A stretch of DNA of 64,000 nucleotides from Hymenobacter translucens. Its GTDB lineage: Bacteria > Bacteroidota > Bacteroidia > Cytophagales > Hymenobacteraceae. The DNA lies in assembly GCF_020685205.1 (NCBI RefSeq), contig NZ_JAJERB010000004.1, positions 1 to 64,000 on the forward strand, read 5' to 3'. Shown one piece after another: positions 1 through 64,000 of the stretch. The translations under genes and the position numbers were made by a program. Under the pieces are notes generated by a model. The model worked only from the letters and a program-made list of their open reading frames with translations, was not told the origin of the DNA and ran no database searches. Position 1 is the first letter of the stretch. Every line of letters starts with the position of its first letter.

Positions 1-84
1 AGACCTAAGACCTAAGACCTAAGACCTAAGACCTAAGACCTAAGACCTAAGACCTAAGACCTAAGACCTAAGACCTAAGACCTA
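1..84. repeat. Perfect 7-bp tandem array (AGACCTA x12)
   Basis: Twelve exact copies of AGACCTA run from the first base of the window, so the array may extend further left. The last three bases of the last copy (82-84) are the stop codon of the minus-strand barrel gene. Seven is not a multiple of three, so TAA (plus strand) and TAG (minus strand) occur in every reading frame within three units. A similar sequence (TTAGGTC, ACCCTAAG) recurs at 25.8-26.0 kb. Confidence 0.97.
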
Positions 85-984
85 CCTCACCGTAAAGTTG
101 CGGGAGATGTTGAAGCCGAAGTAGATGTCACCTTTGCTCCAGCGGCCGGTGGTCTGAGGAATAAAGTAGGGCTCAATCATTTCCTGGGCGTTGGCGAAGT
201 GCAGCTGAAACACGTGCCCCCCGGTTTCGATGTCGAAGCCCAGGGCCAGGGAATTGCGGTAGTTGTCGGCGGTGTGGCCCGGCAGGAGGTAGAAGTAGTC
301 GGCCGTGAGGGCCACGCGCTTGGTGAGCTTTTGCCGGGCCGCAAAGCCCAGGGCATACACGTCGTTTTCCTCCGGTCGGGTGCTGACCAGGTTGCGGTGA
401 ATAAGCGTGGGCGCCAGCTGCACCGATAGCGCCGGGCTGAACTTACGGGCAATCAGAGCCTGGTAGGTGTAGGTGAGGCGGTTGCCGAAGCTGCGCTCCT
501 GGTCGGGGTAGCGCAGCGTGTTCAGCGCCGAAGAGGCCAGCAGCGTTACCGTTACGGGCATGGCGCGCGGGCCGGTGCCCTGGCGTACGGCCTTGTACTT
601 GACAAACCCGTCGTAGGTCTTCTGGAACGAGCTGCGCCCGATGCCCACCGTTACGCGGTCCGTGATGCCGTACTCCAGCCCCAGGCGCAGCGCGGCCTGA
701 TCGAGCCCGAAGAAGTTGTAGGCCCCGCTGTTCAGGGCTCCGAACCGGTGCGAAATCAGAAAGATCATGGTGCCGCGGCCGGCCGTTTCCACCGACTGGG
801 CGTTGATAACCCGGGTGCCTTTGAAGGTGGCGAAGGTGTAGTCGGTGCGGGTGCTGTCGACGGTTTGCTTGTCCAGATCAGCCAGCAGGTCGTCCTGGGC
901 GTAGGCGGCGGAGCTGAAAAGCAGGCCAGCGGCTAGAAAAGCGGCCCGGAGCCACGAAGAAGCAGACTGGGGTAGAGGTAGCAT
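82..984 (-). CDS. DUF5777-family outer-membrane beta-barrel protein
   Basis: A 300-aa exported protein with an N-terminal signal peptide (hydrophobic core about residues 12-25, likely cut after AYA). The rest alternates polar and hydrophobic residues, rich in Gly, Tyr and Phe, as expected for an outer-membrane barrel. The recognisable DUF5777 part includes the stretches GTMIFLISHRFG and LEYGITDRVTVGIGRS. The ATG at 984 overlaps the TGA of the upstream yceI-like gene by one base (TGATG), which implies translational coupling; a GTG one codon earlier is the alternative start. It is the last gene of the cytochrome c - YceI - DUF5777 operon. The function is unknown; being an outer-membrane partner of the redox proteins is inference. 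Its stop codon lies in the AGACCTA array. Confidence 0.85.
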   Translation of the reverse strand: MLPLPQSASSWLRAAFLAAGLLFSSAAYAQDDLLADLDKQTVDSTRTDYTFATFKGTRVINAQSVETAGRGTMIFLISHRFGALNSGAYNFFGLDQAALRLGLEYGITDRVTVGIGRSSFQKTYDGFVKYKAVRQGTGPRAMPVTVTLLASSALNTLRYPDQERSFGNRLTYTYQALIARKFSPALSVQLAPTLIHRNLVSTRPEENDVYALGFAARQKLTKRVALTADYFYLLPGHTADNYRNSLALGFDIETGGHVFQLHFANAQEMIEPYFIPQTTGRWSKGDIYFGFNISRNFTVR

Positions 985-1553
985 CACGGAGCGGTGGTTT
1001 TAGCGGGAACGGGGCTGCACGACAGGTTCACAGTCACGTCGACCGTCTTGGCAATATTGTCGCGGACCAGGGCGGGAATCTCGATGTTGTAGTCGGCCGG
1101 GGCCACGCCGAATCTGGCCTGCACCAGCAGCTGGTTGTTTTTCAATTCCAGAGTGCCGGGCACTTTCACCCGGCGCTTTACGCCATGGATGGTCAGGTCG
1201 CCTTCCACCTGCACGCTCTGCGGACCGGCCGCCGTCAGCAGGGCGGGGCTGAAGTTGACGACCTTGCCGGCAAACGAGGCCCGGGGGTACTTTTCCGACT
1301 CCACGTAGTTCTCGTTGAAGTGCTCCTGCATCAGGCTGCGCTTGAACACGAAGCTTTTCATGGGCACCGTAAAGGCTACCTGCCCGGAGCTCAGGTCCAG
1401 CAGGGCCGCTACCTGGGTGTTCCGGGCCTCGATGTCCTCAACAGGCGTGGCTGAGAAAAACGTAATCAGGCCGCTGCGGGTGGAGTAGCGCGCCTGGGCC
1501 GAAGCCGGCACGACCAGCAGCAGCAGAGAGGCAAACAGGAAAAGCTGTTTCAT
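984..1553 (-). CDS. YceI family periplasmic protein
   Basis: A 189-aa protein with a signal peptide (MKQLFLFASLLLLVVPASA, cut near residue 19) and a single YceI lipocalin-like domain. YceI domains form a beta-barrel that binds long isoprenoid or lipid molecules in the periplasm. Family-like features are the early RSGLITFF segment, the central SEKYPRASFAG motif and the later EGDLTIHGVKRRV strand (L-T-I-H-G). The start was set at the Met that begins the signal peptide, not at an in-frame Met 12 codons upstream. It lies 46 bp after the cytochrome gene and overlaps the barrel gene by one base. A role in carrying a quinone-like ligand next to the cytochrome is plausible but inferred. Confidence 0.9.
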   Translation of the reverse strand: MKQLFLFASLLLLVVPASAQARYSTRSGLITFFSATPVEDIEARNTQVAALLDLSSGQVAFTVPMKSFVFKRSLMQEHFNENYVESEKYPRASFAGKVVNFSPALLTAAGPQSVQVEGDLTIHGVKRRVKVPGTLELKNNQLLVQARFGVAPADYNIEIPALVRDNIAKTVDVTVNLSCSPVPAKTTAP

Positions 1554-1599
1554 GAAGGAACGACGTGAGAACCGGACGCGGAAGGCCACCCGCAGCGGG

Positions 1600-1986
1600 C
1601 TAGTTATTCTGGGCGCCGTTGCGGGCCCAGGTCCGGATAATGGCCACGTCGCAGGCGTTGATGCGGGGCGCGCCTACCGGCATAGGGTTGAAGCCGTTGC
1701 GGTGGGCTACTGTGCCGGCCAGCGTGCCGCTTAGGGCGTTGCGCTGCAGGGAGGCAAAGGTTTCCAGGTCAATGTTGCCGCCCAGGGAGTTGCCGCGGGT
1801 GTGGCAGCGGTAGCAGTTGGCCTGCAGGATCGGCAGCACGTTGGCAGAAAACAGGACCGCGGTGGTGTCGCAGGGCCCAATATTCGGCTTGGGCGGAAAA
1901 AGGTCCTCCTCGTTGTCGTAGGAACAGCCCGAAAGGGCCGAAAGCACGCTAAAGAACAGAGCACTCAGAAGCAGTAGGTAACGCAT
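1600..1986 (-). CDS. Mono-heme cytochrome c lipoprotein
   Basis: A 128-aa protein that starts with a lipoprotein signal (hydrophobic residues 3-18, lipobox LSGC, lipidated Cys21) and carries one heme-attachment motif, CYRCH, at residues 58-62. Met102, in a FNPMP context, is a candidate distal heme ligand. It belongs to the small cytochrome c-like proteins of Bacteroidota and Planctomycetes and should be anchored on the periplasmic side of a membrane. It is the first gene of the operon with YceI and the DUF5777 barrel. No exact TAnnTTTG promoter is seen in the roughly 95 bp upstream. Electron transfer is expected from the family; its partners are not known. Confidence 0.85.
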   Translation of the reverse strand: MRYLLLLSALFFSVLSALSGCSYDNEEDLFPPKPNIGPCDTTAVLFSANVLPILQANCYRCHTRGNSLGGNIDLETFASLQRNALSGTLAGTVAHRNGFNPMPVGAPRINACDVAIIRTWARNGAQNN

Positions 1987-2130
1987 GGGGAAATGGGAGG
2001 GTAGGAACAGGAGGGCACCGCCGTAAACTAAATAAGAAAAGGCACTGAATTGTTAGAGCCGGACCGCAGCCCGGAGAAAAGCTACTGAATATTCCGCAGC
2101 CGGGGCGCAAGCTCCGGGCCAGGCTGCAGC

Positions 2131-2166
2131 AAAAAGGCCCGGCTGCAGCGCAGCCGGGCCTTTTTC
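2131..2166 (-). terminator. Intrinsic terminator after secDF
   Basis: AAAGGCCCGGCTG and CAGCCGGGCCTTT form a GC-rich hairpin with a very short loop and A/T runs on both sides. It lies 20 bp downstream of the secDF stop codon, and the flanking A run becomes the U-tract in the minus-strand transcript. Confidence 0.9.
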
Positions 2167-2185
2167 AAAGCGTGTAAGCCGAAGC

Positions 2186-5100
2186 TTATACCGTCGTGGT
2201 CGACAGTTTCGGCGCGTCGGTGCCGGTCAGGTCGGTCGAGGTAGTCGTGCCCCGCTCCCGGGCCTCCTTGCGGCCGTAGGTATCGAGGATGATAGGCGTG
2301 GCGATGAACAACGACGAGTAGGTGCCGAAGATGATACCCACGATCATCGTGAACGAGAACGAGCGCAGCGTCTCGCCGCCGAAGATGAACAGCACGACTA
2401 CTACCAGCAGTACCGTGGTGAACGTAATCATCGTGCGGGAGAAGGTGCTGTTCAGGGCCGGGTTTACCACCTGCGCAAACGTCAGGTTGGGGTTTTCCCG
2501 CAGGTATTCCCGGATCCGGTCGTAGATAACTACCGTGTCGTTCATCGAGAAGCCGATGATGGTGAGCACGGCGGCCACGAAGATCTGGTCCATCTCGTAG
2601 TTCAGGCCAAACAGGCGGGCGAAGGGGAAAGCGGCAATTACGAGCAGAGCGTCGTGGAACAGCGCGATTACGGCCGCCATCGAATACTGCCACTTCTCGA
2701 AGCGGAACAGCACGTACACGAAGATGCCCAGCAGAGTCAGGCCCAGGCTCAGCACCGAGGTGCGCTTGATGTCGTCGGCGATGGTAGCGCCTACTTTCGA
2801 GGTGCTCTGCACCACGGGTCGGTCGGCACCGTACTGCTGCAGGCCCTTGTCGAGGGCGGCGCGGACTTTCTGGTCGGCCGCTACGCTTTCATCGGCCGAG
2901 AGGTAGCTCGTGGTGATGCGCAGGCGGTTTTCGGCGCCAAACGTCTTCACCTCCGTGCCGGCGTTCTGGAAGTCATCGGCCAGGGCCTCGCGCACTTCGG
3001 AAGCTACTTCCGGCTTGGCGAAGTCAACCACAAAGCTGCGGCCGCCGCGGAAGTCGACGCCCAGGTTAGGGCCACCCTGCACGGCCATCAGCGCGAAGCC
3101 GGCCACGATAACCACGGCCGAGGCGATGTAGGCAATCTTGCGCTTGCCCACGATGTCGAAGTTTACATTCTTGAACAGGTTGCGGGAAAGGAACGTGCTG
3201 AACGTGATGTTCGACGTTTCCTTGCCGCGGGTCAGCCACTCGATGATGAGGCGCGATACGTACACGGCCGACAGGAACGAGGTCAGTACGCCGATGCCCA
3301 GGGTGATGGCGAAGTTCTGCACCGGACCCGTGCCGAAGAAGCCCAGGATCACGGCAATCAGCATCGTGGTCACGTTGGAGTCGAAGATGGCCGTAAAGGC
3401 GCGGGAGTAGCCCTTGTTGATGGCATCCTTTAAACTCAGACCGTGGTCGAGCTCTTCCCGGATCCGCTCAAAGATCAGTACGTTGGCATCTACCGAGGAG
3501 GCAATTACCAGGATCAGACCGGCAATACCGGGCAGGGTGAGGGCGGTGCCGAACTGGGCGAGCACGCCCATAATCAGGAACATGTTGAACAGCAGGGCCA
3601 GGTCGGCTACCAGACCGGCGCGGCCGTAGTAGATAGCCATGAACACCATGATGATGACCAGACCAGCCAGCGACGAGTAAAGGCCCTGGTTGATGGCCTC
3701 ACGGCCGAGCGAAGGACCTACGACGGCCTCTTCCACGATGCGGGTAGGGGCGGGCAGCTTGCCCGACTTCAGCTTGGTAGCAAGGTCCTGGGCTTCCTCG
3801 ATGTCGAAGCTGCCGGAGATGCTGGAGTTGCCGCCGGCAATTTCCGACTGCACCACGGGGGCCGACTGCACCAGGTCATCGAGTACAATGGCTACCTGGC
3901 GCTTGGGCGTCTCGGAAGCGGCAGCGGCGGTGATTTTCTCCCACTTGCGGGCACCAGCCGGGTTCATCTGCATCGATACCTCGGGGTGGCCGGTCTGGTC
4001 GTAGTCCTGGCGGGCGTCCGAAACGGCATCACCACCAAGCGGGGCCACCGCGTCCTTCGACTTGCGGATGGGGTAGAGCACGAGGAACTCCTTGCCGTCG
4101 ATTACATCGGGCTTGAAGGCCCACAGGAAGGTCAGGTTGGCGGGCAGCGAGGCGCGTACTTCGGGCAGGGCCAGCAGGTCGTTTACCTTGGCCGTGTCGC
4201 GCAGGTTGGCGGCAATGGTGCCGGGGCCGGTGGCGGTCAGGTACTTGAACAGGCCCTGGCCCTGGTTGGCCGCAGCGGCAGCCGTGTCCTGGGCAGGAGT
4301 CTTCTTTTTAGCCAGCTGGCTGGCCAGGGAGGTGCTGTCGCCTTGGGCAGCGGCGCTGTCGGTTGCGGCGGTAGTGGTAGCGGGCGTGGCCGAGGTTCCG
4401 TTGGCTTTCTCACGGGCTACGATCAGCTCGTTAGCGGCGCTCAGGTAGGGCGAGAACTCGGCGGGCTGCCATACTTCCCAGAACTCGAGCTTGGCCTGGC
4501 CCTGGAGCAGCTTGCGGATACGGTCGGGGTTGTCGACGCCGGGGAGCTCGATCTGGATGCGGCCGGTGCCCTTTACCCGCTGGATGTTGGGCTGGTTTAC
4601 GCCGAACTTGTCGACGCGGGTACGCAGGATGGTGAAGGCGCGCTCAATGGCTTCCTCTACTTCCTTGTTGATGGCGCCGATGATTTTCTCGTTCGACGAG
4701 TTGTAGTCGATGCCGCGGCTCTTGTTGGTGGTGTTGGCGAAGATGCGCGACAGCTTGTCGCCGGGCGCTACTTCCTGGTAAGCCTGGGCAAACAGGGCCG
4801 TGAAGGGCGTCGACGCGTTGGTCTGCTGCCGCTGCTGGGCCAACGCCAGCGCCTTGTTGAAGTTCGGGTCCTTGGAGTTGCCGGCCATAGCCCGCACAAT
4901 CTCCACCGGCGACACTTCCAGCGTCACGTGCATGCCGCCTTTCAGATCGAGGCCGAGGCCCAGCTCGCTCTGGCGAACATCCTTATAGGTGTAGTCGACG
5001 CCGAGCACGCTTACTACGGGGGCGCGCCACACCGAATCAAGGTAGTGCTGACGCTTAGCCTGGTCGATCTGACCGTTACGGGTGGCATAATCCGCCGCCT

Positions 5101-5200
5101 GCTTCTGCACTCGCCGCGACACCATCGTGAACGAGAGGAAGTAAATGCACAGCACCGATACCACGGCCGCTAGTGCGATAATAAGACCTTTATTACGCAT
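2186..5200 (-). CDS. secDF: Protein translocase subunit SecDF (fused SecD-SecF)
   Basis: A 1004-aa fusion of SecD and SecF, the membrane proteins that use the proton-motive force to pull proteins through SecYEG. Residues about 8-26 form the first transmembrane helix. The SecD signature LGLGLDLKGGMHV follows near residue 80, then a large periplasmic region containing an Ala/Thr/Gln-rich insert near residues 265-315. The SecD membrane core carries the VDANVLIFERIREEL motif. The SecF half starts with a helix near residue 690, has FRGGRSFVVDF, and ends with the core motif MNDTVVIYDRIREYL. Fusion of the two is usual in Bacteroidota, and the length is normal for the fused form. It has its own terminator, and a small membrane-protein gene lies 112 bp upstream on the same strand. 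Confidence 0.97.
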   Translation of the reverse strand: MRNKGLIIALAAVVSVLCIYFLSFTMVSRRVQKQAADYATRNGQIDQAKRQHYLDSVWRAPVVSVLGVDYTYKDVRQSELGLGLDLKGGMHVTLEVSPVEIVRAMAGNSKDPNFNKALALAQQRQQTNASTPFTALFAQAYQEVAPGDKLSRIFANTTNKSRGIDYNSSNEKIIGAINKEVEEAIERAFTILRTRVDKFGVNQPNIQRVKGTGRIQIELPGVDNPDRIRKLLQGQAKLEFWEVWQPAEFSPYLSAANELIVAREKANGTSATPATTTAATDSAAAQGDSTSLASQLAKKKTPAQDTAAAAANQGQGLFKYLTATGPGTIAANLRDTAKVNDLLALPEVRASLPANLTFLWAFKPDVIDGKEFLVLYPIRKSKDAVAPLGGDAVSDARQDYDQTGHPEVSMQMNPAGARKWEKITAAAASETPKRQVAIVLDDLVQSAPVVQSEIAGGNSSISGSFDIEEAQDLATKLKSGKLPAPTRIVEEAVVGPSLGREAINQGLYSSLAGLVIIMVFMAIYYGRAGLVADLALLFNMFLIMGVLAQFGTALTLPGIAGLILVIASSVDANVLIFERIREELDHGLSLKDAINKGYSRAFTAIFDSNVTTMLIAVILGFFGTGPVQNFAITLGIGVLTSFLSAVYVSRLIIEWLTRGKETSNITFSTFLSRNLFKNVNFDIVGKRKIAYIASAVVIVAGFALMAVQGGPNLGVDFRGGRSFVVDFAKPEVASEVREALADDFQNAGTEVKTFGAENRLRITTSYLSADESVAADQKVRAALDKGLQQYGADRPVVQSTSKVGATIADDIKRTSVLSLGLTLLGIFVYVLFRFEKWQYSMAAVIALFHDALLVIAAFPFARLFGLNYEMDQIFVAAVLTIIGFSMNDTVVIYDRIREYLRENPNLTFAQVVNPALNSTFSRTMITFTTVLLVVVVLFIFGGETLRSFSFTMIVGIIFGTYSSLFIATPIILDTYGRKEARERGTTTSTDLTGTDAPKLSTTTV

Positions 5201-5312
5201 TGAAAAAATGAAATGAGGTACTCTGAAAAATGCAGGGAAAGGGGCTGAGCAAGGTCAGCCGCGGGGTGCGCCGGGGGCGCGAAGCCAGGAAAAGGCGCGG
5301 GGTGCCCCGCCG

Positions 5313-5684
5313 TTACGGAGCGTGGGGCGAAAGAGCGGCTATCAGGAGCCGGGTCCGGAACAGGTTGGGCAGGGCGCACGGCCGGGCCCGGGCAACGGAA
5401 AAAGCCAGCACCCGGCGGGGCAGCAGTCCGGCCAGAAAATCAGTTTCGGGCAGCCAGGCCTGGGCGGCCGGTGCCACCCACAGCGCCAGGGAAGCCGTGG
5501 CCTCCAGCATCACCTTCTGCTTTACCACGGCCACCTTGGGGGCCTGGCCCACCCGCGTCACCTTGCCCGAAGGCAGGCGGAGCGTAGCCACGGCCTGGTG
5601 GTTCAACGACAGCACGAACAGCAGGGTAGCCGTCAGCAGTGTGAAGCGCAAGCGAGGCAAAAACGTGGTCAGGGAAAGCAACAT
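5313..5684 (-). CDS. Small secreted or membrane-anchored protein, unknown function
   Basis: A 123-aa protein with a hydrophobic N-terminal segment (about residues 10-25) that could be a signal peptide or anchor, followed by a basic region and a second hydrophobic stretch around residues 60-75. No family is recognised. The start ATG at 5684 is favoured over one 48 bases upstream because a near-perfect promoter (TTTTG, 20 nt, TATATTTG) lies at 5702-5734 and would place transcription start between the two. That promoter is the main evidence that the gene is real, since overlapping frames on both strands here are also open. It lies between udk and secDF. Confidence 0.62.
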   Translation of the reverse strand: MLLSLTTFLPRLRFTLLTATLLFVLSLNHQAVATLRLPSGKVTRVGQAPKVAVVKQKVMLEATASLALWVAPAAQAWLPETDFLAGLLPRRVLAFSVARARPCALPNLFRTRLLIAALSPHAP

Positions 5685-5701
5685 TCTCAGAGCAATGGCT
5701 A

Positions 5702-5734
5702 CAAATATAGCCAAATTGGCTGCCCAACGCAAAA
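5702..5734 (-). promoter_or_regulatory. Bacteroidota-type promoter (TTTTG-N20-TAnnTTTG)
   Basis: On the minus strand a TTTTG box (complement of 5730-5734) is followed after 20 nt by TATATTTG (complement of 5702-5709). This fits the -33/-7 consensus of the primary sigma factor of Bacteroidota. Predicted transcription starts a few bases before the ATG at 5684. Confidence 0.8.
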
Positions 5735-5772
5735 CCGTCGGCGCGGCAATTGCTGGGCGGCCGCAGGTGCCC

Positions 5773-5816
5773 GTAAGAAAGAACGCCCGGCTGCGGGGCC
5801 GGGCGTTCTTTCTTAC
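5773..5816. terminator. Perfect 19-bp stem terminator after udk
   Basis: Nineteen bases (5773-5791) pair exactly with 5798-5816 across a six-base loop. The base of the stem is A/T-rich and the top is CGCCCGGC/GCCGGGCG, so it resembles a bidirectional intrinsic terminator. It lies 29 bp past the udk stop codon and separates udk from the next promoter. Confidence 0.92.
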
Positions 5817-5844
5817 TATATAAGGAGTGGTAAGCGTGCCTGAA

Positions 5845-6480
5845 CTAGCCGGCCTGGTTGCCGGTAAGGACTTTGCTGCGCAGAAAGGTGGTCAGCACGT
5901 CCAGGCCCTTGTCGAAGTGGTGGTTGTTGGGAATGATGATGTCGGCGTCGTGCTTGAAGGGCTTAATGTACTTCTCGTAGGTGGGGGCCACGTGGTTGGT
6001 GTAGCGGTACAGTACGTCTTCCATGTCATAGCCCCGCTCGTCCCGGTCGCGCACGATGCGGCGCATCACTTTCACGTGCTCCTGGGCATCGATGTATACT
6101 TTCAGGTCGAGCAGCCGGGCCACTTCCTCGAAGTAAAACACGAAGATGCCTTCCACCACCACGATGGGTGCGGGACGGAACACGAGGTCCTTGGGCTCCA
6201 CGTTGGGGTTGTTGAAGGTGTACTCCTTGCGGCGCACCTCTAGGCCTTTGCTGATTTGCAGCACGTCGGCGGCGTAGGCAGCCGAGTCGATGGAAGCGGG
6301 CAGGTCGAAATTGGTGACGCCGTTGTGGTCCACCTGCTGGGTTTCGCGCGGGTGGTAGTAGTTGTCCTGGGAAATCAGACAAATCTGCTCCTCGGGGAAA
6401 GAAGCCAGCAGGCGGCGCAGGAAGGTAGTCTTGCCGGAGGCGCTGCCGCCCGTGATACCGACGATGAAAGGATGTTGCAT
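5845..6480 (-). CDS. udk: Uridine kinase
   Basis: A 211-aa cytosolic enzyme of the pyrimidine salvage pathway that phosphorylates uridine and cytidine with ATP or GTP. The P-loop GITGGSASGKT is at residues 8-18. It is followed by SQDNYY, the FDLPASID substrate-binding segment near residue 58, the RRKEYTF motif, and VVVEGIFVFY, the second Walker-type strand. IDAQEHVKVMRRIVRDRDERG gives the basic lid region. Length and motif order match bacterial Udk. A TAAATTTG -7 box lies on the minus strand at 6518-6525, giving a short leader, and a strong hairpin terminator follows the gene. Confidence 0.96.
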   Translation of the reverse strand: MQHPFIVGITGGSASGKTTFLRRLLASFPEEQICLISQDNYYHPRETQQVDHNGVTNFDLPASIDSAAYAADVLQISKGLEVRRKEYTFNNPNVEPKDLVFRPAPIVVVEGIFVFYFEEVARLLDLKVYIDAQEHVKVMRRIVRDRDERGYDMEDVLYRYTNHVAPTYEKYIKPFKHDADIIIPNNHHFDKGLDVLTTFLRSKVLTGNQAG

Positions 6481-6517
6481 GGAGTAGAATCTGGCCCGTA
6501 CCGGCAGGGCAATCGTG

Positions 6518-6525
6518 CAAATTTA
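6518..6525 (-). promoter_or_regulatory. udk -7 box (TAAATTTG)
   Basis: An exact match to TAnnTTTG on the minus strand, 38 bases upstream of the udk start codon. No clear TTG box is seen at the expected distance. Confidence 0.6.
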
Positions 6526-6599
6526 GAAAAATAGCCGGTGCGGCAGGCAGTAAAACTCCCGGGTCCGGGGCCCGGACCGGAATTTTCGGCAGCCGGTGC

Positions 6600-7190
6600 C
6601 TACGAGCCCGGTGCCGCCTGTCGGAGAAAGGCCACCAGCCCGGCCACGGCGCGGGCCCGGTGGCTGAGCGTGTTCTTCTGAGCCAGGGACATTTCCGCAA
6701 ACGTGACGTCGTGCCCGGCCGGCTGGAAGATAGGATCGTAGCCGAAGCCTTCGGCGCCGTGGGCAGTTTCCGTGATGCGGCCGTCAACGGCGCCTTCGAA
6801 CTCGTGCTGCTGCCCGTCGGGCAGAATAAGGGCTACCACGGTCCGGAACCGGGCGCGGCGGTTGCCCTGGCCCTGCAGCTCGGTCAGGATGCGGGTCATG
6901 TTGTCGGCGGCGCTGCGCTGGGGGCCGGCGTAGCGGGCCGAATACACACCCGGCGCCCCGTTCAGCGCTTCCACTTCGAGGCCGGTGTCGTCGGCAAAGC
7001 AGGCGGTGTGGTAGTGCTCCCACACGTATTCGGCCTTCTGCCGGGCGTTGCCCTCCAGGGTGTCCCGGGTTTCGGGCAGCTCCTCGGTGCAGCCGATGTC
7101 GCGCAAACTCAGCAGCTCGATGCCGGCGGGCAGCAGGGCCCTTACCTCGGTCAGCTTGTGGTCATTGTTGGTAGCAAAGCAAAGGCGCAT
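6600..7190 (-). CDS. rdgB: dITP/XTP pyrophosphatase (RdgB/HAM1 family)
   Basis: A 196-aa cytosolic house-cleaning enzyme that hydrolyses dITP, ITP and XTP to monophosphates so that deaminated purines are not built into DNA or RNA. Family motifs in order are the N-terminal FATNNDHKLTE, FADDTGLEVEALNGAPGVYSAR in the middle, GFGYDPIF for base recognition, and SHRARA near the C-terminus. The start ATG at 7190 begins directly with the conserved MRLCFATNN; the open frame further upstream has no family similarity. A TACCTTTG box lies at 7276-7283, giving a leader of about 80 nt. Confidence 0.95.
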   Translation of the reverse strand: MRLCFATNNDHKLTEVRALLPAGIELLSLRDIGCTEELPETRDTLEGNARQKAEYVWEHYHTACFADDTGLEVEALNGAPGVYSARYAGPQRSAADNMTRILTELQGQGNRRARFRTVVALILPDGQQHEFEGAVDGRITETAHGAEGFGYDPIFQPAGHDVTFAEMSLAQKNTLSHRARAVAGLVAFLRQAAPGS

Positions 7191-7275
7191 GGATGGTAAA
7201 GTTAGGAGGTAGTAGACGAGTGAAAAGGCGGGCCTGGTCTTGCCCCTGCCAGGGCACGCAGGCCGGAAACCGGGG

Positions 7276-7283
7276 CAAAGGTA
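7276..7283 (-). promoter_or_regulatory. rdgB -7 box (TACCTTTG)
   Basis: An exact TAnnTTTG match on the minus strand, between the upstream terminator (7290-7317) and rdgB. The first-transcribed leader would be about 80 nt. Confidence 0.55.
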
Positions 7284-7289
7284 ACGGCA

Positions 7290-7317
7290 CAAAAAAACCG
7301 GCGCTGCCCGCCGGTCT
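7290..7317 (-). terminator. Intrinsic terminator after the FN3-like gene
   Basis: ACCGGCG and CGCCGGT (7297-7303 and 7309-7315) form a 7-bp stem with a five-base loop. In the minus-strand transcript it is followed by seven U residues. Confidence 0.85.
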
Positions 7318-7347
7318 GCTTCAATTAAGCTTATAAAACGGTTCCCG

Positions 7348-7752
7348 CTACCGGAACATCGATTTGATGCTGCCCCAGGAGCGCTGCACGGCGCTGGGCG
7401 TCTGGGAGAGAACCGTGGTGTAGCTCTGGTCGCCGGTGGAGGTCCGCACCAGCAGGCGGTAGGTGAATGGCCCGCCTCCGGCGCCGGGCGTGCCGCGGTA
7501 CACATTCGCGTCCACGTACTGGTAGCGGCGCTGCCCGTTGGGCGAAATGGCGGAAAGCCGGGAGTACGTTGATTCGCTGCTGGCTTTGCGGTAGATTTCA
7601 AAACCCTGCACGCCGGCTTCATTGGCCAGCTCCCACTCCACGCGCACGTTGGTGCCGTCGTAAGATGTCTGGAAGAATGTGACGGTGGCCGCCAGGGCCA
7701 GGGTGGTGCACAGTCCGAGCAGGAGCAACAGGAGCGTAGCTTTTCGGGTCAT
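7348..7752 (-). CDS. Secreted fibronectin type III-like protein
   Basis: A 134-aa protein with a clear signal peptide (MTRKATLLLLLLGLCTTLALA). The mature part looks like one fibronectin type III-like beta-sandwich: VRVEWELANEAGVQGFEIYRK near residues 36-56 and YRLLVRTSTGD near 98-108 are the typical strands. Such domains occur in many exported Bacteroidota proteins, but this one has no catalytic domain and no T9SS tail. It is a single-gene unit with its own promoter (TATTTTTG at 7802-7809) and terminator, next to the divergent ribosomal protein gene. The function is unknown. Confidence 0.8.
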   Translation of the reverse strand: MTRKATLLLLLLGLCTTLALAATVTFFQTSYDGTNVRVEWELANEAGVQGFEIYRKASSESTYSRLSAISPNGQRRYQYVDANVYRGTPGAGGGPFTYRLLVRTSTGDQSYTTVLSQTPSAVQRSWGSIKSMFR

Positions 7753-7801
7753 GTGGCGGTGAAAAAAGGCACTTTAGGGTGGGGAGGGCCTAGTCAGGTA
7801 T

Positions 7802-7809
7802 CAAAAATA
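7802..7809 (-). promoter_or_regulatory. -7 box for the FN3-like gene (TATTTTTG)
   Basis: An exact TAnnTTTG match on the minus strand, about 50 bases before the start codon. It lies back to back with the rpmE2 promoter on the other strand. Confidence 0.6.
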
Positions 7810-7867
7810 ACGAAATTCCGATAAGATGTTCTTTCTAGCAGAGAAATATACAAAACTAGGGGCCGGG

Positions 7868-7899
7868 TTTTTGAAATTCCGGCGTAACGTGTACTTTTG
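7868..7899 (+). promoter_or_regulatory. rpmE2 promoter (TTTTTG-N18-TACTTTTG)
   Basis: A TTTTTG box at 7868-7873 is followed after 18 nt by TACTTTTG at 7892-7899, matching both halves of the Bacteroidota consensus. Transcription would start about 50 nt before the rpmE2 ATG. Confidence 0.85.
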
Positions 7900-7954
7900 C
7901 AGTCCCTTCCGCAAAACCGGCAGGAAACGAAGGTATTAACCGGCAGCCCCGACC

Positions 7955-8200
7955 ATGAAAAAAGACACTCATCCTCAGTATCGCGAAGTTGTATTCCAGG
8001 ATACCTCCAGCGACTTCAAGTTCGTGACCCGCTCTACGATGAGCTCGAACGAAACCATCACGATGGAAGACGGTAAGACCTACCCCGTCATCAAAGTGGA
8101 AGTTAGCAGCGCTTCGCACCCCTTCTACACCGGCAAAAACGTGTTCATCGACACCGCCGGCCGCGTGGAGAAGTTCCGCACCCGCTACCAGAAGAAGTAA
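7955..8200 (+). CDS. rpmE2: 50S ribosomal protein bL31, type B
   Basis: An 81-aa ribosomal protein of the large subunit, where L31 contacts 5S rRNA and helps bridge to the small subunit. It starts with the family motif [16 protein letters not shown] and ends with the basic segment KFRTRYQKK. The paired cysteines of zinc-binding type A L31 are absent, so it is the zinc-independent type B form. The gene has a strong promoter and is followed by a heptad array and a terminator. Confidence 0.97.
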
Positions 8201-8212
8201 TTTCCGAGCCGC

Positions 8213-8240
8213 AAGCTGTAAGCCTCAAGCTGCAAGCTGC
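8213..8240. repeat. Left heptad array (AAGCTGN x4) before a terminator
   Basis: Four 7-bp units (AAGCTGT, AAGCCTC, AAGCTGC, AAGCTGC) begin 12 bp after the rpmE2 stop codon. Their reverse complements recur at 8330-8357 on the other side of the terminator at 8252-8285. Confidence 0.85.
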
Positions 8241-8251
8241 TGTTCTACAAG

Positions 8252-8285
8252 CTCCCGCCAGCAGCAACGCTGGCGGGAGTTTTTG
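8252..8285 (+). terminator. Intrinsic terminator after rpmE2
   Basis: CTCCCGCCAGC pairs with GCTGGCGGGAG across a short loop and is followed by a run of five T. It sits between two inverted heptad arrays. Confidence 0.93.
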
Positions 8286-8329
8286 TTAGCAGCGCCGAAC
8301 TTTTCCTTTGCGGCCTTCCGTGTTGGCTT

Positions 8330-8357
8330 GCAGCTTGTAGCTTGCAGCCTGAAGCCT
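8330..8357. repeat. Right heptad array (GCAGCTT x4), inverted relative to the left one
   Basis: The four units GCAGCTT, GTAGCTT, GCAGCCT and GAAGCCT are reverse complements, with variation, of the AAGCTGN units at 8213-8240. The array ends nine bases before the ATG of the GlmU-like gene. Confidence 0.83.
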
Positions 8358-8365
8358 TTTCCGCC

Positions 8366-9604
8366 ATGAACATCCTGCTTTTCGACGACCCGGCCATTCG
8401 CCCCAACCTGCTGCCCTTCACCTTTACCCGCCCGGTAGCCGCGTTGCGCTGCGGCATTCTCACTATTGCCGAAAAATGGGAGCATTGGCTTGGGGAGCCG
8501 GCCAACTACCTGACCGAAGCGTACTTGCAGGCCAAGTACCCGGCCGGCCCCACCAGCGGCCCCGCCCTGGTCATCAACGGCGCCGTGTGCCCCGACGAGC
8601 CCCTGGTCCGGCAGATTCAGGCCCTGGCCCCCGGCCACGCGCTGGTCGACGGCAGCCTGCTGGTGGCGGCCCGCATCGAAGACGCCGCCCAGGTGGCCGA
8701 GCTGATTCAGAACGGCTTCTCTGCCGTAGAGGAAGTGGTGGAGCCGGTCGTCGCCATCAGGGAGGTATGGCACCTGTTTCTGCAGAACGGCGCCCAGATC
8801 CGGCAGGACTTTGCCCGCCTCACCGAAGGCCGTACGTCTCAGCCGGTCGGCGACGCGCATACCATCGTGTATGCCCCCGAAAACATCTTTATCGAGGAAG
8901 GCGTCAAGATTCGCGCGGCCATCCTGAATGCGGAGGACGGCCCGATTTACCTGGGCAGGAACTCCCAGGTGCACGAGGGCGCTATCATCAAAGGCCCCCT
9001 GGCGCTGGGCGAAGGCGCCCACATCAACGCCGGAGCCAAGATGCGCGGCGACAACACCATAGGACCCCACTGCAAAGTGGGCGGCGAAGTCGGCAACAGC
9101 ATCCTGATGGGCTTTTCCAACAAGGGCCACGACGGCTATCTTGGCAATTCCGTCATCGGAGAGTGGTGCAACCTGGGCGCCGACACCAACACGTCGAACC
9201 TGAAAAACAACTACGCCCCGGTTAAGATCTGGAGCCACACCGCCGGGCGCTTCGTAAACACCGGGCAGCAGTTCTGCGGCCTGATGATGGGCGACCACAG
9301 CAAGTGCGGCATCAACACGATGTTCAACACCGGCACGGTGGTGGGCGTGGCGGCCAACATCTTCGGAGCGGGCTTTCCGCGCACCTTTATTCCCTCGTTC
9401 AGCTGGGGCGGCCCGGCCGGCTTCGAAACCTTCCGCCTGCCCAAAGTGGCGGAGGTGGCCGAGCGGGTGATGGCCCGGCGCAAGCTGGCCTACGACGAAA
9501 CCGAGCAGGCCATCATGCGCCACGTGTACGAGCAGACCGCCAAAGACCGGGCCTGGGAGCGGACCGCCGGAGCGGCCGAAGCCAAGCCTACCACCGAGCA
9601 GTAG
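8366..9604 (+). CDS. GlmU-like sugar nucleotidyltransferase with left-handed beta-helix
   Basis: A 412-aa protein of the alternative GlmU type found in Bacteroidota. It is thought to make UDP-N-acetylglucosamine for peptidoglycan and lipopolysaccharide. The N-terminal half begins MNILLFDDPAIRPNLLPFTF and lacks the GxGTRM signature of classical GlmU. From about residue 175 come hexapeptide-repeat turns (for example IFIEEGVKIRAA, LGEGAHINAGAKMRG, NSVIGEWCNLGADTNTSN) forming a left-handed beta-helix, the acetyltransferase-type fold. The ATG at 8366 is chosen because it starts the conserved MNILLFDDP. The gene leads a tight cluster with a small membrane protein (2-bp gap) and holB. The exact in vivo reaction is inferred from the family. 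Confidence 0.88.
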   Translation: MNILLFDDPAIRPNLLPFTFTRPVAALRCGILTIAEKWEHWLGEPANYLTEAYLQAKYPAGPTSGPALVINGAVCPDEPLVRQIQALAPGHALVDGSLLVAARIEDAAQVAELIQNGFSAVEEVVEPVVAIREVWHLFLQNGAQIRQDFARLTEGRTSQPVGDAHTIVYAPENIFIEEGVKIRAAILNAEDGPIYLGRNSQVHEGAIIKGPLALGEGAHINAGAKMRGDNTIGPHCKVGGEVGNSILMGFSNKGHDGYLGNSVIGEWCNLGADTNTSNLKNNYAPVKIWSHTAGRFVNTGQQFCGLMMGDHSKCGINTMFNTGTVVGVAANIFGAGFPRTFIPSFSWGGPAGFETFRLPKVAEVAERVMARRKLAYDETEQAIMRHVYEQTAKDRAWERTAGAAEAKPTTEQ

Positions 9605-9606
9605 CC

Positions 9607-9882
9607 ATGAGCAACCCGCAGCCTCTGCAGGGCCCGAGCCTGGCGCTGGCCGTCTTCCTGACGGCGGCTTTGTTTGGGGGCGCCTTTTTCGCCTTTTATC
9701 AGTCCGTTACCGCCGGTATCGTGGCCGAGATAGTAACGGCCGCCGGGGTCTGGGCCCTGCTGCAGTTTCTGCGCCGCCCGCTGCCCACCGGTACCAAAGT
9801 TTTTGGGGCCCTGCTGATTGCCGGTTTAACGCTGGCCGTGCGGGTCGGCCTGCTGTTTGTTTTGCGCACTTACTGGGCCTAG
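9607..9882 (+). CDS. Small integral membrane protein, unknown function
   Basis: A 91-aa protein with three hydrophobic segments (about residues 12-30, 36-50 and 66-86) separated by short polar turns, including RRPLPTGTKV. No family is recognised. It starts two bases after the GlmU-like stop codon and ends three bases before holB, so the three are almost certainly co-transcribed and probably translationally coupled. Confidence 0.82.
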   Translation: MSNPQPLQGPSLALAVFLTAALFGGAFFAFYQSVTAGIVAEIVTAAGVWALLQFLRRPLPTGTKVFGALLIAGLTLAVRVGLLFVLRTYWA

Positions 9883-9885
9883 CGT

Positions 9886-11025
9886 ATGCGTTTTGTTCAT
9901 ATTCCCGGGCAGGTGGAGGTAAAGCGGGTGCTGGTGCAGAGTGTGGAGCGCAACCACGTGGCCCACGCCCAGCTGTTTCGCGGGGCCGAAGGCTCGGCGG
10001 CCCTGGCGCTGGCGCTGGCCTACGCCACGTTTCTGAACTGTGAAAGTCGGGAGCCGGGCGACCAGGATTCCTGCGGCCGCTGTCCGGCCTGCCAGAAAAC
10101 CGACAAGCTCGTTCATCCCGACCTCAACTTTATCCTGCCCGTCACGACCACCAAGGCCGTGCCTAAGGATGCCGTCAGCAGCAAGTTCGCGGCCGACTGG
10201 CGTGCGTTCGTGCTGGAAAACCCCTATCGGGGCCTCAACGACTGGATGCAGCACATCGGGGCCGAGAACAAGCAGGGCAGCATCTCCAAAGAAGAAAGTC
10301 TGCAGCTGCTGCGGCTGGTGTCGCTCAAGGCCTTTGAGGGACAGTTCAAGATCGTGGTTATCTGGTTGCCCGAGCTGATGCACCCGGCCGCGTCCAACGC
10401 CGTGCTTAAGCTACTGGAAGAGCCCCCGGCGGCTACCGTGTTCCTGCTGGTTAGCTACGCGCCCGAGCAGCTGCTGCCAACCATTATCAGCCGGGTCCAG
10501 CCCGTAGTGGTGCGTCCGCTGTCGGAGCCTGAAATCACCGATTTCCTGCATGACGAGCACCAGGTGCCCGAGGTAAAGGCCCGGCAGATTGCCCAGATTG
10601 CCGACGGCAACCTGGGAGCAGCCCTGGCCGCCCGCGAGACGTCCGCCGCCGACAACAACTACTTCGACTTTTTCACGGAATGGATGCGCCTGTGCTTTCA
10701 GGACAACTTCAAGGTGGTACTGGAGAAAAGTGACGAGTTCCAGAAGATGGGCCGGGAAAACCAGAAGGAGTTTCTGCACTACTCGCTGAGCCTGCTGCGC
10801 AAGGTGCTCCTCTTCGGCATCGACACCCAGTTGGTGCCCCATTTGCCCGCCAACGAGCAGCAATTTGTAAGCCGCTTCAGCCGGTTCGTAACCATGCGCA
10901 ACGCCGATCAGCTGACCAAGGAGCTCAACGACGCGCACTACCACGTGGAGCGCAACGCCAACCCGAGGATGGTATTCGTGGATACCTCGCTGCGCGTGGC
11001 TGAACTGCTGAAAATGGCCTCCTGA
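9886..11025 (+). CDS. holB: DNA polymerase III subunit delta'
   Basis: A 379-aa cytosolic component of the clamp loader that places the beta sliding clamp on DNA. Near the N-terminus is a zinc-finger-like cysteine cluster (NC, then CGRCPAC, about residues 51-67). The Walker A loop is degenerate (FRGAEGSAALAL, no GKT), as expected of delta' subunits that do not hydrolyse ATP. LPELMHPAASNAVLKLLEEPP near residues 162-182 is the conserved core of the AAA+ fold, and the SRVQPV stretch follows. The C-terminal collar domain is helical. It is the third gene of the GlmU-like cluster. Confidence 0.94.
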   Translation: MRFVHIPGQVEVKRVLVQSVERNHVAHAQLFRGAEGSAALALALAYATFLNCESREPGDQDSCGRCPACQKTDKLVHPDLNFILPVTTTKAVPKDAVSSKFAADWRAFVLENPYRGLNDWMQHIGAENKQGSISKEESLQLLRLVSLKAFEGQFKIVVIWLPELMHPAASNAVLKLLEEPPAATVFLLVSYAPEQLLPTIISRVQPVVVRPLSEPEITDFLHDEHQVPEVKARQIAQIADGNLGAALAARETSAADNNYFDFFTEWMRLCFQDNFKVVLEKSDEFQKMGRENQKEFLHYSLSLLRKVLLFGIDTQLVPHLPANEQQFVSRFSRFVTMRNADQLTKELNDAHYHVERNANPRMVFVDTSLRVAELLKMAS

Positions 11026-11045
11026 GGCTGAAAGCGCTGAAAAAG

Positions 11046-11090
11046 TATAGTTGCTAAACAACTATAGCCCACGCTAAACACCGTATAGCC
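11046..11090 (+). promoter_or_regulatory. Paired direct repeats upstream of hemC, candidate operator
   Basis: GCTAAACA occurs at 11053-11060 and 11073-11080 (period 20). TATAGCC occurs at 11063-11069 and 11084-11090 (period 21). The first copy is embedded in an 8-bp inverted repeat, TATAGTTG/CAACTATA (11046-11053 and 11059-11066). A spacing of 20-21 bp is two helical turns, which suits a dimeric regulator. The block ends 22 bp before a TAACTTTG -7 box. Confidence 0.5.
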
Positions 11091-11112
11091 ACTCCCCCCG
11101 CGCTGCCCTTCG

Positions 11113-11120
11113 TAACTTTG
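11113..11120 (+). promoter_or_regulatory. hemC -7 box (TAACTTTG)
   Basis: An exact TAnnTTTG match 100 bases upstream of the hemC ATG. No TTG lies at the -33 distance, so the promoter may need an activator, for example one acting at the direct repeats just upstream. Confidence 0.55.
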
Positions 11121-11219
11121 CCCGGGCCAACGCCGGGACAAGAAACAAAATCGGCGGAGCCCGGCCAAAAGCTGCTTCCGGCTCGGTCCTGATCTGAATC
11201 CCGCTACCTGACTTTACCT

Positions 11220-12158
11220 ATGAGACCTATTCGTATCGGTACCCGCGGCAGCCGCCTGGCTTTGTGGCAGGCCCACCACGTGGCCGCCTGCCTGGAGCGG
11301 GAGCAGCTGAGCACCGAAATCGTCATCATTACCACCAAGGGCGACGTCGTGCTCGACCGCAGCCTCGACAAGATCGGGGCGAAGGGCGTGTTCACCGAAG
11401 AGCTGGAAATAAGCCTGCGCACCGGCGCCATCGATATAGCCGTGCACAGCGCCAAGGACGTGCAGAGCTCTATCCCCGACGACCTGGAGCTGCTGGCGTT
11501 TATGGAGCGGGAAAAGGTAAACGACGTGGTCGTGAGCTACGACCCAAACTTCTCCCTGGACCAGCCGGACATCATCTTGGGCACGAGCAGCACCCGCCGC
11601 AAGGCCATGCTGCGCCGCTATTACCCGCAGGCGACGGCCGCTGAAGCCCGCGGCAACCTGCAGACCCGCCTGCGCAAGCTTGAAGAGGGGCAGTACCACG
11701 CCCTGGTGCTGGCCTACGCCGGAGTGCACCGCATGGAGTACGACTCGCTGATAACCCACGTGCTGCCTGAAACCCAGTTCATTCCCGCCACCGGGCAGGG
11801 CAGCGTAGCGGTAGAGTGCGCCCGCAGCCTGCGTCCGGAGCTGAAGGCGACGCTGCAGCGCATCCTCGACCATCCCGCTACCCATACCTGCCTGCGGGCC
11901 GAGCGGGCGTTTCTGCGCACCATGGAAGGCGGCTGCAGCATTCCGTCTTTTGCCCTGGCTACGCTTGACGTCACCGGCACGCTGGCCTTGCGCGGCGGCC
12001 TGATCAGCCTCGACGGGCAGGAGTATATCGAAGAGCAGTTCAGCACTTCCGAGCTAACGGAGGGCCCCGAAGCAATGGGCGTGGCTCTGGCCGAAAAGGT
12101 GCTGGGCCGCGGCGGACGCCAGATTCTGGACGCCATCCGGGCCGAGCGGGCCGTGTAA
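11220..12158 (+). CDS. hemC: Porphobilinogen deaminase (hydroxymethylbilane synthase)
   Basis: A 312-aa cytosolic enzyme that joins four porphobilinogen molecules into hydroxymethylbilane in heme synthesis. Recognisable features are the N-terminal IGTRGSRLALWQ, the VHSAKD motif ending at the catalytic Asp80, the GTSSTRRKAML substrate loop near residue 121, and Cys239 in MEGGCSIP, to which the dipyrromethane cofactor is attached. The length is normal. It is not followed by hemD; the next gene is convergent, with only one base between the two stop codons. Confidence 0.97.
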   Translation: MRPIRIGTRGSRLALWQAHHVAACLEREQLSTEIVIITTKGDVVLDRSLDKIGAKGVFTEELEISLRTGAIDIAVHSAKDVQSSIPDDLELLAFMEREKVNDVVVSYDPNFSLDQPDIILGTSSTRRKAMLRRYYPQATAAEARGNLQTRLRKLEEGQYHALVLAYAGVHRMEYDSLITHVLPETQFIPATGQGSVAVECARSLRPELKATLQRILDHPATHTCLRAERAFLRTMEGGCSIPSFALATLDVTGTLALRGGLISLDGQEYIEEQFSTSELTEGPEAMGVALAEKVLGRGGRQILDAIRAERAV

Positions 12159-12159
12159 C

Positions 12160-12819
12160 TTAGCGCCGGGTAAGGGCTGCCTCGTCAGCAGGCCGGGCCG
12201 GACCCTTGACTTTCTCGCGAATCCAGTACAGCAGCAAAGCCAGCACGGCTCCGCTGGTGTCGGCCAGCATGTCTTTCTGGGCATCCCAGATGTCGCCCTG
12301 GCTGCCCAGGAAAGCTGCGCCGGCGGAAGGGTCGCTCAGGTCGGCGTAAATCCACTCAATCAGCTCGTAGGCCATGGCCACCGTGCAGATGGCAAACAGG
12401 GCAAACAGGTAGGCAATGCTCCGCACCCGGATGGCCCGGTACCGGTCAAGCAGCTCCAGGATGGCAAAAGCATAAAAGCCCACGCTCACGTGCGCCACCC
12501 GGTCGTACATATTGCGCTTAAAGCCGAAGAGCTGGTTAAACCAGTCAAACGGCACCCGCTCGAAAGTATAGTGCCCCCCAATGGTGTGCAGGAAAATCAG
12601 CACGCTCATCAGCCCGTAAGCCAGATTGGAGAACCGGATTCCCCGCCGGTACAGCACGGCCAGCCCCACCACAATGGCGACAATAGGTGCGTTTTCGGCA
12701 ACCCAGGTGCCCCGCTCGTACGGATTGATGGCCAGCGCGACGAAGAGCACCAGGTAAGCCAGCAGCAGGAGTTTGGGAAGCCAGGGCGAAGAAGCCGGAG
12801 TAGGAGCGGACGGTGACAT
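12160..12819 (-). CDS. DUF2238 (YjdF) family membrane protein
   Basis: A 219-aa integral membrane protein with about six hydrophobic helices and the family motifs HTIGGHYTFERVPF, YDRVAHVSVGFYAF and YELIEWIYAD, followed by the GSQGDIWDAQKDMLADTSGA stretch. DUF2238/YjdF proteins are widespread but have no established function; the conserved His, Glu and Asp residues at membrane edges suggest an enzymatic or metal site, which is inference. The ATG at 12819 is preferred; an in-frame start 23 codons upstream would add a polar N-terminus not needed by the family. It is convergent with hemC. Confidence 0.87.
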   Translation of the reverse strand: MSPSAPTPASSPWLPKLLLLAYLVLFVALAINPYERGTWVAENAPIVAIVVGLAVLYRRGIRFSNLAYGLMSVLIFLHTIGGHYTFERVPFDWFNQLFGFKRNMYDRVAHVSVGFYAFAILELLDRYRAIRVRSIAYLFALFAICTVAMAYELIEWIYADLSDPSAGAAFLGSQGDIWDAQKDMLADTSGAVLALLLYWIREKVKGPARPADEAALTRR

Positions 12820-13020
12820 CAGGCGGGGATAGGTAAGCTGGTCGGCCTGAGTACGGCAATTCAGCGAAAACGCTATGTTGTATCCCAAAAAAACCGTCCT
12901 GACTGCGGGCGTACTTTCGTGTGAGCCGTAGTGTACAGACCCTATTTTCAGCTGAGCTACGCGCCCGGCCGGGGAAACCCGCTAATTTCGCGGCCAGCCT
13001 TACCTAAATACGTCGTCCTT

Positions 13021-13665
13021 ATGAAATTCATTTTTCGCCTGTCGGTACTGCTCAGCGTGTTCGTGCTGCTGGCTGCCTCTGTCGCCGTGGCCGCTAAAAA
13101 GCCGAAAAAAAGCCGGAAGGACCAGGTCGTTACCATCAGCACATCACAGGGCGACATCCGGCTGATTCTGTTCGACCAGACGCCTCTGCACAAGGCCAAC
13201 TTCCTGAAGCTGGCGGAAAGCGGCTTTTACACCGGCACCACGTTTCACCGCATCATCCCGGAGTTTATGATTCAGGGCGGGGATGCCAACTCCAAGGACG
13301 CCGAGCCCGGCAACGACGGCATGGGCAGTCCGGGCGAGGCCACGATTCCGGCCGAGATTCTGCCCGAGCTCAAGCACAAGTATGGCGCGGTGGCGGCTGC
13401 CCGGCAGGGCGACTTTGTGAATCCGCAGCGGGCCAGCAGCGGCTCCCAGTTCTACATCGTGCAGAACCATAACGGCGTGCCCCACCTCGACGGTCAGTAC
13501 ACCGTATTCGGGCAGGTTATCAGCGGCCTCGACGTTATCGACAAAATTGCCACCCAGCCCAAAGGCGCCCGGGACCGGCCCACGACCGACATCAAGATGA
13601 CGGTGAAAGTCGAGAAGCTGAAAAAGAAGAAAATCACCCAGCTCTACGGCTACACCTACGAATAG
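13021..13665 (+). CDS. Exported cyclophilin-type peptidyl-prolyl isomerase
   Basis: A 214-aa protein with a signal peptide (about residues 1-24, ending VAVAA), a short Lys-rich linker, and a cyclophilin domain that catalyses cis-trans isomerisation of X-Pro bonds, here probably in the periplasm. Family residues include FHRIIPEFMIQGG (catalytic Arg in FHR), GSQFYIV, and HLDGQYTVFGQV. The start was placed at the Met of the signal peptide. A TAATTTCG sequence at 12983-12990 resembles the -7 box with one change. The RmlD-like reductase gene starts six bases after its stop codon. Confidence 0.94.
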   Translation: MKFIFRLSVLLSVFVLLAASVAVAAKKPKKSRKDQVVTISTSQGDIRLILFDQTPLHKANFLKLAESGFYTGTTFHRIIPEFMIQGGDANSKDAEPGNDGMGSPGEATIPAEILPELKHKYGAVAAARQGDFVNPQRASSGSQFYIVQNHNGVPHLDGQYTVFGQVISGLDVIDKIATQPKGARDRPTTDIKMTVKVEKLKKKKITQLYGYTYE

Positions 13666-13671
13666 CGACCA

Positions 13672-14580
13672 ATGAGCTTCCGTATCCTGATAACGGGCTC
13701 CAACGGCCTGCTGGGCCAGAAGCTCGTGTACCTGCTACATCAGCAGCCCGGGGTCGGGCTGATTGCCTCTTCCCGGGGAGTTAATAAGCTGGCCCACCTG
13801 CTCCCGGACGTGCGCTTCGTGCCGCTCGACGTAGCCGACCGCACCCAGGTACTGCAGGTGCTGGCGGAGCTCAAGCCCACCCACGTCATCCACACAGCCG
13901 CCATGACCAACGTGGACGAGTGTGAGCTGAACCATGAGGGCTGCTGGATGCAGAACGTGACGGCCGTAGAAAACCTGGTGGCGGCTTGTGAGCAGCACCA
14001 AATTCACCTCATCCACCTCAGCACCGACTTTATCTTCAGCGGGGAGCATGGGCCCCTGGCGGAAAACGACGAGCCGGCACCGGTGAATTTCTACGGGGAA
14101 AGCAAGCTGGCTGCTGAACGGGTTATCCAGGCCTGCACCGCGCCCTGGGCCATTCTGCGCACCGTGCTGGTCTATGGCACCGCCCACGACTATGGCCGCA
14201 CCAACATCGTAACCTGGGTGCGCGACTCGCTCCGGGCCACCAAGCCGATCAAAGTGGTGGATGACCAGTTCCGGACCCCCACCCTGGCGGAGGATCTGGC
14301 CCTAGGCTGCTGGCTGGCGGTGCAGCAGCACGCTACCGGCATTTTTCATATCAGCAGCAGCGAAGTTCTTACTCCCTACCAGATGGCGCTGCGGGTAGCC
14401 GACTATTTTCAGCTGGACGGCCGCCTGATCGAGCGGGTTGATGCCGGCAGCTTCACTCAGCCCGCCCGGCGACCTTTGCGCACCGGGTTCATTATCGACA
14501 AGGCAAAGCGGGAGCTGGGGTTTCAGCCCCGGACGTTTGAGGAAGGAATTGCCCTGGTGGCGCGCCAGATGGAGCCCTAG
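13672..14580 (+). CDS. RmlD-like NAD(P)-dependent sugar reductase / SDR protein
   Basis: A 302-aa member of the extended short-chain dehydrogenase family, closest in motif pattern to dTDP-4-dehydrorhamnose reductase. It has the Rossmann motif ITGSNGLLGQKL (glycines about 9-15), the HTAAMTNVDECE segment, the STDFIFSGEHGP motif, and the catalytic pair Tyr141 and Lys145 in FYGESK. A conserved RTVLVYG follows. No other rhamnose genes are nearby, so the true substrate is uncertain. It is co-transcribed with the cyclophilin gene and ends at a strong terminator. Confidence 0.88.
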   Translation: MSFRILITGSNGLLGQKLVYLLHQQPGVGLIASSRGVNKLAHLLPDVRFVPLDVADRTQVLQVLAELKPTHVIHTAAMTNVDECELNHEGCWMQNVTAVENLVAACEQHQIHLIHLSTDFIFSGEHGPLAENDEPAPVNFYGESKLAAERVIQACTAPWAILRTVLVYGTAHDYGRTNIVTWVRDSLRATKPIKVVDDQFRTPTLAEDLALGCWLAVQQHATGIFHISSSEVLTPYQMALRVADYFQLDGRLIERVDAGSFTQPARRPLRTGFIIDKAKRELGFQPRTFEEGIALVARQMEP

Positions 14581-14615
14581 GTAGCCGGCTGAACCCTTCG
14601 AAATGGGTATGACGC

Positions 14616-14648
14616 AAAAAAACCGCTGGCAAAACCAGCGGTTTTTTT
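14616..14648 (+). terminator. Intrinsic terminator after the RmlD-like gene
   Basis: AACCGCTGG and CCAGCGGTT form a 9-bp stem around a short A-rich loop, with seven A before and a T run after. It can work in either direction. Confidence 0.92.
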
Positions 14649-14763
14649 ACACACCTATTGCAACAATAAAAAATCTTAATAACCCTTCACTGTAATTGGT
14701 CACCAGTAGGTTTCAGGTTACTGGCGTGAGCTTTTGGGGCTCCTAATTCTGTCTGCTAATCAG

Positions 14764-15006
14764 TTAATCGTCTTTCTCTTTTTCGTTTGATTCAGCCTGA
14801 ATGGTGCCGACCAGAAAGCCGTCAACCAGCATGGCGGTACCATTGCGCAAAGCCGCTGCCCCCACCAGGTAGGAGACGATTTCTCCATCCAGCGTCTGGA
14901 ACCCTTCCGGTACGGGCAGAACAACCGTCTTTTGCAGCGTCGCCATTTCTAGCACGAGGCAATAGAGCGCTAAGCCCTGGTAGTACTTGGTGAGTAAGGT
15001 TGCCAT
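14764..15006 (-). CDS. Small hypothetical protein (80 aa)
   Basis: An 80-aa protein of unknown function. The N-terminal half is mixed hydrophobic (LLTKYYQGLALYCLVLEMA). The middle (VVLPVPEGFQTLDGEIVSYLVGAAAL) looks like beta strands of a small globular domain, and the tail is strongly charged (ESNEKEKDD). The frame is preferred over an overlapping 82-aa frame because its product has a balanced amino-acid composition and a natural acidic C-terminus. It lies alone between two transcription units. No homologue is recognised. Confidence 0.55.
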   Translation of the reverse strand: MATLLTKYYQGLALYCLVLEMATLQKTVVLPVPEGFQTLDGEIVSYLVGAAALRNGTAMLVDGFLVGTIQAESNEKEKDD

Positions 15007-15300
15007 ACAAGCTCCGGTTGAGCGTCAGCAGAACAGTGGCGGCCGATAAGCTGTAACTCCCTGTTGACATGACAATATTACGGCAGTCCCTGGCCGAGAG
15101 AAAGGATGATATTCCCTGAATCGTGACTAGGATAATCCTGGTTTTAATATGAAAAAATCAATCTTGTCGGACGGGGTATCTGCTATATAGGTAGTGTAAA
15201 ATCCAACTCTGGCTTATAAACACCACGGATTGACCCCCTCATCCTGTGCTGGGAGAAAAGGCAGTTATACCGGTTCAGACCCTTAGCTGTGACATATACC
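15007..15300. other. Intergenic region between the 80-aa gene and the ABC importer operon
   Basis: This stretch is more AT-rich than its surroundings. No open frame of convincing quality, tRNA-like fold or clear terminator was seen. A small palindrome, AGGATAATCCT, lies near 15130. It should hold the promoter of the 80-aa gene and the 3' end of the importer transcript. Confidence 0.4.
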
Positions 15301-16296
15301 CTACCCTCGGGGCCGGCTGGCCAGCTGCTGTAGGGCCAGAGTTGTGAGCAGGATCAGGAGCACCGGGAACACCACCAGCCACCAAGCCGTGGGGGTCAGC
15401 CGCACCAACGCCAGCGTCCGGCCCCAACTGGGCACCTCGGGTGGCAGCCCTACGCCCAGAAAGGATAACGTGGTTTCCAGCCCGATAAGGCCTGCAATAC
15501 TTAATGGGAAGCTTGTTTTGACCGGCCGTAAGGCATTGGGCAGCACATGTCGGACCAGAAGCCGAAGCTCCGGAATACCGGCCGCCCGGGCAGCCTCCAG
15601 GTAGGGGAGCTGTCGAACCCGGGCTACCTCAGCCCGCACCAGCCGCGCCGTACCCACCCACGACGACAACGCCAGTACCAGGACTAGTGTGGGCAGGGAG
15701 GGCTCAACCACGGCAGCCAGCGCCAGCACCAAAACCAGCCGGGGTATGGACGACACAAGGGTTATGCATGCCTGCAGCAGGGAATCAAGCGGGATAGGGA
15801 CCGGAGCGGACAGCCGTTTGACCTGCAGAAGAATTCCACCAACCATGAAAAAGCCAGTGGGGATAGCCAGCAGATACAGCATGCGGTAGGAACCCCAGTA
15901 GCAAGGCAGCGCAGCCAGAGTAAAAAGTACAGCCGCTCCCGCCGCCACCAGCCAGCCGGTCTTTACCCGTAAGCCACTGTTGCCCCAGAAACCTGCGCTG
16001 CTTCCGCTGCTGATACCGGCCAGGGCCGCAAGCAGGGCGGCGGGCAGACTGACCAGCAGTGCCGTGCGGGTGCCGTACAACAATGCCGTCAGCACGTCCC
16101 GGCCATACGGATCGGTGCCGAGCAGGTGGCCCGGGTGGCTAAACTGACTTACCTGGGGCGGCATGGCAATGTTGGTCAGGTCAACGGTATCAGGAGAGAA
16201 AGCCAGCGGCAGGTAGGGTACGGTCAGGGCCACGGCCAGCAGAAGCAGCAGCCAGGTTAGCGCCAGCCCGGCCCCCCAGCGTCGAGCCCTGGTCAT
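15301..16296 (-). CDS. Peptide ABC transporter permease (OppC/DppC type) with insertion
   Basis: A 331-aa inner-membrane permease. The N-terminal part has one helix (residues about 9-29), then the GTDPYGRDVLTALLYGTRTALLVSL segment typical of OppC/DppC. The EAA loop that docks the ATPase is YLEAARAAGIPELRLLVRHVLPNAL. Unlike usual OppC, about 60 extra residues carrying two additional hydrophobic helices lie between the second helix and the SIPRLVLVL helix. The ATG at 16296 overlaps the stop codon of the upstream permease by four bases (ATGA). No ATPase gene is present in the cluster, so the transporter must borrow one or be incomplete. Confidence 0.88.
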   Translation of the reverse strand: MTRARRWGAGLALTWLLLLLAVALTVPYLPLAFSPDTVDLTNIAMPPQVSQFSHPGHLLGTDPYGRDVLTALLYGTRTALLVSLPAALLAALAGISSGSSAGFWGNSGLRVKTGWLVAAGAAVLFTLAALPCYWGSYRMLYLLAIPTGFFMVGGILLQVKRLSAPVPIPLDSLLQACITLVSSIPRLVLVLALAAVVEPSLPTLVLVLALSSWVGTARLVRAEVARVRQLPYLEAARAAGIPELRLLVRHVLPNALRPVKTSFPLSIAGLIGLETTLSFLGVGLPPEVPSWGRTLALVRLTPTAWWLVVFPVLLILLTTLALQQLASRPRG

Positions 16297-17348
16297 GAAG
16301 CGGGGCGCAGACGAGGGTCTGCCAGCTGATAAAGCCAGTCGGTAAGGATATAGGCTGCCAGCCGGATTGTGGCCAGAAGCAGCACGCCAGCCAGCAGCAC
16401 GGGAAAGTCGCGGGCAGCAGCTGCCTCGGCCAGCGCCCGGCCCATTCCCGGTCGGGCAAAAACGGTTTCTACGACCACCGTCCCGGCAACCAGCGCCGGC
16501 AATAGCTCGGCCAGAACCGTCAGAAACGGCAGCCAGGCATTGCGCAGAGCATGTTTTTGCTGGACCCGGGAAGTCGAAAGTCCCTTCGCCCGGGCCGTTG
16601 TAGCGTAGGCCTGACCAAGCTCGTGCTGCAGGGCTGCATCCAGCTGAAGAGCCAGCCCGGGCGTGGTTACCAAGACCAGGCAGGCCAGCGGAAGCGCAAG
16701 ATAGTACAGGTAGGTGCCGAGCTGCTGCCACCAGACCGCTTCCGTAGCAATCCGCCCCTCCCCATACGCCGGAAACCAGGCCAGCACGTCGGGGTTAGCC
16801 AGCAGCAGGAGCAGGAGCAGCGCCACTACGAATAGCGGAAGGATATCCAGGAGGGAAAGAATACTGCGCAGAGCCGCCTGCCAGCGGGGGCGGGTAAACA
16901 CGCCCAGGGCCAGGGCCAGCGTAGTAGCCAGAACCGCAGCGCCAACTGTCAGGGGTAGGGTGTGCCGCAGCGAATCAAGCAGCACGGAGGTAACCGGCTT
17001 ACTGTCGCGGTAAGAAAAGCCGAAGTCGCCCCGGCTTAACTGCTTCACCCAGCTGTGATACTGGTTGGCCGTTCCATGCCACTGCCAGCGGCGGGCAGCG
17101 TTCGGGTTCAGGTAGCTCCGCTCAAGCGTAATATAAAACAGGGGAGCATCAAGTCCGTAGCGGTGCCGCATCCGCTGCTCGGTCGCGCGGCGCTGGCTGG
17201 TCGGGTCGGTAAGGCCGATGGCATCAGCCTCCAAAGAGGGCAGCGGGGGAGCGGCGCCCAAACCCCGGCTCAGCAGAAAGATGAGGGACAGAACCAGCCA
17301 CGCGGTGGGCACCAGTACAACTACGCGCCGCCACAGGTAGATACCCAT
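16293..17348 (-). CDS. Peptide ABC transporter permease (OppB/DppB type)
   Basis: A 351-aa inner-membrane permease with six or so hydrophobic helices. The first is residues about 8-25. The periplasmic loop is long and polar, and the segment GDFGFSYRDSKPVTSVLLDSL is the typical OppB GDxGxS motif. The EAA loop is AYATTARAKGLSTSRVQQKHALRNAWLP, followed by VVVETVFARPGMGRAL. It starts one base after the binding-protein stop codon and overlaps the next permease by four bases, so the three genes form one translationally coupled operon. Confidence 0.92.
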   Translation of the reverse strand: MGIYLWRRVVVLVPTAWLVLSLIFLLSRGLGAAPPLPSLEADAIGLTDPTSQRRATEQRMRHRYGLDAPLFYITLERSYLNPNAARRWQWHGTANQYHSWVKQLSRGDFGFSYRDSKPVTSVLLDSLRHTLPLTVGAAVLATTLALALGVFTRPRWQAALRSILSLLDILPLFVVALLLLLLLANPDVLAWFPAYGEGRIATEAVWWQQLGTYLYYLALPLACLVLVTTPGLALQLDAALQHELGQAYATTARAKGLSTSRVQQKHALRNAWLPFLTVLAELLPALVAGTVVVETVFARPGMGRALAEAAAARDFPVLLAGVLLLATIRLAAYILTDWLYQLADPRLRPAS

Positions 17349-17349
17349 A

Positions 17350-19089
17350 TTAGTGGCTGTCGTCCGGCCGGCTGGTAATAGCCATTACGTTATACCCGGG
17401 CGGCAGCCCGGAAATCTGCAGGTTGGCTAGCCGGCTGGCCGCCACAATCTGGTAGCGGTTAAAGTACAGCACGGTCAGCGGACATTCAGCCTGCAGCAGT
17501 GCCTGAAGCCGGCGCAGCAGCCGGGCCTTGCGCTGCGGGTTCTGCTCGGTAGTAATCGACTTAATCAGCCGGTCGGAATCCGGGGTGCCAAACCGCGTGA
17601 AATTGCCGCTGCCAATGCTTTCCGTGTGCAGAATTGGCGCAAAGTTGTAAACGAAGGGGTTTCCCGTCATGCTCCGTAGATACAGATCATACTCCCCGGC
17701 CCGGAGCCGGCCCGATAGCACCGAAGACTCCGTCGGATGCAGGGTTATCGGAATACCAAGCTGGGCTGCAGCCGCGCGTAATTGTAAGCCAATTGCCTCG
17801 TAGGTGGGCTCGCCGGCCCGGTAGCTTAGTCGCAGGGCCAGCCGCTGCGGGCTCTGACCGGGCCGCTGCCGCTCCCAGCCCGTAGCAGTGCGCTGCCAGC
17901 CGGCGCGTACCAGCAAGCGGCTGGCCTCCGTTGGGTCGAAGGCAAAAGGGCGCAGGCTGTCGTTGTAGAAGGCTTTATTTTCCGGATTGATCAGTCCGAC
18001 GCTCCGATAGGCATGCCCCTGCTGCGTGGCCTGGATAAGCTGGGGGACGTCAAATAGGTGGCTGATGGCCTGGCGGGTAAGTCGGTGTGCCAGCAAGGAG
18101 CTGCGGGTATTAAATCCGGCCACCGTCATGTCGTAGGAAGGAGCCGTGTAAAAGGACAGCTCCGGGTGCCGGGCCGAGTCGGCCTGCAGGCGGCCAAACT
18201 CCCGGGCCGGCATACGCGGGTACAGGTCAACATCTGCCCGCCGCATGGCCAGCAGGGCCGTAGCGTCATCCGGGATAACGTGAAACTCGATTTGCTCGGG
18301 ACGCGCCTGGAGCTGGGGGGCGGTTTGCTGCAGGGCCTGACCCCACCACCGGGGCTTGCGCCGGAATTCCAGCTGCTGCCCGGTTTTCCAGCTCGCCAGA
18401 CGGTAAGGCCCGGAGCCCGGCAGCGCATCCGGGTGTTGCCCGATCTGCGCCGCTTTATAGCGCTGCACGAATGGGGCAACGTCAGGGTAGTGGCGTAGGG
18501 CGAGGCTGTCTTGTTGCAGAGCGGCGAGCGGAACCGCACCCAGCTTGTTCTGCGGGTCGAGATAGTGAGCCGGCAAGATGGGGAAATCACCGGAAGCCAG
18601 CACCAGCTCTGGGGCGGCTCCTTCGCACACCAGCGTAAACCGGCGGGAGTCGAGCGGGTCGGGTTGCAGGGCAGTAATAAACCCAAACTGGGCGCGGACT
18701 TCCTCGTTGGGAAGGTCGGGGCAGTTCATTACCTTGAGGGTAAACTCCACATCCCGCGCCAGAACAGGCTGACCATCGTCCCAGCGGGCAGAGTCGCGCA
18801 GGCGGTAGGTAATCAGCGTCCGGGCGCCCTGGTGCCGAACGCTTGGCATGGACTCAGCCAGCAGGGGAACAAAGCGCTGCTGTTCGTAGTCGACCGTTAG
18901 CAGGCTTTGGTAGAGCAGGTTTACGCCCTGTCGGGCATTTTCATTAGGCTGAGTGAGCGGGTCAAGCGTTTCGGGGTCCCGAATCCAGCGTACCCGAAGG
19001 GGAAGCTCCCGGCTGGCCGGGGAAGAGCTGCACGAACTTGCTTCCGCAAAAACAACCAGCAAAAAAAGGCTTGTAAAGAGTCGAATCAT
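17350..19089 (-). CDS. Peptide ABC transporter substrate-binding lipoprotein (SBP family 5)
   Basis: A 579-aa extracytoplasmic solute-binding protein of the OppA/DppA family. It begins with a lipoprotein signal (hydrophobic residues 4-15, lipidated Cys20 in ASSC). Family markers are DPETLDPLTQPNENARQGVNLLYQSLL at the start of the mature part, the TYRLRDSARWDDGQPVLARDVEFTL motif, and the GSGPYRLASW strand near residue 220. The family delivers oligopeptides or other ligands (nickel, sugars) to the permeases. It is the first gene of a binding protein - OppB - OppC operon. The ligand cannot be read from the sequence. Confidence 0.93.
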   Translation of the reverse strand: MIRLFTSLFLLVVFAEASSCSSSPASRELPLRVRWIRDPETLDPLTQPNENARQGVNLLYQSLLTVDYEQQRFVPLLAESMPSVRHQGARTLITYRLRDSARWDDGQPVLARDVEFTLKVMNCPDLPNEEVRAQFGFITALQPDPLDSRRFTLVCEGAAPELVLASGDFPILPAHYLDPQNKLGAVPLAALQQDSLALRHYPDVAPFVQRYKAAQIGQHPDALPGSGPYRLASWKTGQQLEFRRKPRWWGQALQQTAPQLQARPEQIEFHVIPDDATALLAMRRADVDLYPRMPAREFGRLQADSARHPELSFYTAPSYDMTVAGFNTRSSLLAHRLTRQAISHLFDVPQLIQATQQGHAYRSVGLINPENKAFYNDSLRPFAFDPTEASRLLVRAGWQRTATGWERQRPGQSPQRLALRLSYRAGEPTYEAIGLQLRAAAAQLGIPITLHPTESSVLSGRLRAGEYDLYLRSMTGNPFVYNFAPILHTESIGSGNFTRFGTPDSDRLIKSITTEQNPQRKARLLRRLQALLQAECPLTVLYFNRYQIVAASRLANLQISGLPPGYNVMAITSRPDDSH

Positions 19090-19160
19090 AGGCTCGGGAG
19101 GCTGCGGAGGCCGGGCAAGTTAGCCAAGATTCATTTTCGCTGGCTTAGCTACAGGTAGGG

Positions 19161-19322
19161 CTAGCCCCGGTCACCCCAACCAGTGTTACCGCTGTCGGTT
19201 GGCGGAGTCGTTGGGGGGACAACGATAGGGGGGGTATCACCATCAATCTGACTGGGGGACGTAGTCGGCGACCCTGTCAGCGTGGCAATCTGGAGAATAA
19301 TGATGGTTAGGAGCTCGAACAT
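19161..19322 (-). CDS. Small Pro/Thr-rich membrane-anchored peptide (53 aa)
   Basis: A 53-aa open frame starting with ATG at 19322. Residues 2-16 (FELLTIIILQIATLT) form one hydrophobic segment that could be a membrane anchor. The rest is a polar, extended tail rich in Pro, Thr, Ser, Asp and Gly (such as PPIVVPPTTPPTDSG) ending GWGDRG. Evidence for it is the composition and an exact -7 box, TAGCTTTG, at 19391-19398. No family is recognised. It precedes the importer operon on the same strand with 71 bp between, so it may be co-transcribed. Confidence 0.55.
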   Translation of the reverse strand: MFELLTIIILQIATLTGSPTTSPSQIDGDTPPIVVPPTTPPTDSGNTGWGDRG

Positions 19323-19390
19323 GATGCAGTGGTGGAGGTCAGGTGATTGAACTACACAAAGTTGCGGTTAGTGCTCCCGGGCAGAAAGGA

Positions 19391-19398
19391 CAAAGCTA
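19391..19398 (-). promoter_or_regulatory. -7 box for the 53-aa peptide gene (TAGCTTTG)
   Basis: An exact TAnnTTTG match on the minus strand, 69 bases before the ATG. The -33 box is not clear. Confidence 0.5.
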
Positions 19399-19448
19399 CC
19401 CAAAAAAAGACAAGGACTTAACTTGTAAATATTTATAACTTATAAAGA

Positions 19449-19462
19449 TATTTTTATAAAAA
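19449..19462. repeat. 14-bp AT-rich direct repeat, left copy
   Basis: TATTTTTATAAAAA here is identical to 21715-21728. The two copies bracket the 509-aa helical-repeat gene and the 123-aa secreted-protein gene. Low complexity makes chance identity possible. Confidence 0.5.
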
Positions 19463-19684
19463 CCAAACAGGCTGGTTCACAAAGGGGTTAGTATGAATTT
19501 ATATCTATGAAATATGTGTACAATTGTGACATTAAATAAAGTATTAAGGTGTAACCGTCCAGTTTGCAAAGAACTATAGTCGTGCAGCGCCTAACAAGGA
19601 AGAAATTCCTTTTTGGGTGACATCGATTTTAGCGCTTGTATTGCCTCTATTACTAGTTATAAAGCAGGATTTGCGTAGTTTGAT

Positions 19685-21214
19685 ATGGAAGAACTGAGAA
19701 ATTTAGCTCGAATTGTGACAGGGCGCCGCTTACAGACTCTCCCCCTGGTTGACTTTAATATAAAGGCCGCCAACAAGGAGCTGCAGCTGCTGAACCTGCT
19801 TAAGGAAGACGACACCAGCACCCAAAACCAGATCAGCAAACAGCTTTACAACAAGAAGCAGGGCGACAGTGTCGCGTTCCGGAAGCTGAAGTCGCGGGTC
19901 GAGCATAAGCTCCTTAACCACCTGTACTTTCTAGACCATACCGACCCCCGGCACAGCGTGTCGCGGCGCTTCGAGCTCCAGTGCCTGGAATTGTTTCACC
20001 AGAGCAGCGTGCTGCAGTGGGAAAGTGAATATTCCCTGGCCGAGCGGCTGCTGCGCAAATGCCTGCGCCTGGCCCAGGAAGGCGAGTTTACCCGCTATAT
20101 CGTGCTGGCTTTAAACGAGCTGCGGGACCTGTACGCCGAGAAGCGGGAGCCGGCCCGTTACCGCGCCACCATGGAACAGCTCAAGCACTACCGGCAGGTG
20201 CAGGAGTGGGAGGAAGAAGCCTCGCAATTGTACTGGGACACCAAGATGATTATGATCCGGTCGGTAAAGCTGCGCTCAACCCTGCTCGACGATCTGCCCG
20301 GGTACATTCAGAAGCTGCAGCACCTGCACGAAAAGGCCCGGACCTTTTCAACCTTCTACTATCACTACCGGATGCAAATAACCCGGGAGGAGATGGTCGG
20401 CAACTTCGACGAGATTATCCGCATTACCAGCGCGGTTGAAGAGCAACTGGCGGCGGGGAAGATCAACAAAAAGCGGTTTGACAGCCGTTACAACAAGTTC
20501 ATGAACATTTACGCCCTGCTCCGGAACCGGCAGGCGCAGAAAGGGCTGGAACTGGCCGAAGGATACTTCAAGGACTTTCACCCTTCATCGGGCAACTGGT
20601 TTTACTTCCTGGAGCATTACCTGCTGCTGGCTTTGCACGCGGGGCAGTATTCGCAGGCCCACGAATTGATGCGCCTGGCCCACAAGAACACCTACTACTC
20701 CAAGCAGCGCGTGGCGGCTCTGCAGCGCTGGGACCTGTACGAAGCCTATCTGCATTTTATCTCGCCCGAAGCTTCGTCGCTGCGCCTGATGCACTTTGCC
20801 CAGTTCGTGCAGACCGTCCCGGACTATAGCCGCGACAAGCAGGGCTACAACGTGGCCATCCTGATTCTACAGTTTCTGTATTATCTGCGTCGCAACGACG
20901 AGGAAGCCCTGCTGATGCGTCTGGAAAGCCTGCGCAAGTACGAGCAACGGTGGCTGCGCGACCCGGCTACGCTGCGGAGTCAGCTGTTTTTGCGGCTGCT
21001 GGTGCTTACGGTGAAGGAAAATTTCCGGGCCGAGGTCTGCGAGAAAAAGGGCCAAACGTTACTCGCCCGGTTGCAGGGAGCCCCACAACCGGGCGAGGCG
21101 TATGCCGAGACCGAGATTATTCCGTATGAAGATCTGTGGGCTCTCACCCTAACAATCCTGCGTAATCATACAGCCGAGCCGGCTGGTGCTAGAAATAAGC
21201 TTAACGGAGAGTAA
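19685..21214 (+). CDS. Helical-repeat protein of a Bacteroidota-specific family, unknown function
   Basis: A 509-aa, probably cytosolic protein made almost wholly of amphipathic helices, without signal peptide or membrane segment. The N-terminus (MEELRNLARIVTGRRL, then KLKSRVEHKLLNHLYFLD near residues 63-80) resembles a family of uncharacterised proteins common in Cytophagales, with a degenerate TPR-like superhelix filling the rest. It is rich in Leu, Arg, Tyr and His. TPR-like proteins usually act as protein-binding scaffolds; nothing more specific can be said. It stands alone, convergent with the secreted-protein gene (14 bp apart), and lies between AT-rich flanks that share a 14-bp repeat. 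Confidence 0.88.
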   Translation: MEELRNLARIVTGRRLQTLPLVDFNIKAANKELQLLNLLKEDDTSTQNQISKQLYNKKQGDSVAFRKLKSRVEHKLLNHLYFLDHTDPRHSVSRRFELQCLELFHQSSVLQWESEYSLAERLLRKCLRLAQEGEFTRYIVLALNELRDLYAEKREPARYRATMEQLKHYRQVQEWEEEASQLYWDTKMIMIRSVKLRSTLLDDLPGYIQKLQHLHEKARTFSTFYYHYRMQITREEMVGNFDEIIRITSAVEEQLAAGKINKKRFDSRYNKFMNIYALLRNRQAQKGLELAEGYFKDFHPSSGNWFYFLEHYLLLALHAGQYSQAHELMRLAHKNTYYSKQRVAALQRWDLYEAYLHFISPEASSLRLMHFAQFVQTVPDYSRDKQGYNVAILILQFLYYLRRNDEEALLMRLESLRKYEQRWLRDPATLRSQLFLRLLVLTVKENFRAEVCEKKGQTLLARLQGAPQPGEAYAETEIIPYEDLWALTLTILRNHTAEPAGARNKLNGE

Positions 21215-21228
21215 CGTACCGATATAGA

Positions 21229-21600
21229 TTAGGGACGGGCGGCCTGGGCACCGGGCGTGGAGGCGGGAGCAACGCCGGCAATGGTCATGTAGCGCTGAAA
21301 CTGGACCTCGGTGAGGACCGTCTTGAGCTTCTCCGTGTATTCTTCTTGTACGACGCGCAGCTTGTCCTGCTGCATTTTTGGATCATCACTGTACATGGTG
21401 GCAATTTCCTGTTCCTGCACCAGGCGCTCGTAAGTGAAGCGGCGAACCTGCGCCGTACGGGCATCATCAAGCGAAATCTGCGAAGCCAGCTTACGAGTGG
21501 CCTCGGTGGCCTGGGCGCGCAGGTCACCGGCGAAGGAGGGGACGGCCTGCAGCGTCTGGAAGCTAACGGCCAGCATTACGAGGAGTACGAGCTTTTTCAT
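21229..21600 (-). CDS. Small secreted helical protein, unknown function
   Basis: A 123-aa protein with a signal peptide (MKKLVLLVMLAVSFQTLQA). The mature part is helical and charged: DDARTAQVRRFTYERLVQEQEIATMYSDDP, then KLRVVQEEYTEKLKTVLTEVQFQRYM. This pattern resembles small periplasmic helical proteins of the Spy/CpxP kind, including a C-terminal L-T-E-x-Q-x-x-x-Y motif, but assignment to that family is only a guess. The start is the Met of the signal peptide rather than one 14 codons upstream. Confidence 0.8.
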   Translation of the reverse strand: MKKLVLLVMLAVSFQTLQAVPSFAGDLRAQATEATRKLASQISLDDARTAQVRRFTYERLVQEQEIATMYSDDPKMQQDKLRVVQEEYTEKLKTVLTEVQFQRYMTIAGVAPASTPGAQAARP

Positions 21601-21714
21601 AGCGAAGAAGATTGATTGGGTTATTGTGTTTCGATGAGGCAAATAAAGCTATTAATTATTAGACTAGTTCAATTCCGATAAAAATTATTTTCTTAATAAA
21701 AGAACCATTATAAT

Positions 21715-21728
21715 TATTTTTATAAAAA
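21715..21728. repeat. 14-bp AT-rich direct repeat, right copy
   Basis: TATTTTTATAAAAA, identical to 19449-19462, about 2.27 kb away and on the other side of the two-gene block. Confidence 0.5.
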
Positions 21729-21760
21729 TGTAAGCACATCAATATGAATCATTGAAACAG

Positions 21761-21808
21761 ATAAACCCCAGCTTACCAAGATGTAAATTCTTGACAAACT
21801 GGGGTTTA
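21761..21808 (-). terminator. Two-stem hairpin after the PorE-like gene
   Basis: ATAAACCCCAG (21761-21771) pairs with CTGGGGTTTAT (21799-21809), and inside it CAAGA pairs with TCTTG around a seven-base loop. The compound stem lies about 75 bp past the stop codon of the minus-strand gene and is followed by AT-rich sequence, though not by a clean U-tract. It is a possible terminator or 3' stabiliser. Confidence 0.55.
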
Positions 21809-21882
21809 TGTAGAAATGAGGCGCCGATTTGCTACAATAGCGCTTGCATCGGTGAAACAGGGTGTAACTGGACTACACCGGT

Positions 21883-23931
21883 CTACTTGCCGGTCACTTT
21901 AAATTCTGTTCTACGGTTCAGCTGCCGTCCTCCTTTCGTAGAGTTGGGGGCTACAGGCTGCGTATCGCCGTAGCCAGCGAAGGAAAGCCGGCCCTGGGCG
22001 ACACCTTTCTGGAGTAGATAGTCGACGACGGCCTTGGCCCGGCGCTGGGAGAGGTCCTTGTTGTAGGCGGACTGGCCCACGTTGTCGGTGTGGCCGGAGA
22101 TTTCCAGCCGGAGGTTGGGTGTTTCCGCCAGTAGCTTCTGCAGCCGCTCGAGCTCGGCCGTGCTTTCCTTGCGCAGCGTAGCCTTGTCGAAGTCAAAGAA
22201 AATATTGTTGAGTACCACCTTGACGCCCACATCCAGCTTTTTTAGGGCAATGTCCTTCGTGACCTGAGCATAGGCTGCCCCCTCGGGCAGGTCGAAGTTC
22301 TCGGAGTGAAACAGGTAGCCCTCCTGCCGCACCACGATGCCGTAGTTGATGCCCGAGGGCAACGACACCAAATAGCGACCCGACTGGGCATTGGATCGGA
22401 AAGACGCAATAATGGCATTGCGGGAGTTGTCGACCACGTCGATAGTGGCTTCCAGGGGCTGCTTGGAGGCTTCGTCGGTGACCACGCCTTTCAGGATAGT
22501 AACCTGAGCCGTGGCAATGGCGACGGGCGGAGCCAGCAGCGTTTCCTTTACCGGCTGGGCGCGGGAAGCCAGAAGTTGATCTTCCTGGGAAAGCAGCGGC
22601 TGTTTCTCCGGACCAAGAAACGTTACCTGGTAGATGTCCTTGCTGCCTTCGCCGGCGTCGCGGAACGAGGAATAGTAGCCGTGCCGACCCGAGGCCGATA
22701 TTACAAAGAACACGTCATCGTCGGGAGTGTTGATCGGCCAGCCCAGGTTCTCGGGCACGCTCCAGCGGCCGTTCTCGAACACTGACTTAAAGATGTCGTA
22801 GCCCCCCATGGAGTTGTGGCCTTCAGAACTGAAGTACATGGTTTTGCCGTCGGGGTGCATGAACACGCCTTCCTCGCCGTAGGGCGTATTGATAACGGAG
22901 CCCAGGTTTTGTGCCTTGCCCTTGCCTTCAATCTCAATGCGGTAGATGTCCCGGCCCCCGAGCCCGTCTTCCTTTTTGTCGCTTACGAAAAACAGGAAGC
23001 GCCCATCCGGCGAGTACGAGGCCGACGACTCGTGGGCGTTGCTGTTGATGCGGGAGCCCAGCTTTTGCGGCTTGCCCCACTTGGCCCCGCGCAGCTCAGC
23101 CTGGTTCAGGTCACCCCCATTGTCTTCCACGTACACGAGCATGCGCTGTCCGTCGGGCGAGAGGCCCACGGTAGCATCGTGGCCTTCGGTATTGATTGGA
23201 GCACCCAGGTTGGTCGCCGGGTTCCAGCCGCGGGCGGAGCGGGTGCTTTGGTAGACATCTTCAAAAAAGCCACCTGTTTGAGGGTCCGACAGGCCTCCGC
23301 TGGAGTTGTCGCGGCGGGAGGTAAACAGAATAACGGATTCATCCGCCGTAATAACCGGGCTGTACTCGGGGTAGGGCGAGTTGATGGTGGCGCCAATATT
23401 ATCGATAAACACCCGCACCGGCTTTTGCATAAGCTTACGGCCGTTTTCGCACTCGTGTATCTTCTTGGTGATGTCGCCCTGGTCGTAGCCGGCTGCTTTG
23501 CCGGCAGAAGGCTGAGCGGCCTTGTACTCGGCAATGGCCTCGTCCCACTTGGCATTCAGATGCAGACCGTCGGCCAGCAGGTAGTGAATGCGCGGGTCCC
23601 CGGTAGGATTCAGCTGGTAGGCTTTCTGCAGGTAGGGCAGGGCCCGGCTCTTGTACTCCGAGTGCAGGTAGCTGTCGCCAATGCGCAGGTTGAGGCGGAA
23701 GTTGTCGGGGTTAAACTTCTGGGCCACCAGGTAGTGCTGCAACGCTACCTCGTAGCGGCCCGGGTCCGACTCGTAGGCTTCGTCACCGAGCTTGAGCTCC
23801 CGTTGGGCATTCTTAAGTCCTTCTTTGTCGCTGCCAAAACGGTCCTTGCTGAACTCCACGCTCTGGGCGTGGACGGCCGCTGCCAGCAGCAGGGCCCCAC
23901 AGGTAGAAAGAAATCGGAAAGCTAAACGCAT
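21883..23931 (-). CDS. PorE-like OmpA-family protein (TPR, PD40 propeller, CarboxypepD-reg, OmpA)
   Basis: A 682-aa exported protein with a signal peptide ending near VHAQS (residue 24). Domains in order: a TPR-like region (about residues 35-145); a WD40/PD40 beta-propeller (about 185-435) with repeats such as ADESVILFTSRRD, LSPDGQRMLVY and YSPDGRFLFFVSDK; a carboxypeptidase-regulatory-like domain (about 475-560); and a C-terminal OmpA peptidoglycan-binding domain (FFDFDKATL, then ISGHTDNVGQSAYNKDLSQRRA). This order equals that of PorE, a periplasmic T9SS component that links the machine to peptidoglycan. PorE itself is a lipoprotein; this protein lacks a lipobox. It lies 71 bp after a TPR-protein gene on the same strand. 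Confidence 0.92.
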   Translation of the reverse strand: MRLAFRFLSTCGALLLAAAVHAQSVEFSKDRFGSDKEGLKNAQRELKLGDEAYESDPGRYEVALQHYLVAQKFNPDNFRLNLRIGDSYLHSEYKSRALPYLQKAYQLNPTGDPRIHYLLADGLHLNAKWDEAIAEYKAAQPSAGKAAGYDQGDITKKIHECENGRKLMQKPVRVFIDNIGATINSPYPEYSPVITADESVILFTSRRDNSSGGLSDPQTGGFFEDVYQSTRSARGWNPATNLGAPINTEGHDATVGLSPDGQRMLVYVEDNGGDLNQAELRGAKWGKPQKLGSRINSNAHESSASYSPDGRFLFFVSDKKEDGLGGRDIYRIEIEGKGKAQNLGSVINTPYGEEGVFMHPDGKTMYFSSEGHNSMGGYDIFKSVFENGRWSVPENLGWPINTPDDDVFFVISASGRHGYYSSFRDAGEGSKDIYQVTFLGPEKQPLLSQEDQLLASRAQPVKETLLAPPVAIATAQVTILKGVVTDEASKQPLEATIDVVDNSRNAIIASFRSNAQSGRYLVSLPSGINYGIVVRQEGYLFHSENFDLPEGAAYAQVTKDIALKKLDVGVKVVLNNIFFDFDKATLRKESTAELERLQKLLAETPNLRLEISGHTDNVGQSAYNKDLSQRRAKAVVDYLLQKGVAQGRLSFAGYGDTQPVAPNSTKGGRQLNRRTEFKVTGK

Positions 23932-24002
23932 AGATAAGGGAAAAGCGCAGGTAGGATCAAAAAAGAAAAAGCTGACGACAGGATCAGGAAAGACTTACCG
24001 GG

Positions 24003-25061
24003 TTACTCACAGCCAGCAGCGGCAGCGTAGTTGGTGGCCGTCTGGAGACCCAGGTCGGAGGCTTTGCGCCAGTCGGCGCAGGCCCCGTTGGCGTCGCGCA
24101 GCATTTCGCGGGCATTGGCCCGGTTGAGGTAGGCTTCGGCGTAGTCCGGGTTCAGGGCAATGGCCTTGTCGGCGTCGGCAATGGCTTTTTTGTAGTCCTC
24201 GAGCTTGAAGTAGGCGGCGGAGCGGTTGTTCCAGGCGAAGGCGTAGCTCCCGTTCAGGTCCACGGCCTTGCTGAAGTCCTCAACGGCCCCTTTGAAATCT
24301 CCACTCTCAAAGCGGGTGCTGCCACGGTTGGTGTACGCCGTGGCGTTGTCGGACTTCTTCTGCAGGTAGTCGTTGTAATCGGCCAGGGCTCCTTTGAGGT
24401 CTCCGGCCCGGCGGCGGGCGGCAGCGCGGTTGAGCAAGGCCGGCAGCAGGTCGGGCTGGAGGCTGAGGGCCTTGGAGTAGTCCTGCACGGCGGCCGAGAA
24501 ATTGCCCAGCTGCCGCTGGGCGCTGCCCCGGTCATGGTAGGCGTAGGCGTAGCCGGCATCGGCTTTCAGGGCCTGGTCGAAGTCGGCCTTGGCGGCCTGG
24601 TACTCGCCCTTTTCGAAGCGCAGCGCTCCCCGGTAGTACCAGGCGGGGGCATAGTCGGGTTTTACCTCAGCGGCTTTGCTGTAGTCCTGCTCGGCTTCGG
24701 GGCGCTGGCCCAGGGCTTCGCGGGCCTGACCCCGGCCAAAGTAAGACCCGAACCCGGCCGGGTCGAGCTTAATGGCCTGGTCGTAGTCCTGCACGGCCGG
24801 GGCATACTCCTTGAGCTCGTAGCGGGTGGTAGCACGGTTGTAGTAGGCCTTGGCAAAGTCGGGACGTACTTTCAGGGCCTGGTCGAAGTCCGCCAGCGCA
24901 GCCCGGTAGCTTTTCTGGTTGTACTTGGCTACTCCGCTGTTATAGAGCTTTTCGGCCAGCTGGGCGGGGGGCAGGGTGCTGGCACGCACCGTATCGACCT
25001 GAGCCTGCACGGCGGCTCCGGAAAGGCCGAAGGCAGCCGTAAGAAAGATGGTTCTGAGCAT
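24003..25061 (-). CDS. Secreted tetratricopeptide-repeat protein
   Basis: A 352-aa protein with a signal peptide (about residues 1-20, ending VQAQ) followed by some nine consecutive TPR units. Each has the pattern YxxAxxDFxxAIxLxPxxxxxYxxRGxxxxxLG; examples are YRAALADFDQALKVRPDFAKAYYNRA and YAPAVQDYDQAIKLDPAGFGSYFGRG. The arginine and Gly after the second helix repeat regularly. The protein ends GCE. TPR superhelices bind peptides or other proteins; here probably in the periplasm. It precedes the PorE-like gene on the same strand and is likely in one operon with it. Confidence 0.9.
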   Translation of the reverse strand: MLRTIFLTAAFGLSGAAVQAQVDTVRASTLPPAQLAEKLYNSGVAKYNQKSYRAALADFDQALKVRPDFAKAYYNRATTRYELKEYAPAVQDYDQAIKLDPAGFGSYFGRGQAREALGQRPEAEQDYSKAAEVKPDYAPAWYYRGALRFEKGEYQAAKADFDQALKADAGYAYAYHDRGSAQRQLGNFSAAVQDYSKALSLQPDLLPALLNRAAARRRAGDLKGALADYNDYLQKKSDNATAYTNRGSTRFESGDFKGAVEDFSKAVDLNGSYAFAWNNRSAAYFKLEDYKKAIADADKAIALNPDYAEAYLNRANAREMLRDANGACADWRKASDLGLQTATNYAAAAGCE

Positions 25062-25300
25062 AGCGCAAAGGCGGCATGTGCCGGCCGTCGCTAAATGTAA
25101 TTTATTTGCGCGAAGACCGCACGGCGAACAAGCCTTTTATCGGTGAACTGGGACTTTCCGGTTGCTGCTGGTTCGGGTTGAGACAGGTCGGTTCGGCCCC
25201 ATGTGAGATTTCCCGCGGCCAGCATCGAGTGTCCGTAAGCACTTACAGCATGGGAGAGGACGCAGAAACCTTTCCCGCGCATTGGCACTTATACATTGCG

Positions 25301-25308
25301 TATTTTTG
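25301..25308 (+). promoter_or_regulatory. Bacilliredoxin -7 box (TATTTTTG)
   Basis: An exact TAnnTTTG match 52 bases before the bacilliredoxin ATG. A TTG at 25282-25284 lies 16 nt upstream, slightly short of the usual distance. Confidence 0.6.
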
Positions 25309-25359
25309 TGCGGCCCCCGGGCTTACCTCTTATTTTTCACCTTTCACGTTTATATACCA

Positions 25360-25782
25360 ATGGCCACCTACCCTGAATATATGGTAGCTCCTATCCGGCA
25401 GGACCTCGTGGAGGCCGGCTTCGAGCAGCTCATGACCCCTGAAGAAGTTAGCTCTGTACTCGAGAACACCAGCGGCACCGTGCTGCTGGCCGTGAACTCG
25501 GTGTGCGGCTGCGCCGCTTCCAAGGCCCGCCCGGCCCTTAAGCTGGCCGTTTCCAGCGCCGAGAAAAAGCCTGCCAAGCTGGTAACGGTTTTTGCCGGCA
25601 TGGAAACCGACGCCGTTGCCGAGGCCCGGCAGCACCTGCTGCCTTACCCGCCTTCCTCGCCCTGCATTGCCCTGTTCAAAGACGGCGAGCTGGTGCACAT
25701 GATTGAGCGGTACCACATCGAAGGCAACGACATGATGCGCATCGTGGACAACCTGCACGGTGCCTTCGAGGAGTATTGCTAG
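25360..25782 (+). CDS. BrxA/BrxB family bacilliredoxin-like protein
   Basis: A 140-aa cytosolic thioredoxin-fold protein of the YphP/YqiW (BrxA/BrxB) family. The active-site motif is Cys49-Gly50-Cys51 in NSVCGCAASKARPAL, as in Bacillus bacilliredoxins, which remove bacillithiol from oxidised proteins. The PPSSPCIALFKDGELVHMIERYHIEG segment with a cis-Pro-like strand follows, and the protein ends EEYC. The ATG at 25360 begins with the conserved MATYPEYMVAPIRQ; the open frame upstream is not family-like. Whether this organism makes bacillithiol is not shown here. It is a single-gene unit whose 3' side carries a TTAGG-type repeat. Confidence 0.93.
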   Translation: MATYPEYMVAPIRQDLVEAGFEQLMTPEEVSSVLENTSGTVLLAVNSVCGCAASKARPALKLAVSSAEKKPAKLVTVFAGMETDAVAEARQHLLPYPPSSPCIALFKDGELVHMIERYHIEGNDMMRIVDNLHGAFEEYC

Positions 25783-25787
25783 CGTTT

Positions 25788-25820
25788 TTAGGTCTTAGGG
25801 ACTTAGGGCTTAGGTCTTAG
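25788..25820. repeat. Degenerate TTAGGTC/TTAGGGAC array after the bacilliredoxin stop
   Basis: Starting five bases after the stop codon, TTAGGTC, TTAGGGAC, TTAGGGC, TTAGGTC and TTAG follow one another. This is the inverted version of the ACCCTAAG array at 25907-25991, on the other side of the terminator at 25844-25877. Confidence 0.88.
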
Positions 25821-25843
25821 TGCAGACGCCCAATGAGAAAAAG

Positions 25844-25877
25844 AAAAGGGCCCGCAACCGAAGTTGTGGGCCCTTTT
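25844..25877. terminator. Bidirectional terminator between bacilliredoxin and M3 peptidase genes
   Basis: AAAAGGGCCCGCAAC pairs with GTTGTGGGCCCTTTT around a CGAA tetraloop, with A and T runs at the stem base. It lies between two convergent genes and between two inverted repeat arrays. Confidence 0.95.
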
Positions 25878-25906
25878 CTGTAACCTGACGTCAGCAGGGC
25901 AGTAGC

Positions 25907-25991
25907 ACCCTAAGACCCTAAGACCCTAAGACCCTAAGACCCTAAGACCCTAAGACCCTAAGACCCTAAGACCCTAAGACCCTAAGACCTA
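25907..25991. repeat. 8-bp tandem array (ACCCTAAG x10) ending in a stop codon
   Basis: Ten exact ACCCTAAG units run from 25907 to 25986, followed by ACCTA, whose last three bases (25989-25991) are the stop codon of the M3 peptidase on the minus strand. Read on that strand the unit contains TTAGGG. Eight is not a multiple of three, so stop codons occur in all frames of both strands. Confidence 0.97.
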
Positions 25992-28073
25992 CAGCCCCAG
26001 CGACTTGAAGAAGGCTTCCTGGTTGGGCTCCCGGCCGAGAAACTCCTTGACGAGATTGTACTCCTCGTCGGTGCCGCCCCGGGCCAGGATCATATCCCGG
26101 TAGCGCAGGCCGGTTTTCTTGTCCATTACGCCGTTCTTCTCGAACACGGAGAACATGTCTTCGGCGTACACTTTCGACCACATGTAGCCGTAGTAGCCGG
26201 CGCCGTAGCCGGTGAGGTGGCCAAACGAAGCCTGCATGTTCGTGCCTTCCACGTAAGCGAAGGGCGTCAGCTGGTTTTGCAGGCGCTTCATCACGTCGGT
26301 AGTGGTTTCGGTGCCGTTCGGGTCAAACTTGTCGTGCAGGGTCATGTCGAGCGTGCCGTACAGGATCTGCTGCGAGGCGCCCAGGCCCGAGCCCACGTTG
26401 CGGGCGGCCCACATCTTGTCGTAAAGCGGCTTGGGCAGCACCTCGCCGGTCTGGTAGTGCTTGGCAAACGTCTTCAGGGCGTCGTAGTTCCAGGCCCAGT
26501 TTTCCAGAATCTGGGAGGGGGCCTCTACGAAGTCGCGCTTTACGCTCGTGCCCGACTGGCTCGACAGCTCGGCGGTGGTGAGCAGGTTGTGCATCACGTG
26601 GCCAAACTCGTGGAAGAACGTTACCACCTGGCCGTGGCTCATCAGCGCGGGCTTGCCGGCCGTGGGCGGGTTGAAGTTGCAAAGCAGCACAGCCTGGGGA
26701 AGCTGGTAGCCCTTGGGCGTAGCCTTGCCGCTGCTCACGCCAAAGCAGGCGGCGTGGGTGTACTTGTTGTCGCGCGGGAACAGGTCAATGTAGAATCGGC
26801 CGATAAGCTTGCCGTCGCGCTGCACTTCGAACATACGGGCGTCGGGGTGCCACACCTTCGGGTCCTTCACTTCGTTGAACTTCAGCCCGAACAAAGACTG
26901 GGTGGTCTGGAACAGGCCGTCAATAACCTTGTTTGCCTCGAAGTACTCCTTGATCTTCTCCCCGTCGAGCTGGTACTTGTCCTTCATCAGCAGGTTGCTG
27001 TAGAACGAGGTTTCCCAGGGGTTAATGGTCTTGGCGCCGGGGTCCTTAGTATAGGCGCGCTTCACCGTCAGCAGCTCCTCGAGGTCCTGCTGGCTTTTCT
27101 GCTTGACGCGGTCCACGAGCTTGGTTTCGAAGGCCCACACCGTTTCCGGGTTCTTGGCCATGCGGCTGCTGGTCTGGTACGCGGCGTAGGTTTTAAAGCC
27201 CAGCAGCTGCGCCTTTTTCTGGCGCTCAATCAGCAGCTTTTTCAGCACGTCCAGGTTTTTGTCGGCCGCGCGGTTGTTGTAGAGCGTGTAAAGCTGCTTG
27301 CGCTGCAGGTCCGACTCGGCGTAGCGCATAAACGTGCTGTAAGCCGGACCGTCGAGGCCGATGCGGTAGGCGTCGCCGGCGCGGGGGCGGCTTTTCTTAT
27401 AGTCCTCGGGCAGGCCTTTCATGTCGGCCTCGTTCACGAGCAGGAAGCCCTGGTCTTTGGCGATGTTGCCGCCGAATTCCAGGCTCAGGTCACCGATCCG
27501 GTCGTTGATGGCCTGCAATTCCTTGCGCTTCTCGGGCGTCAGGGCAAAGCCGTTGCGCTCGTAGTCCTCGATGGTCTCCCGCAGGAACTTCTTCCGCGGG
27601 CCGGTCAGGGCCTGGGCTTCCTTGGTTTTGGAGTAGTCCTTGACGGCCTTGTAAAGCTGCTCGTCCAGCTCCAACTCATTGCCATACTTACTGATAATGG
27701 CCAGGCTTTTCTGGGCCTGGTTGCGGATGGCCGAGTCGGGGCTGGCGTTGTAGAGGATGCTGATGGGCCCGGCCACCCGGCCAATGTTGTCGCCCAGGTC
27801 GTCGAGGGCAAGCATCGTGTTGGTGAACGTCCGCTTGCCGGTCGGAACCTTGTAGATGGCATTCAGGGCCGACTTCGTGGAGCCGATGATGCCGGTGGTA
27901 GCCTGGGCAATGTCGGCCTTGGTGGCTTTCTGAAAGTCGATAACCTGGTTGAAGCCCGGCGTGAGCGGGTTGGCTGCGGGGGCCTGCGGACCGGCGGCAA
28001 CCGCCGTAAAGCCGCTACCCAGCGCTGCGGCCAGAGTCAGGGCAACCCAGGCAGTAGAGTACGTCATACTCAT
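25989..28073 (-). CDS. M3-family zinc peptidase (peptidyl-dipeptidase Dcp/oligopeptidase type), exported
   Basis: A 694-aa peptidase with a signal peptide (about residues 1-27, ending TAVAAG). The zinc-binding motif HEFGH is in VTFFHEFGHVMHNLL in the C-terminal third, followed by the expected downstream Glu in the SQILENWAWNYDAL segment, a hallmark of M3 peptidases. The family cuts short peptides, removing dipeptides (Dcp) or cutting internally (OpdA); the signal peptide suggests periplasmic action. The start was set at 28073, where the signal peptide begins; a Met two codons later is equally possible. Its stop codon is part of the ACCCTAAG array. Confidence 0.94.
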   Translation of the reverse strand: MSMTYSTAWVALTLAAALGSGFTAVAAGPQAPAANPLTPGFNQVIDFQKATKADIAQATTGIIGSTKSALNAIYKVPTGKRTFTNTMLALDDLGDNIGRVAGPISILYNASPDSAIRNQAQKSLAIISKYGNELELDEQLYKAVKDYSKTKEAQALTGPRKKFLRETIEDYERNGFALTPEKRKELQAINDRIGDLSLEFGGNIAKDQGFLLVNEADMKGLPEDYKKSRPRAGDAYRIGLDGPAYSTFMRYAESDLQRKQLYTLYNNRAADKNLDVLKKLLIERQKKAQLLGFKTYAAYQTSSRMAKNPETVWAFETKLVDRVKQKSQQDLEELLTVKRAYTKDPGAKTINPWETSFYSNLLMKDKYQLDGEKIKEYFEANKVIDGLFQTTQSLFGLKFNEVKDPKVWHPDARMFEVQRDGKLIGRFYIDLFPRDNKYTHAACFGVSSGKATPKGYQLPQAVLLCNFNPPTAGKPALMSHGQVVTFFHEFGHVMHNLLTTAELSSQSGTSVKRDFVEAPSQILENWAWNYDALKTFAKHYQTGEVLPKPLYDKMWAARNVGSGLGASQQILYGTLDMTLHDKFDPNGTETTTDVMKRLQNQLTPFAYVEGTNMQASFGHLTGYGAGYYGYMWSKVYAEDMFSVFEKNGVMDKKTGLRYRDMILARGGTDEEYNLVKEFLGREPNQEAFFKSLGL

Positions 28074-28162
28074 AAGATGAAGTGGGAAAAAAGAAAGAAG
28101 GTCGGGCAAGGTAGCCACAATTCGAAAGACGCGCTGCCCGGCCGAAAGCTGCAAACCTGAAA

Positions 28163-28200
28163 AGCAAAAAAGCTGTTCCCGACGGGCGGGAACAGCTTCT
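28163..28200 (-). terminator. Intrinsic terminator after recQ
   Basis: AAGCTGTTCCCG and CGGGAACAGCTT form a 12-bp stem with a short loop. In the minus-strand transcript it is followed by a run of U. It lies 22 bp past the recQ stop codon and separates recQ from the M3 peptidase. Confidence 0.92.
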
Positions 28201-28221
28201 AAGGCTTGGAGCAAGTGGCGT

Positions 28222-30429
28222 TTAGTTGGCGTACTCGCTCAGGAACTTGATGCGCATCAGCCGCACGTCTTCCTCGGTGTAGTCGTCGGTGCCCAGCTCA
28301 CCCAGCGCTACCGCAATGTTGTCGGTGCTGGCCTGCAGGAAGTAATCGGTGATTTCGTCCTGCCGGTCCTGGTCGAGCACTTCGTTGATGTAGTAGTCGA
28401 GGTTGAGCTTGGTGCCGGAGTAGCAGATGTGCTCAATCTCCTCCATCAGCTCCCGCATGTCGATGCCCTTGGAAGAGGCAATTTCCTCCAGGTCCATCTT
28501 CTTGTCGATCTGCTGAATGATGTAGATCTTGATCTTGGACTTGTTGACGGCAGACTTCACCACCACGTCGGCGGCGGTCACGATGTCGTTTTCCTCGACG
28601 TACTTCTGAATCAAGCTCAGGAAGGGCTGGCCAAACTTCTGCGCCTTGCCCTGGCCGACCCCGCCCACGTGGGACAGATCTTCCATCTTGATGGGGAAGG
28701 TAGTCGCCATTTCCTTAAGGCTGGGGTCCTGGAACAAGACGTACGGCGGCAGGTTTTTCTCCTTGGCCATCTTCTTGCGCAGGCTCTTGAGCATCTCGAA
28801 CAGCGTGGCGTCGTGCCCGGCGGCCTGCTGCACCTCTTCCTGCTCCTGCTCCTGCTGCACTTCCTCGTCGAAGTTGTGGTCCTTGGTGAGCTTGATGGAG
28901 TGGGGACTTTCGATAAAGTCCAGGCCCTTCCGGGTGATTTTCACCACCCCGAAGTTGTCGATGTCCTTTTCCAGGAAGCCGTTGAGCAGGGTCTGCCGGA
29001 GCAGGGAGTGCCAGAAAGCGGCGTCGTGGTCTTTGCCCTGCCCGTACACCGGCAGCTCGTTGTGGCCGTAGCTTTCGACGTGGGCATTGTTCATGCCCAT
29101 CAGCACGGTACCGATGTGCTCGAGGCCGAAGCGCTGCTCGGTGGCAACCACCGCCTGCAGCGCCATCAGCACCTCATCCTTGGCCTCAAACCGCTCCTTG
29201 GGGTGGCGGCAGTTGTCGCAGAAGCCGCAGTCCTTCTCGAAATGCTCGCCGAAGTAGTGCAGCAGCTGCTTGCGCCGGCACACGGCCGAGTCGGCGTAGT
29301 TGGCCATTTCCTGAAGCAGCAGCTTGGAGTTGTCGCGCTCGGTCACGGGCTTGTCCTTGTTGAACTTCTCCAGCTTCACGATGTCGTCGTAGCTGTAGAA
29401 CATCAGGCAGTTGCCCTCCAGGCCGTCGCGGCCGCCGCGGCCGGTTTCCTGGTAGTAACCCTCAATGCTCTTGGGCGTGTCGTAGTGAATCACGAAGCGC
29501 ACGTCGGGTTTGTCGATGCCCATGCCGAAGGCAATGGTGGCCACAATCACGTCGGCTTCCTCATTCAGAAACGAGTCCTGGTTCTGCATCCGCACCTGGG
29601 GGTCGAGGCCGGCGTGGTAGGGCAGGGCCTTCACGTCGTTGACGCGCAGCAGCTCGGCAATTTCCTCCACCTTCTTGCGCGACAGGCAGTACACGATGCC
29701 GGCCTTGCCCTTGTGCTGCTTCACGTACTGAATCAGCTGCTTTTTGGTGTTGTGCTTGGGCCGCACCTCGTAGTAGAGGTTGGTGCGGTTAAACGAGGTT
29801 TTGAACACCGACGCATCGTCCATCTGCAGGTTCTTCTGGATGTCGAGCTGCACCTTGGGCGTGGCCGTGGCGGTGAGGGCAATGATGGGCACGTGGCCGA
29901 TATTGTCGATGATGCCGCGAATCTTACGGTATTCAGGACGGAAGTCGTGACCCCACTCCGAGATGCAGTGGGCCTCGTCGATAGCGACAAAGGAAATAGT
30001 GGCCTTCTGCAGAAAGTCGATGGTTTCGTCTTTGGTCAGGCTTTCCGGGGCCACGTAGAGCAGCTTGATGTCGCCGCTGATAACGTCCTTCTTGACGCGG
30101 TTTACTTCCGACTTGGACAGCGTGGAGTTCAGGAACTGGGCATTGACCCCGAACGCGTTAAGCTGATCCACCTGATTCTTCATCAGGGCAATGAGGGGGG
30201 AGATGATGATGGCGGTGCCGGGCAGTACCAACGCTGGCAGCTGGTAGCACAGGCTTTTACCGGCGCCGGTGGGCATGATGACGAAGGTGTTGCGGCCCTC
30301 GATAACGTTCTGGATGATGGCCTCCTGGGTTCCCCGGAACTGACCGTACCCAAAAACTTCTTTTAACTTGCCTTTCAGATCGGCTACCGGCTTCACTGCT
30401 TCTTTGACGGCTGGAATGGAATTGCTCAC
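28222..30429 (-). CDS. recQ: ATP-dependent DNA helicase RecQ
   Basis: A 735-aa 3'-5' DNA helicase for recombination and replication-fork repair. Helicase motifs: FRGTQEAIIQNVIEGRNTFVIMPTGAGKS (Q motif and Walker A), IDEAHCISEWGHDFRPEY (DEAH box with the RecQ aromatic loop), ALTATATPKVQLDI, and GRGGRDG (motif VI). The zinc-binding region has Cys residues in CRRKQLLHYFGEHFEKDCGFCDNC. A winged-helix domain follows, then an HRDC-type region near residues 540-620, interrupted by a Glu/Gln-rich linker. The start is GTG at 30429. A TAAATTTG -7 box lies at 30489-30496 on the minus strand. Confidence 0.96.
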   Translation of the reverse strand: MSNSIPAVKEAVKPVADLKGKLKEVFGYGQFRGTQEAIIQNVIEGRNTFVIMPTGAGKSLCYQLPALVLPGTAIIISPLIALMKNQVDQLNAFGVNAQFLNSTLSKSEVNRVKKDVISGDIKLLYVAPESLTKDETIDFLQKATISFVAIDEAHCISEWGHDFRPEYRKIRGIIDNIGHVPIIALTATATPKVQLDIQKNLQMDDASVFKTSFNRTNLYYEVRPKHNTKKQLIQYVKQHKGKAGIVYCLSRKKVEEIAELLRVNDVKALPYHAGLDPQVRMQNQDSFLNEEADVIVATIAFGMGIDKPDVRFVIHYDTPKSIEGYYQETGRGGRDGLEGNCLMFYSYDDIVKLEKFNKDKPVTERDNSKLLLQEMANYADSAVCRRKQLLHYFGEHFEKDCGFCDNCRHPKERFEAKDEVLMALQAVVATEQRFGLEHIGTVLMGMNNAHVESYGHNELPVYGQGKDHDAAFWHSLLRQTLLNGFLEKDIDNFGVVKITRKGLDFIESPHSIKLTKDHNFDEEVQQEQEQEEVQQAAGHDATLFEMLKSLRKKMAKEKNLPPYVLFQDPSLKEMATTFPIKMEDLSHVGGVGQGKAQKFGQPFLSLIQKYVEENDIVTAADVVVKSAVNKSKIKIYIIQQIDKKMDLEEIASSKGIDMRELMEEIEHICYSGTKLNLDYYINEVLDQDRQDEITDYFLQASTDNIAVALGELGTDDYTEEDVRLMRIKFLSEYAN

Positions 30430-30465
30430 TTGCTCGTAGAGGATTGAGATTCGAGAAACGCCCCA

Positions 30466-31476
30466 GTGCGTTGCAATCTCAATCTATACAAATTTAGATT
30501 GAAAGCACAGAACGACCTCAACCTTATTGCAAAAAAAGTGCTTTTCGAAGAAGCCGAGGCCATTCAGGGCGTGGCGGCTGCTTTGGATAGCACTCCCGAC
30601 TTCGCCAACTGCGTAAAGGCCATTCTGGCGCTGCGGGGCCGGGTCGTCGTAACCGGGGTAGGCAAGAGCGCCCACATTGCCGGCAAGATGGTGGCCACGC
30701 TGAACTCGACGGGTACGCCGGCCCTGTTCATGCACGCCGCCGACGCCATTCACGGCGACCTGGGCATGATTCAGCCCGAGGACTTCGTCATTGCCATCAG
30801 CAAAAGCGGCGACACGCCCGAAATCAAGGTGCTGGTACCCCTGCTCAAGCGCAAAGGCGTGCCGCTGGCAGCCCTGGTGAGCAACGCCGACTCCTACCTG
30901 GCCGTGCAGGCTACCTACGTACTGCACGCCCCCGTAACCCGCGAGGCCTGCCCGCACAACCTGGCGCCTACCACCAGCACCACCGCGGCCCTCGCCCTGG
31001 GCGACGCGCTGGCCGTGTGTCTGCTCGAGGCCCGGGAGTTTACCACCGCCGACTTTGCCCGCCTGCACCCCGGCGGTACGCTGGGCAAGAAGCTCTACCT
31101 GAAAGTAGGCGACCTGAGCCGGCAGAACCAGGCCCCGCAGGTCACGGAAAACGCCCCGCTGCGCGACATTATCCTGGAGATATCCGGCAAGCGCCTGGGC
31201 GCCACCGCAGTGCTCACTGAGCCCGCCGGTGCCCTGCTCGGCATCATCACCGATGGGGACCTGCGGCGCATGCTCACCAACTTCACCCGGCTCGAAGACA
31301 TCCGGGCCCGCGACATTCTCACGGCCGGGCCCGTCACCATCGATGTGGAGGACTTTGCAGCCGAGGCCCTGGCCCGGATGCAGGAGCGCAACATCACCCA
31401 GCTTATTGTGCTCGAAGACGGCCGTTTCAGCGGCTTTATTCACCTGCACGACCTGCTGCGCGAAGGACTGGTATGA
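30466..31476 (+). CDS. kdsD: KpsF/GutQ-type D-arabinose 5-phosphate isomerase
   Basis: A protein of up to 336 aa with an N-terminal sugar isomerase (SIS) domain (VVVTGVGKSAHIAGKMVATLNSTG, AISKSGDTPEIKVLVPLLK) and two C-terminal CBS domains (about residues 215-330). The family converts ribulose 5-phosphate to arabinose 5-phosphate, the precursor of Kdo in lipopolysaccharide. CPHNLAPTTSTTAALALGDALA and LHPGGTLGKKL are typical. The start is uncertain: GTG at 30466 is given, but TTG at 30499 (MKAQNDLNLIAKKVLFEEAEAI) fits homologues better. It is divergent from recQ. Confidence 0.92.
   Translation: MRCNLNLYKFRLKAQNDLNLIAKKVLFEEAEAIQGVAAALDSTPDFANCVKAILALRGRVVVTGVGKSAHIAGKMVATLNSTGTPALFMHAADAIHGDLGMIQPEDFVIAISKSGDTPEIKVLVPLLKRKGVPLAALVSNADSYLAVQATYVLHAPVTREACPHNLAPTTSTTAALALGDALAVCLLEAREFTTADFARLHPGGTLGKKLYLKVGDLSRQNQAPQVTENAPLRDIILEISGKRLGATAVLTEPAGALLGIITDGDLRRMLTNFTRLEDIRARDILTAGPVTIDVEDFAAEALARMQERNITQLIVLEDGRFSGFIHLHDLLREGLV
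30480..30501. promoter_or_regulatory. recQ -7 box inside an inverted repeat
   Basis: CAATCTA (30480-30486) and TAGATTG (30495-30501) form a 7-bp inverted repeat with an 8-bp spacer. The minus-strand -7 box TAAATTTG (complement of 30489-30496) lies inside it, about 60 bases before the recQ GTG. The sequence also covers the start region of the divergent kdsD-type gene, so it could coordinate both. Confidence 0.5.
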
Positions 31477-31593
31477 GAAGCTGCGGCGAGGCCAGCCGGC
31501 GTTTACGTTTTGAATGCGCCAGCCTGCGTCAGCTGAACCGCTGCTTCTTGGCTACTCATCCGGAGGCTTCCTGTCCACCTCAGTACTTCCCGC

Positions 31594-31601
31594 TACCTTT
31601 G
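31594..31601 (+). promoter_or_regulatory. manC -7 box (TACCTTTG)
   Basis: An exact TAnnTTTG match, 54 bases before the mannose-1-phosphate guanylyltransferase ATG. Confidence 0.6.
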
Positions 31602-31654
31602 TCTTTCTTCCGGGTCCGGTATCCCTTCCGTCCAGGCTTTTGAAGTACTCTGCT

Positions 31655-32749
31655 ATGCAAGAAAATACCTACCTCGTGGTCATGGCCGGTGGCATTGGCA
31701 GCCGCTTCTGGCCTTTTAGCCGGACGCACAATCCCAAGCAGTTTCACGACGTGCTCGGCGTAGGACGCTCGATGCTGCAGCTGACCGTGGACCGTTTCGA
31801 GGGCATCTGCCCGCCCGAAAACGTGTTCATCGTGACGCACCGCGACTACCGCGAGCAGGTGCAGCAGCACCTGCCCCAGCTGGCCCCCGAGCAGATTCTG
31901 ATTGAGCCAATCGGCCGCAACACGGCGCCCTGCATTGCCTACGCCAGCTACCGGATAGCCCAGCACGACCCGAAGGGCGTCATCATCGTGTCACCGGCCG
32001 ATCATGCGGTGCTGCACGAAGACGAGTTCCGGCGCGTGATAACCCAGGCCGTAGCCGGCGCCCGCACCAACGATATCCTGCTGACCCTGGGCATCCAGCC
32101 CTCCCGCCCCGACACCGGCTACGGCTACATTCAGTACCTCGACCAGGATGAGGCCGGCCATGCCTTCCCGGCCGGCTTTAAAAAGGTGAAGACCTTTACC
32201 GAAAAGCCGAATCTGGAGCTGGCCCGCATGTTTGTCGACAGCGGGGATTTTCTGTGGAACTCCGGGCTGTTCGTATGGCGGGCCGACGTTATCATTCAGG
32301 CCTTCCATCAGTACCTGGGCGACATTGCCGAGGTATTCGACGAAGGCGTGGAGCTGCTGGGAACTCCGGCCGAAGAGGAGTTTATTGCCGAAGCCTACTC
32401 CCGCTGCCGCAACATCAGCATCGACTACGGGGTGATGGAAAAGGCCGACAACGTGTTTGTGCTGCCCGCCGACTTCGGCTGGAGCGACCTGGGCACCTGG
32501 GACTCGCTGCACCGCATCGGGGAGCGGGACGAGCACGGCAACGTAGTCGACGGCGACGCCTTACTTTATGACACCCAAAACTGCGTGGTGAAAACTCCGT
32601 CGGAGCGGCTGGTCGTGCTGCAGGGCCTGGATGGCTACATCGTGGCCGAGTACGACAACGTGCTGCTGATCTGCAAGCGCAGTGAGGAGCAGCGCGTCAA
32701 GGACTTCGTGGCCGACGTGCGGACGAAGAAGGGGAACGGGTACAATTAA
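31655..32749 (+). CDS. manC: Mannose-1-phosphate guanylyltransferase
   Basis: A 364-aa cytosolic enzyme that makes GDP-mannose from GTP and mannose 1-phosphate, for polysaccharide or glycoprotein sugars. The nucleotide-binding motif is VVMAGGIGSRFWPFSRTHNPKQF at residues about 8-30. SPADHAV near 110, the FTEKPNLELARM segment near 185 and WNSGLFVWRAD near 205 follow. There is no phosphomannose isomerase domain, so it is the single-function short form. The ATG at 31655 is supported by the promoter at 31594. It lies downstream of the kdsD-type gene and is followed by a heptad-type repeat and a terminator. Confidence 0.95.
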   Translation: MQENTYLVVMAGGIGSRFWPFSRTHNPKQFHDVLGVGRSMLQLTVDRFEGICPPENVFIVTHRDYREQVQQHLPQLAPEQILIEPIGRNTAPCIAYASYRIAQHDPKGVIIVSPADHAVLHEDEFRRVITQAVAGARTNDILLTLGIQPSRPDTGYGYIQYLDQDEAGHAFPAGFKKVKTFTEKPNLELARMFVDSGDFLWNSGLFVWRADVIIQAFHQYLGDIAEVFDEGVELLGTPAEEEFIAEAYSRCRNISIDYGVMEKADNVFVLPADFGWSDLGTWDSLHRIGERDEHGNVVDGDALLYDTQNCVVKTPSERLVVLQGLDGYIVAEYDNVLLICKRSEEQRVKDFVADVRTKKGNGYN

Positions 32750-32757
32750 GAATTCGC
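32744..32757. repeat. Short AATTAAG/AATTCGC unit pair at the manC stop
   Basis: AATTAAG and AATTCGC overlap the manC stop codon (TAA at 32747-32749). CAATTAAGAATT here is the exact reverse complement of AATTCTTAATTG in the array at 32851-32885, across the terminator. Confidence 0.65.
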
Positions 32758-32804
32758 TTTTGGCGAGTTCCGCTCGTTGGGCGGTATCTGATTCGGTTTG
32801 AAAC

Positions 32805-32849
32805 AAAAAGGCCGTTCAACTCCCGGGTGGAGTAGTTGAACGGCCTTTT
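32805..32849. terminator. Bidirectional terminator between manC and rlmB
   Basis: AAAAGGCCGTTCAACT pairs with AGTTGAACGGCCTTTT around a loop of about 12 bases. It separates two convergent genes and lies between two inverted repeat arrays. Confidence 0.94.
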
Positions 32850-32850
32850 C

Positions 32851-32885
32851 AATTCTTAATTGCTAATTGTTAATTCTTAATTGGC
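32851..32885. repeat. Heptad array (AATTCTT-type x5) overlapping the rlmB 3' end
   Basis: Five 7-bp units, AATTCTT, AATTGCT, AATTGTT, AATTCTT and AATTGGC, begin at the foot of the terminator and run into the rlmB gene, so the last four codons and the stop codon (32870-32872) of rlmB are repeat sequence. The array is inverted relative to the unit pair at the manC stop. Confidence 0.85.
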
Positions 32886-33838
32886 GCAGCCGAAAGCCGC
32901 TGGCGAAGGACTTCAAACAACATGATTCCGCTGGCGACGGACACGTTCAGGCTCTGAATCTGGCCGGCCATGGGAATGCGCAGCTTGGCATCGGCCAGCT
33001 TGAGGTACTCGGGCGAGATGCCGTCCTCTTCAGATCCCATCAGAATGGCGACCGGACCGGTCATGTCCACGGCGCCGGCTTCGAGGCTGGCATCCGCCTT
33101 CTCGGTGCAGGCTACTACCGTCACGCCCGACTGCTGCAGAAACGTGATGGTGTCCTTTAGGTTGGGCTCCCGGCAGACCGGAATCAGGTTGAGGGCGCCG
33201 GCCGAGGTTTTCAGCGCGTCGCCGTTGATCTGGGCTGCGCCCCGGCTGGGTACCACGATGGCATGCACGCCCAGGCACTCGGCATTACGGGCAATGGAAC
33301 CGAAGTTGCGCACGTCGGTAATCCGGTCGAGCAGCAGGAGCAGGGGCGTTTTGCCCTCCTCGTACAAGCCGGCCAGAATGCTGTCGAGCGGCTGATAGTC
33401 GATGGGCGACACGAAGGCCACGGCACCCTGGTGATTTTTACGGGTCAGGTCGTTGAGCTTCTCGATGGGCACCAGCGACATGGGAATGTTGGCCGCTTTG
33501 GCCAGCTCACCAATCTCCTGGGTCATGCTGTTCTTGGTGGCGCGCAGCAGGTAGATCTTCTCCAGTGTGCGGCCGGCCGTCAGGGCTTCCAGGATAGGAC
33601 GCAGGCCAAACAGCATCTCAATGCTGCGGTCGGCGGCCGGGCGGTGCGGGTAGCGGGGCTTGTAGTCGCCCCGCGGCTCCCGCCGGTCGTCGCCCCGGCC
33701 TTCGCTACGGTTGCCACCCCGGTCATCCCGGCGGGGCTCGGCCCCCCGGTCGTCGCGGCTTACCGGGCGGTTTTCGTTGTCGTAGTATTGACGGCGCTCA
33801 TTCAGCGGGCGGTCGGGGCGGTCTGTCCTTTTCTCCAT
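32870..33838 (-). CDS. rlmB: 23S rRNA 2'-O-methyltransferase RlmB-like (SpoU/TrmH family)
   Basis: A 322-aa SPOUT methyltransferase; RlmB methylates the ribose of G2251 in 23S rRNA. The catalytic part begins near residue 72 with MLFGLRPILEALTAGR (substrate-binding domain) and continues with RITDVRNFGSIARNAECLGVHAIVVP, MGSEEDGIS and the knot motif LNVSVASGIMLFEVLRQRL. Residues 1-70 are an unusual extension almost wholly of Arg, Asp, Glu, Gly and Asn, likely disordered. The gene start overlaps the end of the upstream GWxTD gene by 37 bases. The last codons (I-K-N-stop) come from a heptad repeat array. Confidence 0.93.
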   Translation of the reverse strand: MEKRTDRPDRPLNERRQYYDNENRPVSRDDRGAEPRRDDRGGNRSEGRGDDRREPRGDYKPRYPHRPAADRSIEMLFGLRPILEALTAGRTLEKIYLLRATKNSMTQEIGELAKAANIPMSLVPIEKLNDLTRKNHQGAVAFVSPIDYQPLDSILAGLYEEGKTPLLLLLDRITDVRNFGSIARNAECLGVHAIVVPSRGAAQINGDALKTSAGALNLIPVCREPNLKDTITFLQQSGVTVVACTEKADASLEAGAVDMTGPVAILMGSEEDGISPEYLKLADAKLRIPMAGQIQSLNVSVASGIMLFEVLRQRLSAAPIKN

Positions 33839-35034
33839 TGCTCCACAGTGGCATACCAGAGCTGTTCGTACTCGGGCCGGCGCACCAGTTCATAGTGTTC
33901 GGGAGCAAAGGTACTGGGTTTGGGCCGGAACGTATAGGTGCCGGTTCCCACGGCCGGGGTGCGGTAAACCCAGCGCTCCTCCCCACCGCCGCGGTACACC
34001 ACGTCAGGCGGACCCAGCACAATGTAGAGCATGCCCCGGTCGGTCATCCAGCCGGCCTTGTGCGCAGTGAACAGGCGGTTGGCTTCGGCCACGCGGGCGT
34101 AGTATGTGCGAATCAGCTGTCGGGCAATGGTCTGCTGGCCGGTGGCCGTTTTCAGCCAGAACTGGTCTACCGCCCGCTTGGTTTCGGCCGCTTCCCGCAT
34201 GCTGCGCCGCTCGGTGGAGGTCGTAATGTAGATCAGAGGTTGCAGCAGGTCGTTGGGGGTGCTGACCTCGGGATACTGGCTGTCCTCCACCAGAAGTCCC
34301 AGCGCCGGGTTTTCGGAGCCCACGCGCAGGCTATAGACCCCGGCGGCAGCAAGGCGGGCCAGCTGCCCGGGGCGTAGCAGCAGGGAGTCGCGCACGGTCA
34401 GCGTGCGGGAAGTAGGCGGCTGAGTGGCCGGGTTGGTCATGGGCGGCAGGGCCGGGGCAAAGATGGCCGCCAGCTGCTTGAGGCTGGCGGGCAGCTCGGG
34501 GCCAAACGAATTCACCCCGAAGGATTCTCCGGTCCGCACGTAGCGCCGCAGCAGCGGCTCACCCAGGGAGTCGGTCAGAATAAACGAGCGGCGCAGATGG
34601 TCGGTGGTTATAGTGAGCCAGGCTTCCCCATCGGTTTCGCCCCCGGGCTGTTCTCCCCCCGGCTGGATGCTGATCACCTGTCCGGGAGCCAGGCGGCTGG
34701 CCGGCAGGCTGAACTCCACCCAGGCGGCTTCCCCGTCGCGCCGGGTGCGACGGCCCAGGCGGCGCACCGAATCCTGCCAGACAGGGCGGCGGGCATCATA
34801 ATCAGGCCATACAGTAAGCCAGAGCGCCTGCCCGGGCCGGAGCACCGTGGCCTGCGGAAAGCGCAGGTACACCCGCACGCTGTCGGCCTCCCGGCGGGTA
34901 TCGGCCAGCACGCGCCGCGCCGACTGGTACTGGGCGGAAAAGTCGCGGCGGGGTGCCGCCCCGGCCTCGGGTGCCAGGCTTACTTCCCAGAACAGCAGTG
35001 CCAGTAGAAGTAAAAAACGTTGTTGCAGAGGCAT
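33802..35034 (-). CDS. GWxTD domain-containing exported protein
   Basis: A 410-aa protein with a signal peptide (about residues 1-26, ending AGAAP). It carries the GWxTD domain named for GWMTDRG near residue 330, followed by MLYIVLGPPDVVYRGGGEERWVYRTP. The domain is widespread in Bacteroidota and Acidobacteria and has no known activity. The N-terminal part has beta-rich segments such as VRVYLRFPQATVLRPGQALWLTVW. TACCTTCG on the minus strand at 35067-35074, one base off the -7 consensus, is a candidate promoter. Gene order GWxTD - rlmB with a 37-bp overlap suggests co-expression, a pairing seen in related genomes. Confidence 0.9.
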   Translation of the reverse strand: MPLQQRFLLLLALLFWEVSLAPEAGAAPRRDFSAQYQSARRVLADTRREADSVRVYLRFPQATVLRPGQALWLTVWPDYDARRPVWQDSVRRLGRRTRRDGEAAWVEFSLPASRLAPGQVISIQPGGEQPGGETDGEAWLTITTDHLRRSFILTDSLGEPLLRRYVRTGESFGVNSFGPELPASLKQLAAIFAPALPPMTNPATQPPTSRTLTVRDSLLLRPGQLARLAAAGVYSLRVGSENPALGLLVEDSQYPEVSTPNDLLQPLIYITTSTERRSMREAAETKRAVDQFWLKTATGQQTIARQLIRTYYARVAEANRLFTAHKAGWMTDRGMLYIVLGPPDVVYRGGGEERWVYRTPAVGTGTYTFRPKPSTFAPEHYELVRRPEYEQLWYATVEQWRKGQTAPTAR

Positions 35035-35135
35035 TGCGCCGAATAAGTTAATTGGATGGGCCAGAGCGAAGGTAACCGGAGAACCCGACTAACGCTCTCA
35101 GTGCCCTATTCATACGCAGCCGATCTGAAGGGACG

Positions 35136-35176
35136 CAAAAAAGCCGGTCTTCTGTTGAAAGAAGCCGGCTTTTTTG
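35136..35176 (-). terminator. Intrinsic terminator after the DUF2723 gene
   Basis: AAAAAAGCCGG(T)CTTC and GAAGCCGGCTTTTTT form a near-perfect stem with an eight-base loop and end in a U run on the minus-strand transcript, 20 bp past the stop codon. Confidence 0.92.
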
Positions 35177-35196
35177 CTGCCAGAGCCAGGGAAGCT

Positions 35197-38184
35197 CTAG
35201 CGCGGATAGTACTTATTGAGCAGCTCCGCGGCCTTGGAAGCCCGCTGCTGGTCGTTAAGCTGGGAAGCCGCCTGGTACACGCTCTGCAACGCCAGCAGGT
35301 TGGTTTGCACCTCCGTGTCGAACAGGGTACTGTTGTGCGAGTAGTAATAGGCCAGGGACTGCTCGGCCCGGTTGACCATCGTATCCATCAGCTCATTTGC
35401 CTTTTTCGTTTCGCCCACTGCCACCAGCGGCAGCACGAACTGAGGCGAGTAGTAGTCGTAAGGAATGCTCTTGTCGGGCATCACGGCAAAGCACCGGTCA
35501 ATAACCTCCTTGGCCTTGGCCGTGTCGCCTTCGGCGAGGTAGGCATTGGCCAGACGGGAAAACTTGTCGCGGTAGTTGGCCGGGAAGCGCAGGTTGTTTT
35601 CGTCGTAGAAGATGTTCGGGTCATTCAGGCCCCGGAAGCTGAACGTGCGCATCATATTCTGATACATCAGGTCCTTGGCCACGTAGCCCTCGGCGTTGCC
35701 GCGGGGCTCGTAGTTCGGGTCGCGGGCCGGCAGGATGCGGTAGGCAAGGCCTTCGAGCTGAAAGTAGGGCTGCAGGTTCATGAAGTCGGCCGTGTTCACC
35801 GTGCTCGAGAAGTAGATGGGCCGCTTCCAGTTGTTGGTCGCCAGCATATCCAGAATCACGAGGTTCTTTTTCTCGATGGCACCTTTGCCCATGTCCCACT
35901 CCATGCGCGACACCAGCTGGCCCTTGCGGTCGGGCGCCAGCAGGTTCATGGCCTTCACCGCCGTCGTATCCACGTTGAGGTAGAACTTGCGGGTAGGATA
36001 CGACAGCAAGGGGCGGCCGCTCTGGGTCTGCACCTGCAGCAGGGGGCTGTTCTGCTGTACCAGCTGCACAAACTCCTGCAGGTTCACTTCGTTTACCGCC
36101 GGGTTTTCCACGTAGGGCAGGTAGTCGTTCGTGCCCTGGGCGTAGTGCTGGTTCTGCATCGAAATCGGCAGAGGCTCCGACTTATAGGAGCGGCGCTTCA
36201 TCTGGTCGATGTACCAGTCGGTATTCAGGTAGCTGAGCACAGCCACCCGCACGTCGGTCCGGACGCCTTCCACTTCCTGGGCGTACCAGAGCGGGAAGGT
36301 GTCGTTGTCGCCGTTGGTGAACAGGATGGCGTTCGGAGCGCAGGAGTTGAGCAGGTTGCGGGCCGAGTCCACCGAGTTGTAGCGGTCCGACCGGTCGTGG
36401 TCATCCCAGCCCTGGGCTACCATCAGGCCGGGGGCCAGCAAACCCAGCAGCGTCACCACGCCCGCCCGCAGGCCATCTGACTTCAGCACCGGACGCAGCA
36501 GGTCGGCCAGCGCCAGCACGCCCAGTCCGATCCAGATGGCAAAGGCAAACGTGGCCCCCGTGAAGGTGTAGTCCCGCTCCCGGGGCTCGATGGGCGGCTG
36601 GTTGAGGTAGAATACAATGGCCAGGCCGGTAAACAAAAACAGCAAGCCTACGATGAGGGCGTTGCGTCCGTCGCGGCGGGCGTGGTAAAACAAGCCCAGC
36701 AAACCCAGGATCAGGGGAATGGCGAAGAAGTTGTTGCGGGCTTCACTGTCGGCAATCCGTTCGGGCAGGCCGTTCTTGCCGCTTTCCCAGGGAGCCAGTA
36801 CGCCGGAGTTCTGCACGTCGCCTTCACGGCCCACGTAGTTCCACAGGAAGTAGCGCCAGAACATATGACCCATCTGGTAGCGGAACATGAAACTCAGGTT
36901 CTGGCCCATCGACGGCTTGACGCCCTCCTGAATGTCAACCCACTTCTTGTAGTTGTAGATGTGCTCCGGAGCCGGGCTGTAGATGCGGGGCAGCAGCATC
37001 TTGTCCTCGTCGCGGTAAATGGTTTCAAGGCGGTTTTCAGCTACCACGTACTTGTCGCCCTTGCGCACGTAGCGCGGGGCACCTTCCTTCTGGTCGATGG
37101 CCTCGGCGTTGAACTGGGGACCGTAGAGCAGGGGCCGGTCGCCGTACTGTTCGCGCTTGAGGTAGCTCACGAAGCTGAGCACGTCCTCGGGGTTGTTTTC
37201 GTTGATGGTGGGGTGGTAGCTCGACCGGATCGGGATGATCAGGTACGACGAGTAGCCGATCAGGATGAAGACCAGACTCAGCAGGGCCGTGTTCAGGACC
37301 CGGCTGCGCTGCCGGATGGAATAGCGAAAGCCCAGCCACAGCAGCGTGCCGAAGACCAGCACGAAAAAGATAATGCCGGAGTTGAACGGCAGGCCGAAGC
37401 TGTTTACGAACATGACCTCGAGGCTACCAGCCAGGGAAGGAAGTCCGGGTATAATGCCGACCATAATCACGCCCACAATGACGCTGCTCACCAGAAGCGT
37501 CAGCACGGCGCCCCACAGCGTGGGAGTATTGGTGCGACGGTAGTAGTAGACCAGGCCCAGGGCCGGCAGGGTGAGCAGGTTCAGCAGGTGCACCCCGATG
37601 CTCAGGCCTACCACGTAGGCAATCAGGATCAGCCATTTGTCGGAATCAGCTTCGTCGGCGCGGTTGTCCCACTTCAGCATAATCCAGACGACCACGGCCG
37701 TGCATAAGGACGACATGGCGTATACCTCGCCTTCCTCGGCATTAAACCAGAACGAGTCGGAGAAGGCGAAGGCCAGGGCCCCAACGGCGCCGGCACCCAG
37801 AATCAGCAGGCTCTGCCCGAAGGTGGGCTCCAGCAGCCGGTCGTCGCCGGGAGTTGTGCGGGCCAGCACCATCTTCTTGGCCAGCATCGTGATAATCCAG
37901 AACAGGAACAGCACCGAAAACGAGCTGCTCAGCGCCGACAGGGCGTTCACCAGCACTGAGACCTTCGTCACGTCGCCAAAGGAGAGCAGCGACATCAGGC
38001 GGCCCAGCAGCAGGAAGGTAGGCGCCCCGGGAGGGTGGGGAACCAGCAGTTTGTAGGAGCAGGCAATGAACTCGCCGCAGTCCCAGAAGGAGGCCGTGGG
38101 CTCCAGGGTAAGCAGATACGTGAGCGTGGCAATGGCAAACACAAGCCAACCCACCAGATTATTCAGGCTTTTGTAACTCCGCAT
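35197..38184 (-). CDS. DUF2723 family membrane glycosyltransferase (TMEM260-like protein O-mannosyltransferase candidate)
   Basis: A 995-aa integral membrane protein with at least ten hydrophobic helices in the first 650 residues and a soluble C-terminal region with TPR-like helices. Soon after the first helix comes the family signature EPTASFWDCGEFIACSYKL, an acidic pair (Asp-Cys-Gly-Glu) in the position of the catalytic acid of GT-C transferases, followed by PHPPGAPTF. Human TMEM260, which has the same domain, is a protein O-mannosyltransferase; Bacteroidota are known to O-glycosylate many exported proteins. Transfer of sugar to protein is therefore likely, but donor and target are inferred. 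The start at 38184 follows a TACTTTTG box at 38207-38214. Confidence 0.9.
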   Translation of the reverse strand: MRSYKSLNNLVGWLVFAIATLTYLLTLEPTASFWDCGEFIACSYKLLVPHPPGAPTFLLLGRLMSLLSFGDVTKVSVLVNALSALSSSFSVLFLFWIITMLAKKMVLARTTPGDDRLLEPTFGQSLLILGAGAVGALAFAFSDSFWFNAEEGEVYAMSSLCTAVVVWIMLKWDNRADEADSDKWLILIAYVVGLSIGVHLLNLLTLPALGLVYYYRRTNTPTLWGAVLTLLVSSVIVGVIMVGIIPGLPSLAGSLEVMFVNSFGLPFNSGIIFFVLVFGTLLWLGFRYSIRQRSRVLNTALLSLVFILIGYSSYLIIPIRSSYHPTINENNPEDVLSFVSYLKREQYGDRPLLYGPQFNAEAIDQKEGAPRYVRKGDKYVVAENRLETIYRDEDKMLLPRIYSPAPEHIYNYKKWVDIQEGVKPSMGQNLSFMFRYQMGHMFWRYFLWNYVGREGDVQNSGVLAPWESGKNGLPERIADSEARNNFFAIPLILGLLGLFYHARRDGRNALIVGLLFLFTGLAIVFYLNQPPIEPRERDYTFTGATFAFAIWIGLGVLALADLLRPVLKSDGLRAGVVTLLGLLAPGLMVAQGWDDHDRSDRYNSVDSARNLLNSCAPNAILFTNGDNDTFPLWYAQEVEGVRTDVRVAVLSYLNTDWYIDQMKRRSYKSEPLPISMQNQHYAQGTNDYLPYVENPAVNEVNLQEFVQLVQQNSPLLQVQTQSGRPLLSYPTRKFYLNVDTTAVKAMNLLAPDRKGQLVSRMEWDMGKGAIEKKNLVILDMLATNNWKRPIYFSSTVNTADFMNLQPYFQLEGLAYRILPARDPNYEPRGNAEGYVAKDLMYQNMMRTFSFRGLNDPNIFYDENNLRFPANYRDKFSRLANAYLAEGDTAKAKEVIDRCFAVMPDKSIPYDYYSPQFVLPLVAVGETKKANELMDTMVNRAEQSLAYYYSHNSTLFDTEVQTNLLALQSVYQAASQLNDQQRASKAAELLNKYYPR

Positions 38185-38206
38185 ATTTACTTTTTCAAAG
38201 AAGGGC

Positions 38207-38214
38207 CAAAAGTA
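38207..38214 (-). promoter_or_regulatory. DUF2723 gene -7 box (TACTTTTG)
   Basis: An exact TAnnTTTG match on the minus strand, 23 bases upstream of the ATG at 38184. It excludes an in-frame start further upstream. Confidence 0.65.
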
Positions 38215-38375
38215 GGCAATAAATCCGGCCGTACCGCACCGGCACGGGCACCGCGGCTGTCGAAGAATCCCGGGGTCCCCGGGCTGCGGGCCTTGCCTTT
38301 CGCAACGCTTCCGCATGGCCCGCTGGTATGGCCGCCAACCTGGGCCGGCTTGCGTATCCGCAATGGGCAGGCAGC

Positions 38376-38408
38376 AAAAAAGGCAGCCAGGGTCTCCGGC
38401 TGCCTTTC
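38376..38408 (-). terminator. Intrinsic terminator after the cupredoxin gene
   Basis: AAAGGCAGCC(A) pairs with (C)GGCTGCCTTT around a short loop. In the minus-strand transcript it ends in six U, 24 bp past the stop codon. Confidence 0.9.
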
Positions 38409-38432
38409 GAATACATCGGCTGAAGCCGGAGG

Positions 38433-39047
38433 TTAGTTCTGAAGAATCAGGCGCTTGGTGCTCATTACTTTGTCGCCGACGACCAGGCTGTAGAAGTACA
38501 TGCCGGCGGGCAGGTCGGTGAGGTCCACATGAATGACGTCCATAGCCGATTCGGGCTTCAGAGCGAGGGTGCGTACTTCGCGGCCCAGCACGTTGGTCAG
38601 GCGGAGCTTGTAGTCCTGGCCCTGCTGGCCAACCGATACCGACACCATGCCCTTGGAGGGATTAGGGTATACGCTAAGCGTAGGCGTGTTCGGCCGGGCC
38701 TGCTCCGCCGGCGTGGCGTTGGAAACCGTGATAGTGCCAAACTGGCCGAAGCCGGGCCCTCCGTGGGCCGTGCAGTGGTAGGGGAAAGCCCCGACGGTGT
38801 TGAATGTAATTGACCGGGTAGGGTTGGCGGAATTCATCTGGAAGGTCGCCCACGCGCCGTTGTCCGAAGCCGTCGGGTGACTTGAAAACCCGACGTACTG
38901 CCACGTAACTACATCCCCGGGCCGGATGGTAACGGCCTGGGGCGAGTAGAAATTGTCCCCTACCTGAATGGTAATGGTAGCTGCCAGGGCGGAAAGCTGC
39001 CCGAGCAGTAAGCCAATTAGAATAAATAAGCGGGTAGAGGTTTTCAT
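38433..39047 (-). CDS. Secreted cupredoxin (plastocyanin-like) protein with T9SS sorting tail
   Basis: A 204-aa protein: signal peptide (about residues 1-22), a plastocyanin-like blue-copper domain (about 24-112), and a C-terminal T9SS type A sorting domain (from LSVYPNPSKGMVSV to KRLILQN). Copper ligands in view are His57, Cys92 and His95 (FSSHPTA and PYHCTAHGG). The axial Met of plastocyanins is expected five residues after the last His, but Phe100 is there instead. The tail means export across the outer membrane by T9SS and possibly attachment to the surface. The ATG at 39047 follows a promoter with both boxes. Small electron transfer is the expected role. Confidence 0.9.
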   Translation of the reverse strand: MKTSTRLFILIGLLLGQLSALAATITIQVGDNFYSPQAVTIRPGDVVTWQYVGFSSHPTASDNGAWATFQMNSANPTRSITFNTVGAFPYHCTAHGGPGFGQFGTITVSNATPAEQARPNTPTLSVYPNPSKGMVSVSVGQQGQDYKLRLTNVLGREVRTLALKPESAMDVIHVDLTDLPAGMYFYSLVVGDKVMSTKRLILQN

Positions 39048-39093
39048 GGCATTCAACGTGCGTTGGTCCGGTCCACAGGGTTCCGGTGCTGTT

Positions 39094-39123
39094 CAAATAT
39101 ACGGATGGGCGAAGCGTGACAAA
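39094..39123 (-). promoter_or_regulatory. Cupredoxin promoter (TTTG-N18-TATATTTG)
   Basis: On the minus strand TTTG (complement of 39120-39123) is followed after 18 nt by TATATTTG (complement of 39094-39101). Both halves match the Bacteroidota consensus. The predicted leader is about 40 nt. Confidence 0.8.
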
Positions 39124-39321
39124 CCAGGCTGGGGCGTCCGACTTACCCGGTAAAGTCAAGTACCGTGCCTTTTTCCGGTTTCTGATAAAGCAGATGCTGT
39201 TTTAGAGCCAGGGGTTGCACAAAGGTTTAATCTGCGTCAGCACCTAAGGAAGAGACTGGGTTCTTCTGTCTCTGAAAGCTAGCCCTAAAAGTTGGTTGCT
39301 TACTATATAAGACGAACAAAG

Positions 39322-39362
39322 TTTTCAGGAAATCCTCTCAGCAGTAGCGGATTTCCTGAAAA
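39322..39362 (-). repeat. Perfect 14-bp inverted repeat spanning the birA stop codon
   Basis: TTTTCAGGAAATCC (39322-39335) and GGATTTCCTGAAAA (39349-39362) are exact reverse complements separated by 13 bases that contain the birA stop codon (39338-39340). One arm is the coding sequence for the last residues (F-Q-E-I). There is no clean U-tract, so a simple terminator is not certain. Confidence 0.9.
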
Positions 39363-40099
39363 TTAAATGTCCGGGTTTGTCCGTCAATCTCCACCAGCAG
39401 CCGGCCAGCTTCGTCGACGTCGACGATTCGGCCCTGCACCTGCTGCCGGTCTACCTCAAAGCAGTGCAGTTCCTGAAAGCGGTAAAGCAGGCGGCGGTAC
39501 TCGTGTTGCAGGGCAGCGCTGTGCCCGCCCCGCAGCTGCAGATAGCGCCGCTCCAGGGCTTCGAGCAGGGCCGTGGCCAGCGGAGCCAGCTGGTAAACCT
39601 TGCCGGTAATGTGGCTTAGCGACGTAGCGGTAGGGACGGAAAACGTCTGCTGGTTAACATTTAATCCTATTCCGACTATACTATGTTGAATCTTAGCGCC
39701 GCTTAATGTGTTTTCAATCAGAATGCCGCCTAGCTTTTGGTCTTTGAAAAAGATATCATTGGGCCACTTCACCCGAAGCGCGGTGGAAGTGCCCAGCAAT
39801 TGCCGGGCCCAGTCGTGCACGGCCAGCGCCACAGCCTGACTTAGCTGAAACTGGTCGGCAGGAGCCAGGAAAGCAGGCTTCCAGACCACCGAAAGCGTCA
39901 GGTTTTCGCCGGGAGCCGCTTCCCACTGGTTGCCTCGTTGGCCCCGGCCGGCCGTCTGTTTGTCGGTAATAACGGTGCAGCCGTCCGTGGCGCTGTTTTT
40001 GACGAGCAGCAGCTGGGCCTCGGTGTTCGTCGAGGCGCATTCGGTCAGCCAAACAAGCTGTTGGCCCGTGAAAAGGGTTTGGGGGGAAATAGCCTCCAC
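39338..40099 (-). CDS. birA: Biotin--[acetyl-CoA-carboxylase] ligase
   Basis: A 253-aa cytosolic enzyme that activates biotin with ATP and attaches it to the carboxyl carrier protein. The biotin loop is TAGRGQRGNQWEA, and KWPNDIFFKDQKLGGILIE is the second conserved block. GIGLNVNQQ follows. There is no N-terminal DNA-binding domain, so it is the non-regulatory form. The start is set at GTG 40099: an earlier in-frame TTG (40126) overlaps an exact -7 box, TAGGTTTG, on the same strand. The divergent rsfS gene starts only 42 bases away. A perfect inverted repeat covers the stop codon. Confidence 0.93.
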   Translation of the reverse strand: MEAISPQTLFTGQQLVWLTECASTNTEAQLLLVKNSATDGCTVITDKQTAGRGQRGNQWEAAPGENLTLSVVWKPAFLAPADQFQLSQAVALAVHDWARQLLGTSTALRVKWPNDIFFKDQKLGGILIENTLSGAKIQHSIVGIGLNVNQQTFSVPTATSLSHITGKVYQLAPLATALLEALERRYLQLRGGHSAALQHEYRRLLYRFQELHCFEVDRQQVQGRIVDVDEAGRLLVEIDGQTRTFNFQEIRYC

Positions 40100-40123
40100 C
40101 TGATTTACGTACTTTGTGATGTT

Positions 40124-40131
40124 CAAACCTA
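40124..40131 (-). promoter_or_regulatory. birA -7 box (TAGGTTTG)
   Basis: An exact TAnnTTTG match on the minus strand, 24 bases before the GTG at 40099 and 10 bases from the divergent rsfS ATG. The two promoters must overlap each other's genes or leaders. Confidence 0.6.
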
Positions 40132-40141
40132 ATAATACCCT

Positions 40142-40528
40142 ATGAAAAGTACCCTGGTTCGACAGGATTCAGACAGATTGGCAGATGTAGTGGTGCGCGG
40201 CATGCAGGATAAGAAAGCCGTCGACATCGTGGTCCTCAATCTTCAGGAGCTCAAAAACGCCGTTGCCGATTATTTTGTCATCTGCTCGGCCTCGTCCGAC
40301 ACTCAACTCGACGCCATTGCGCGCTCCGTGGAAGAGGAAGTGGAAAAGGCAATGGGTCAGAATCCCTGGCAGACCGAAGGCCGCACCAACCGCGAGTGGG
40401 TGCTGCTCGACTACGTGGACGTCGTTGTGCACGTATTCCTGCGCGACCGGCGCCAGTTCTACGCGCTCGAGGAGCTGTGGGGCGATGCCGAAATCAAACA
40501 CATTGAAGAAGAAACCGCCGCTCTGTAA
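40142..40528 (+). CDS. rsfS: Ribosome silencing factor RsfS
   Basis: A 128-aa cytosolic protein that binds ribosomal protein uL14 and blocks joining of the two subunits when nutrients are short. Family signatures are KKAVDIVVLNLQEL near residues 22-35, NAVADYFVICSASSDTQLDAIA, and WVLLDYVDVVVHVFLRDRRQFYALEELWGDA near the C-terminus. The length is normal. It is followed by ftsH, 86 bp away on the same strand, an order common in Bacteroidota (birA, rsfS, ftsH). Confidence 0.97.
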   Translation: MKSTLVRQDSDRLADVVVRGMQDKKAVDIVVLNLQELKNAVADYFVICSASSDTQLDAIARSVEEEVEKAMGQNPWQTEGRTNREWVLLDYVDVVVHVFLRDRRQFYALEELWGDAEIKHIEEETAAL

Positions 40529-40614
40529 AATATTACGGGGCCGCGCGCGTCTTATTCCTAACAAACCCTTGGGCGGCGTGTTCCGCCTTTGTTTTCGTTT
40601 AGCAATTCGTATTC

Positions 40615-42729
40615 ATGCCTGATATAACCCCCAAGAAGAAGAAACCCATGCTGCCTGCTCCCGGTCCCCGGCCAAGCATGCAGATGTGGGCACTGGCTGG
40701 ATTGGTAGTGTTCATCCTTGGGGTGATCTACTTCAATCGCAGCAATTCGACCATTGAAATCAAACAGCAGCAGTTCAAAACCATGCTGCTGGCTGGTGAC
40801 GTGCGTGATGTGACGCTGGTAAACGACCGGATGGTGGAGGTGACGCTGAAGCCGGAAGTGGCCCGCGGCCCCAAGTACAAAGCGGAGCTTACCCGTCGCG
40901 GCCCGCTTACCTTGGAGCAGGGCCCGCAGTATAGCTTCCGGGTAGTGGACGGCAAGACGTTTACAGAGTTTCTGGAGCGTACGCAGGCCGGGCTTCCCGA
41001 GAGCCAGCAGATCGGCCTGAACGTAGCCCCTGACCGCCAGAGCTACGGTGACCTGATTACGAGCTGGGGCTTTATGCTGCTGCTCTTCGTGGGCTTCTGG
41101 TTCCTGATGCGCCGCATGAGCGGTGGGGGTGGACCCGGTGGTCAGATCTTCAACATCGGCAAAAGCCGCGCGGCCCTTTTTGAGGGTGGCGACAAGGTAA
41201 AGGTGACGTTCAAGGACGTGGCCGGCCTGGAAGAAGCCAAAGAGGAAGTAGAGGAAATCGTGGAGTTTCTGCGGAACCCGTCTAAGTTCACCGTCCTCGG
41301 TGGCAAGATTCCGAAAGGAGCCCTGCTGGTCGGTCCTCCCGGCACCGGCAAAACTCTGATGGCGAAAGCCGTGGCCGGCGAAGCCGACGTGCCTTTCTTC
41401 TCGCTTTCCGGCTCCGACTTCGTCGAGATGTTCGTGGGGGTAGGAGCCGCCCGCGTGCGGGACCTGTTCAAGCAGGCCAAGGCCAAGGCGCCCTGCATCA
41501 TCTTCATCGACGAGATTGACGCCATTGGCCGCAGCCGCAGCCGGGGCAATGTGCCCGGCGGCAACGACGAGCGCGAGAACACCCTGAATTCCCTGCTGGT
41601 GGAAATGGACGGTTTCGGTACCGACTCCGGGGTTATTATCCTGGCCGCTACCAACCGCCCCGACACGCTCGACTCGGCTTTGCTGCGTCCCGGCCGCTTC
41701 GACCGGCAGATCAGCATCGACAAGCCCGACATCAACGGCCGCACCCAGATTTTCGACGTTCACCTCAAGCCCCTGACTTTGGGCCCCGATGTAGATGCGC
41801 GTAAGCTGGCCGCCCAGACACCTGGTTTCGCCGGCGCCGAAATTGCCAACGTCTGCAACGAAGCCGCTTTGATTGCCGCCCGCCGCGACAAGAAGATGGT
41901 GACGATGCAGGACTTCACCGATGCCGTAGACCGTGTAATCGGTGGCCTGGAGAAGAAAAACAAAATCATTTCGCCAAGTGAGAAGCGGATTGTGGCTTAC
42001 CACGAGGCTGGCCACGCCATTGCCGGCTGGTTTCTCGAGCACGCCGACCCGCTGGTGAAGGTTAGCATCGTACCCCGCGGAGTGGCGGCTCTGGGCTACG
42101 CGCAGTACCTGCCCCGGGAGCAGTTCCTCTACAACACTGAGCAGCTGACGGACGAGATGTGCATGACCCTGGGCGGCCGCGCCGCCGAGGAGCTGGTATT
42201 CGGTAAAATCTCCACGGGGGCCCTGAGCGACCTGGAGCGCATCACCAAGATGGCCTACTCCATCGTGACGATGTATGGTATGAATGCCAAGCTGGGCAAC
42301 ATTTCCTATTATGACTCGAAGGGGCAGAATGAGTACGGCTTCTCCAAGCCCTACTCGGAAGCCACTTCGCAGATGATTGACGAGGAAGTGCGCACCATTA
42401 TCGAAAATGCCTACATCCGCACCAAGGAGCTGCTGACCGAGCGTCGGCACGAGCTGGAGGTGGTAGCGAAAGAGCTACTCGAAAAGGAAATCCTGCTGCA
42501 GGAAGATCTGGAGCGCCTCGTCGGCAAGCGTCCGTTCGACAGCCAGACCACCTACCAGGCCCACATGGCCGGCACGGACCGCAGCGAAACGCTGAGTGAG
42601 CGGAAACAGGAGCACCCCCTTCCGCTTGGCAATGACCTGCCGGACCTGAACCTGCCCGGCGTGGATTCCAAGCCGGAGTCAGGCAGCAACTCCGACGTAT
42701 CGAGCGGCAGCGCCGTGACTCCCCTGTAG
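40615..42729 (+). CDS. ftsH: ATP-dependent zinc metalloprotease FtsH
   Basis: A 704-aa membrane-anchored AAA+ protease that degrades unassembled membrane proteins and short-lived regulators. Two transmembrane helices (about residues 24-40 and 150-166) flank a small periplasmic domain. The AAA module has Walker A GPPGTGKT (240-247), Walker [10 protein letters not shown], and the second region of homology ending RPGRFDRQ. The zinc site is HEAGH at 463-467. The C-terminal tail is polar and Pro/Ser-rich. It is followed at once by a strong terminator. Confidence 0.98.
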
Positions 42730-42745
42730 CTTTCGCCACTGATGT

Positions 42746-42779
42746 AAAAAAGCCAGCCTCACGGGGCTGGCTTTTTTTA
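42746..42779 (+). terminator. Intrinsic terminator after ftsH
   Basis: AAGCCAGCC and GGCTGGCTT pair around a short CTCACGG-type loop, with six A before and seven T after the stem. Confidence 0.95.
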
Positions 42780-42820
42780 TGGGCCCTTTGCGGGCAGGCG
42801 GCAAGCTTGCTGGTTCGTTC

Positions 42821-42828
42821 TATCTTTG
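42821..42828 (+). promoter_or_regulatory. LUD-gene -7 box (TATCTTTG)
   Basis: An exact TAnnTTTG match, 45 bases before the ATG at 42873. Confidence 0.6.
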
Positions 42829-42872
42829 AACCCCTCTGGGGCCGGAGCTGTCCGGCCCGCTGTGGTACTACT

Positions 42873-43526
42873 ATGTCTGATTCCGCCCGCGAAAGTATCC
42901 TGCGCCGTATCCGCGAAGCCCTGCAGCAACCCTCCCCGGTGTTGCCCCGGCCGGAGCAGACTTCGTCTGTGCATCCGCCGGCCGCCGAGGACCTGGCCGT
43001 GGCTTTTGCCGAAAGCTTCGTGCGGGTAGGAGGCGTGTTCTACTACTGCGAGTCGGAAGAGCATTTCTTTGACCAGCTCTTCACCCACAAGAAGGACAAG
43101 AGCCTTGACAGCCTGTACGTGTGGGAGCCCGAGCTGAAAAAGATGCTGCACGCCGGCGGAATCGGGTTTGTCGGCGACGAGAAGGACTTCCTGAAAAAGG
43201 CCGACGCTGGCCTGACGACCTGTGAGGCCCTGGTGGCCCGGACGGGCAGCGTGCTGGTGAGCGGGGCGCATGCCGGCGGGCGCCGCCTCAGCATCTACCC
43301 CGACCAGCACCTGATTCTGGCCCGCACCTCCCAGGTGGTAGCCGATATCGGCGACGCCCTGACCCTGCTGCGTGGCCGGTACGGCGCCAAGCTGCCTTCG
43401 ATGATTTCGCTGACGACCGGGCCGAGCCGCACGGCCGATATTGAGAAAACGCTGGTGCTCGGTGCCCACGGCCCGCGCAGCATCGTGCTGTTTTTACTGG
43501 ATGACGCTCCCGACCCAACTGCCTGA
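42873..43526 (+). CDS. LUD-domain (LutC/YkgG-like) protein
   Basis: A 217-aa protein of the LutC/YkgG family, whose best known member belongs to an iron-sulfur L-lactate oxidase (LutABC). It starts with SARESILRRIREAL, typical of the family, and has the segment GLTTCEALVARTGSVLVSG followed by RRLSIYPDQHLILARTSQVV, which form the LUD fold. No lutA or lutB is nearby. In many Bacteroidota a LUD gene directly follows rsfS-ftsH, as here, so its role may differ from lactate use. Its end overlaps the lpxH gene by 26 bases. The start is fixed by the promoter at 42821. Confidence 0.9.
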   Translation: MSDSARESILRRIREALQQPSPVLPRPEQTSSVHPPAAEDLAVAFAESFVRVGGVFYYCESEEHFFDQLFTHKKDKSLDSLYVWEPELKKMLHAGGIGFVGDEKDFLKKADAGLTTCEALVARTGSVLVSGAHAGGRRLSIYPDQHLILARTSQVVADIGDALTLLRGRYGAKLPSMISLTTGPSRTADIEKTLVLGAHGPRSIVLFLLDDAPDPTA

Positions 43527-44292
43527 CCTGGCTTTGCCCGCCGGCAAGCAGGTGTACTTTGCTTCCGACTTTCACCTCGGCGCTCCCACCGCGGCCAGCT
43601 CGGCTGAGCGGGAGCGGCGCATTGTGCGCTGGCTCGACAGCATCGCGCCGGATGCGGCGGCCATTTACCTGCTGGGCGACATTTTCGACTTCTGGTTTGA
43701 GTACCGCCACGCCATTCCCCGGGGATTTATCCGGCTACAGGGCAAGCTGGCGGAACTGACGGACGCCGGTATCCCGGTCACGTTCTTTACCGGCAACCAC
43801 GACATGTGGATGTTCGACTACTTCACCAAGGAACTGGGCATTCCGATTATGCGCCACGCGGTAAGCCAGCGGATAGGAGGAAAGATGTTCCACATCGGGC
43901 ACGGCGACGGGCTCGGCCCCAAAGACCACGTGTACAAGGTGCTCAAGCGCGTGTTTGCCAGTCCGGTGGCGCAGTGGCTGTTTGCCCGCCTGCACCCCAA
44001 CTTTGGAATTGGCATTGCCAACGCCTGGAGCCGGCGCAGCCGCATTCAGAACGCCGAAGCGGACGCCAAGTATTTCGGGGATGATGAGTGGCTGCTGGTC
44101 TATTGCCGGGAGCAGGAGCAGCGCCAGCACCACGACTACTACGTGTTCGGCCACCGTCACCTGCCTCTCGACGTACCCGTAGGCCCGGGCAGCCGTTATG
44201 TGAACCTGGGGGAATGGGTCAATTATTGCTCCTACGCGGCCTACGATGGAAAGCAGCTGGAACTACGGCATTTTGAGCAAGGGCAGAAATAA
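43501..44292 (+). CDS. lpxH: UDP-2,3-diacylglucosamine diphosphatase (LpxH-like)
   Basis: A 263-aa metallophosphoesterase that removes UMP from UDP-2,3-diacylglucosamine in lipid A synthesis. Metal-binding blocks are all present in order: SDFHLG, LLGDIFDFWFEYRH, TGNHDMWMFDY, HIGHGDGLGPKD and VFGHRHLPLDV. The family contains close paralogues, so LpxH is the best but not the only possible name. Peripheral membrane location is expected. The ATG at 43501 overlaps the preceding gene by 26 bases, implying coupling. Confidence 0.92.
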   Translation: MTLPTQLPDLALPAGKQVYFASDFHLGAPTAASSAERERRIVRWLDSIAPDAAAIYLLGDIFDFWFEYRHAIPRGFIRLQGKLAELTDAGIPVTFFTGNHDMWMFDYFTKELGIPIMRHAVSQRIGGKMFHIGHGDGLGPKDHVYKVLKRVFASPVAQWLFARLHPNFGIGIANAWSRRSRIQNAEADAKYFGDDEWLLVYCREQEQRQHHDYYVFGHRHLPLDVPVGPGSRYVNLGEWVNYCSYAAYDGKQLELRHFEQGQK

Positions 44293-45229
44293 AAGCGCAG
44301 CGCTTAGAACGCAGAAGAAGGCACTGCGTCTGGCAATGGTCTTGGTTCTCAGCTGTCCGCTCTCAACGCTGACGCATGCCCAGACCACGGTGCCGGCTGC
44401 GGCCTCCGTTGCTCCCGCCTCGAGGGTAGCCCCCGTTTCGACCCCGGCGCCGGTGGCAGCCCCCAACGCCGCCGTGCCTTCTTCGGCCACCTGGGCCCTG
44501 GTGCAGACGATTAAGCTGACGCAGCCCGGCTCGGCCTCGCTCGACCGGCGCGGCAACCTGTACGTGACCGACCGCGACGATAACATTCACCAGTACGGCC
44601 CCGACGGGCAGGCCCTGAACACGTTTTCGCCCCCGCTGCCGGGGCATACCGCCCAGCTCGAAGCCTGGAACACCACCAAGATCCTCGCGTTCTACGACGA
44701 CCGGCAGGAGATTTTGCTGCTCGACCGGTTCATGAGCCCCATTGGCCAGTTTCGCACGGCCGAGTTTATTGACGGCATGGTGCGGGCTGCGACCCTAGCG
44801 CCCGATGACCGGATCTGGCTGCTCAACGAAAGCGACCTGACGCTCCGCCTATTTGACCCCACCCAGCAGCGTCTCGTCCGCAGCACGTCGCTCGATCTGC
44901 TGATTGGCCGCACCCGCCCCGACTTCCGTTTTCTCCGTCAGTACCAGAACAACCTGTATCTGCTCGACCGCCAGAGCGGCGTGTATGTATTCGACAACCT
45001 GGGCACCTATCGAAAAAAACTGCCCTTCCTGAACCTGAGTGCCATTGGCTTCCGGGGAGACGAGCTGTACTTTCTGGCCGACGGCGCCCTGCACTTCTTT
45101 CACCTCTACAACCTGACCGAGCGTACGATGCCGCTGCCCGTCGTGGTGGGCGACGTGCGTCAGATTCTGATTGGGGAAGGATATGTATATGCGCTGAATC
45201 CCGACGGGGTGCAGGTTTTCCGGTGGTAG
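44246..45229 (+). CDS. Secreted beta-propeller-like protein, unknown function
   Basis: A protein of up to 327 aa. The basic stretch KKALRLA and the hydrophobic MVLVLSCPLSTLTHAQ form a signal peptide, followed by a Pro/Ala/Val-rich linker (about residues 48-80). The rest has repeated strands such as ASLDRRGNLYVTDRDDNIHQYGPDG, FLRQYQNNLYLLDRQSGVYVFDN and GDELYFLADGALHFF, like an NHL or six-bladed propeller. The start is uncertain: ATG at 44246 is given, but TTG at 44273 or ATG at 44336 would give a more usual signal peptide. It overlaps lpxH and is probably co-transcribed with it. Confidence 0.78.
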   Translation: MESSWNYGILSKGRNKSAALRTQKKALRLAMVLVLSCPLSTLTHAQTTVPAAASVAPASRVAPVSTPAPVAAPNAAVPSSATWALVQTIKLTQPGSASLDRRGNLYVTDRDDNIHQYGPDGQALNTFSPPLPGHTAQLEAWNTTKILAFYDDRQEILLLDRFMSPIGQFRTAEFIDGMVRAATLAPDDRIWLLNESDLTLRLFDPTQQRLVRSTSLDLLIGRTRPDFRFLRQYQNNLYLLDRQSGVYVFDNLGTYRKKLPFLNLSAIGFRGDELYFLADGALHFFHLYNLTERTMPLPVVVGDVRQILIGEGYVYALNPDGVQVFRW

Positions 45230-45352
45230 CATTACCCGGGTTAGGAAAAGCACCGGAGAAGGACCGGAAACAGCATTGACCGGACTGGATACGCCGGCTG
45301 TTAACTGCATCTGCGGGGGGTAGTTGTTTACTGCCACCTATCCGGTTGCACG

Positions 45353-45387
45353 TTTGGGCAACAGGAAACGAGTTTCGGTTATCTTTA
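45353..45387 (+). promoter_or_regulatory. Candidate promoter of the subtilase gene
   Basis: TTTG at 45353-45356 and TATCTTTA at 45380-45387, one base off TAnnTTTG, are 23 nt apart. The predicted leader before the ATG at 45440 is about 45 nt. Confidence 0.45.
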
Positions 45388-45439
45388 GCCAATGACTCAC
45401 CCGTGCAGCGCCCACCCTGCTACTTCAGCCCCCTGACCG

Positions 45440-48106
45440 ATGCTACGTTTCCGCCGGGCGGGTTTCTGCTATTCCTTTCTAACTGCTCTGACGCTGGTCC
45501 TGGCGACGGCATTAACCCCGGCGCGGGCCCAAACGGCTGGAAGGGCACTGCCCGAAGGTAAAATTGCTCCGGCCGTTTTACGACGTATTCCGATAGGCTC
45601 CCAACTCCCGCGGCTCTGCATCCAGGTGCGGAACCGGGCTGCCTTTGAAACCTGGGCCCGGCAGCATCTGCCTGAACTGACTATTGCAGTGGTGCCCGGT
45701 CAGAGCGACCTGCTTCAGCTAACGGGCCTGGTCGCCGGGGAGCTGCCGGTGCTTTCGGCCTGCCCCTGGGTTGTTTTCGTGGACCTGCCCGACCGCCGCG
45801 CCCGCGAAGAGCGGCTAGTGCCCGGGGCCAATCTGACGGTCAACCGGGTGGCGGCCCTGCACGAGCAGTTTCCGGCACTGACGGGGCAGGGAATGGCTGT
45901 TTCAATCAAAGAAAGACCATTCGACCCCGCTGACCCTGATTTGAAAGGCCGGGTGCTGAACCCCACTGCCATTCCGGGTCCGGCTACCGTGCATGCTACT
46001 ACCATGGCAAGCATCGTGGCCGGGGCGGCAAACACCGGGCCCAATGGGCGGGGCGTTGCCTGGCAGGCCAGCCTTGCAAGTTCGGATTTTGCCCGGCTGC
46101 TCCCCGACGATGCCCAGCCGCTGCTGCAGGCCGGTATATCAGTGCAGAACCATTCCTACGGCGTCGATATTGAAAATTTTTACGGGCTGGAATCCCGCGC
46201 CTACGACCAGCAGACAATCCAGGTGCCGACGCTGCTCCACGTCTTTTCCTCCGGCAATGCGGGCCGCGACGCCAGTGCCGATGGACGCTACCGCGGGCTG
46301 GCGGGCGCGGCCAACCTCACCGGGCAGTTCAAGCAGTCGAAGAATACGCTTAGCGTTGGCGCTACCGATGCTTCGGGTACAGTATCGCTGCTCAGTTCCC
46401 GGGGACCGGCCTACGACGGGCGAATCAAACCGGAGCTGGTGGCCTATGGCGACGGCGGTACGTCCGATGCGGCGGCACTCGTTTCAGGGGCCAGTGTTCT
46501 GGTGCAACAGGCTTATGGTCAGCCCCGGGCGGGCACGCTGCCTCCGGCCGCACTGGTAAAAGCCGTGTTAATCAACAGTGCCGACGATACCGGCCGGCCC
46601 GGCCCCGACTTTGTCGCCGGCTTCGGGCAGGTCGATGCGCTGGGTGCCGTGCAGACGATAACCGAAAACCGGTTCACCAACAGCACCGTGGCCACCCAGG
46701 CCACCCGGGCGGTTCCCGTTTCAGTCCCGACCGGAACCTACCTACTAAAAGCCACCCTGGTCTGGCACGATGCCGAAGCACCGGCCGGTGCCGCGCAGGC
46801 GTTGCTCAACGACCTCGACCTGGAGCTGGTTAACCTGGCTTCGGGGCAGCGCTGGCAGCCCTGGGCGCTTAGCTCGTATCCGCATCCCGACTCCTTGGCT
46901 CTGCCCGCGCGGCGGCGCCCCGACCACCTCAACAACGTCGAGCAGGTCACGATAACCTTGCCTGCCGCCGGGGCCTACGAGCTGCGGGTACGGGGGCAGA
47001 GCCTGATGGGCGCCTCCCAGGCGTTCAGCATTGCCTACGAGCTGGAAAGCGGCCTGACTTGGGTTCAGCCGGGTAAGACCAGTCACTTCCGGCCTCTGGA
47101 AACCAACATTCTGCACTGGCAGTGGCGCGGTCCGGCCACCTCTGCCCGACTGGAGTACCAGCCCGTGGGCCGTACCGGCTGGGAGCTGCTGAGCGGCAGC
47201 GTGAATCTAAGTCAGCAATACTACGTGTGGCGTGTGCCGGATACGCTCACGCTGGCCCGGGTACGGTTGGTGGCCGGCAGCAACGTGTATCACTCCGACA
47301 CCTTCAGCATTGCGCCGCCTTTGCTTACCGGGTTTGGCTACGTGTGCCCCGACGCGGTGGCACCCCGCGAAGCGCTGCTTCACTGGAACGCCCTGCCCGG
47401 CGTGGCGCGCTACCAGGTCTACCATCTGCGCGGGCTTTACCTGGAACCCCTGCTACAGACCGCCGATACGGCGGTGGTGCTTACCCAGGGCCAGCTGGGC
47501 GTGCGCCAGTACGCCGTAACGCCGATCCTGCAGGGACGGCCGCTGGAGCGCAGCCGCACGGTCGACTTCATCGGGAATGGCATTGGCTGCTACATTCGCT
47601 CCTTCGTCGCCCGCGAGGCCGCTACCAGCCTTGTTCGTTTCGATCTGACGCTGGGGAGCGTGTTCCGCCTCCGTTCGGCAACCCTGGAAAAGCTGGGCCC
47701 GGATGGTTATCAGCCAGTCCAGACTTTGCAGCCAGTCGTGGAGTTGGAGATGGCTTTCACCGACCTAAATCCCGCTTCGGGACCCAATACCTACCGCGCC
47801 CATGTGCTCGACGTGGCTGGCAATTCCTATTACAGTCAGCCCGAGACCGTTCAGTACGTAGCCTCGGATGATGTACAGGTTTACCCGAACCCGGCCCCGG
47901 CCGGTACCGCGCTGCAGGTTATTCAGGGTGAAGGTGGGGCAACGCAGCTGCAGCTTTACGATCTGCTCGGCCGCCTCGTCCGGGAAACTAGTGGCGAAGG
48001 GCAGGTCAAGCTGCTTGACACCAGCGGACTGAAAAAAGGCGTATACGTGCTTCGGGCACGTACTGCCAGCGGGCAGGCGTTGCAGCGCCGGGTGGTGGTC
48101 CTGTAA
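45440..48106 (+). CDS. Secreted S8 (subtilisin-like) serine peptidase with T9SS sorting tail
   Basis: An 888-aa protein: signal peptide (about residues 1-30, ending ARAQ), an S8 peptidase domain (about 148-395), beta-sandwich domains, and a C-terminal T9SS type A sorting domain (from VQVYPNPAPAGTAL). Catalytic positions: His185 in VHATTMASIVAG, Asn273 in SSGNAG and Ser342 in GTSDAAALVSGA are present. The first catalytic residue, normally Asp in a V-I-D-T-G context, aligns with Glu158 in SIKERPFD. This form may be an active E-H-S variant or have altered activity. The tail sends it across the outer membrane by T9SS. It forms a single-gene unit. Confidence 0.93.
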   Translation: MLRFRRAGFCYSFLTALTLVLATALTPARAQTAGRALPEGKIAPAVLRRIPIGSQLPRLCIQVRNRAAFETWARQHLPELTIAVVPGQSDLLQLTGLVAGELPVLSACPWVVFVDLPDRRAREERLVPGANLTVNRVAALHEQFPALTGQGMAVSIKERPFDPADPDLKGRVLNPTAIPGPATVHATTMASIVAGAANTGPNGRGVAWQASLASSDFARLLPDDAQPLLQAGISVQNHSYGVDIENFYGLESRAYDQQTIQVPTLLHVFSSGNAGRDASADGRYRGLAGAANLTGQFKQSKNTLSVGATDASGTVSLLSSRGPAYDGRIKPELVAYGDGGTSDAAALVSGASVLVQQAYGQPRAGTLPPAALVKAVLINSADDTGRPGPDFVAGFGQVDALGAVQTITENRFTNSTVATQATRAVPVSVPTGTYLLKATLVWHDAEAPAGAAQALLNDLDLELVNLASGQRWQPWALSSYPHPDSLALPARRRPDHLNNVEQVTITLPAAGAYELRVRGQSLMGASQAFSIAYELESGLTWVQPGKTSHFRPLETNILHWQWRGPATSARLEYQPVGRTGWELLSGSVNLSQQYYVWRVPDTLTLARVRLVAGSNVYHSDTFSIAPPLLTGFGYVCPDAVAPREALLHWNALPGVARYQVYHLRGLYLEPLLQTADTAVVLTQGQLGVRQYAVTPILQGRPLERSRTVDFIGNGIGCYIRSFVAREAATSLVRFDLTLGSVFRLRSATLEKLGPDGYQPVQTLQPVVELEMAFTDLNPASGPNTYRAHVLDVAGNSYYSQPETVQYVASDDVQVYPNPAPAGTALQVIQGEGGATQLQLYDLLGRLVRETSGEGQVKLLDTSGLKKGVYVLRARTASGQALQRRVVVL

Positions 48107-48276
48107 TCAGGCAATACGATAAGGCACCTGAGGTATGCCTCGCTGAATAGGGAATAAACAGTTCGTGAGCCTGGTCGACCGAGCCGGCCGCCACGCCCCA
48201 AGGCAAGGGCGTGTGATGCGCCTTTTCGGATTCGAAGACCAACTGCGTAGTGCCGATGCCTAAATTCTGACGCACG

Positions 48277-48309
48277 AAAAAAGCCCGACCTAGGCAGGTC
48301 GGGCTTCTT
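48277..48309 (-). terminator. Intrinsic terminator after the HEIGH protease gene
   Basis: AAGCCCGACCT(A) and (C)AGGTCGGGCTT form an 11-bp stem with a short loop and a U run on the minus-strand transcript. The 5' side of the region (48192-48213) holds a second stem, CACGCCC/GGGCGTG, downstream of the convergent subtilase gene. Confidence 0.92.
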
Positions 48310-48328
48310 CTGCATAAGCTTCGGAAGC

Positions 48329-49135
48329 TTAGTACACGTAGCGCAGAGCGGTTACGTCGTTGGTGTTGAACGGACGGTTGCTGCCCGAGCCAATGCAGGC
48401 CAGCATCCAGGAGTTGGGATCAGCGCCGGTGGGAGTGCCGGGAATGTGTACGGCACCTACGGTGCTGGCGCCTTCGTTGTAGTACGAACCGCCGCAGCTG
48501 TACTGACGGTTCATGTAGTCGGTGTGACGGAAGCCGATGCAGTGGCCGATTTCGTGGGCAAGGATAGTAGCAATGTACGTGCTGGCGTTAGCCGTGCCGA
48601 TTGCGCCCGAATTCACTTTAATAGAGTTGTATGGATTGCCATACGAGGGGAATCCAGCCGAAGCCAGGTAGGTAGAGCCTGAGGGAGCCTGCGTCAGTAC
48701 GATATTGCCACCCGACGAAACGCGGGTAAAGCGAATCAGCAGACCCTGGGCATTGTAGCGACGGATAGCCTCGTCGGTAGCCGTCACGTAGGCTGAAGGT
48801 AAGGTAGTCGATACGCGTACGCTTATAGTGCGGCCCGAGCCTACGCTCACCAGGTTGTTGGTGCGGTACTGCTCTTCCTCACCTACGCGCATCAGCTTGT
48901 AGTCAGGCTTGCTTTTCAGGTCAGCATCCGACAGGAAGATGTCACCTTCCACCAAGACGCCGCCTTCAACTTTTACCGCGTTGGTTTTGCTGAAGCCCAG
49001 CTGCTGGATCTGGCTGATGGTTTCAGCCGACAGCTCGTCCTGAGCTAAAACTTCTTCTTTCTTCGAGCAGGAAGAGAATGCTGCCAGGGAGAAGGCAGCG
49101 ATAGTGAGGGTTGGTAGAATTTTGGGAAATTTCAT
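48329..49135 (-). CDS. Dual-action HEIGH metallopeptidase (M57-like) lipoprotein
   Basis: A 268-aa protein with a lipoprotein signal (lipidated Cys23 in FSSC) and a zinc-peptidase motif HEIGHCIGFRHTD at residues 194-206, in which His194, His198 and His204 bind zinc and Glu195 is the catalytic base. This extended HExxHxxGxxHxD pattern marks the metzincin-like M57 family of Bacteroidota. A Ser/Thr/Gly-rich stretch with ISVRVSTTLPSAY precedes the motif, and a C-terminal FNTNDVTALRYVY follows. It should be a cell-surface or periplasmic peptidase. It is convergent with the subtilase. Confidence 0.92.
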   Translation of the reverse strand: MKFPKILPTLTIAAFSLAAFSSCSKKEEVLAQDELSAETISQIQQLGFSKTNAVKVEGGVLVEGDIFLSDADLKSKPDYKLMRVGEEEQYRTNNLVSVGSGRTISVRVSTTLPSAYVTATDEAIRRYNAQGLLIRFTRVSSGGNIVLTQAPSGSTYLASAGFPSYGNPYNSIKVNSGAIGTANASTYIATILAHEIGHCIGFRHTDYMNRQYSCGGSYYNEGASTVGAVHIPGTPTGADPNSWMLACIGSGSNRPFNTNDVTALRYVY

Positions 49136-49661
49136 ACTGGTTTTGGTTGGGTTGTAGAATGGTTTGGTGAAGATTGGATGAATTATGCGCAAAATTTGGG
49201 GAGAAAAATTGTGAATGTCAATGTATTTATAATGTAACTTTAAAATTAATTCAAAGTATGCGCGCAAGTGCGGGTGCAATCCTTAGGTAAGAGGCATTTT
49301 AAGGCTAATTGAATAATAGCAGGTTCCTGTAATCCGAAGTGCCAGTAGCCGGCAAGCCCGGCTACTTCGAACTCGTCGGTAGCAGCGGGCTCAGGACAGG
49401 AGCTGGATCAGCCGGATTTTCGTGGGCCATATAAGGGAAGTCAGAGATGCAGTCACCGAGCGAGCTGTCAGGTTTACCGGCGACTTAGTCTGACTTCAGC
49501 TCCCAGGCCGGCCGCACAGTGGCAGCACGCGTAAAAACCGCTCCACACCAAACTAGGGGCCGGTTCGGGAGCCGGGCAAAGGCCTTGACGAATTGCGTAT
49601 ATTTGTTGAAAACCGATTCTGTGCGGACTTTGCTTCCGCCTCACGATATATCTTTCAAGCC
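49136..49661. other. Long intergenic region between the HEIGH protease and PSP1 genes
   Basis: About 525 bases without a convincing gene. The left 130 bases are AT-rich and should hold the HEIGH promoter, though no exact -7 box was found. AGTAGCCGG (49344-49352) and CCGGCTACT (49358-49366) form a 9-bp stem with an additional CGAAGT/ACTTCG outer pair. The right end holds the PSP1 promoter. A 22-aa minus-strand frame near 49380 was seen but is not supported. Confidence 0.5.
49598..49605 (+). promoter_or_regulatory. PSP1-gene -7 box (TATATTTG)
   Basis: An exact TAnnTTTG match, 57 bases before the GTG at 49662. It lies inside the longer open frame and so excludes the earlier ATG-type start at 49593. 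Confidence 0.65.
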
Positions 49662-51239
49662 GTGGCTTGTACTTCTTGTTCCTCCGGCGGCGGCTGCTCT
49701 ACCGACAAGGTAGGCGGCTGCGGCTCCAAAGGTGGTTGTAGCTCAGGAGGCTGCAACCGCCTCAATGTATTTGACTGGCTGCAGGACGTTGACCTGCCCA
49801 GTGACTTCAAAGAGTTCGACATTGTTGAAATCCGCTTCAAGGGCGGCCGCAAAGACTTTTTCCGCAACGTCAACCGCATTCCCCTGGTCACCGGCGACGC
49901 CGTCGTGATTGAGGGTGGGGGCAATGGCTGGCACCTGGGCCACGTGTCGCTGAAAGGCGAGCTGGTGCGGCTGCAGATGCGCAAAAAGAAGGTGCCCACC
50001 GACTCCAAGGACATCCGCGACATTCTGCGTGTAGCTACCGAGCAGGACGTGGAGCGCTGGGAGGCCGTGCGCGACCTCGAAACCGGCACCATGTTCCGGG
50101 CCCGCTCCGTGGTGGACGAGCTCAAGCTGAAGATGAAGCTCTCCGATGTAGAGTACCAGGCCGACCGAACCCGCGCCACGTTCTTTTACTCGGCCGAAGA
50201 CCGCGTCGACTTCCGCGACCTCATCAAGCGCCTGGCGGACGAGTTCCGGGTCCGGGTGGAGATGCGGCAGATTTCGCTGCGTCACGAAGCCGGCCGCCTC
50301 GGCGGTATCGGCTCCTGCGGCCGGGAGCTGTGCTGCTCCACCTGGCTTACCGACTTCAAAAGCGTAAGCACCACCGCCGCCCGCTACCAGAACCTGAGCT
50401 TGAATCCGGCCAAGCTTTCGGGGCAGTGCGGCCGCCTGAAGTGCTGCCTCAACTACGAGCTGGACACTTACCTTGACGCGCTGAAGGACATTCCGCAGGT
50501 GCAGCGCCCCCTGCTCACCGAGAAAGGGGAGGCCTTCCTGCAGAAAACCGACATCTTCAAGAAGCGCATGTGGTTTGCCCTGCGCGGCGACAACAACTGG
50601 GTGATGCTGGACACGGCCCGGGTGCGGGAGATTCAGGACATGAACAAGCGCGGAGAAAAGCCCGAAAGCCTGCTGCCCCCGATGCGCGAAGAAGACCGCG
50701 AGCCGGAGGTGTCGGCCATCGTGGAAGGCAACCTCGACCGTCTGGACGACAAAGTAAAGTCGGCCAAGCGCGGCAAGCGCAAGAAAAAGAAGGAGGGGGC
50801 ACCGGCCGAAGAAGGTGCCTCGGCATCGGCGCGGCAGTCGGCACCCCGGACCATTCCGTCGAAAAACACCATTGCCCGCGAAAAGCCCAATGATGTGGCT
50901 CCCGGGGCTGACTCTGAGGCACGCCGCCCGCGTGGTGCGGCTGCCCGGCCGCTGAACCGGCGCAACAACCGCGGCCGGACCGACGGGGCCGCCCCGGACG
51001 GCACCTCGCCGGAAGGCCCGCGTCCGGAGGGTGGCCGCCGGGAGGGTTCCCGTCCGCCCCGCAACCCCGACAGCCGCCCGCCCCGCAGCGCCGCTCCCGG
51101 CAGCGGCGGTGAGCGACCGGCTGCCGAAGGCTCGGGCGAGCGTAGCCCGCGCACCGGCCGCAGCTCCCGTCGGGGTTCCCGTCCGCCCCGGACCGGGGGC
51201 GGCGAAGGCTCTTCCACTCCTGCCCCCAGCGCCTCCTGA
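49662..51239 (+). CDS. PSP1 domain protein (YaaT/RicT-like)
   Basis: A 525-aa protein. Residues 1-35 are a Cys/Gly/Ser-rich cluster with seven cysteines (starting VACTSCSSGGGCS, ending SSGGCN). The PSP1 domain follows (about 40-300), including YQADRTRATFFYSAEDRVDFRDL, RIGMRQ-like strand EMRQISLRHEAGRLGG, and the conserved cysteine block CGRELCCSTWL and SGQCGRLKCCLNYE. From about residue 390 the tail is Arg/Pro/Gly/Ser-rich and disordered. Bacillus YaaT (RicT) works with RicA and RicF in RNA processing and binds iron-sulfur clusters. The start is GTG because homologues begin with the Cys-rich motif and the promoter at 49598 supports it. The gldH gene follows after two bases. Confidence 0.9.
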   Translation: MACTSCSSGGGCSTDKVGGCGSKGGCSSGGCNRLNVFDWLQDVDLPSDFKEFDIVEIRFKGGRKDFFRNVNRIPLVTGDAVVIEGGGNGWHLGHVSLKGELVRLQMRKKKVPTDSKDIRDILRVATEQDVERWEAVRDLETGTMFRARSVVDELKLKMKLSDVEYQADRTRATFFYSAEDRVDFRDLIKRLADEFRVRVEMRQISLRHEAGRLGGIGSCGRELCCSTWLTDFKSVSTTAARYQNLSLNPAKLSGQCGRLKCCLNYELDTYLDALKDIPQVQRPLLTEKGEAFLQKTDIFKKRMWFALRGDNNWVMLDTARVREIQDMNKRGEKPESLLPPMREEDREPEVSAIVEGNLDRLDDKVKSAKRGKRKKKKEGAPAEEGASASARQSAPRTIPSKNTIAREKPNDVAPGADSEARRPRGAAARPLNRRNNRGRTDGAAPDGTSPEGPRPEGGRREGSRPPRNPDSRPPRSAAPGSGGERPAAEGSGERSPRTGRSSRRGSRPPRTGGGEGSSTPAPSAS

Positions 51240-51241
51240 GT

Positions 51242-51730
51242 ATGACCAACGTATTTCGCTTACTGCTGCTGGCTGTGCTGCTTCTGAGCTTGCCGGCCTG
51301 CGACCCGAACGGGGTGTATGAGAAGAATATCGACTTCGATGAGTATACCTGGGGCGTGCAGGTGAAGCCGGCCTTCACGTTCGAGATTCAGGATACCACC
51401 CAGCGCTACGACGTGTACTTCAACGTGCGCAACGCCTCGGCCTACGGCTACTATAACCTGTACCTGAAGCACACCCTTACTGGCCCCGACCAGAAGCCGA
51501 TTTCCCAGCTGCTGCACCATATGCTGCTGATGGATCCCCAGACCGGAGAGCCCCGCGGCGACGGTACCGGTGACATCTTCGACCATTCCTTTCTGGCGTT
51601 GCGCAACCAGCAGTTCCGGCAGGCAGGCACGTACAAAATTGTGCTGGAGCAGTACATGCGGCAGGAGCAGCTGCCTGGCATCATGGCCGTGGGCGTGCGG
51701 GTAACCAAAGTAGCCGCTCCGGCGAAGTAG
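51242..51730 (+). CDS. gldH: Gliding motility lipoprotein GldH
   Basis: A 162-aa lipoprotein with a type II signal (hydrophobic residues 5-18, lipobox LPAC, Cys20) followed by DPNGVYEKNIDFDEYTWG, the typical GldH start. GldH is needed for gliding in Flavobacterium, though its exact function is not clear; it may support assembly of the T9SS/motility machinery at a membrane. The sequence TYKIVLEQYMRQEQLPGIMAVGVRV at the end is well conserved. Gene order PSP1 - gldH with a 2-bp gap is common in Bacteroidota and supports both names. Confidence 0.93.
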   Translation: MTNVFRLLLLAVLLLSLPACDPNGVYEKNIDFDEYTWGVQVKPAFTFEIQDTTQRYDVYFNVRNASAYGYYNLYLKHTLTGPDQKPISQLLHHMLLMDPQTGEPRGDGTGDIFDHSFLALRNQQFRQAGTYKIVLEQYMRQEQLPGIMAVGVRVTKVAAPAK

Positions 51731-51764
51731 TCGGTTCAATCAAATTGTAAAGCCCCCAAATTGG

Positions 51765-51798
51765 AAAGCCCCGCTGGTGTAAACCGGCGGGGCTTTTT
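51765..51798 (+). terminator. Intrinsic terminator after gldH
   Basis: AAAGCCCCGC and GCGGGGCTTT pair as the outer stem around an inner CGG/CCG pair, followed by a T run. Confidence 0.93.
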
Positions 51799-51824
51799 GT
51801 GGGTGGACAGGCCGCCGGAAAAGA

Positions 51825-51860
51825 AAAAATCCTGTTCCGGCTGAGCCAGAACAGGATTTT
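51825..51860 (-). terminator. Intrinsic terminator after the first csp gene
   Basis: AAAATCCTGTTC and GAACAGGATTTT form a 12-bp stem around a loop that is partly paired (CGGCTGAGCCAG). The minus-strand transcript ends in six U. It lies about 40 bp past the csp stop codon, back to back with the gldH terminator. Confidence 0.93.
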
Positions 51861-51898
51861 GCTAGTAACGACAATGACAGTCGTTCAGGACCAGCGGA

Positions 51899-52093
51899 CT
51901 ATTGGGTGATGCGTACATTGACAGCATTCAGGCCCTTTTTGCCCTGCTGTACCTGGAACTCTACGCGGTCATTGTCACGAATAGGCTGCATTAAGCCCGA
52001 AGCGTGCACGAAAACGTCTTCACCACCGCCATCCGGCGTGATGAAACCAAAACCTTTGGTTTCATTGAAAAACTTTACAATACCGGTGCTCAT
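51899..52093 (-). CDS. Cold-shock domain protein (64 aa)
   Basis: A 64-aa single cold-shock domain protein, an RNA chaperone that binds single-stranded RNA and DNA. RNP1 is KGFGFI at residues 13-18 and RNP2 is VFVHASG at 27-33. The sequence starts MSTGIVKFFNETKGFG. Its leader shares an 18-bp element (52114-52131) with the second csp gene, 21 bases upstream of the ATG. It stands alone with its own terminator. Confidence 0.96.
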   Translation of the reverse strand: MSTGIVKFFNETKGFGFITPDGGGEDVFVHASGLMQPIRDNDRVEFQVQQGKKGLNAVNVRITQ

Positions 52094-52113
52094 ACTAAAA
52101 AAAATGGGGTGAT

Positions 52114-52131
52114 GTGAAAGAATGGCGTAAA
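52114..52131 (-). promoter_or_regulatory. 18-bp csp leader element, copy 1
   Basis: GTGAAAGAATGGCGTAAA (plus strand) lies 21-38 bases upstream of the first csp ATG. The same 18 bases occur at 52618-52635, 26-43 bases upstream of the second csp ATG. In RNA sense it reads TTTACGCCATTCTTTCAC, preceded by TACC, so TACCTTTA could serve as the -7 box. Confidence 0.85.
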
Positions 52132-52316
52132 GGTAAGGCTTATTTTGAGTAGGACCGGGAAACCCGGCGTTTCCGCCGCCGGTGCCGGTGGCGGGATTTG
52201 TAAAAAGGGCGCTTACACGCTGGAAAGAGGCTATTTAGGGGGTAGTAAATATTTCAAATAATAATTAATCGGCCTGAATTATCGAGCCAAAGTCCGGTTT
52301 TGCAGCTACTTAGTCG

Positions 52317-52363
52317 GAAAAAGCAAAAAGCCCCGGCCCTACGCAGCACGTAAGACCGGAGCC
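52317..52363 (-). terminator. Intrinsic terminator after the second csp gene
   Basis: On the minus strand CCGGTCTTACG pairs with CGTAGGGCCGG (with three G-U pairs) around TGCTG and is followed by GGGGCTTTTTGCTTTTT. Confidence 0.85.
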
Positions 52364-52400
52364 CATAGTAGCTCGGCAGTAAGTCGCGGTAGGCGGGGAG

Positions 52401-52592
52401 TTAGATGCGCTCCACTTTTACCGCGTTGAGGCCTTTTTTGCCTTCGATGACATCAAAGCTAACCCGGTCGTTTTCCCGGATTTCGTGAATCAGGCCGGTC
52501 TGGTGCACAAAAATCTCCTGGTTGTCATCATCCTGCACGATAAAACCAAAGCCCTTAGCCTCATTGAAAAATTTTACTTTACCCGTTTTCAT
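52401..52592 (-). CDS. Cold-shock domain protein (63 aa)
   Basis: A 63-aa cold-shock protein, similar to the first but diverged (starts MKTGKVKFFNEAKGFGFI; RNP2 IFVHQTG; both end with the segment EGKKGLNAVKVERI or QGKKGLNAVNVRI). It is an RNA chaperone by family. The two genes have the same strand but separate terminators. They are recognisable paralogues, and their leaders share an 18-bp element while the surrounding spacers differ. Confidence 0.96.
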   Translation of the reverse strand: MKTGKVKFFNEAKGFGFIVQDDDNQEIFVHQTGLIHEIRENDRVSFDVIEGKKGLNAVKVERI

Positions 52593-52617
52593 AATTAGGT
52601 ATTGTAGAAGTGTTGTG

Positions 52618-52635
52618 GTGAAAGAATGGCGTAAA
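52618..52635 (-). promoter_or_regulatory. 18-bp csp leader element, copy 2
   Basis: Identical over 18 bases to 52114-52131. In RNA sense it is preceded by TATT, so TATTTTTA could be the -7 box. See copy 1. Confidence 0.85.
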
Positions 52636-52811
52636 AATACAGGTATTTACTATCCGCGTTTCAGCGCCCCGCCGAGAAGGTCTAAAAAAAGTGCGACCCG
52701 GCTGCCCACGGCCTGGCTGCGGCCGGCCTGCTACCTCAACTATCAACCGGGGGGTGCGTAAGTCTCTGGTACTACGCTGTTGCTTTTTCAGCTCACCTTA
52801 CCATCCTGCTT

Positions 52812-53033
52812 ATGTCCACTACTCCCAATCAGCAAGCCCAGCCCGGCCAGGGCGCTTCGTCTGCCCCAAACCAGAACCCGGCCCAGGACGCTGCCGCCAA
52901 AGGCGACGACCAGGCCGTATCGGTTTCCGGCGACGACCTGGTATCCGCCGAAATGAATGCCGGTAACGGCGGCGTAGACGCGGAACAGGGCGCCACCGAA
53001 AACCGGGAAGCCGACCCCAAGAACCTGCACTAA
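52812..53033 (+). CDS. Small disordered acidic protein (73 aa)
   Basis: A 73-aa protein made mainly of Ala, Gln, Asn, Asp, Gly and Pro, with no hydrophobic core: STTPNQQAQPGQGASSAPNQ at the start and ENREADPKNLH at the end. It is predicted to be disordered. It has an ATG, a terminator (53048-53084) 15 bases after its stop, and a Glu/Asp-rich composition typical of real small proteins in this group, but no recognised family. Stress-related roles are known for some similar proteins, but that is not shown here. Confidence 0.6.
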   Translation: MSTTPNQQAQPGQGASSAPNQNPAQDAAAKGDDQAVSVSGDDLVSAEMNAGNGGVDAEQGATENREADPKNLH

Positions 53034-53047
53034 GTCGGGCTTGAAAC

Positions 53048-53084
53048 AAAAAATGCCCCTTCTTAACGGAAGGGGCATTTTTTT
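53048..53084. terminator. Bidirectional terminator between the 73-aa gene and the NmrA-type gene
   Basis: AAATGCCCCTTC pairs with GAAGGGGCATTT except for a small loop, with A before and T after the stem. It sits between two convergent genes. Confidence 0.94.
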
Positions 53085-53099
53085 GCCTGCTACCCGAGC

Positions 53100-53981
53100 C
53101 TAGGCGCTTGGGGTGAATTGCTGTTGATAGTCCTGGGCGAACTGACTGATGGTGCGCGGGGCGCAGCCGCTGAGCCGCTCCACGTCGTCGGTGACGCGGG
53201 CGGCGTAGCCGGCTTTGCAGAGGGCATTGAGTTCGAGCAGGGAGTCGCGCAGCCAGGCCGGAGCCTCCGCCATGCCCTCCCGCGCCGCTTCCTCAGGCAC
53301 ATCCACATACTGAATGGGGCGGCCACTGGCCTCGCTCAGCGCCTGGGCCACCGCCTGCACCGACAGTGCCTCGGGACCAGTTAGCTCATACGCCTGGCCC
53401 TGGTGCTGGGTGATGTCGGCAGTGAGAATGGAGGCGGCCACGGCGGCAATGTCGCGGGCATCGATATAGGATACCTGGCCTTCCCCCAGGGGCAGGTAGA
53501 TGCGGCCCTGCTGGCTGATGGACTCACCGTGATGGTGAACGAAGTTCTGCATGAAGCTGGTGGGGCGCAGCAGGGTGAAGGGAACCCCGCTCTGGGCCAG
53601 ATAGTCTTCTACTTCGCGGTGCCAGCGCCCCAGCTGGATGCCCGGCTCGGCGTCGGCTCCTGAGGCGGAAAGCTTCACGATATGCTGCACGCCGGCCTCC
53701 CGGGCCACGTCGATCAGGCGCTTGCCCTGCTCCACTTGCTCCGGCGAAAAGGGCGTGAGCAAAAAGACCCGCTCTACGCCGGTGAGGGCCACATGCAGGG
53801 AGGCCGGACGGTTGAAGTCCAGCTCGACCAGCTGAATTTCGGGGTAGAGCTGCCGGAGCCGGTCGCCCTTGATGATCGAGTGAACCCCGGCGCGGACCTG
53901 CGCCCCCCGGTTGGTAAGGGCCTTCACGACCTCGGAGCCTACCGTGCCGGTGGCGCCCGTCACGAGAATTGGATGTGCCAT
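53100..53981 (-). CDS. NmrA-like NAD(P)-binding oxidoreductase (QorB-like)
   Basis: A 293-aa cytosolic protein of the NmrA/SDR atypical family. The nucleotide-binding motif is ILVTGATGTVGSEV at residues 5-18, with ELDFNRPASLHVALTGVERVFLLTPF forming the second strand and loop. PTSFMQNFVHH and the C-terminal SVQAVAQALSEASGRPIQYVDVP segment match the QorB/YtfG type of NADPH quinone reductases and their regulatory relatives. Substrate is not determined. It stands alone; no promoter match was found upstream. Confidence 0.9.
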   Translation of the reverse strand: MAHPILVTGATGTVGSEVVKALTNRGAQVRAGVHSIIKGDRLRQLYPEIQLVELDFNRPASLHVALTGVERVFLLTPFSPEQVEQGKRLIDVAREAGVQHIVKLSASGADAEPGIQLGRWHREVEDYLAQSGVPFTLLRPTSFMQNFVHHHGESISQQGRIYLPLGEGQVSYIDARDIAAVAASILTADITQHQGQAYELTGPEALSVQAVAQALSEASGRPIQYVDVPEEAAREGMAEAPAWLRDSLLELNALCKAGYAARVTDDVERLSGCAPRTISQFAQDYQQQFTPSA

Positions 53982-54071
53982 AAAAACAAAGAAAAAACGG
54001 TTCGGAAAGAGGCTAACGGCAAAGCCCCGGGTTGCGGTCAGGCTCTGACGTTTGAATAGTAACCGCCGCGC

Positions 54072-54938
54072 CTACTTTTTGTGCATGGCTTTATACAGCT
54101 TGCCTTTCTCATTGCTGAGCACGAAGTCGGTGTTGTTAAGGAAAACCAACGCCTCGGCCTGTCCGCTGGAAGGCACCGGCAGGCAGCTTTTCCGGCCGTC
54201 GAACAGCTTGCGGCCGGGCTGGAGCTCAATCAGGTACACGTGGCCGTAGCCGAGCAGGGCCACCGTGCGGCCGTCCGGGCTGATGTCGGCCGCCGTAATC
54301 CAGGTATTGATCTGAATGCTGTCGACCAGGGCGGCTACGTGCATGCCGGGCAGGGCCGGCAGCTTGTACTGCTTTACCCACTGGCTCTGGCTGCGGTTTT
54401 TGGTGAACAGGTACAGGCTGTCGTTGTGAAAGAAAAAGGCTTCGCAGTCAAAGTTGCGGTCCTTTTTCTTGGGCGGAAAAGCTTTCTGGTCGGGGTAGCT
54501 GAAGGCAATGGTATCGATGCGGCGGTAGTCGGGGCCGCTGAGGCGGTAGATGGCCAGCTTGCGGCGCTTGTTCTGGTTGTTGCCGAAGTCGCCGATAAAG
54601 AGGTGGCCTTTGTCGTCCTGGGCCAGGTCCTCCCAGTCGATGTTGGTCAGGTTGCCCAGGTCGAGGGTGGAAAGCAGGTCACCCTGCTGGGTTACCTTGT
54701 AAAGGGCGGAGGTGTTGCCCCCGTCGCCGTGGGTCCACAGGTCGCCTTCCTCGTTGGCGATTTCCAGCCCGGAGCTTTCGACCACCTTGCCTTTATGCAG
54801 GTGTCCGATCTGCTTGATGGTGTAGTCCTGACTGATCCGGTCGAAGTTGCCCCGGCCTTCGTCGCTGGCGCAGCCGCACACCACGGACTGCAGAAATATC
54901 AGAATCGGGAACAGCTTGTCGCGGAGCAGAAAGAGCAT
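54072..54938 (-). CDS. Beta-propeller-like lipoprotein, unknown function
   Basis: A 288-aa protein with a lipoprotein-type signal (hydrophobic residues 11-20, candidate lipidated Cys21 or Cys23). Repeated patterns such as GLEIANEEGDLWTHGDGGNTSALYKV, WEDLAQDDKGHLFIGDFGNNQNKRR and ITAADISPDGRTVALLGYGHVYLIEL look like propeller blades. No family name is certain; it resembles proteins of the SdiA-regulated or NHL type. The ATG at 54938 starts the signal; the open frame upstream is not protein-like. Confidence 0.82.
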   Translation of the reverse strand: MLFLLRDKLFPILIFLQSVVCGCASDEGRGNFDRISQDYTIKQIGHLHKGKVVESSGLEIANEEGDLWTHGDGGNTSALYKVTQQGDLLSTLDLGNLTNIDWEDLAQDDKGHLFIGDFGNNQNKRRKLAIYRLSGPDYRRIDTIAFSYPDQKAFPPKKKDRNFDCEAFFFHNDSLYLFTKNRSQSQWVKQYKLPALPGMHVAALVDSIQINTWITAADISPDGRTVALLGYGHVYLIELQPGRKLFDGRKSCLPVPSSGQAEALVFLNNTDFVLSNEKGKLYKAMHKK

Positions 54939-55240
54939 AGGAAAAGAAAAAACGGGGACCTGATTCGGGGGAAGCAAACCAGTCGTGTTACGAAACGTGC
55001 CGGCCGACGGGCATGCGCCAAGCCGGGCAAGGAAGGAAATTCGCTTCAAACAACCGCGCGGCCGGGTCGGGCCATCAGCTGCCGGCCCCGACTGCTTTTT
55101 TCCGGCGTACAACGGCCGGCCAGGGATATCTGCTTATAATATAGGTAGATAATGATTTCAAATAGCTGCTGGCACCTACGGGAAGCCTGGCAAAAAGCGG
55201 TATATTGTGCGAGTTTGCACCTTGTCCGTTCGGTTTGCCT
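54939..55240. other. Divergent intergenic region
   Basis: About 300 bases between the propeller lipoprotein (minus) and PAP2 (plus). The right end is AT-rich and includes TATATTGTG near 55201, close to but not matching TAnnTTTG. No gene or clear repeat was seen. Confidence 0.4.
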
Positions 55241-56068
55241 ATGCGCTTTCTTTACTTCTTTCTGCTTGCTTTAAACCTGGGAACCGGGTCGGCCCTGGCT
55301 CAGAATTCCTCTCAGCCCGAGCTTTCGCCCCCCGTCCAGCCCGCCGATACCACCCGCCCTCAGCCGCTGAGCCAGGTCGGGGTGCCGACCCGGCCCGGCA
55401 TGCTGCTGTTGCGCAAAGCAGCCATGCCCCGGGTGGTCGTGCCGTTGTCGCTGATTGGTCTGGGCCTGATCAGCCGCAATGAAAATGTGTTTGATGAAGC
55501 CAAGGAAGGATTTCAGAAGCAAAGCCAGAGCGTGTTTCGCGGCTTCCGCACCAGCCTCGACGACTATTCCCGCAAGGGGCCCATCGTAGCGGCGTATGCG
55601 CTGCAGGTAGCCGGTGTGAAGGGCGAGCGGGGCGTAGTGCCGTTCAGCATCATCTGGGGACTCTCGCACGCGTTGAACTCCGGCATCGTGTGCAACCTGA
55701 AGAACGTGGTGGCCGAAGCCCGCCCCGACAACCCAACTGACCTAAGCTCGTTTCCCTCGGCCCATACCGCCGATGCCTTCATGACGGCCACGCTGCTGCA
55801 CGAGCAATACTACAAAACCAACCCCTGGATCAGCGTAGGCGGCTACTCGATGGCGGCAGCAACCGGGGCTATGCGCATCATGAACAACCGGCACTGGGTT
55901 ACCGACGTGCTGGCCGGCGCCAGCATTGGCTTTCTGTCGGCGGAGGCGGTATGGCACCTCTACCCGGCTGCCGCCCGCCTGCTGCCAACCAAGCTGGGTC
56001 AGAAGCTGCTGCTGGTGCCTACCTACGCCCCGGGCGGTACGATGGGCTTCACGATGGTAGTGCGCTAG
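55241..56068 (+). CDS. Exported PAP2-family phosphatase
   Basis: A 275-aa protein with a signal peptide (about residues 1-20, ending ALAQ) and a PAP2 (acid phosphatase) domain. All three active-site motifs are present: KNVVAEARP (K-x6-RP), FPSAHT (PSxH), and RIMNNRHWVTD (R-x5-H-x3-D). PAP2 enzymes remove phosphate from lipid phosphates such as undecaprenyl pyrophosphate or phosphatidic acid. An N-terminal Pro/Gln-rich linker precedes the domain. It is a single-gene unit followed by a strong terminator. Confidence 0.93.
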   Translation: MRFLYFFLLALNLGTGSALAQNSSQPELSPPVQPADTTRPQPLSQVGVPTRPGMLLLRKAAMPRVVVPLSLIGLGLISRNENVFDEAKEGFQKQSQSVFRGFRTSLDDYSRKGPIVAAYALQVAGVKGERGVVPFSIIWGLSHALNSGIVCNLKNVVAEARPDNPTDLSSFPSAHTADAFMTATLLHEQYYKTNPWISVGGYSMAAATGAMRIMNNRHWVTDVLAGASIGFLSAEAVWHLYPAAARLLPTKLGQKLLLVPTYAPGGTMGFTMVVR

Positions 56069-56169
56069 AAACGAAGCGCGCTTGTAAGGTCGTGTGCCGA
56101 TGGGCCGGCAGAGCCGGTAGCCCGGGCCTGCGCAGCCATTCGCTCGGAGCAATCAGCGCAGCATAAAAC

Positions 56170-56209
56170 AAAAGAAGCCCCGGCGTATGCGTGCGTCGGG
56201 GCTTCTTTT
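56170..56209. terminator. Bidirectional terminator between PAP2 and the HhH gene
   Basis: AAAAGAAGCCCCG and CGGGGCTTCTTTT form a 13-bp stem with an inner loop near GCGTATGCGTG. A and T runs flank it. Confidence 0.92.
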
Positions 56210-56278
56210 CTTTATCCGGCCCAACTACGCACGGTCGGCTTCGTCCTGCGCCTTTGTCGTGGCAATTGGCATCGTGGA

Positions 56279-57286
56279 TTACGGCTTCAGATAAGGGCGG
56301 AGCTTTTCCAGGTTGGCGGGATCGAGGATGCGGATCTGCCTGAGGTCGTCGGGGGAACGGAAGGGGCCGTGCTGCTGGCGGAAGGCTACCAGCACCCGGG
56401 CCAGGCGCGGGCCTACGTAAGGATGTACCCGGAGCTCTTCAAATGAGGCGTTGTTGACGTCGAGCGGGGCAGCGCTGAAGGAGGGTGCTACAAACGTGTA
56501 CTTGCGCAGGCTGTCGATGAGGTCGGGGGCCAGGCCGTAAATTTCCCCCACCTGTTCTTCGCTGACGAAGCCGCCCAGGCGCGTCCGGTACTGCACCACC
56601 CGTTTCGACAAGCCCCGACCAATGCCCCGGATCTGCATCAGCTGGGTGGTGTCGGCCGTGTTCAGGTCGAAGGCCGTCAGGTGGGTGGGCTTGCGCGGAA
56701 ACCGATCCGGGAACCTGGAGGCGAACGGCTGGCCCCCGGGCCGGGGGCCATTGGTCGGGTAGCGGCGCGTGAGCGTTTCCCGGGGCGGCAGCTGGTCGGG
56801 CAGCTGCATGTAGGGCGCCAGCCGGGCATAGGTGGAATCGGCCAGCCCATAAGTGCGTTTGATCTGCTCTTTGGCCTTGAAGCCGCCGATGACGTCGCGG
56901 AAGCGCACCAGCCGCTTGGCCAGGTAAGCCGGCAGACCCCGGGCTTCCCAGTCGGTGGGCGTCAGCGTGTTCGGATTGAACGGGGCCAGCACCACCTGGG
57001 GCACCGGGGTCCGGCGCGGGTAGCGGCTGGGGTAGCGGGCCGGAAACCGCCGGGGCTGACGCTGAGCAGCCAGCTGGGCGGCCAGCTGGTTGAGGTGTCG
57101 GGCATCGGCAGCTGGCATGTATGTAGGCAGCGCCGGCTCCAGCAGCCAGGGCAGGCCCACCAAAACCAGCATGAGCACGAGCAGGGCAAGCAGCCCCGAG
57201 GTTTCGCGGCGGGAAAAGCCGAAGTGGCGGCGAATAATACGGCGCAGGGCCGTCAGCACCGACAGCCGGGGAGTAACAGGTAGCAC
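56279..57286 (-). CDS. Helix-hairpin-helix (ComEA-like) membrane-anchored protein
   Basis: A 335-aa protein with a basic N-terminus (RRIIRRHFGFSRRE), one transmembrane helix (LLALLVLMLVLVGLPWLL, about residues 33-50), a basic Pro/Arg-rich linker, and three helix-hairpin-helix-type repeats of the ComEA kind. The clearest is FDLNTADTTQLMQIRGIGRGLSKRVVQYRTRLGGF; the last is LDVNNASFEELRVHPYVGPRLARVLVAFR. ComEA binds DNA during uptake. The start is uncertain: GTG at 57286 is given; the open frame extends 86 codons further, but that part has no protein-like features. No exact promoter was found. Confidence 0.85.
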   Translation of the reverse strand: MLPVTPRLSVLTALRRIIRRHFGFSRRETSGLLALLVLMLVLVGLPWLLEPALPTYMPAADARHLNQLAAQLAAQRQPRRFPARYPSRYPRRTPVPQVVLAPFNPNTLTPTDWEARGLPAYLAKRLVRFRDVIGGFKAKEQIKRTYGLADSTYARLAPYMQLPDQLPPRETLTRRYPTNGPRPGGQPFASRFPDRFPRKPTHLTAFDLNTADTTQLMQIRGIGRGLSKRVVQYRTRLGGFVSEEQVGEIYGLAPDLIDSLRKYTFVAPSFSAAPLDVNNASFEELRVHPYVGPRLARVLVAFRQQHGPFRSPDDLRQIRILDPANLEKLRPYLKP

Positions 57287-57630
57287 GGGAATAGCGGTAA
57301 GGGTATCGGCACTAGAAATAAGCAGGAGTAATATAGCCAAAGCCACGTATTGCGCGCAAAAATTTATTTGCGGGTGCGCGGCGGGTTCGGCGCCCAGTAG
57401 CGGGGCCTCGTTTTGGCAGCCGCTGCCTTCCGTAAGCCACTGCCCCTGAACCGGGGCCCGGCGTTGCCTGCGGATGCCCGGGCCGATAAAATCGCCGGGC
57501 TGACAGCGGGGGAGAAGCCAGGGAGCCGGCCCGGTGGAGCGCAATCAGCCGGAATGGGCGGGCCGGATTGCCGAAATGGCGGCGCAGCCGTATTATTACA
57601 GTTCCTTCCTCCGTTTCATCCACCCGCGTC
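57287..57630. other. Divergent intergenic region
   Basis: About 340 bases between the HhH gene and dinB-like gene. High GC in the middle, AT-rich near 57340. The open frames here look like out-of-frame coding. No exact -7 box was seen for either gene. Confidence 0.4.
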
Positions 57631-58230
57631 ATGGCTGCCCCCGTCATTCCTACCACCGAGTTTCTCGACCGGCTCTCCGCCGACCTGCAGGCTATCCGCG
57701 AAGGCAGCGTGCGACGCTTTCGTCAGCTGACCGACGACCAGCTCAACCGCCGCCCGGCACCCGATAAGTGGAGCGTGGGGCAGTGCCTGGAGCACCTCAA
57801 CATCACGGGCGGACACGTTCTGCCCGTAATGGCGCGCAAGCTCAAGCAGGCCCGGGAGAAGGGCACGCGGCCCGCTGCTACCGTCAAATCAGGCTTTATT
57901 GGCCGGAAGATGATTGAGGCAATGCAGACCCCGGCCAGCGAAAAGCCTATGAAGTCGCCCCAGCAGTACGCGCCCAGCGGTAGCCGCCTGCCCCGGACGG
58001 TAGTAGAGGTTTTTAGCCGGCAGCTCGATGAGCTGACCAACATGGTACAGCAGGCTAAGCAGGTCAACGCCAACGCCATCCGGATTCCGAACCCGATTAT
58101 TCCTTTGCTGTACCTGCGCCTCACTGATCAGCTGGAGCTGCTGGTGGTGCATCTGCAGCGCCACGTGGCCCAAGCCGAGCAGGTACTGGAAAGCACCGTG
58201 CTGGCCGGGCAGGCAACGGCCAACCGGTAA
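57631..58230 (+). CDS. DinB family protein
   Basis: A 199-aa cytosolic protein of the DinB/YfiT four-helix-bundle superfamily. The motif SVGQCLEHLNITGGHVLPVM (metal-binding His) near residue 51-70, the central basic loop, and QLELLVVHLQRHVAQAEQVL at the C-terminus give the usual three-His metal site. The family includes thiol-dependent metalloenzymes; the substrate is unknown. The ATG at 57631 gives MAAPVIPTTEFLDRL; the stop is followed 12 bases later by the end of the convergent desaturase gene. Confidence 0.9.
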   Translation: MAAPVIPTTEFLDRLSADLQAIREGSVRRFRQLTDDQLNRRPAPDKWSVGQCLEHLNITGGHVLPVMARKLKQAREKGTRPAATVKSGFIGRKMIEAMQTPASEKPMKSPQQYAPSGSRLPRTVVEVFSRQLDELTNMVQQAKQVNANAIRIPNPIIPLLYLRLTDQLELLVVHLQRHVAQAEQVLESTVLAGQATANR

Positions 58231-58242
58231 AAGAGCTCAGCG

Positions 58243-59007
58243 CTAGTGCGGGTGCCCGGCTTCCCGGGCACCGGGCAGCTTAGCCGCCTGGGGGAGCAGG
58301 GCCGTGGGCACGCGGGGAAAGTGGTGATGCACGTGGTGAAAGGCAAAGGAAGACACCACCGGCGTCCAGAACTGGGCTACGGCCGCCGCGGCGTGGGCTG
58401 CCGGATTCTCGGGCGCCAGATGATGCGGAATGTAGGACGCCCAGATCGGCATGGTCGCGCTCATGAAAAAGGCCACGCCCCAGTACACGAGCCCGGCCAG
58501 GGAACCGGTGAGCAGGTACAGGCCGATAAAACATGCCAGCAGCAGGAGCGTCAGCCCGGTTTCGATAAATTGAATGCGGCGGGTTTTGGGTGCAATGCGC
58601 AGGGACTCGCGGCGCAGCATCAGAATGTGGTAAGGGCCCTGCCAAAGCACCCGGCTAAACTGCCAGGTGGCCGGCGCACCCTCAGGGTCGTCGTCGGTGA
58701 GGCAGCGTCCGTGGTGGCGCAGGTGGGTAACCTGCAGGCCGTGCCCGCTTTTCAGAATCAGCAGTCCGCTTAAAGTCAGTACCAGCTTGTTGCCGGCTTT
58801 CGGCAGCCGGAGGGCGTTGTGCATGGCATCGTGCATTTGCACAAACGCAGCCAGACACACCACTACCGCCAGCGGCAGGGCCAGCCACCACCAGCCGGCT
58901 ATGGCCGCTCCCGCGTACAGGGCGGCCAGCACCCAGGGCCGGGCCAGTTCCACCGCCTGCTGCGTGGGAGTGAGCTGTAAATGAGCGGAGTCGGCAGCAG
59001 AAGTCAT
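58243..59007 (-). CDS. Membrane fatty acid desaturase
   Basis: A 254-aa integral membrane enzyme with three His clusters that bind two iron ions: HDAMHN (about residue 66), THLRHHGR (about 99) and HHVHHHFP (about 229). Several hydrophobic helices lie between them. Family members introduce double bonds into fatty acyl chains or hydroxylate carotenoids; the exact substrate is unknown. The start ATG at 59007 gives MTSAADSAHLQLTPTQQ. The crcB gene lies upstream on the same strand, 104 bp away. Confidence 0.92.
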   Translation of the reverse strand: MTSAADSAHLQLTPTQQAVELARPWVLAALYAGAAIAGWWWLALPLAVVVCLAAFVQMHDAMHNALRLPKAGNKLVLTLSGLLILKSGHGLQVTHLRHHGRCLTDDDPEGAPATWQFSRVLWQGPYHILMLRRESLRIAPKTRRIQFIETGLTLLLLACFIGLYLLTGSLAGLVYWGVAFFMSATMPIWASYIPHHLAPENPAAHAAAAVAQFWTPVVSSFAFHHVHHHFPRVPTALLPQAAKLPGAREAGHPH

Positions 59008-59111
59008 GGGCAGGAAAGTGAAAGGCGGAGCCGGCTGCGTAACGGTCGGTGGCGGAAAGCGACGGCGGCTGAAGAAAGATACCACCGCTGCCGCTGCCGG
59101 ACAAGCAGCAG

Positions 59112-59489
59112 CTACATCAGCCGGGCAAGGGAGAAGCCCGCAAAGGCCGCCAGCAGGCCCAAACTCACGCTGCCGGCCGTGTACAGCGCCAGCAACGCAA
59201 CTTCGCCGGTGCGGGCCAGGGTGAGACTTTCGTAGGCAAAGGTGGAAAAGGTGGTAAAGCCCCCGCAGAAGCCGGTGGTCAGAAACACCCGCCACGAGGC
59301 CGAGGCGCCCGGGGCCCGCTCGAAGAACCCCAGCAGCAGCCCGATCAGCAGGCAGCCGGCGAGGTTCACGACAAATGTGCCCAGCGGGAAGCTGACCGGG
59401 AAGTAGCGCAGAACGTACTGCTGCACCCAGTAGCGTCCCACCGACCCCAGGAAGCCTCCCAATCCAATCAGCAGCGTGGTGCGGTTCAT
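59112..59489 (-). CDS. crcB: Fluoride exporter CrcB (Fluc)
   Basis: A 125-aa membrane protein with four helices that exports fluoride as a dimer. Family motifs: GGFLGSVGRYWVQ near residues 11-23, GTFVVNLAGC (conserved Asn) and TTGFCGGFTTFSTFAYE. The length is normal. There is no sign of a fluoride riboswitch in the leader. A TAGCTTTG -7 box lies at 59554-59561. Confidence 0.96.
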   Translation of the reverse strand: MNRTTLLIGLGGFLGSVGRYWVQQYVLRYFPVSFPLGTFVVNLAGCLLIGLLLGFFERAPGASASWRVFLTTGFCGGFTTFSTFAYESLTLARTGEVALLALYTAGSVSLGLLAAFAGFSLARLM

Positions 59490-59553
59490 CGTGTAACGCG
59501 AAGGGGACCTCCGCTCAGGGCGTTCATACAGCCGGGAAAGTCCGGGTCAGCGG

Positions 59554-59561
59554 CAAAGCTA
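59554..59561 (-). promoter_or_regulatory. crcB -7 box (TAGCTTTG)
   Basis: An exact TAnnTTTG match on the minus strand, 65 bases before the crcB ATG. Confidence 0.55.
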
Positions 59562-59730
59562 AGGGCTGTTCCGGTCTTACCTGATACCAGAGCCGGCTAC
59601 CCACTCGTTGGAACCCGGGCAATTGTGCAGCTTTGCCGGCGCCTGCCTTCGTTGGTCAGATAAGTTGCCCTGGCCGTGTGGAATCCGCCGCCATCCGGCA
59701 TCAGGCAGGAGTCCGCCTTATCCTTTACTT

Positions 59731-62700
59731 ATGCGCGCTATCTTCCGGTTTGCTTCGCTCCCCTTCTTCCTGCTGCTGATGCTGTTTTCCGCGGGCTCGT
59801 CCCAGCCTACGCCCCCCGGTAAAAGCCCGAACCCGGCCGCCTGGAAGAAGATTGACCTTTTGCTCGGCAAAGGCCAGACCGCTACGGCCGGCAAGCTGGT
59901 GGAGGAGCTTTATCTGGCTGCCCGCGGCCGGCAGGATACACCCGAATACCTGCGGGCCCTGCTGTACAAGCTGCGTCTGCTCGAAGAGAAAGAGGACGAC
60001 GACGAGGTAAAGGCCATTGCCCTGGTCGAAGCCGATCTGAAAACGGCGGGGTTTCCGGCCCGACCCATCCTGCACAGCCTGCTGGCCCAGCTCTACGCCG
60101 GTTATTACGAACAGCACCGCTACGAGCTGCACGACCGCACCATAATTGCTGACCCTGCGGCCACCGCACCCGGCGCCGACGTTGTGACCTGGGATGCAGC
60201 CCGCCTGGGCACGGCCGTGCTACGTCACTACCGCGCTTCCCTGGAAGAGCCCGGGCGCCTGCAGCAAGTAAGCGTAGCCGCGCTGGGCTACGCGGTACGG
60301 CAAGGCAATGCCGAGGGCCGGGCCCGGCGCCCCACGCTCTACGACCTGCTGGCCCACCGTGCCGTCGACGGGCTGGGCAATGATGAATACTACGTAACCC
60401 GGCCGGCCGAGCAGTTTGAGCTGACCGATCCGGCTTTGCTGGGGTCCGCCGCCGACTTTAGCCGCCTCCGCCTCACTGCTCCCAAAGCCGATTCCCTCAA
60501 CGCCCGGCTGCTGGCTTTGCGGGTGCTTCAGCAGCTGATTGCCTTCCGACTCACCGATGCGGTCAACCCCACCGCCCTGGCCGACGTGGATCTGCTGCGC
60601 CTGCGCTTCGTGCAGGCGCACGCCGAGCTACCCGACGAAGACGAGCTAGTGGGGGCGGCCCTGCGCCGGGCGGCCGAGACGTACCAGGCTTTGCCCATCA
60701 GCACCGAGTTCCTGGCTGAGCTGGCCGACCAGCTGGAGGAAGCCAGGCCGGCCGAGGCCCGGGAGGTAGCCTTGCAGGCCGAAAAACGGTTTCCGAAGTC
60801 GCGCGGGGCGCAGCTGGCCCGGGCCGTCCGGCAGCGGGTCGAGGAAGTAGAGCTGGGCTTTGAAACGGAAGACGTGCTGCTGCCCGGCCAGCCCTGGCAA
60901 CTCAGGCTCAACGTGCGCAACGTGACGCGGCTGTACGCCCGGGCCTATCGGCTGAGTACAGCACAGGACGTGCGCAGCCTCCAGCGCCGCACCCGCGGCG
61001 ACGAAGCGTTTCAGAAAGCCTATGCCACCGTGCTGGCTTCCCCACCCGCCGCTGCCTGGACACTGGACGTGCCCGGCCCGGCCGACTACCAGCAGCACAG
61101 CGTACAGCACGCCGGACCCGCCCTGCCGCTGGGCCGCTACCTCATCGTCCTGAGCACCACCGACGAAAACCCAACCCGGAAGCGGACTGGCGTAACCACG
61201 GCATACACCCAGGTGCCCGTCAGCGAGCTAAGCCTGGTGCGGCGGGCGGCGGCTGCCGGTGACGGCCCGGATCTGCTGGTGCTGCACCGGAAAACGGGGG
61301 CTCCGCTTGCCGGGGTCGGCGTGCTGCCCTTTTTTCAGTTTTACGACCAGAGCGCACGCGAATACCAGCAGCGCCGGGGTACTGGGCTGACCACCGGTGC
61401 CGACGGGCAGGTTACGCTGCCGCTGGCACGCACGACGGAACAGAACATCATGCTCCAAGCCATCCTGCTTACCAAAGGCCGCGACTCGCTGCTGGTAACC
61501 GAAGGCGGCTACTACCACGGAGCTGGTCGGGGGCGGGGCCGGCAGGAGGAACGGCCCCAGCGCCGCAGCTTCCTGTACACCGACCGCGCCATTTACCGGC
61601 CCGGCCAGACGCTTTATTTCAAAGGTATCCTGACGGAAACCCTGGCCGGCAAGTCCGGGCTGCTGACCAAGCTGCCGATAACGGTGCGGCTGGTAGACGT
61701 AAACGGACAAACGGTGCAGACCCTGCCGTTCACCACCTCCGACTTCGGCTCGTTTCACGGCTCCCTGGTTTTACCAACCGGCCTGCTGAACGGCGAAATG
61801 AGCCTGCAGACCGAGTATGGCAGCATCGGCTTCGCGGTGGAAGACTACAAGCGCCCTACGTTTCAGGTCACCTTTGAGCCCGTGCAGGGTACGCCGGTGC
61901 TGGGGCAGGAGCTGACGCTGCGCGGCAAGGCGACAGCCTACGCCGGTCAGCCGGTGGACGGGGCCACGGTGCGCTACCGGGTGGTGCGCCGCACGTTCTG
62001 GCCGATGTTCGGCCGCGGCTACGGTGGCTACAATCCGGGTCGGGGAGAAGCCGAAGTAGCCCAGGGAACGGCGCAGACCGACTCGGCCGGAGGCTTCACC
62101 GTGAAGTTTACTGCCAAAGGAGAGCCGGGCCTCCCGCCGAAGCGCGGACTCTGGCAGCCGGGCTACCTGTTTGCCGTCACCGCTGACGTCACCGATGCCG
62201 CCGGGGAAACCCGGACCGGGGAGCAGGGCGTGAGCCTCGGCACCAATGCCCTGACGTTGCGCCTGAGCGTGCCCGATAAAATAAACCGCGAAGATCTGCC
62301 GGCGCTGCGTTTGATGAGCACCAATGCCACCGGCGAAGCCCTGCCCGCCCGCGGCACGCTGCGTCTGTTTCGCCTTACCCCCCCGGCCCGGGCTTTCCGT
62401 ACGCGGCTGTGGCAGCGGCCCGACCGGGAGGCCCTGAGTCGGGAAGAGTTCCAGCGCCGGTTCCCGCTTGATGCCTATGCTGAGGAAGACAACGACAGCA
62501 CCTGGGTCCGTACGCTGGTGCTGACTCAGGAATTCAATACCGAAAAAGGCCCGGCGCTGACGGCCCTGGTTCAGCCACTGGCCCGGCAGCTGACCGGCCG
62601 CTATGTGCTGGAAGCTACGGCGGCCCCGGCTTCCGTTACCGGCGCGCCGGCGGTGAAAGCGGAAGCCATATTTACGCTTTACTCCCTGGCTGCCACCACG

Positions 62701-64000
62701 CTGCCCCTGCCCATGCCGCATTGGTTTGTGAGCCTGCAGGACAGCGTGGAGCCGGGCCGGGCGGCGCGGTTTCTCGTTGGCAGCTCCGAAGCCGGGGCCC
62801 GCCTGCTGCTCCAGGCCGAAGCGAAAGGAGAAACGGTGCGTCAGGAGTGGATAACGCTGGCGGCGGGCGAGCAGCGCGTGGTGGAAGTGCCCACGACGGC
62901 CCGGCTCAATGGCGGTGGGCTTTACGTGCACCTGACGCAGGTGCGCGACAACCGGGTGTACACCCACACCGTCCAGGTGGAGGTAACTACGCCCCCGGCC
63001 CCGCTGCAGCTTAGCATTGCCACCTTCCGCGACAAGCTCCAGCCCGGGCAAAAGGAAACCTGGCGGGTTACGATTCACCAGACCGGCGGCCAGCCGGCCC
63101 AGGCGGAGCTGATGGCTTCGCTCTATGATAAGTCCCTGCATGTTTTCCGCCTTCATTCCTTTGCCGAGCTGACGTTGCCGAAGGCGTATTATCCGCCCGT
63201 ACTGGCCTGGAACGGACGGTTTGGTACCGGCGGATCAAACGAGCTGTTTGGCGACAACGTCGAGTTTGGGGTACCGCCGGGCGCTGTTTATCCGCACCTT
63301 AACTGGTGGGGTTACTCGTTGGGCGCTGAGGAAAGCAGCAACGACTATCTGCTTCTGGAAAATAAGTCTACTACCAGATTCACTCCGCCAGTTGTCAAGA
63401 AGGATGAAGAAGTGCTGCAGAGTCGTACCCTGGCCGGTAAGGCCGCGGGGGTACAGATTCGCGGCAGCGTGGCAGCTGCCGCGGCTCCGATGGACGCTAT
63501 GGCCATGCGGGAATCCGACGAACAGCTCAATGAAGTGGTCGTGACGGGAGTCGACCAGCCAAAGCGGGCGCAGCCGGACCTGAGCGGGGTGCAGGCCCGC
63601 AAGGACTTCCGCGAAACGGCCTTCTGGCTGCCCGAGCTGCGCACCAATGCTCAGGGCGAAACGGTGCTCGAGTTTCAGATGCCCGAAGCCGTGACGCGCT
63701 GGCAGCTGCTGGCCTTGGCTCACGATCAGCAGCTGCGCACCGGCCTGCTCCAGCGCGAGCTGGTCACCCAGAAGCAGCTTCAGGTCACGCCCAACGCCCC
63801 GCGCTTTTTCCGGGAGGGCGACCAGCTCCGCCTCACTGCCAAGCTCAGCAACCTCACGGAGACCCCGCTGCGCGGCACCGCCCAGCTGTTTCTGCTTGAT
63901 GCCCGCACTCAGCAGCCTCTGGAAAGCCGCCTGCTCAAAAGCGCCGCCCAGCTGCCGTTCGACGTGAAAGCCAACCAAAGCGCCGCCCTCGGCTGGGACT
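59731..64000 (+). CDS. Alpha-2-macroglobulin family protein with SusC-like insert (truncated by window end)
   Basis: An open frame of at least 1423 codons, still open at the window end. It begins with a signal peptide (MRAIFRFASLPFFLLLMLFS, no lipobox Cys), then a helical region. The MG2 macroglobulin domain is marked by LYTDRAIYRPGQTLYF (Asp618 to Phe630). Between residues 1231 and 1273, just before the A2M core, is a stretch like the plug of SusC/RagA receptors: TLAGKAAGVQIRG and, 23 residues later, NEVVVTG. The A2M core follows: FRETAFWLPELRTNAQGE and MPEAVTRWQLLALAHD. Bacterial A2M proteins trap or inhibit proteases. The thioester region, if any, lies beyond the window. Confidence 0.92.
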   Translation, partial: MRAIFRFASLPFFLLLMLFSAGSSQPTPPGKSPNPAAWKKIDLLLGKGQTATAGKLVEELYLAARGRQDTPEYLRALLYKLRLLEEKEDDDEVKAIALVEADLKTAGFPARPILHSLLAQLYAGYYEQHRYELHDRTIIADPAATAPGADVVTWDAARLGTAVLRHYRASLEEPGRLQQVSVAALGYAVRQGNAEGRARRPTLYDLLAHRAVDGLGNDEYYVTRPAEQFELTDPALLGSAADFSRLRLTAPKADSLNARLLALRVLQQLIAFRLTDAVNPTALADVDLLRLRFVQAHAELPDEDELVGAALRRAAETYQALPISTEFLAELADQLEEARPAEAREVALQAEKRFPKSRGAQLARAVRQRVEEVELGFETEDVLLPGQPWQLRLNVRNVTRLYARAYRLSTAQDVRSLQRRTRGDEAFQKAYATVLASPPAAAWTLDVPGPADYQQHSVQHAGPALPLGRYLIVLSTTDENPTRKRTGVTTAYTQVPVSELSLVRRAAAAGDGPDLLVLHRKTGAPLAGVGVLPFFQFYDQSAREYQQRRGTGLTTGADGQVTLPLARTTEQNIMLQAILLTKGRDSLLVTEGGYYHGAGRGRGRQEERPQRRSFLYTDRAIYRPGQTLYFKGILTETLAGKSGLLTKLPITVRLVDVNGQTVQTLPFTTSDFGSFHGSLVLPTGLLNGEMSLQTEYGSIGFAVEDYKRPTFQVTFEPVQGTPVLGQELTLRGKATAYAGQPVDGATVRYRVVRRTFWPMFGRGYGGYNPGRGEAEVAQGTAQTDSAGGFTVKFTAKGEPGLPPKRGLWQPGYLFAVTADVTDAAGETRTGEQGVSLGTNALTLRLSVPDKINREDLPALRLMSTNATGEALPARGTLRLFRLTPPARAFRTRLWQRPDREALSREEFQRRFPLDAYAEEDNDSTWVRTLVLTQEFNTEKGPALTALVQPLARQLTGRYVLEATAAPASVTGAPAVKAEAIFTLYSLAATTLPLPMPHWFVSLQDSVEPGRAARFLVGSSEAGARLLLQAEAKGETVRQEWITLAAGEQRVVEVPTTARLNGGGLYVHLTQVRDNRVYTHTVQVEVTTPPAPLQLSIATFRDKLQPGQKETWRVTIHQTGGQPAQAELMASLYDKSLHVFRLHSFAELTLPKAYYPPVLAWNGRFGTGGSNELFGDNVEFGVPPGAVYPHLNWWGYSLGAEESSNDYLLLENKSTTRFTPPVVKKDEEVLQSRTLAGKAAGVQIRGSVAAAAAPMDAMAMRESDEQLNEVVVTGVDQPKRAQPDLSGVQARKDFRETAFWLPELRTNAQGETVLEFQMPEAVTRWQLLALAHDQQLRTGLLQRELVTQKQLQVTPNAPRFFREGDQLRLTAKLSNLTETPLRGTAQLFLLDARTQQPLESRLLKSAAQLPFDVKANQSAALGWD

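Follow-up and report, generated by a model that had tools for sequence, protein, structure and literature searches.

Closest described repeat systems

The closest published relatives of the repeats analyzed here are the inverted GGGAATC heptads of Xanthomonas (PMC4692102) and the TAACTGA repeats (PMC4679880). In the available sections of the former report, the GGGAATC units of Xanthomonas and the GGGGA(C/T)T units of Nostoc are intergenic, lie near ORF ends according to a strand rule, may form stem-loops and vary in length and sequence between relatives. The Xanthomonas heptads are scarce between divergent ORFs and occur as close inverted pairs, 70 in one genome and 75 in another; each genome has one G-rich unit, read as quadruplex-forming, and Nostoc has few paired repeats (PMC4692102). 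The TAACTGA repeats of Beggiatoaceae, Cyanobacteria and some Bacteroidetes are intergenic and near start codons, show indels in 7-nt steps and are associated with shorter gaps in relatives without repeats. They comprise a single unit and are described as direct repeats (the main genome has one indirect repeat), and in the available sections of that report paired inverted arms, as found in Hymenobacter, are not the rule (PMC4679880). REP/REPIN and MITE elements represent short palindromic intergenic repeats with many copies, some of them at 3' ends (PMC3733652, PMC3116915).

Like the Xanthomonas heptads, the arrays of Hymenobacter are tandem 7-nt units that are mostly intergenic and form close inverted pairs. 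Unlike them, they comprise nine families within a single genome, of which several lack G runs, and orthologous junctions retain the hairpin while its unit is swapped. In the accessible parts of the open-licence literature, we found no earlier account of inverted heptad arms of diverse units located at orthologous junctions.

Array-flanked hairpins in the window

For the window, meaning the whole 64-kb stretch of DNA analyzed here, an earlier note had described three places where a terminator sits between an array and its inverted counterpart (Table 1). This architecture is present at two of them; at place 3, an array stands on the right side only, and AATTAAGAATT on the left overlaps the stop of a nucleotidyl transferase gene (31514-32749). 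The orthologous gap in the relatives L056 and L057 carries mirror-image arms on both sides; regarding the hairpin of place 3, GGCCGTTCAAC also occurs in L057, and L056 has a similar stem. At place 1, the arms match at 22/26 positions in the best arm alignment. The hairpin between them is plain in the sequence though absent from the list of a simple terminator scan, probably because its stem pairs into the T-run. A pattern search for this terminator (CTCC..GGAG..TTT) detected it in 29/30 orthologous gaps, and the arms flanking it differ among these gaps.

The right arm of place 2, on the minus strand, starts at the stop codon of a peptidase M3 gene (25989-28214). Arrays starting at or including a stop codon, as claimed previously, are thus seen here, in the right arm of place 3 and at positions 1-84; the left arm of place 1 begins 6 nt past the stop. 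The array at 1-84 has no visible partner arm, because the contig begins there. Using Rfam 15 at gathering score, no matches were obtained in the window.

Table 1. Arrays and hairpins at the contig start and at three gene junctions of the window
Feature	Start	End	Strand	Genomic context or remark
Contig start, 12 perfect TAGGTCT heptads	1	84	-	On the minus strand, starts with TAG stop of DUF5777 gene (82-987)
Place 1, left arm, AAGC-type heptads	8207	8240	+	6 nt 3' of stop of ribosomal protein L31 gene (7955-8200)
Place 1, intrinsic-terminator-like hairpin and T-run	8252	8285	+	
Place 1, right arm, inverted GCTT-type heptads	8326	8357	-	8 nt before start of sugar nucleotidyl transferase gene (8366-9604)
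Place 2, left arm, TTAGG-type heptads	25788	25820	+	5 nt 3' of stop of PF06491 gene (25282-25782)
Place 2, bidirectional terminator-like hairpin, 17 pairs	25842	25879	+	Read by eye
Place 2, right arm, 10.4 perfect copies of 8-mer ACCCTAAG	25907	25989	-	
Place 3, left side, AATTAAGAATT only, about 1.5 units, no array	32744	32754	+	
Place 3, terminator-like hairpin	32806	32849	+	
Place 3, right arm, AATTNNN heptads, 4.7 copies	32851	32883	-	Contains stop of SpoU methylase gene (32870-33838)

Period, orientation and folding of the arrays

In a sample of 864 kb (the window and 40 further stretches), intergenic arrays with a score of at least 13 comprised 15 of period 7, five of period 8 and 12 of period 14, and every other period from 2 to 21 yielded at most two. 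Coding arrays numbered just 1, 1 and 1 for periods 7, 8 and 14, and shuffled DNA gave 0.0 arrays per shuffle at these periods, in line with the earlier argument against chance. The largest sample covered 2.06 Mb (42%) of the Hymenobacter translucens genome and contained 195 intergenic gaps with period-7/8 arrays. Here, same-gap pairs at most 500 nt apart were inverted in 61 cases, direct in one and unclear in 10. Among the control periods, the corresponding counts were 0/0/3 for periods 5/6 and 0/2/1 for periods 9/10, with no pairs for periods 11/13; no inverted same-gap pair was found at any other tested period in the 2.06 Mb. In 1.264 Mb, the period-7/8 pairs were 36/0/5, compared with 0/11/44 for periods 5/6 and 0/1/1 for period 9. 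The architecture therefore extends well beyond the three places first noticed, and its arms are far from being direct as often as inverted.

A periodic hairpin was recognized in 47/303 same-strand gaps of 70-140 nt and in 3/303 once shuffled. All 35 tested arm-to-arm segments fold below mononucleotide shuffles (z < -2), and swapping in a foreign right arm raised the energy per base in 30 of the 35.

Placement between genes

Inverted pairs sit at gene 3' ends, mainly between co-directional genes. The gaps harboring the 61 pairs lie between genes on the same strand (51), convergent genes (8) or divergent genes (1), with one unassigned; among all gaps of 60-400 nt, the same-strand, convergent and divergent counts are 732/184/202 (Fisher p 1e-4). 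Median distances to the genes are 6 nt for the start of the left arm and 7 nt for the end of the right arm, and both arms are within 20 nt of genes in 38/61 pairs. At single-array level (1.264 Mb), 86/151 arrays lie at most 12 nt from a gene edge, where random placement gave a mean of 34.7 and a maximum of 46 in 200 draws. At two junctions compared across species below (A and D), the right arm stops a few nt short of the next start codon.

Terminators and stop codons

The earlier note had proposed that the arrays extend or reinforce intrinsic terminators, and indeed all three places in the window have a terminator-like hairpin and the gaps lie at gene 3' ends. However, a sense terminator-like hairpin was detected in 8/26 same-strand, 5/8 convergent and 1/2 unassigned inverted-pair gaps, as against 137/317 same-strand and 72/82 convergent array-free gaps. 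Since the detector is permissive and also fires in 56/88 divergent gaps, this result shows a lack of enrichment and no more. The hairpin is often formed by the arms themselves, and many pairs have no inner terminator. Furthermore, the prevalence of co-directional genes and the right arms ending just before a start codon at junctions A and D speak against terminators. On the lack of enrichment, and subject to the permissiveness of the detector, classical terminator function was rejected as the common factor, and we regard the terminator explanation as unlikely.

Neutral microsatellite slippage with chance inversion, or a guard of stop codons against read-through, could be suspected from perfect, recent-looking arrays such as those at 1-84 and 25907-25989. 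Stop triplets are also slightly enriched on both strands (7.2 vs 6.0 and 7.5 vs 4.0 per 100 nt of arm, column-permuted null), a statistic for which arms sharing a family do not count as independent. Yet three-frame stops, which the arrays had been suggested to provide, occur on either strand in just 18/72 arms (14.4 on average under the null), and the stop-codon guard was set aside. As a full account, this explanation is refuted by the 61-to-1 inversion, and other periods behave otherwise; we consider it highly improbable.

Unit families and matching of the arms

The 61 inverted-pair gaps of the 2.06-Mb sample sort into nine unit families. A different unit per place, as stated previously, is therefore true of the three named places and not of the genome in general. 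For 59/61 right arms, the nearest left arm from another gap belongs to the same family. Within a family, inner loops show no clear resemblance (p 0.08 by permutation). The GTTG family has an apical core with 23 copies at no more than three mismatches (backward control, 0). While REP/REPIN and MITE families each have a conserved sequence in the available descriptions (PMC3733652, PMC3116915), a conserved apical core was seen in Hymenobacter in the GTTG family only, and the arms are arrays of units. As in foldback or MITE elements, inverted repeats stand at both ends of each pair, with a middle part enclosed. Counting against such an origin, the analysis brought out no transposase, target duplication or insertion event for these hairpins. 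Hallmarks of REP/REPIN elements are a tag tetranucleotide and a RAYT transposase in the genome. A plasmid search across phyla returned three weak records for the GTTG arm (two Streptomyces, one Nostoc) and none for the AAGC arm. Presumably, the arrays resemble those in Pseudomonas and Nostoc chromosomes.

A fixed 7-8-nt period would also suit quadruplex arrays, or an RNA- or DNA-binding protein whose binding sites recur in 7-nt steps, with inversion as a by-product. In accordance with this, the left arm, read inward, is the G-richer strand in 30/36 pairs, which corresponds to the strand rule of the Xanthomonas repeats in the available text (PMC4692102). Against it stand the AATTAAG, AAGCTGC and GTTGTCA families, which are among those without G runs, and the wholesale replacement of the unit at the same junction (see below), which leave this explanation very unlikely in our view.

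Orthologous junctions in related species

Junctions A, D and E were compared in the best-matching 30 of 61 Hymenobacter-level genomes. Periodic hairpins were found in 15/29 parsed gaps at junction A and in 19/27 at junction D; the units fall into eight clusters among 18 species at A and six among 19 species at D. At junction E, 12/13 species retaining the same upstream gene carry arrays. Likewise, the gap between RecQ and the next gene contains arrays in 20/37 species of the Cytophagales, many with their own units. At orthologous junctions, a hairpin of the form X-loop-rcX is kept in many species, and its unit is sometimes replaced wholesale. This applies to L333 and L334 (90.3% identity over 3,190 aligned bases) and to L311 and L313 (89.5% over 3,758), whereas the family is retained in 3/5 of the closest pairs at junction D. 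Sister species with flanks about 90% identical have hairpins of different units, a single arm, a direct array or none. Junction A is empty in the two sister species L294 and L295, where stop and start are just 8 and 7 nt apart.

To judge from these alignments, fold and place seem to outlast sequence at these gaps. An element class defined by fold and place alone, in which the hairpin is kept while gene order lasts and some process rewrites both arms at once with a new unit from a changing set of families, is conceivable, though we rate its chances as rather low. The 7-8-nt step would then reflect the writing process and not function, and the putative writer would be a polymerase or reverse transcriptase re-priming on about four bases.

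Mirrored changes between arms

Across species, mirrored double changes between arms amounted to 186, compared with a permutation mean of 44.7 and a maximum of 66 in 300 permutations. One-sided changes were far more frequent (933), and 8/20 array pairs showed at least four one-sided changes and zero mirrored ones. An earlier, less strict count over 130 pairs gave 181 positions both changed and paired and 1,051 one-sided changes. The across-species comparison also revealed an own-partner excess at junction A (p 0.0015, n=10) and junction D (0/10,000 permutations, n=16), which may reflect species-specific unit repertoires and therefore does not settle arm pairing.

These data bear on local templated growth, in which a pre-existing hairpin, often a terminator, would make the replicating strand fold back, so that one flank serves as template for the other. 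Tandem slippage would turn the flank into an array, with no movement between loci. Hairpins are known to arise and to be maintained by template switching, and such an origin accounts for one-step perfect stems and mirrored changes; tandem arrays, families common to several loci and gene junctions lie outside the available part of that treatment (PMC8794818). The excess of mirrored changes argues for local growth, and so do the exact mirror arms of L313 (33/33) and of L065 (RecQ gap), the pair L068 and L094 with nine mirrored changes and one one-sided change, and the place 1 terminator kept while its arms differ. However, local growth does not predict the sharing of families among gaps, and the inner terminator it would often grow from is missing in many pairs. 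Moreover, within this genome, own partners did not clearly match better than other arms of the family: neither the alignment score (p 0.15 for 36 pairs; p 0.33 for 59 pairs) nor the ungapped score (p 0.53) showed an excess, and the longest exact run did (p 0.01), being one of several statistics tried. The templated copying of local sequence considered in the earlier note is hence favored by the mirrored changes and disfavored by two of three within-genome statistics, and we see it as an improbable, albeit serious, candidate.

Proposed origin of the hairpins

The arrays are characterized by inversion, a fixed period, gene-edge hugging, near-absence between divergent genes and nine families, and the same fold recurs with other units at orthologous junctions. 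Our tentative preference, held with slightly less than even confidence, is that fast-turning foldback-type hairpins re-occupy gene junctions, with arms that partly co-evolve. The element would occupy the whole gap at a gene 3' end and consist of a degenerate 7-8-nt unit arrayed twice in opposite orientation, the middle being either a short loop, a terminator or a further palindromic repeat. Members of short palindromic repeat families may be copied into junctions or overwrite them repeatedly, both arms together. Subsequently, the arms would change by whole-unit slippage and, in part, by inter-arm copying (template switching) or compensatory change. Once transcribed, they could form a stem, intercistronic or at the 3' end, which would be either tolerated or useful, for example as a 3'-end barrier, as a processing or attenuation site, or in uncoupling neighbouring cistrons. 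In this way, a hairpin of some spelling would be retained at the junction. At place 1, the conserved terminator between the arms means that simple insertion cannot explain both arms.

According to the available sections of the 2015 Xanthomonas paper, bacterial heptad repeats, observed for many years, are still without an accepted function (PMC4692102). The orthologous junctions make this question testable. Should it be the fold that is conserved, annotation by sequence overlooks an intergenic element that is common in Cytophagales; should the arms be newly written, a process with a 7-8-nt step, mutational or mobile, awaits discovery.

Heptad arrays in the window

The arrays and hairpin of place 1 fill the space between two plus-strand genes, which encode ribosomal protein L31 and a sugar nucleotidyl transferase; those of place 2 fill the space between a PF06491 gene and a peptidase M3 gene, which are convergent. 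Place 3 is one-sided within the window, because its left side holds AATTAAGAATT only. Because the contig starts within a perfect array of heptads, such repeats may cause breaks in assemblies. Searching the whole window against Rfam gave no match at gathering score.

Arrays and hairpins in the window, and gaps with a second dispersed repeat (L numbers denote fetched DNA stretches)
Feature	Position	Unit or form	Remark
Place 1, left array	8207-8240	AAGC-type heptads	
Place 1, hairpin	8252-8285	with T-run	
Place 1, right array	8326-8357	inverted	
Place 2, left array	25788-25820	TTAGG heptads	
Place 2, hairpin		17-pair	between left and right array
Place 2, right array	25907-25989	10.4 perfect 8-mers	minus-strand start is the TAG stop of the peptidase M3 gene
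Place 3, right array	32851-32883		contains stop of SpoU methylase gene
Fourth array	1-84	12 perfect heptads	begins at stop of gene 82-987, runs off contig end
GTCATCCTGAGC...GAAGGACC repeat gaps	L012:2035-2323, L013:1731-1963, L017:15938-16116, L020:8736-9009, L035:2061-2423, L037:13574-13793, L047:19268-19529		

Inverted pairs in the H. translucens genome

Three samples of the 4.96 Mb genome were analyzed (864 kb including the window, 1.264 Mb and 2.06 Mb), with genes from a purpose-written simple codon-usage caller whose stop positions are reliable and start positions less so. Intergenic arrays of the 864 kb sample showed periods of 7, 8 or 14 and little else. In 1.264 Mb, same-gap pairs were inverted, direct and unclear in 36, 0 and 5 cases, compared to 111, 127 and 1,762 among 2,000 random pairs and 0, 11 and 44 for a period 5/6 control. 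The 2.06 Mb sample contained 61 inverted, one direct and 10 unclear pairs at most 500 nt apart; its controls gave 0, 0 and 3 (period 5/6) and 0, 2 and 1 (period 9/10), and no pairs within 500 nt were found for period 11/13. Extrapolated genome-wide, this amounts to roughly 150 strict inverted pairs. Simple slippage cannot produce the inversion of the arms.

Clustering by arm similarity divided the 61 inverted pairs into nine families, named after our reading of exemplar arms: GTTGTCA type (19 pairs), AATTAAG (11), AAGCTGC (8), TTGGGGTC (6), TTAGGTC (5), AGCTATT (4), TTGGTTT (3), GGAGTTA (3) and TGATTGT (2). The nearest left arm from another gap belonged to the family of the right arm in 59/61 pairs. 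Purely local copying does not account for families common to several gaps. The GTTG family looks dispersed in the genome, its hairpin apex GTTGTCAGAACGATCCTAACAAC occurring 23 times at up to three mismatches (backward-read control: 0), and common inner loops in the other families were not significant (permutation p 0.08, 45 loops).

Median distances are 6 nt from the preceding gene to the start of the left arm and 7 nt from the end of the right arm to the following gene (n = 61), and both arms lie within 20 nt of genes in 38/61 pairs. Between the arms, the median spacer length is 39 nt (≤ 40 nt in 32/61), and a short loop joins the arms in a number of gaps. The pair gaps comprise 51 same-strand, 8 convergent, 1 divergent and 1 unassigned, compared to 732, 184 and 202 same-strand, convergent and divergent among all gaps of 60-400 nt. 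Inward-reading arms of the first 36 pairs contained more G than C in 30 cases and less in 4. Terminator-like hairpins were not enriched in inverted-pair gaps, and a terminator function fails to explain hairpins a few nucleotides upstream of a start codon.

Several gaps also contain a further dispersed palindromic repeat (GTCATCCTGAGC...GAAGGACC, plus its inverse), which in some is nested between the heptad arms; in L020 a terminator is innermost. A rare divergent gap (L031:11287-11557) carries two exactly mirroring arms of 14-nt units, AATTAGTAAGTAAG, about 160 nt apart.

Orthologous junctions in related genomes

Of 30 gaps read at place 1, 29 have a terminator recognized by pattern, 11 carry arrays and 7 carry two or more. 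Their units are of AAGC, AGCT or GTGC type; in one gap (L165) left and right arms appear unrelated. Place 2 has TTAGG units in the window; at this junction H. lucidus and H. daecheongensis have GTTG units flanking the terminator, and some other species have inverted runs of CGGATTNNN (step about 9). In H. metallicola, the closest named relative among the matches listed, the gap measures 79 nt and contains just the terminator. Simple insertion does not account for arms flanking a conserved terminator on both sides.

Six stretches from other species (L196, L208, L059, L060, L095, L099) show CGGATT or AATCCG cores in inverted runs around the place-2 terminator, with a step of about 9. Near-perfect long palindromes without arrays lie around the terminator position in L093 (place 3) and in L068 and L189 (place 2).

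The RecQ protein, whose gene adjoins place 2, was scanned against named genomes. Among the 80 best loci from a longer list, the gap to the next gene carried arrays in 20/37 species of Cytophagales, many paired and with their own units (TGATGAG, GTTAAGAG, GTAAGTC, AATGAAT, AGGAGT and others), and arrays of period 7/8 also occurred at Pontibacter, Spirosoma and other Cytophagales loci.

Three further junctions (A, D and E) were each traced in the best-matching 30 of 61 genomes; each was chosen for its hairpin in H. translucens, which favours every count by one species. Junction A showed at least one array in 20/30 and a hairpin with inverted periodic arms (X-loop-rcX) in 15/29 parsed gaps, junction D in 23/30 and 19/27, respectively; at junction E, 12/13 species with the same upstream gene had an array and 11/13 two or more. 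Such hairpins occur in 47/303 same-strand gaps of 70-140 nt in H. translucens and in 3/303 shuffled ones. Those found at A fall into 8 unit clusters (18 species) and those at D into 6 (19 species). Junction A is empty in L294 and L295 (stop-to-start 8 and 7 nt), has a single arm in L303 and, in L293, about 13 direct AATTATG copies after the gene stop without an inverted partner. In a relative that is 89.7% identical, the corresponding gap measures 7 nt.

Unit turnover and mirrored changes

In the five closest hairpin-bearing pairs at junction D (fetched DNA 89.0-92.6% identical), the whole unit changed on both arms in two (L333/L334, L311/L313) and the family was kept in three. The L313 arms form an exact 33-nt mirror, and by eye the stretch replaced between L311 and L313 reaches from just past the stop to the following start codon.

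Across gap hairpins of all kinds in 160 species pairs, 186 changes were mirrored, with both sides altered and still paired (permutation mean 44.7, sd 6.0, highest 66 of 300), and 933 were one-sided, 235 of them via a G-T pair. The 20 pairs with array arms contributed 23 mirrored and 153 one-sided changes; eight had at least four one-sided and no mirrored changes. A separate comparison of L068 with L094 gave nine mirrored and one one-sided change. Within H. translucens, own partners were no closer than other arms of the same family (alignment p 0.33, ungapped score p 0.53), and the longest exact run was 12.7 for the own partner versus 11.9 for other family arms (p 0.01). These results indicate that arms share family and orientation, with exact mirroring limited to some places and species.

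Relation to known repeats and possible origin

PMC4692102 describes Xanthomonas GGGAATC heptads near ORF ends that follow a strand rule and are rare between divergent ORFs; two genomes contain 70 and 75 inverted pairs, respectively. TAACTGA repeats are reported from Beggiatoaceae, Cyanobacteria and five Bacteroidetes (PMC4679880), and a survey of prokaryotic satellites reports families derived from heptamers (PMC6749651). Heptad repeats themselves are therefore known, and the novel aspect is the diversity and exchange of units at orthologous junctions.

As slippage, terminator function, local copying and insertion each fail on one feature, we tentatively favour recurrent re-occupation, a reading that is quite possible if somewhat short of probable. 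Short foldback-type repeats may occupy gene junctions again and again, after which slippage and partial copying from arm to arm would follow; hairpins can arise and be maintained by template switching, according to PMC8794818. We infer both these renewal steps and a role in RNA: the hairpin would be retained because it is tolerated or useful in mRNA.
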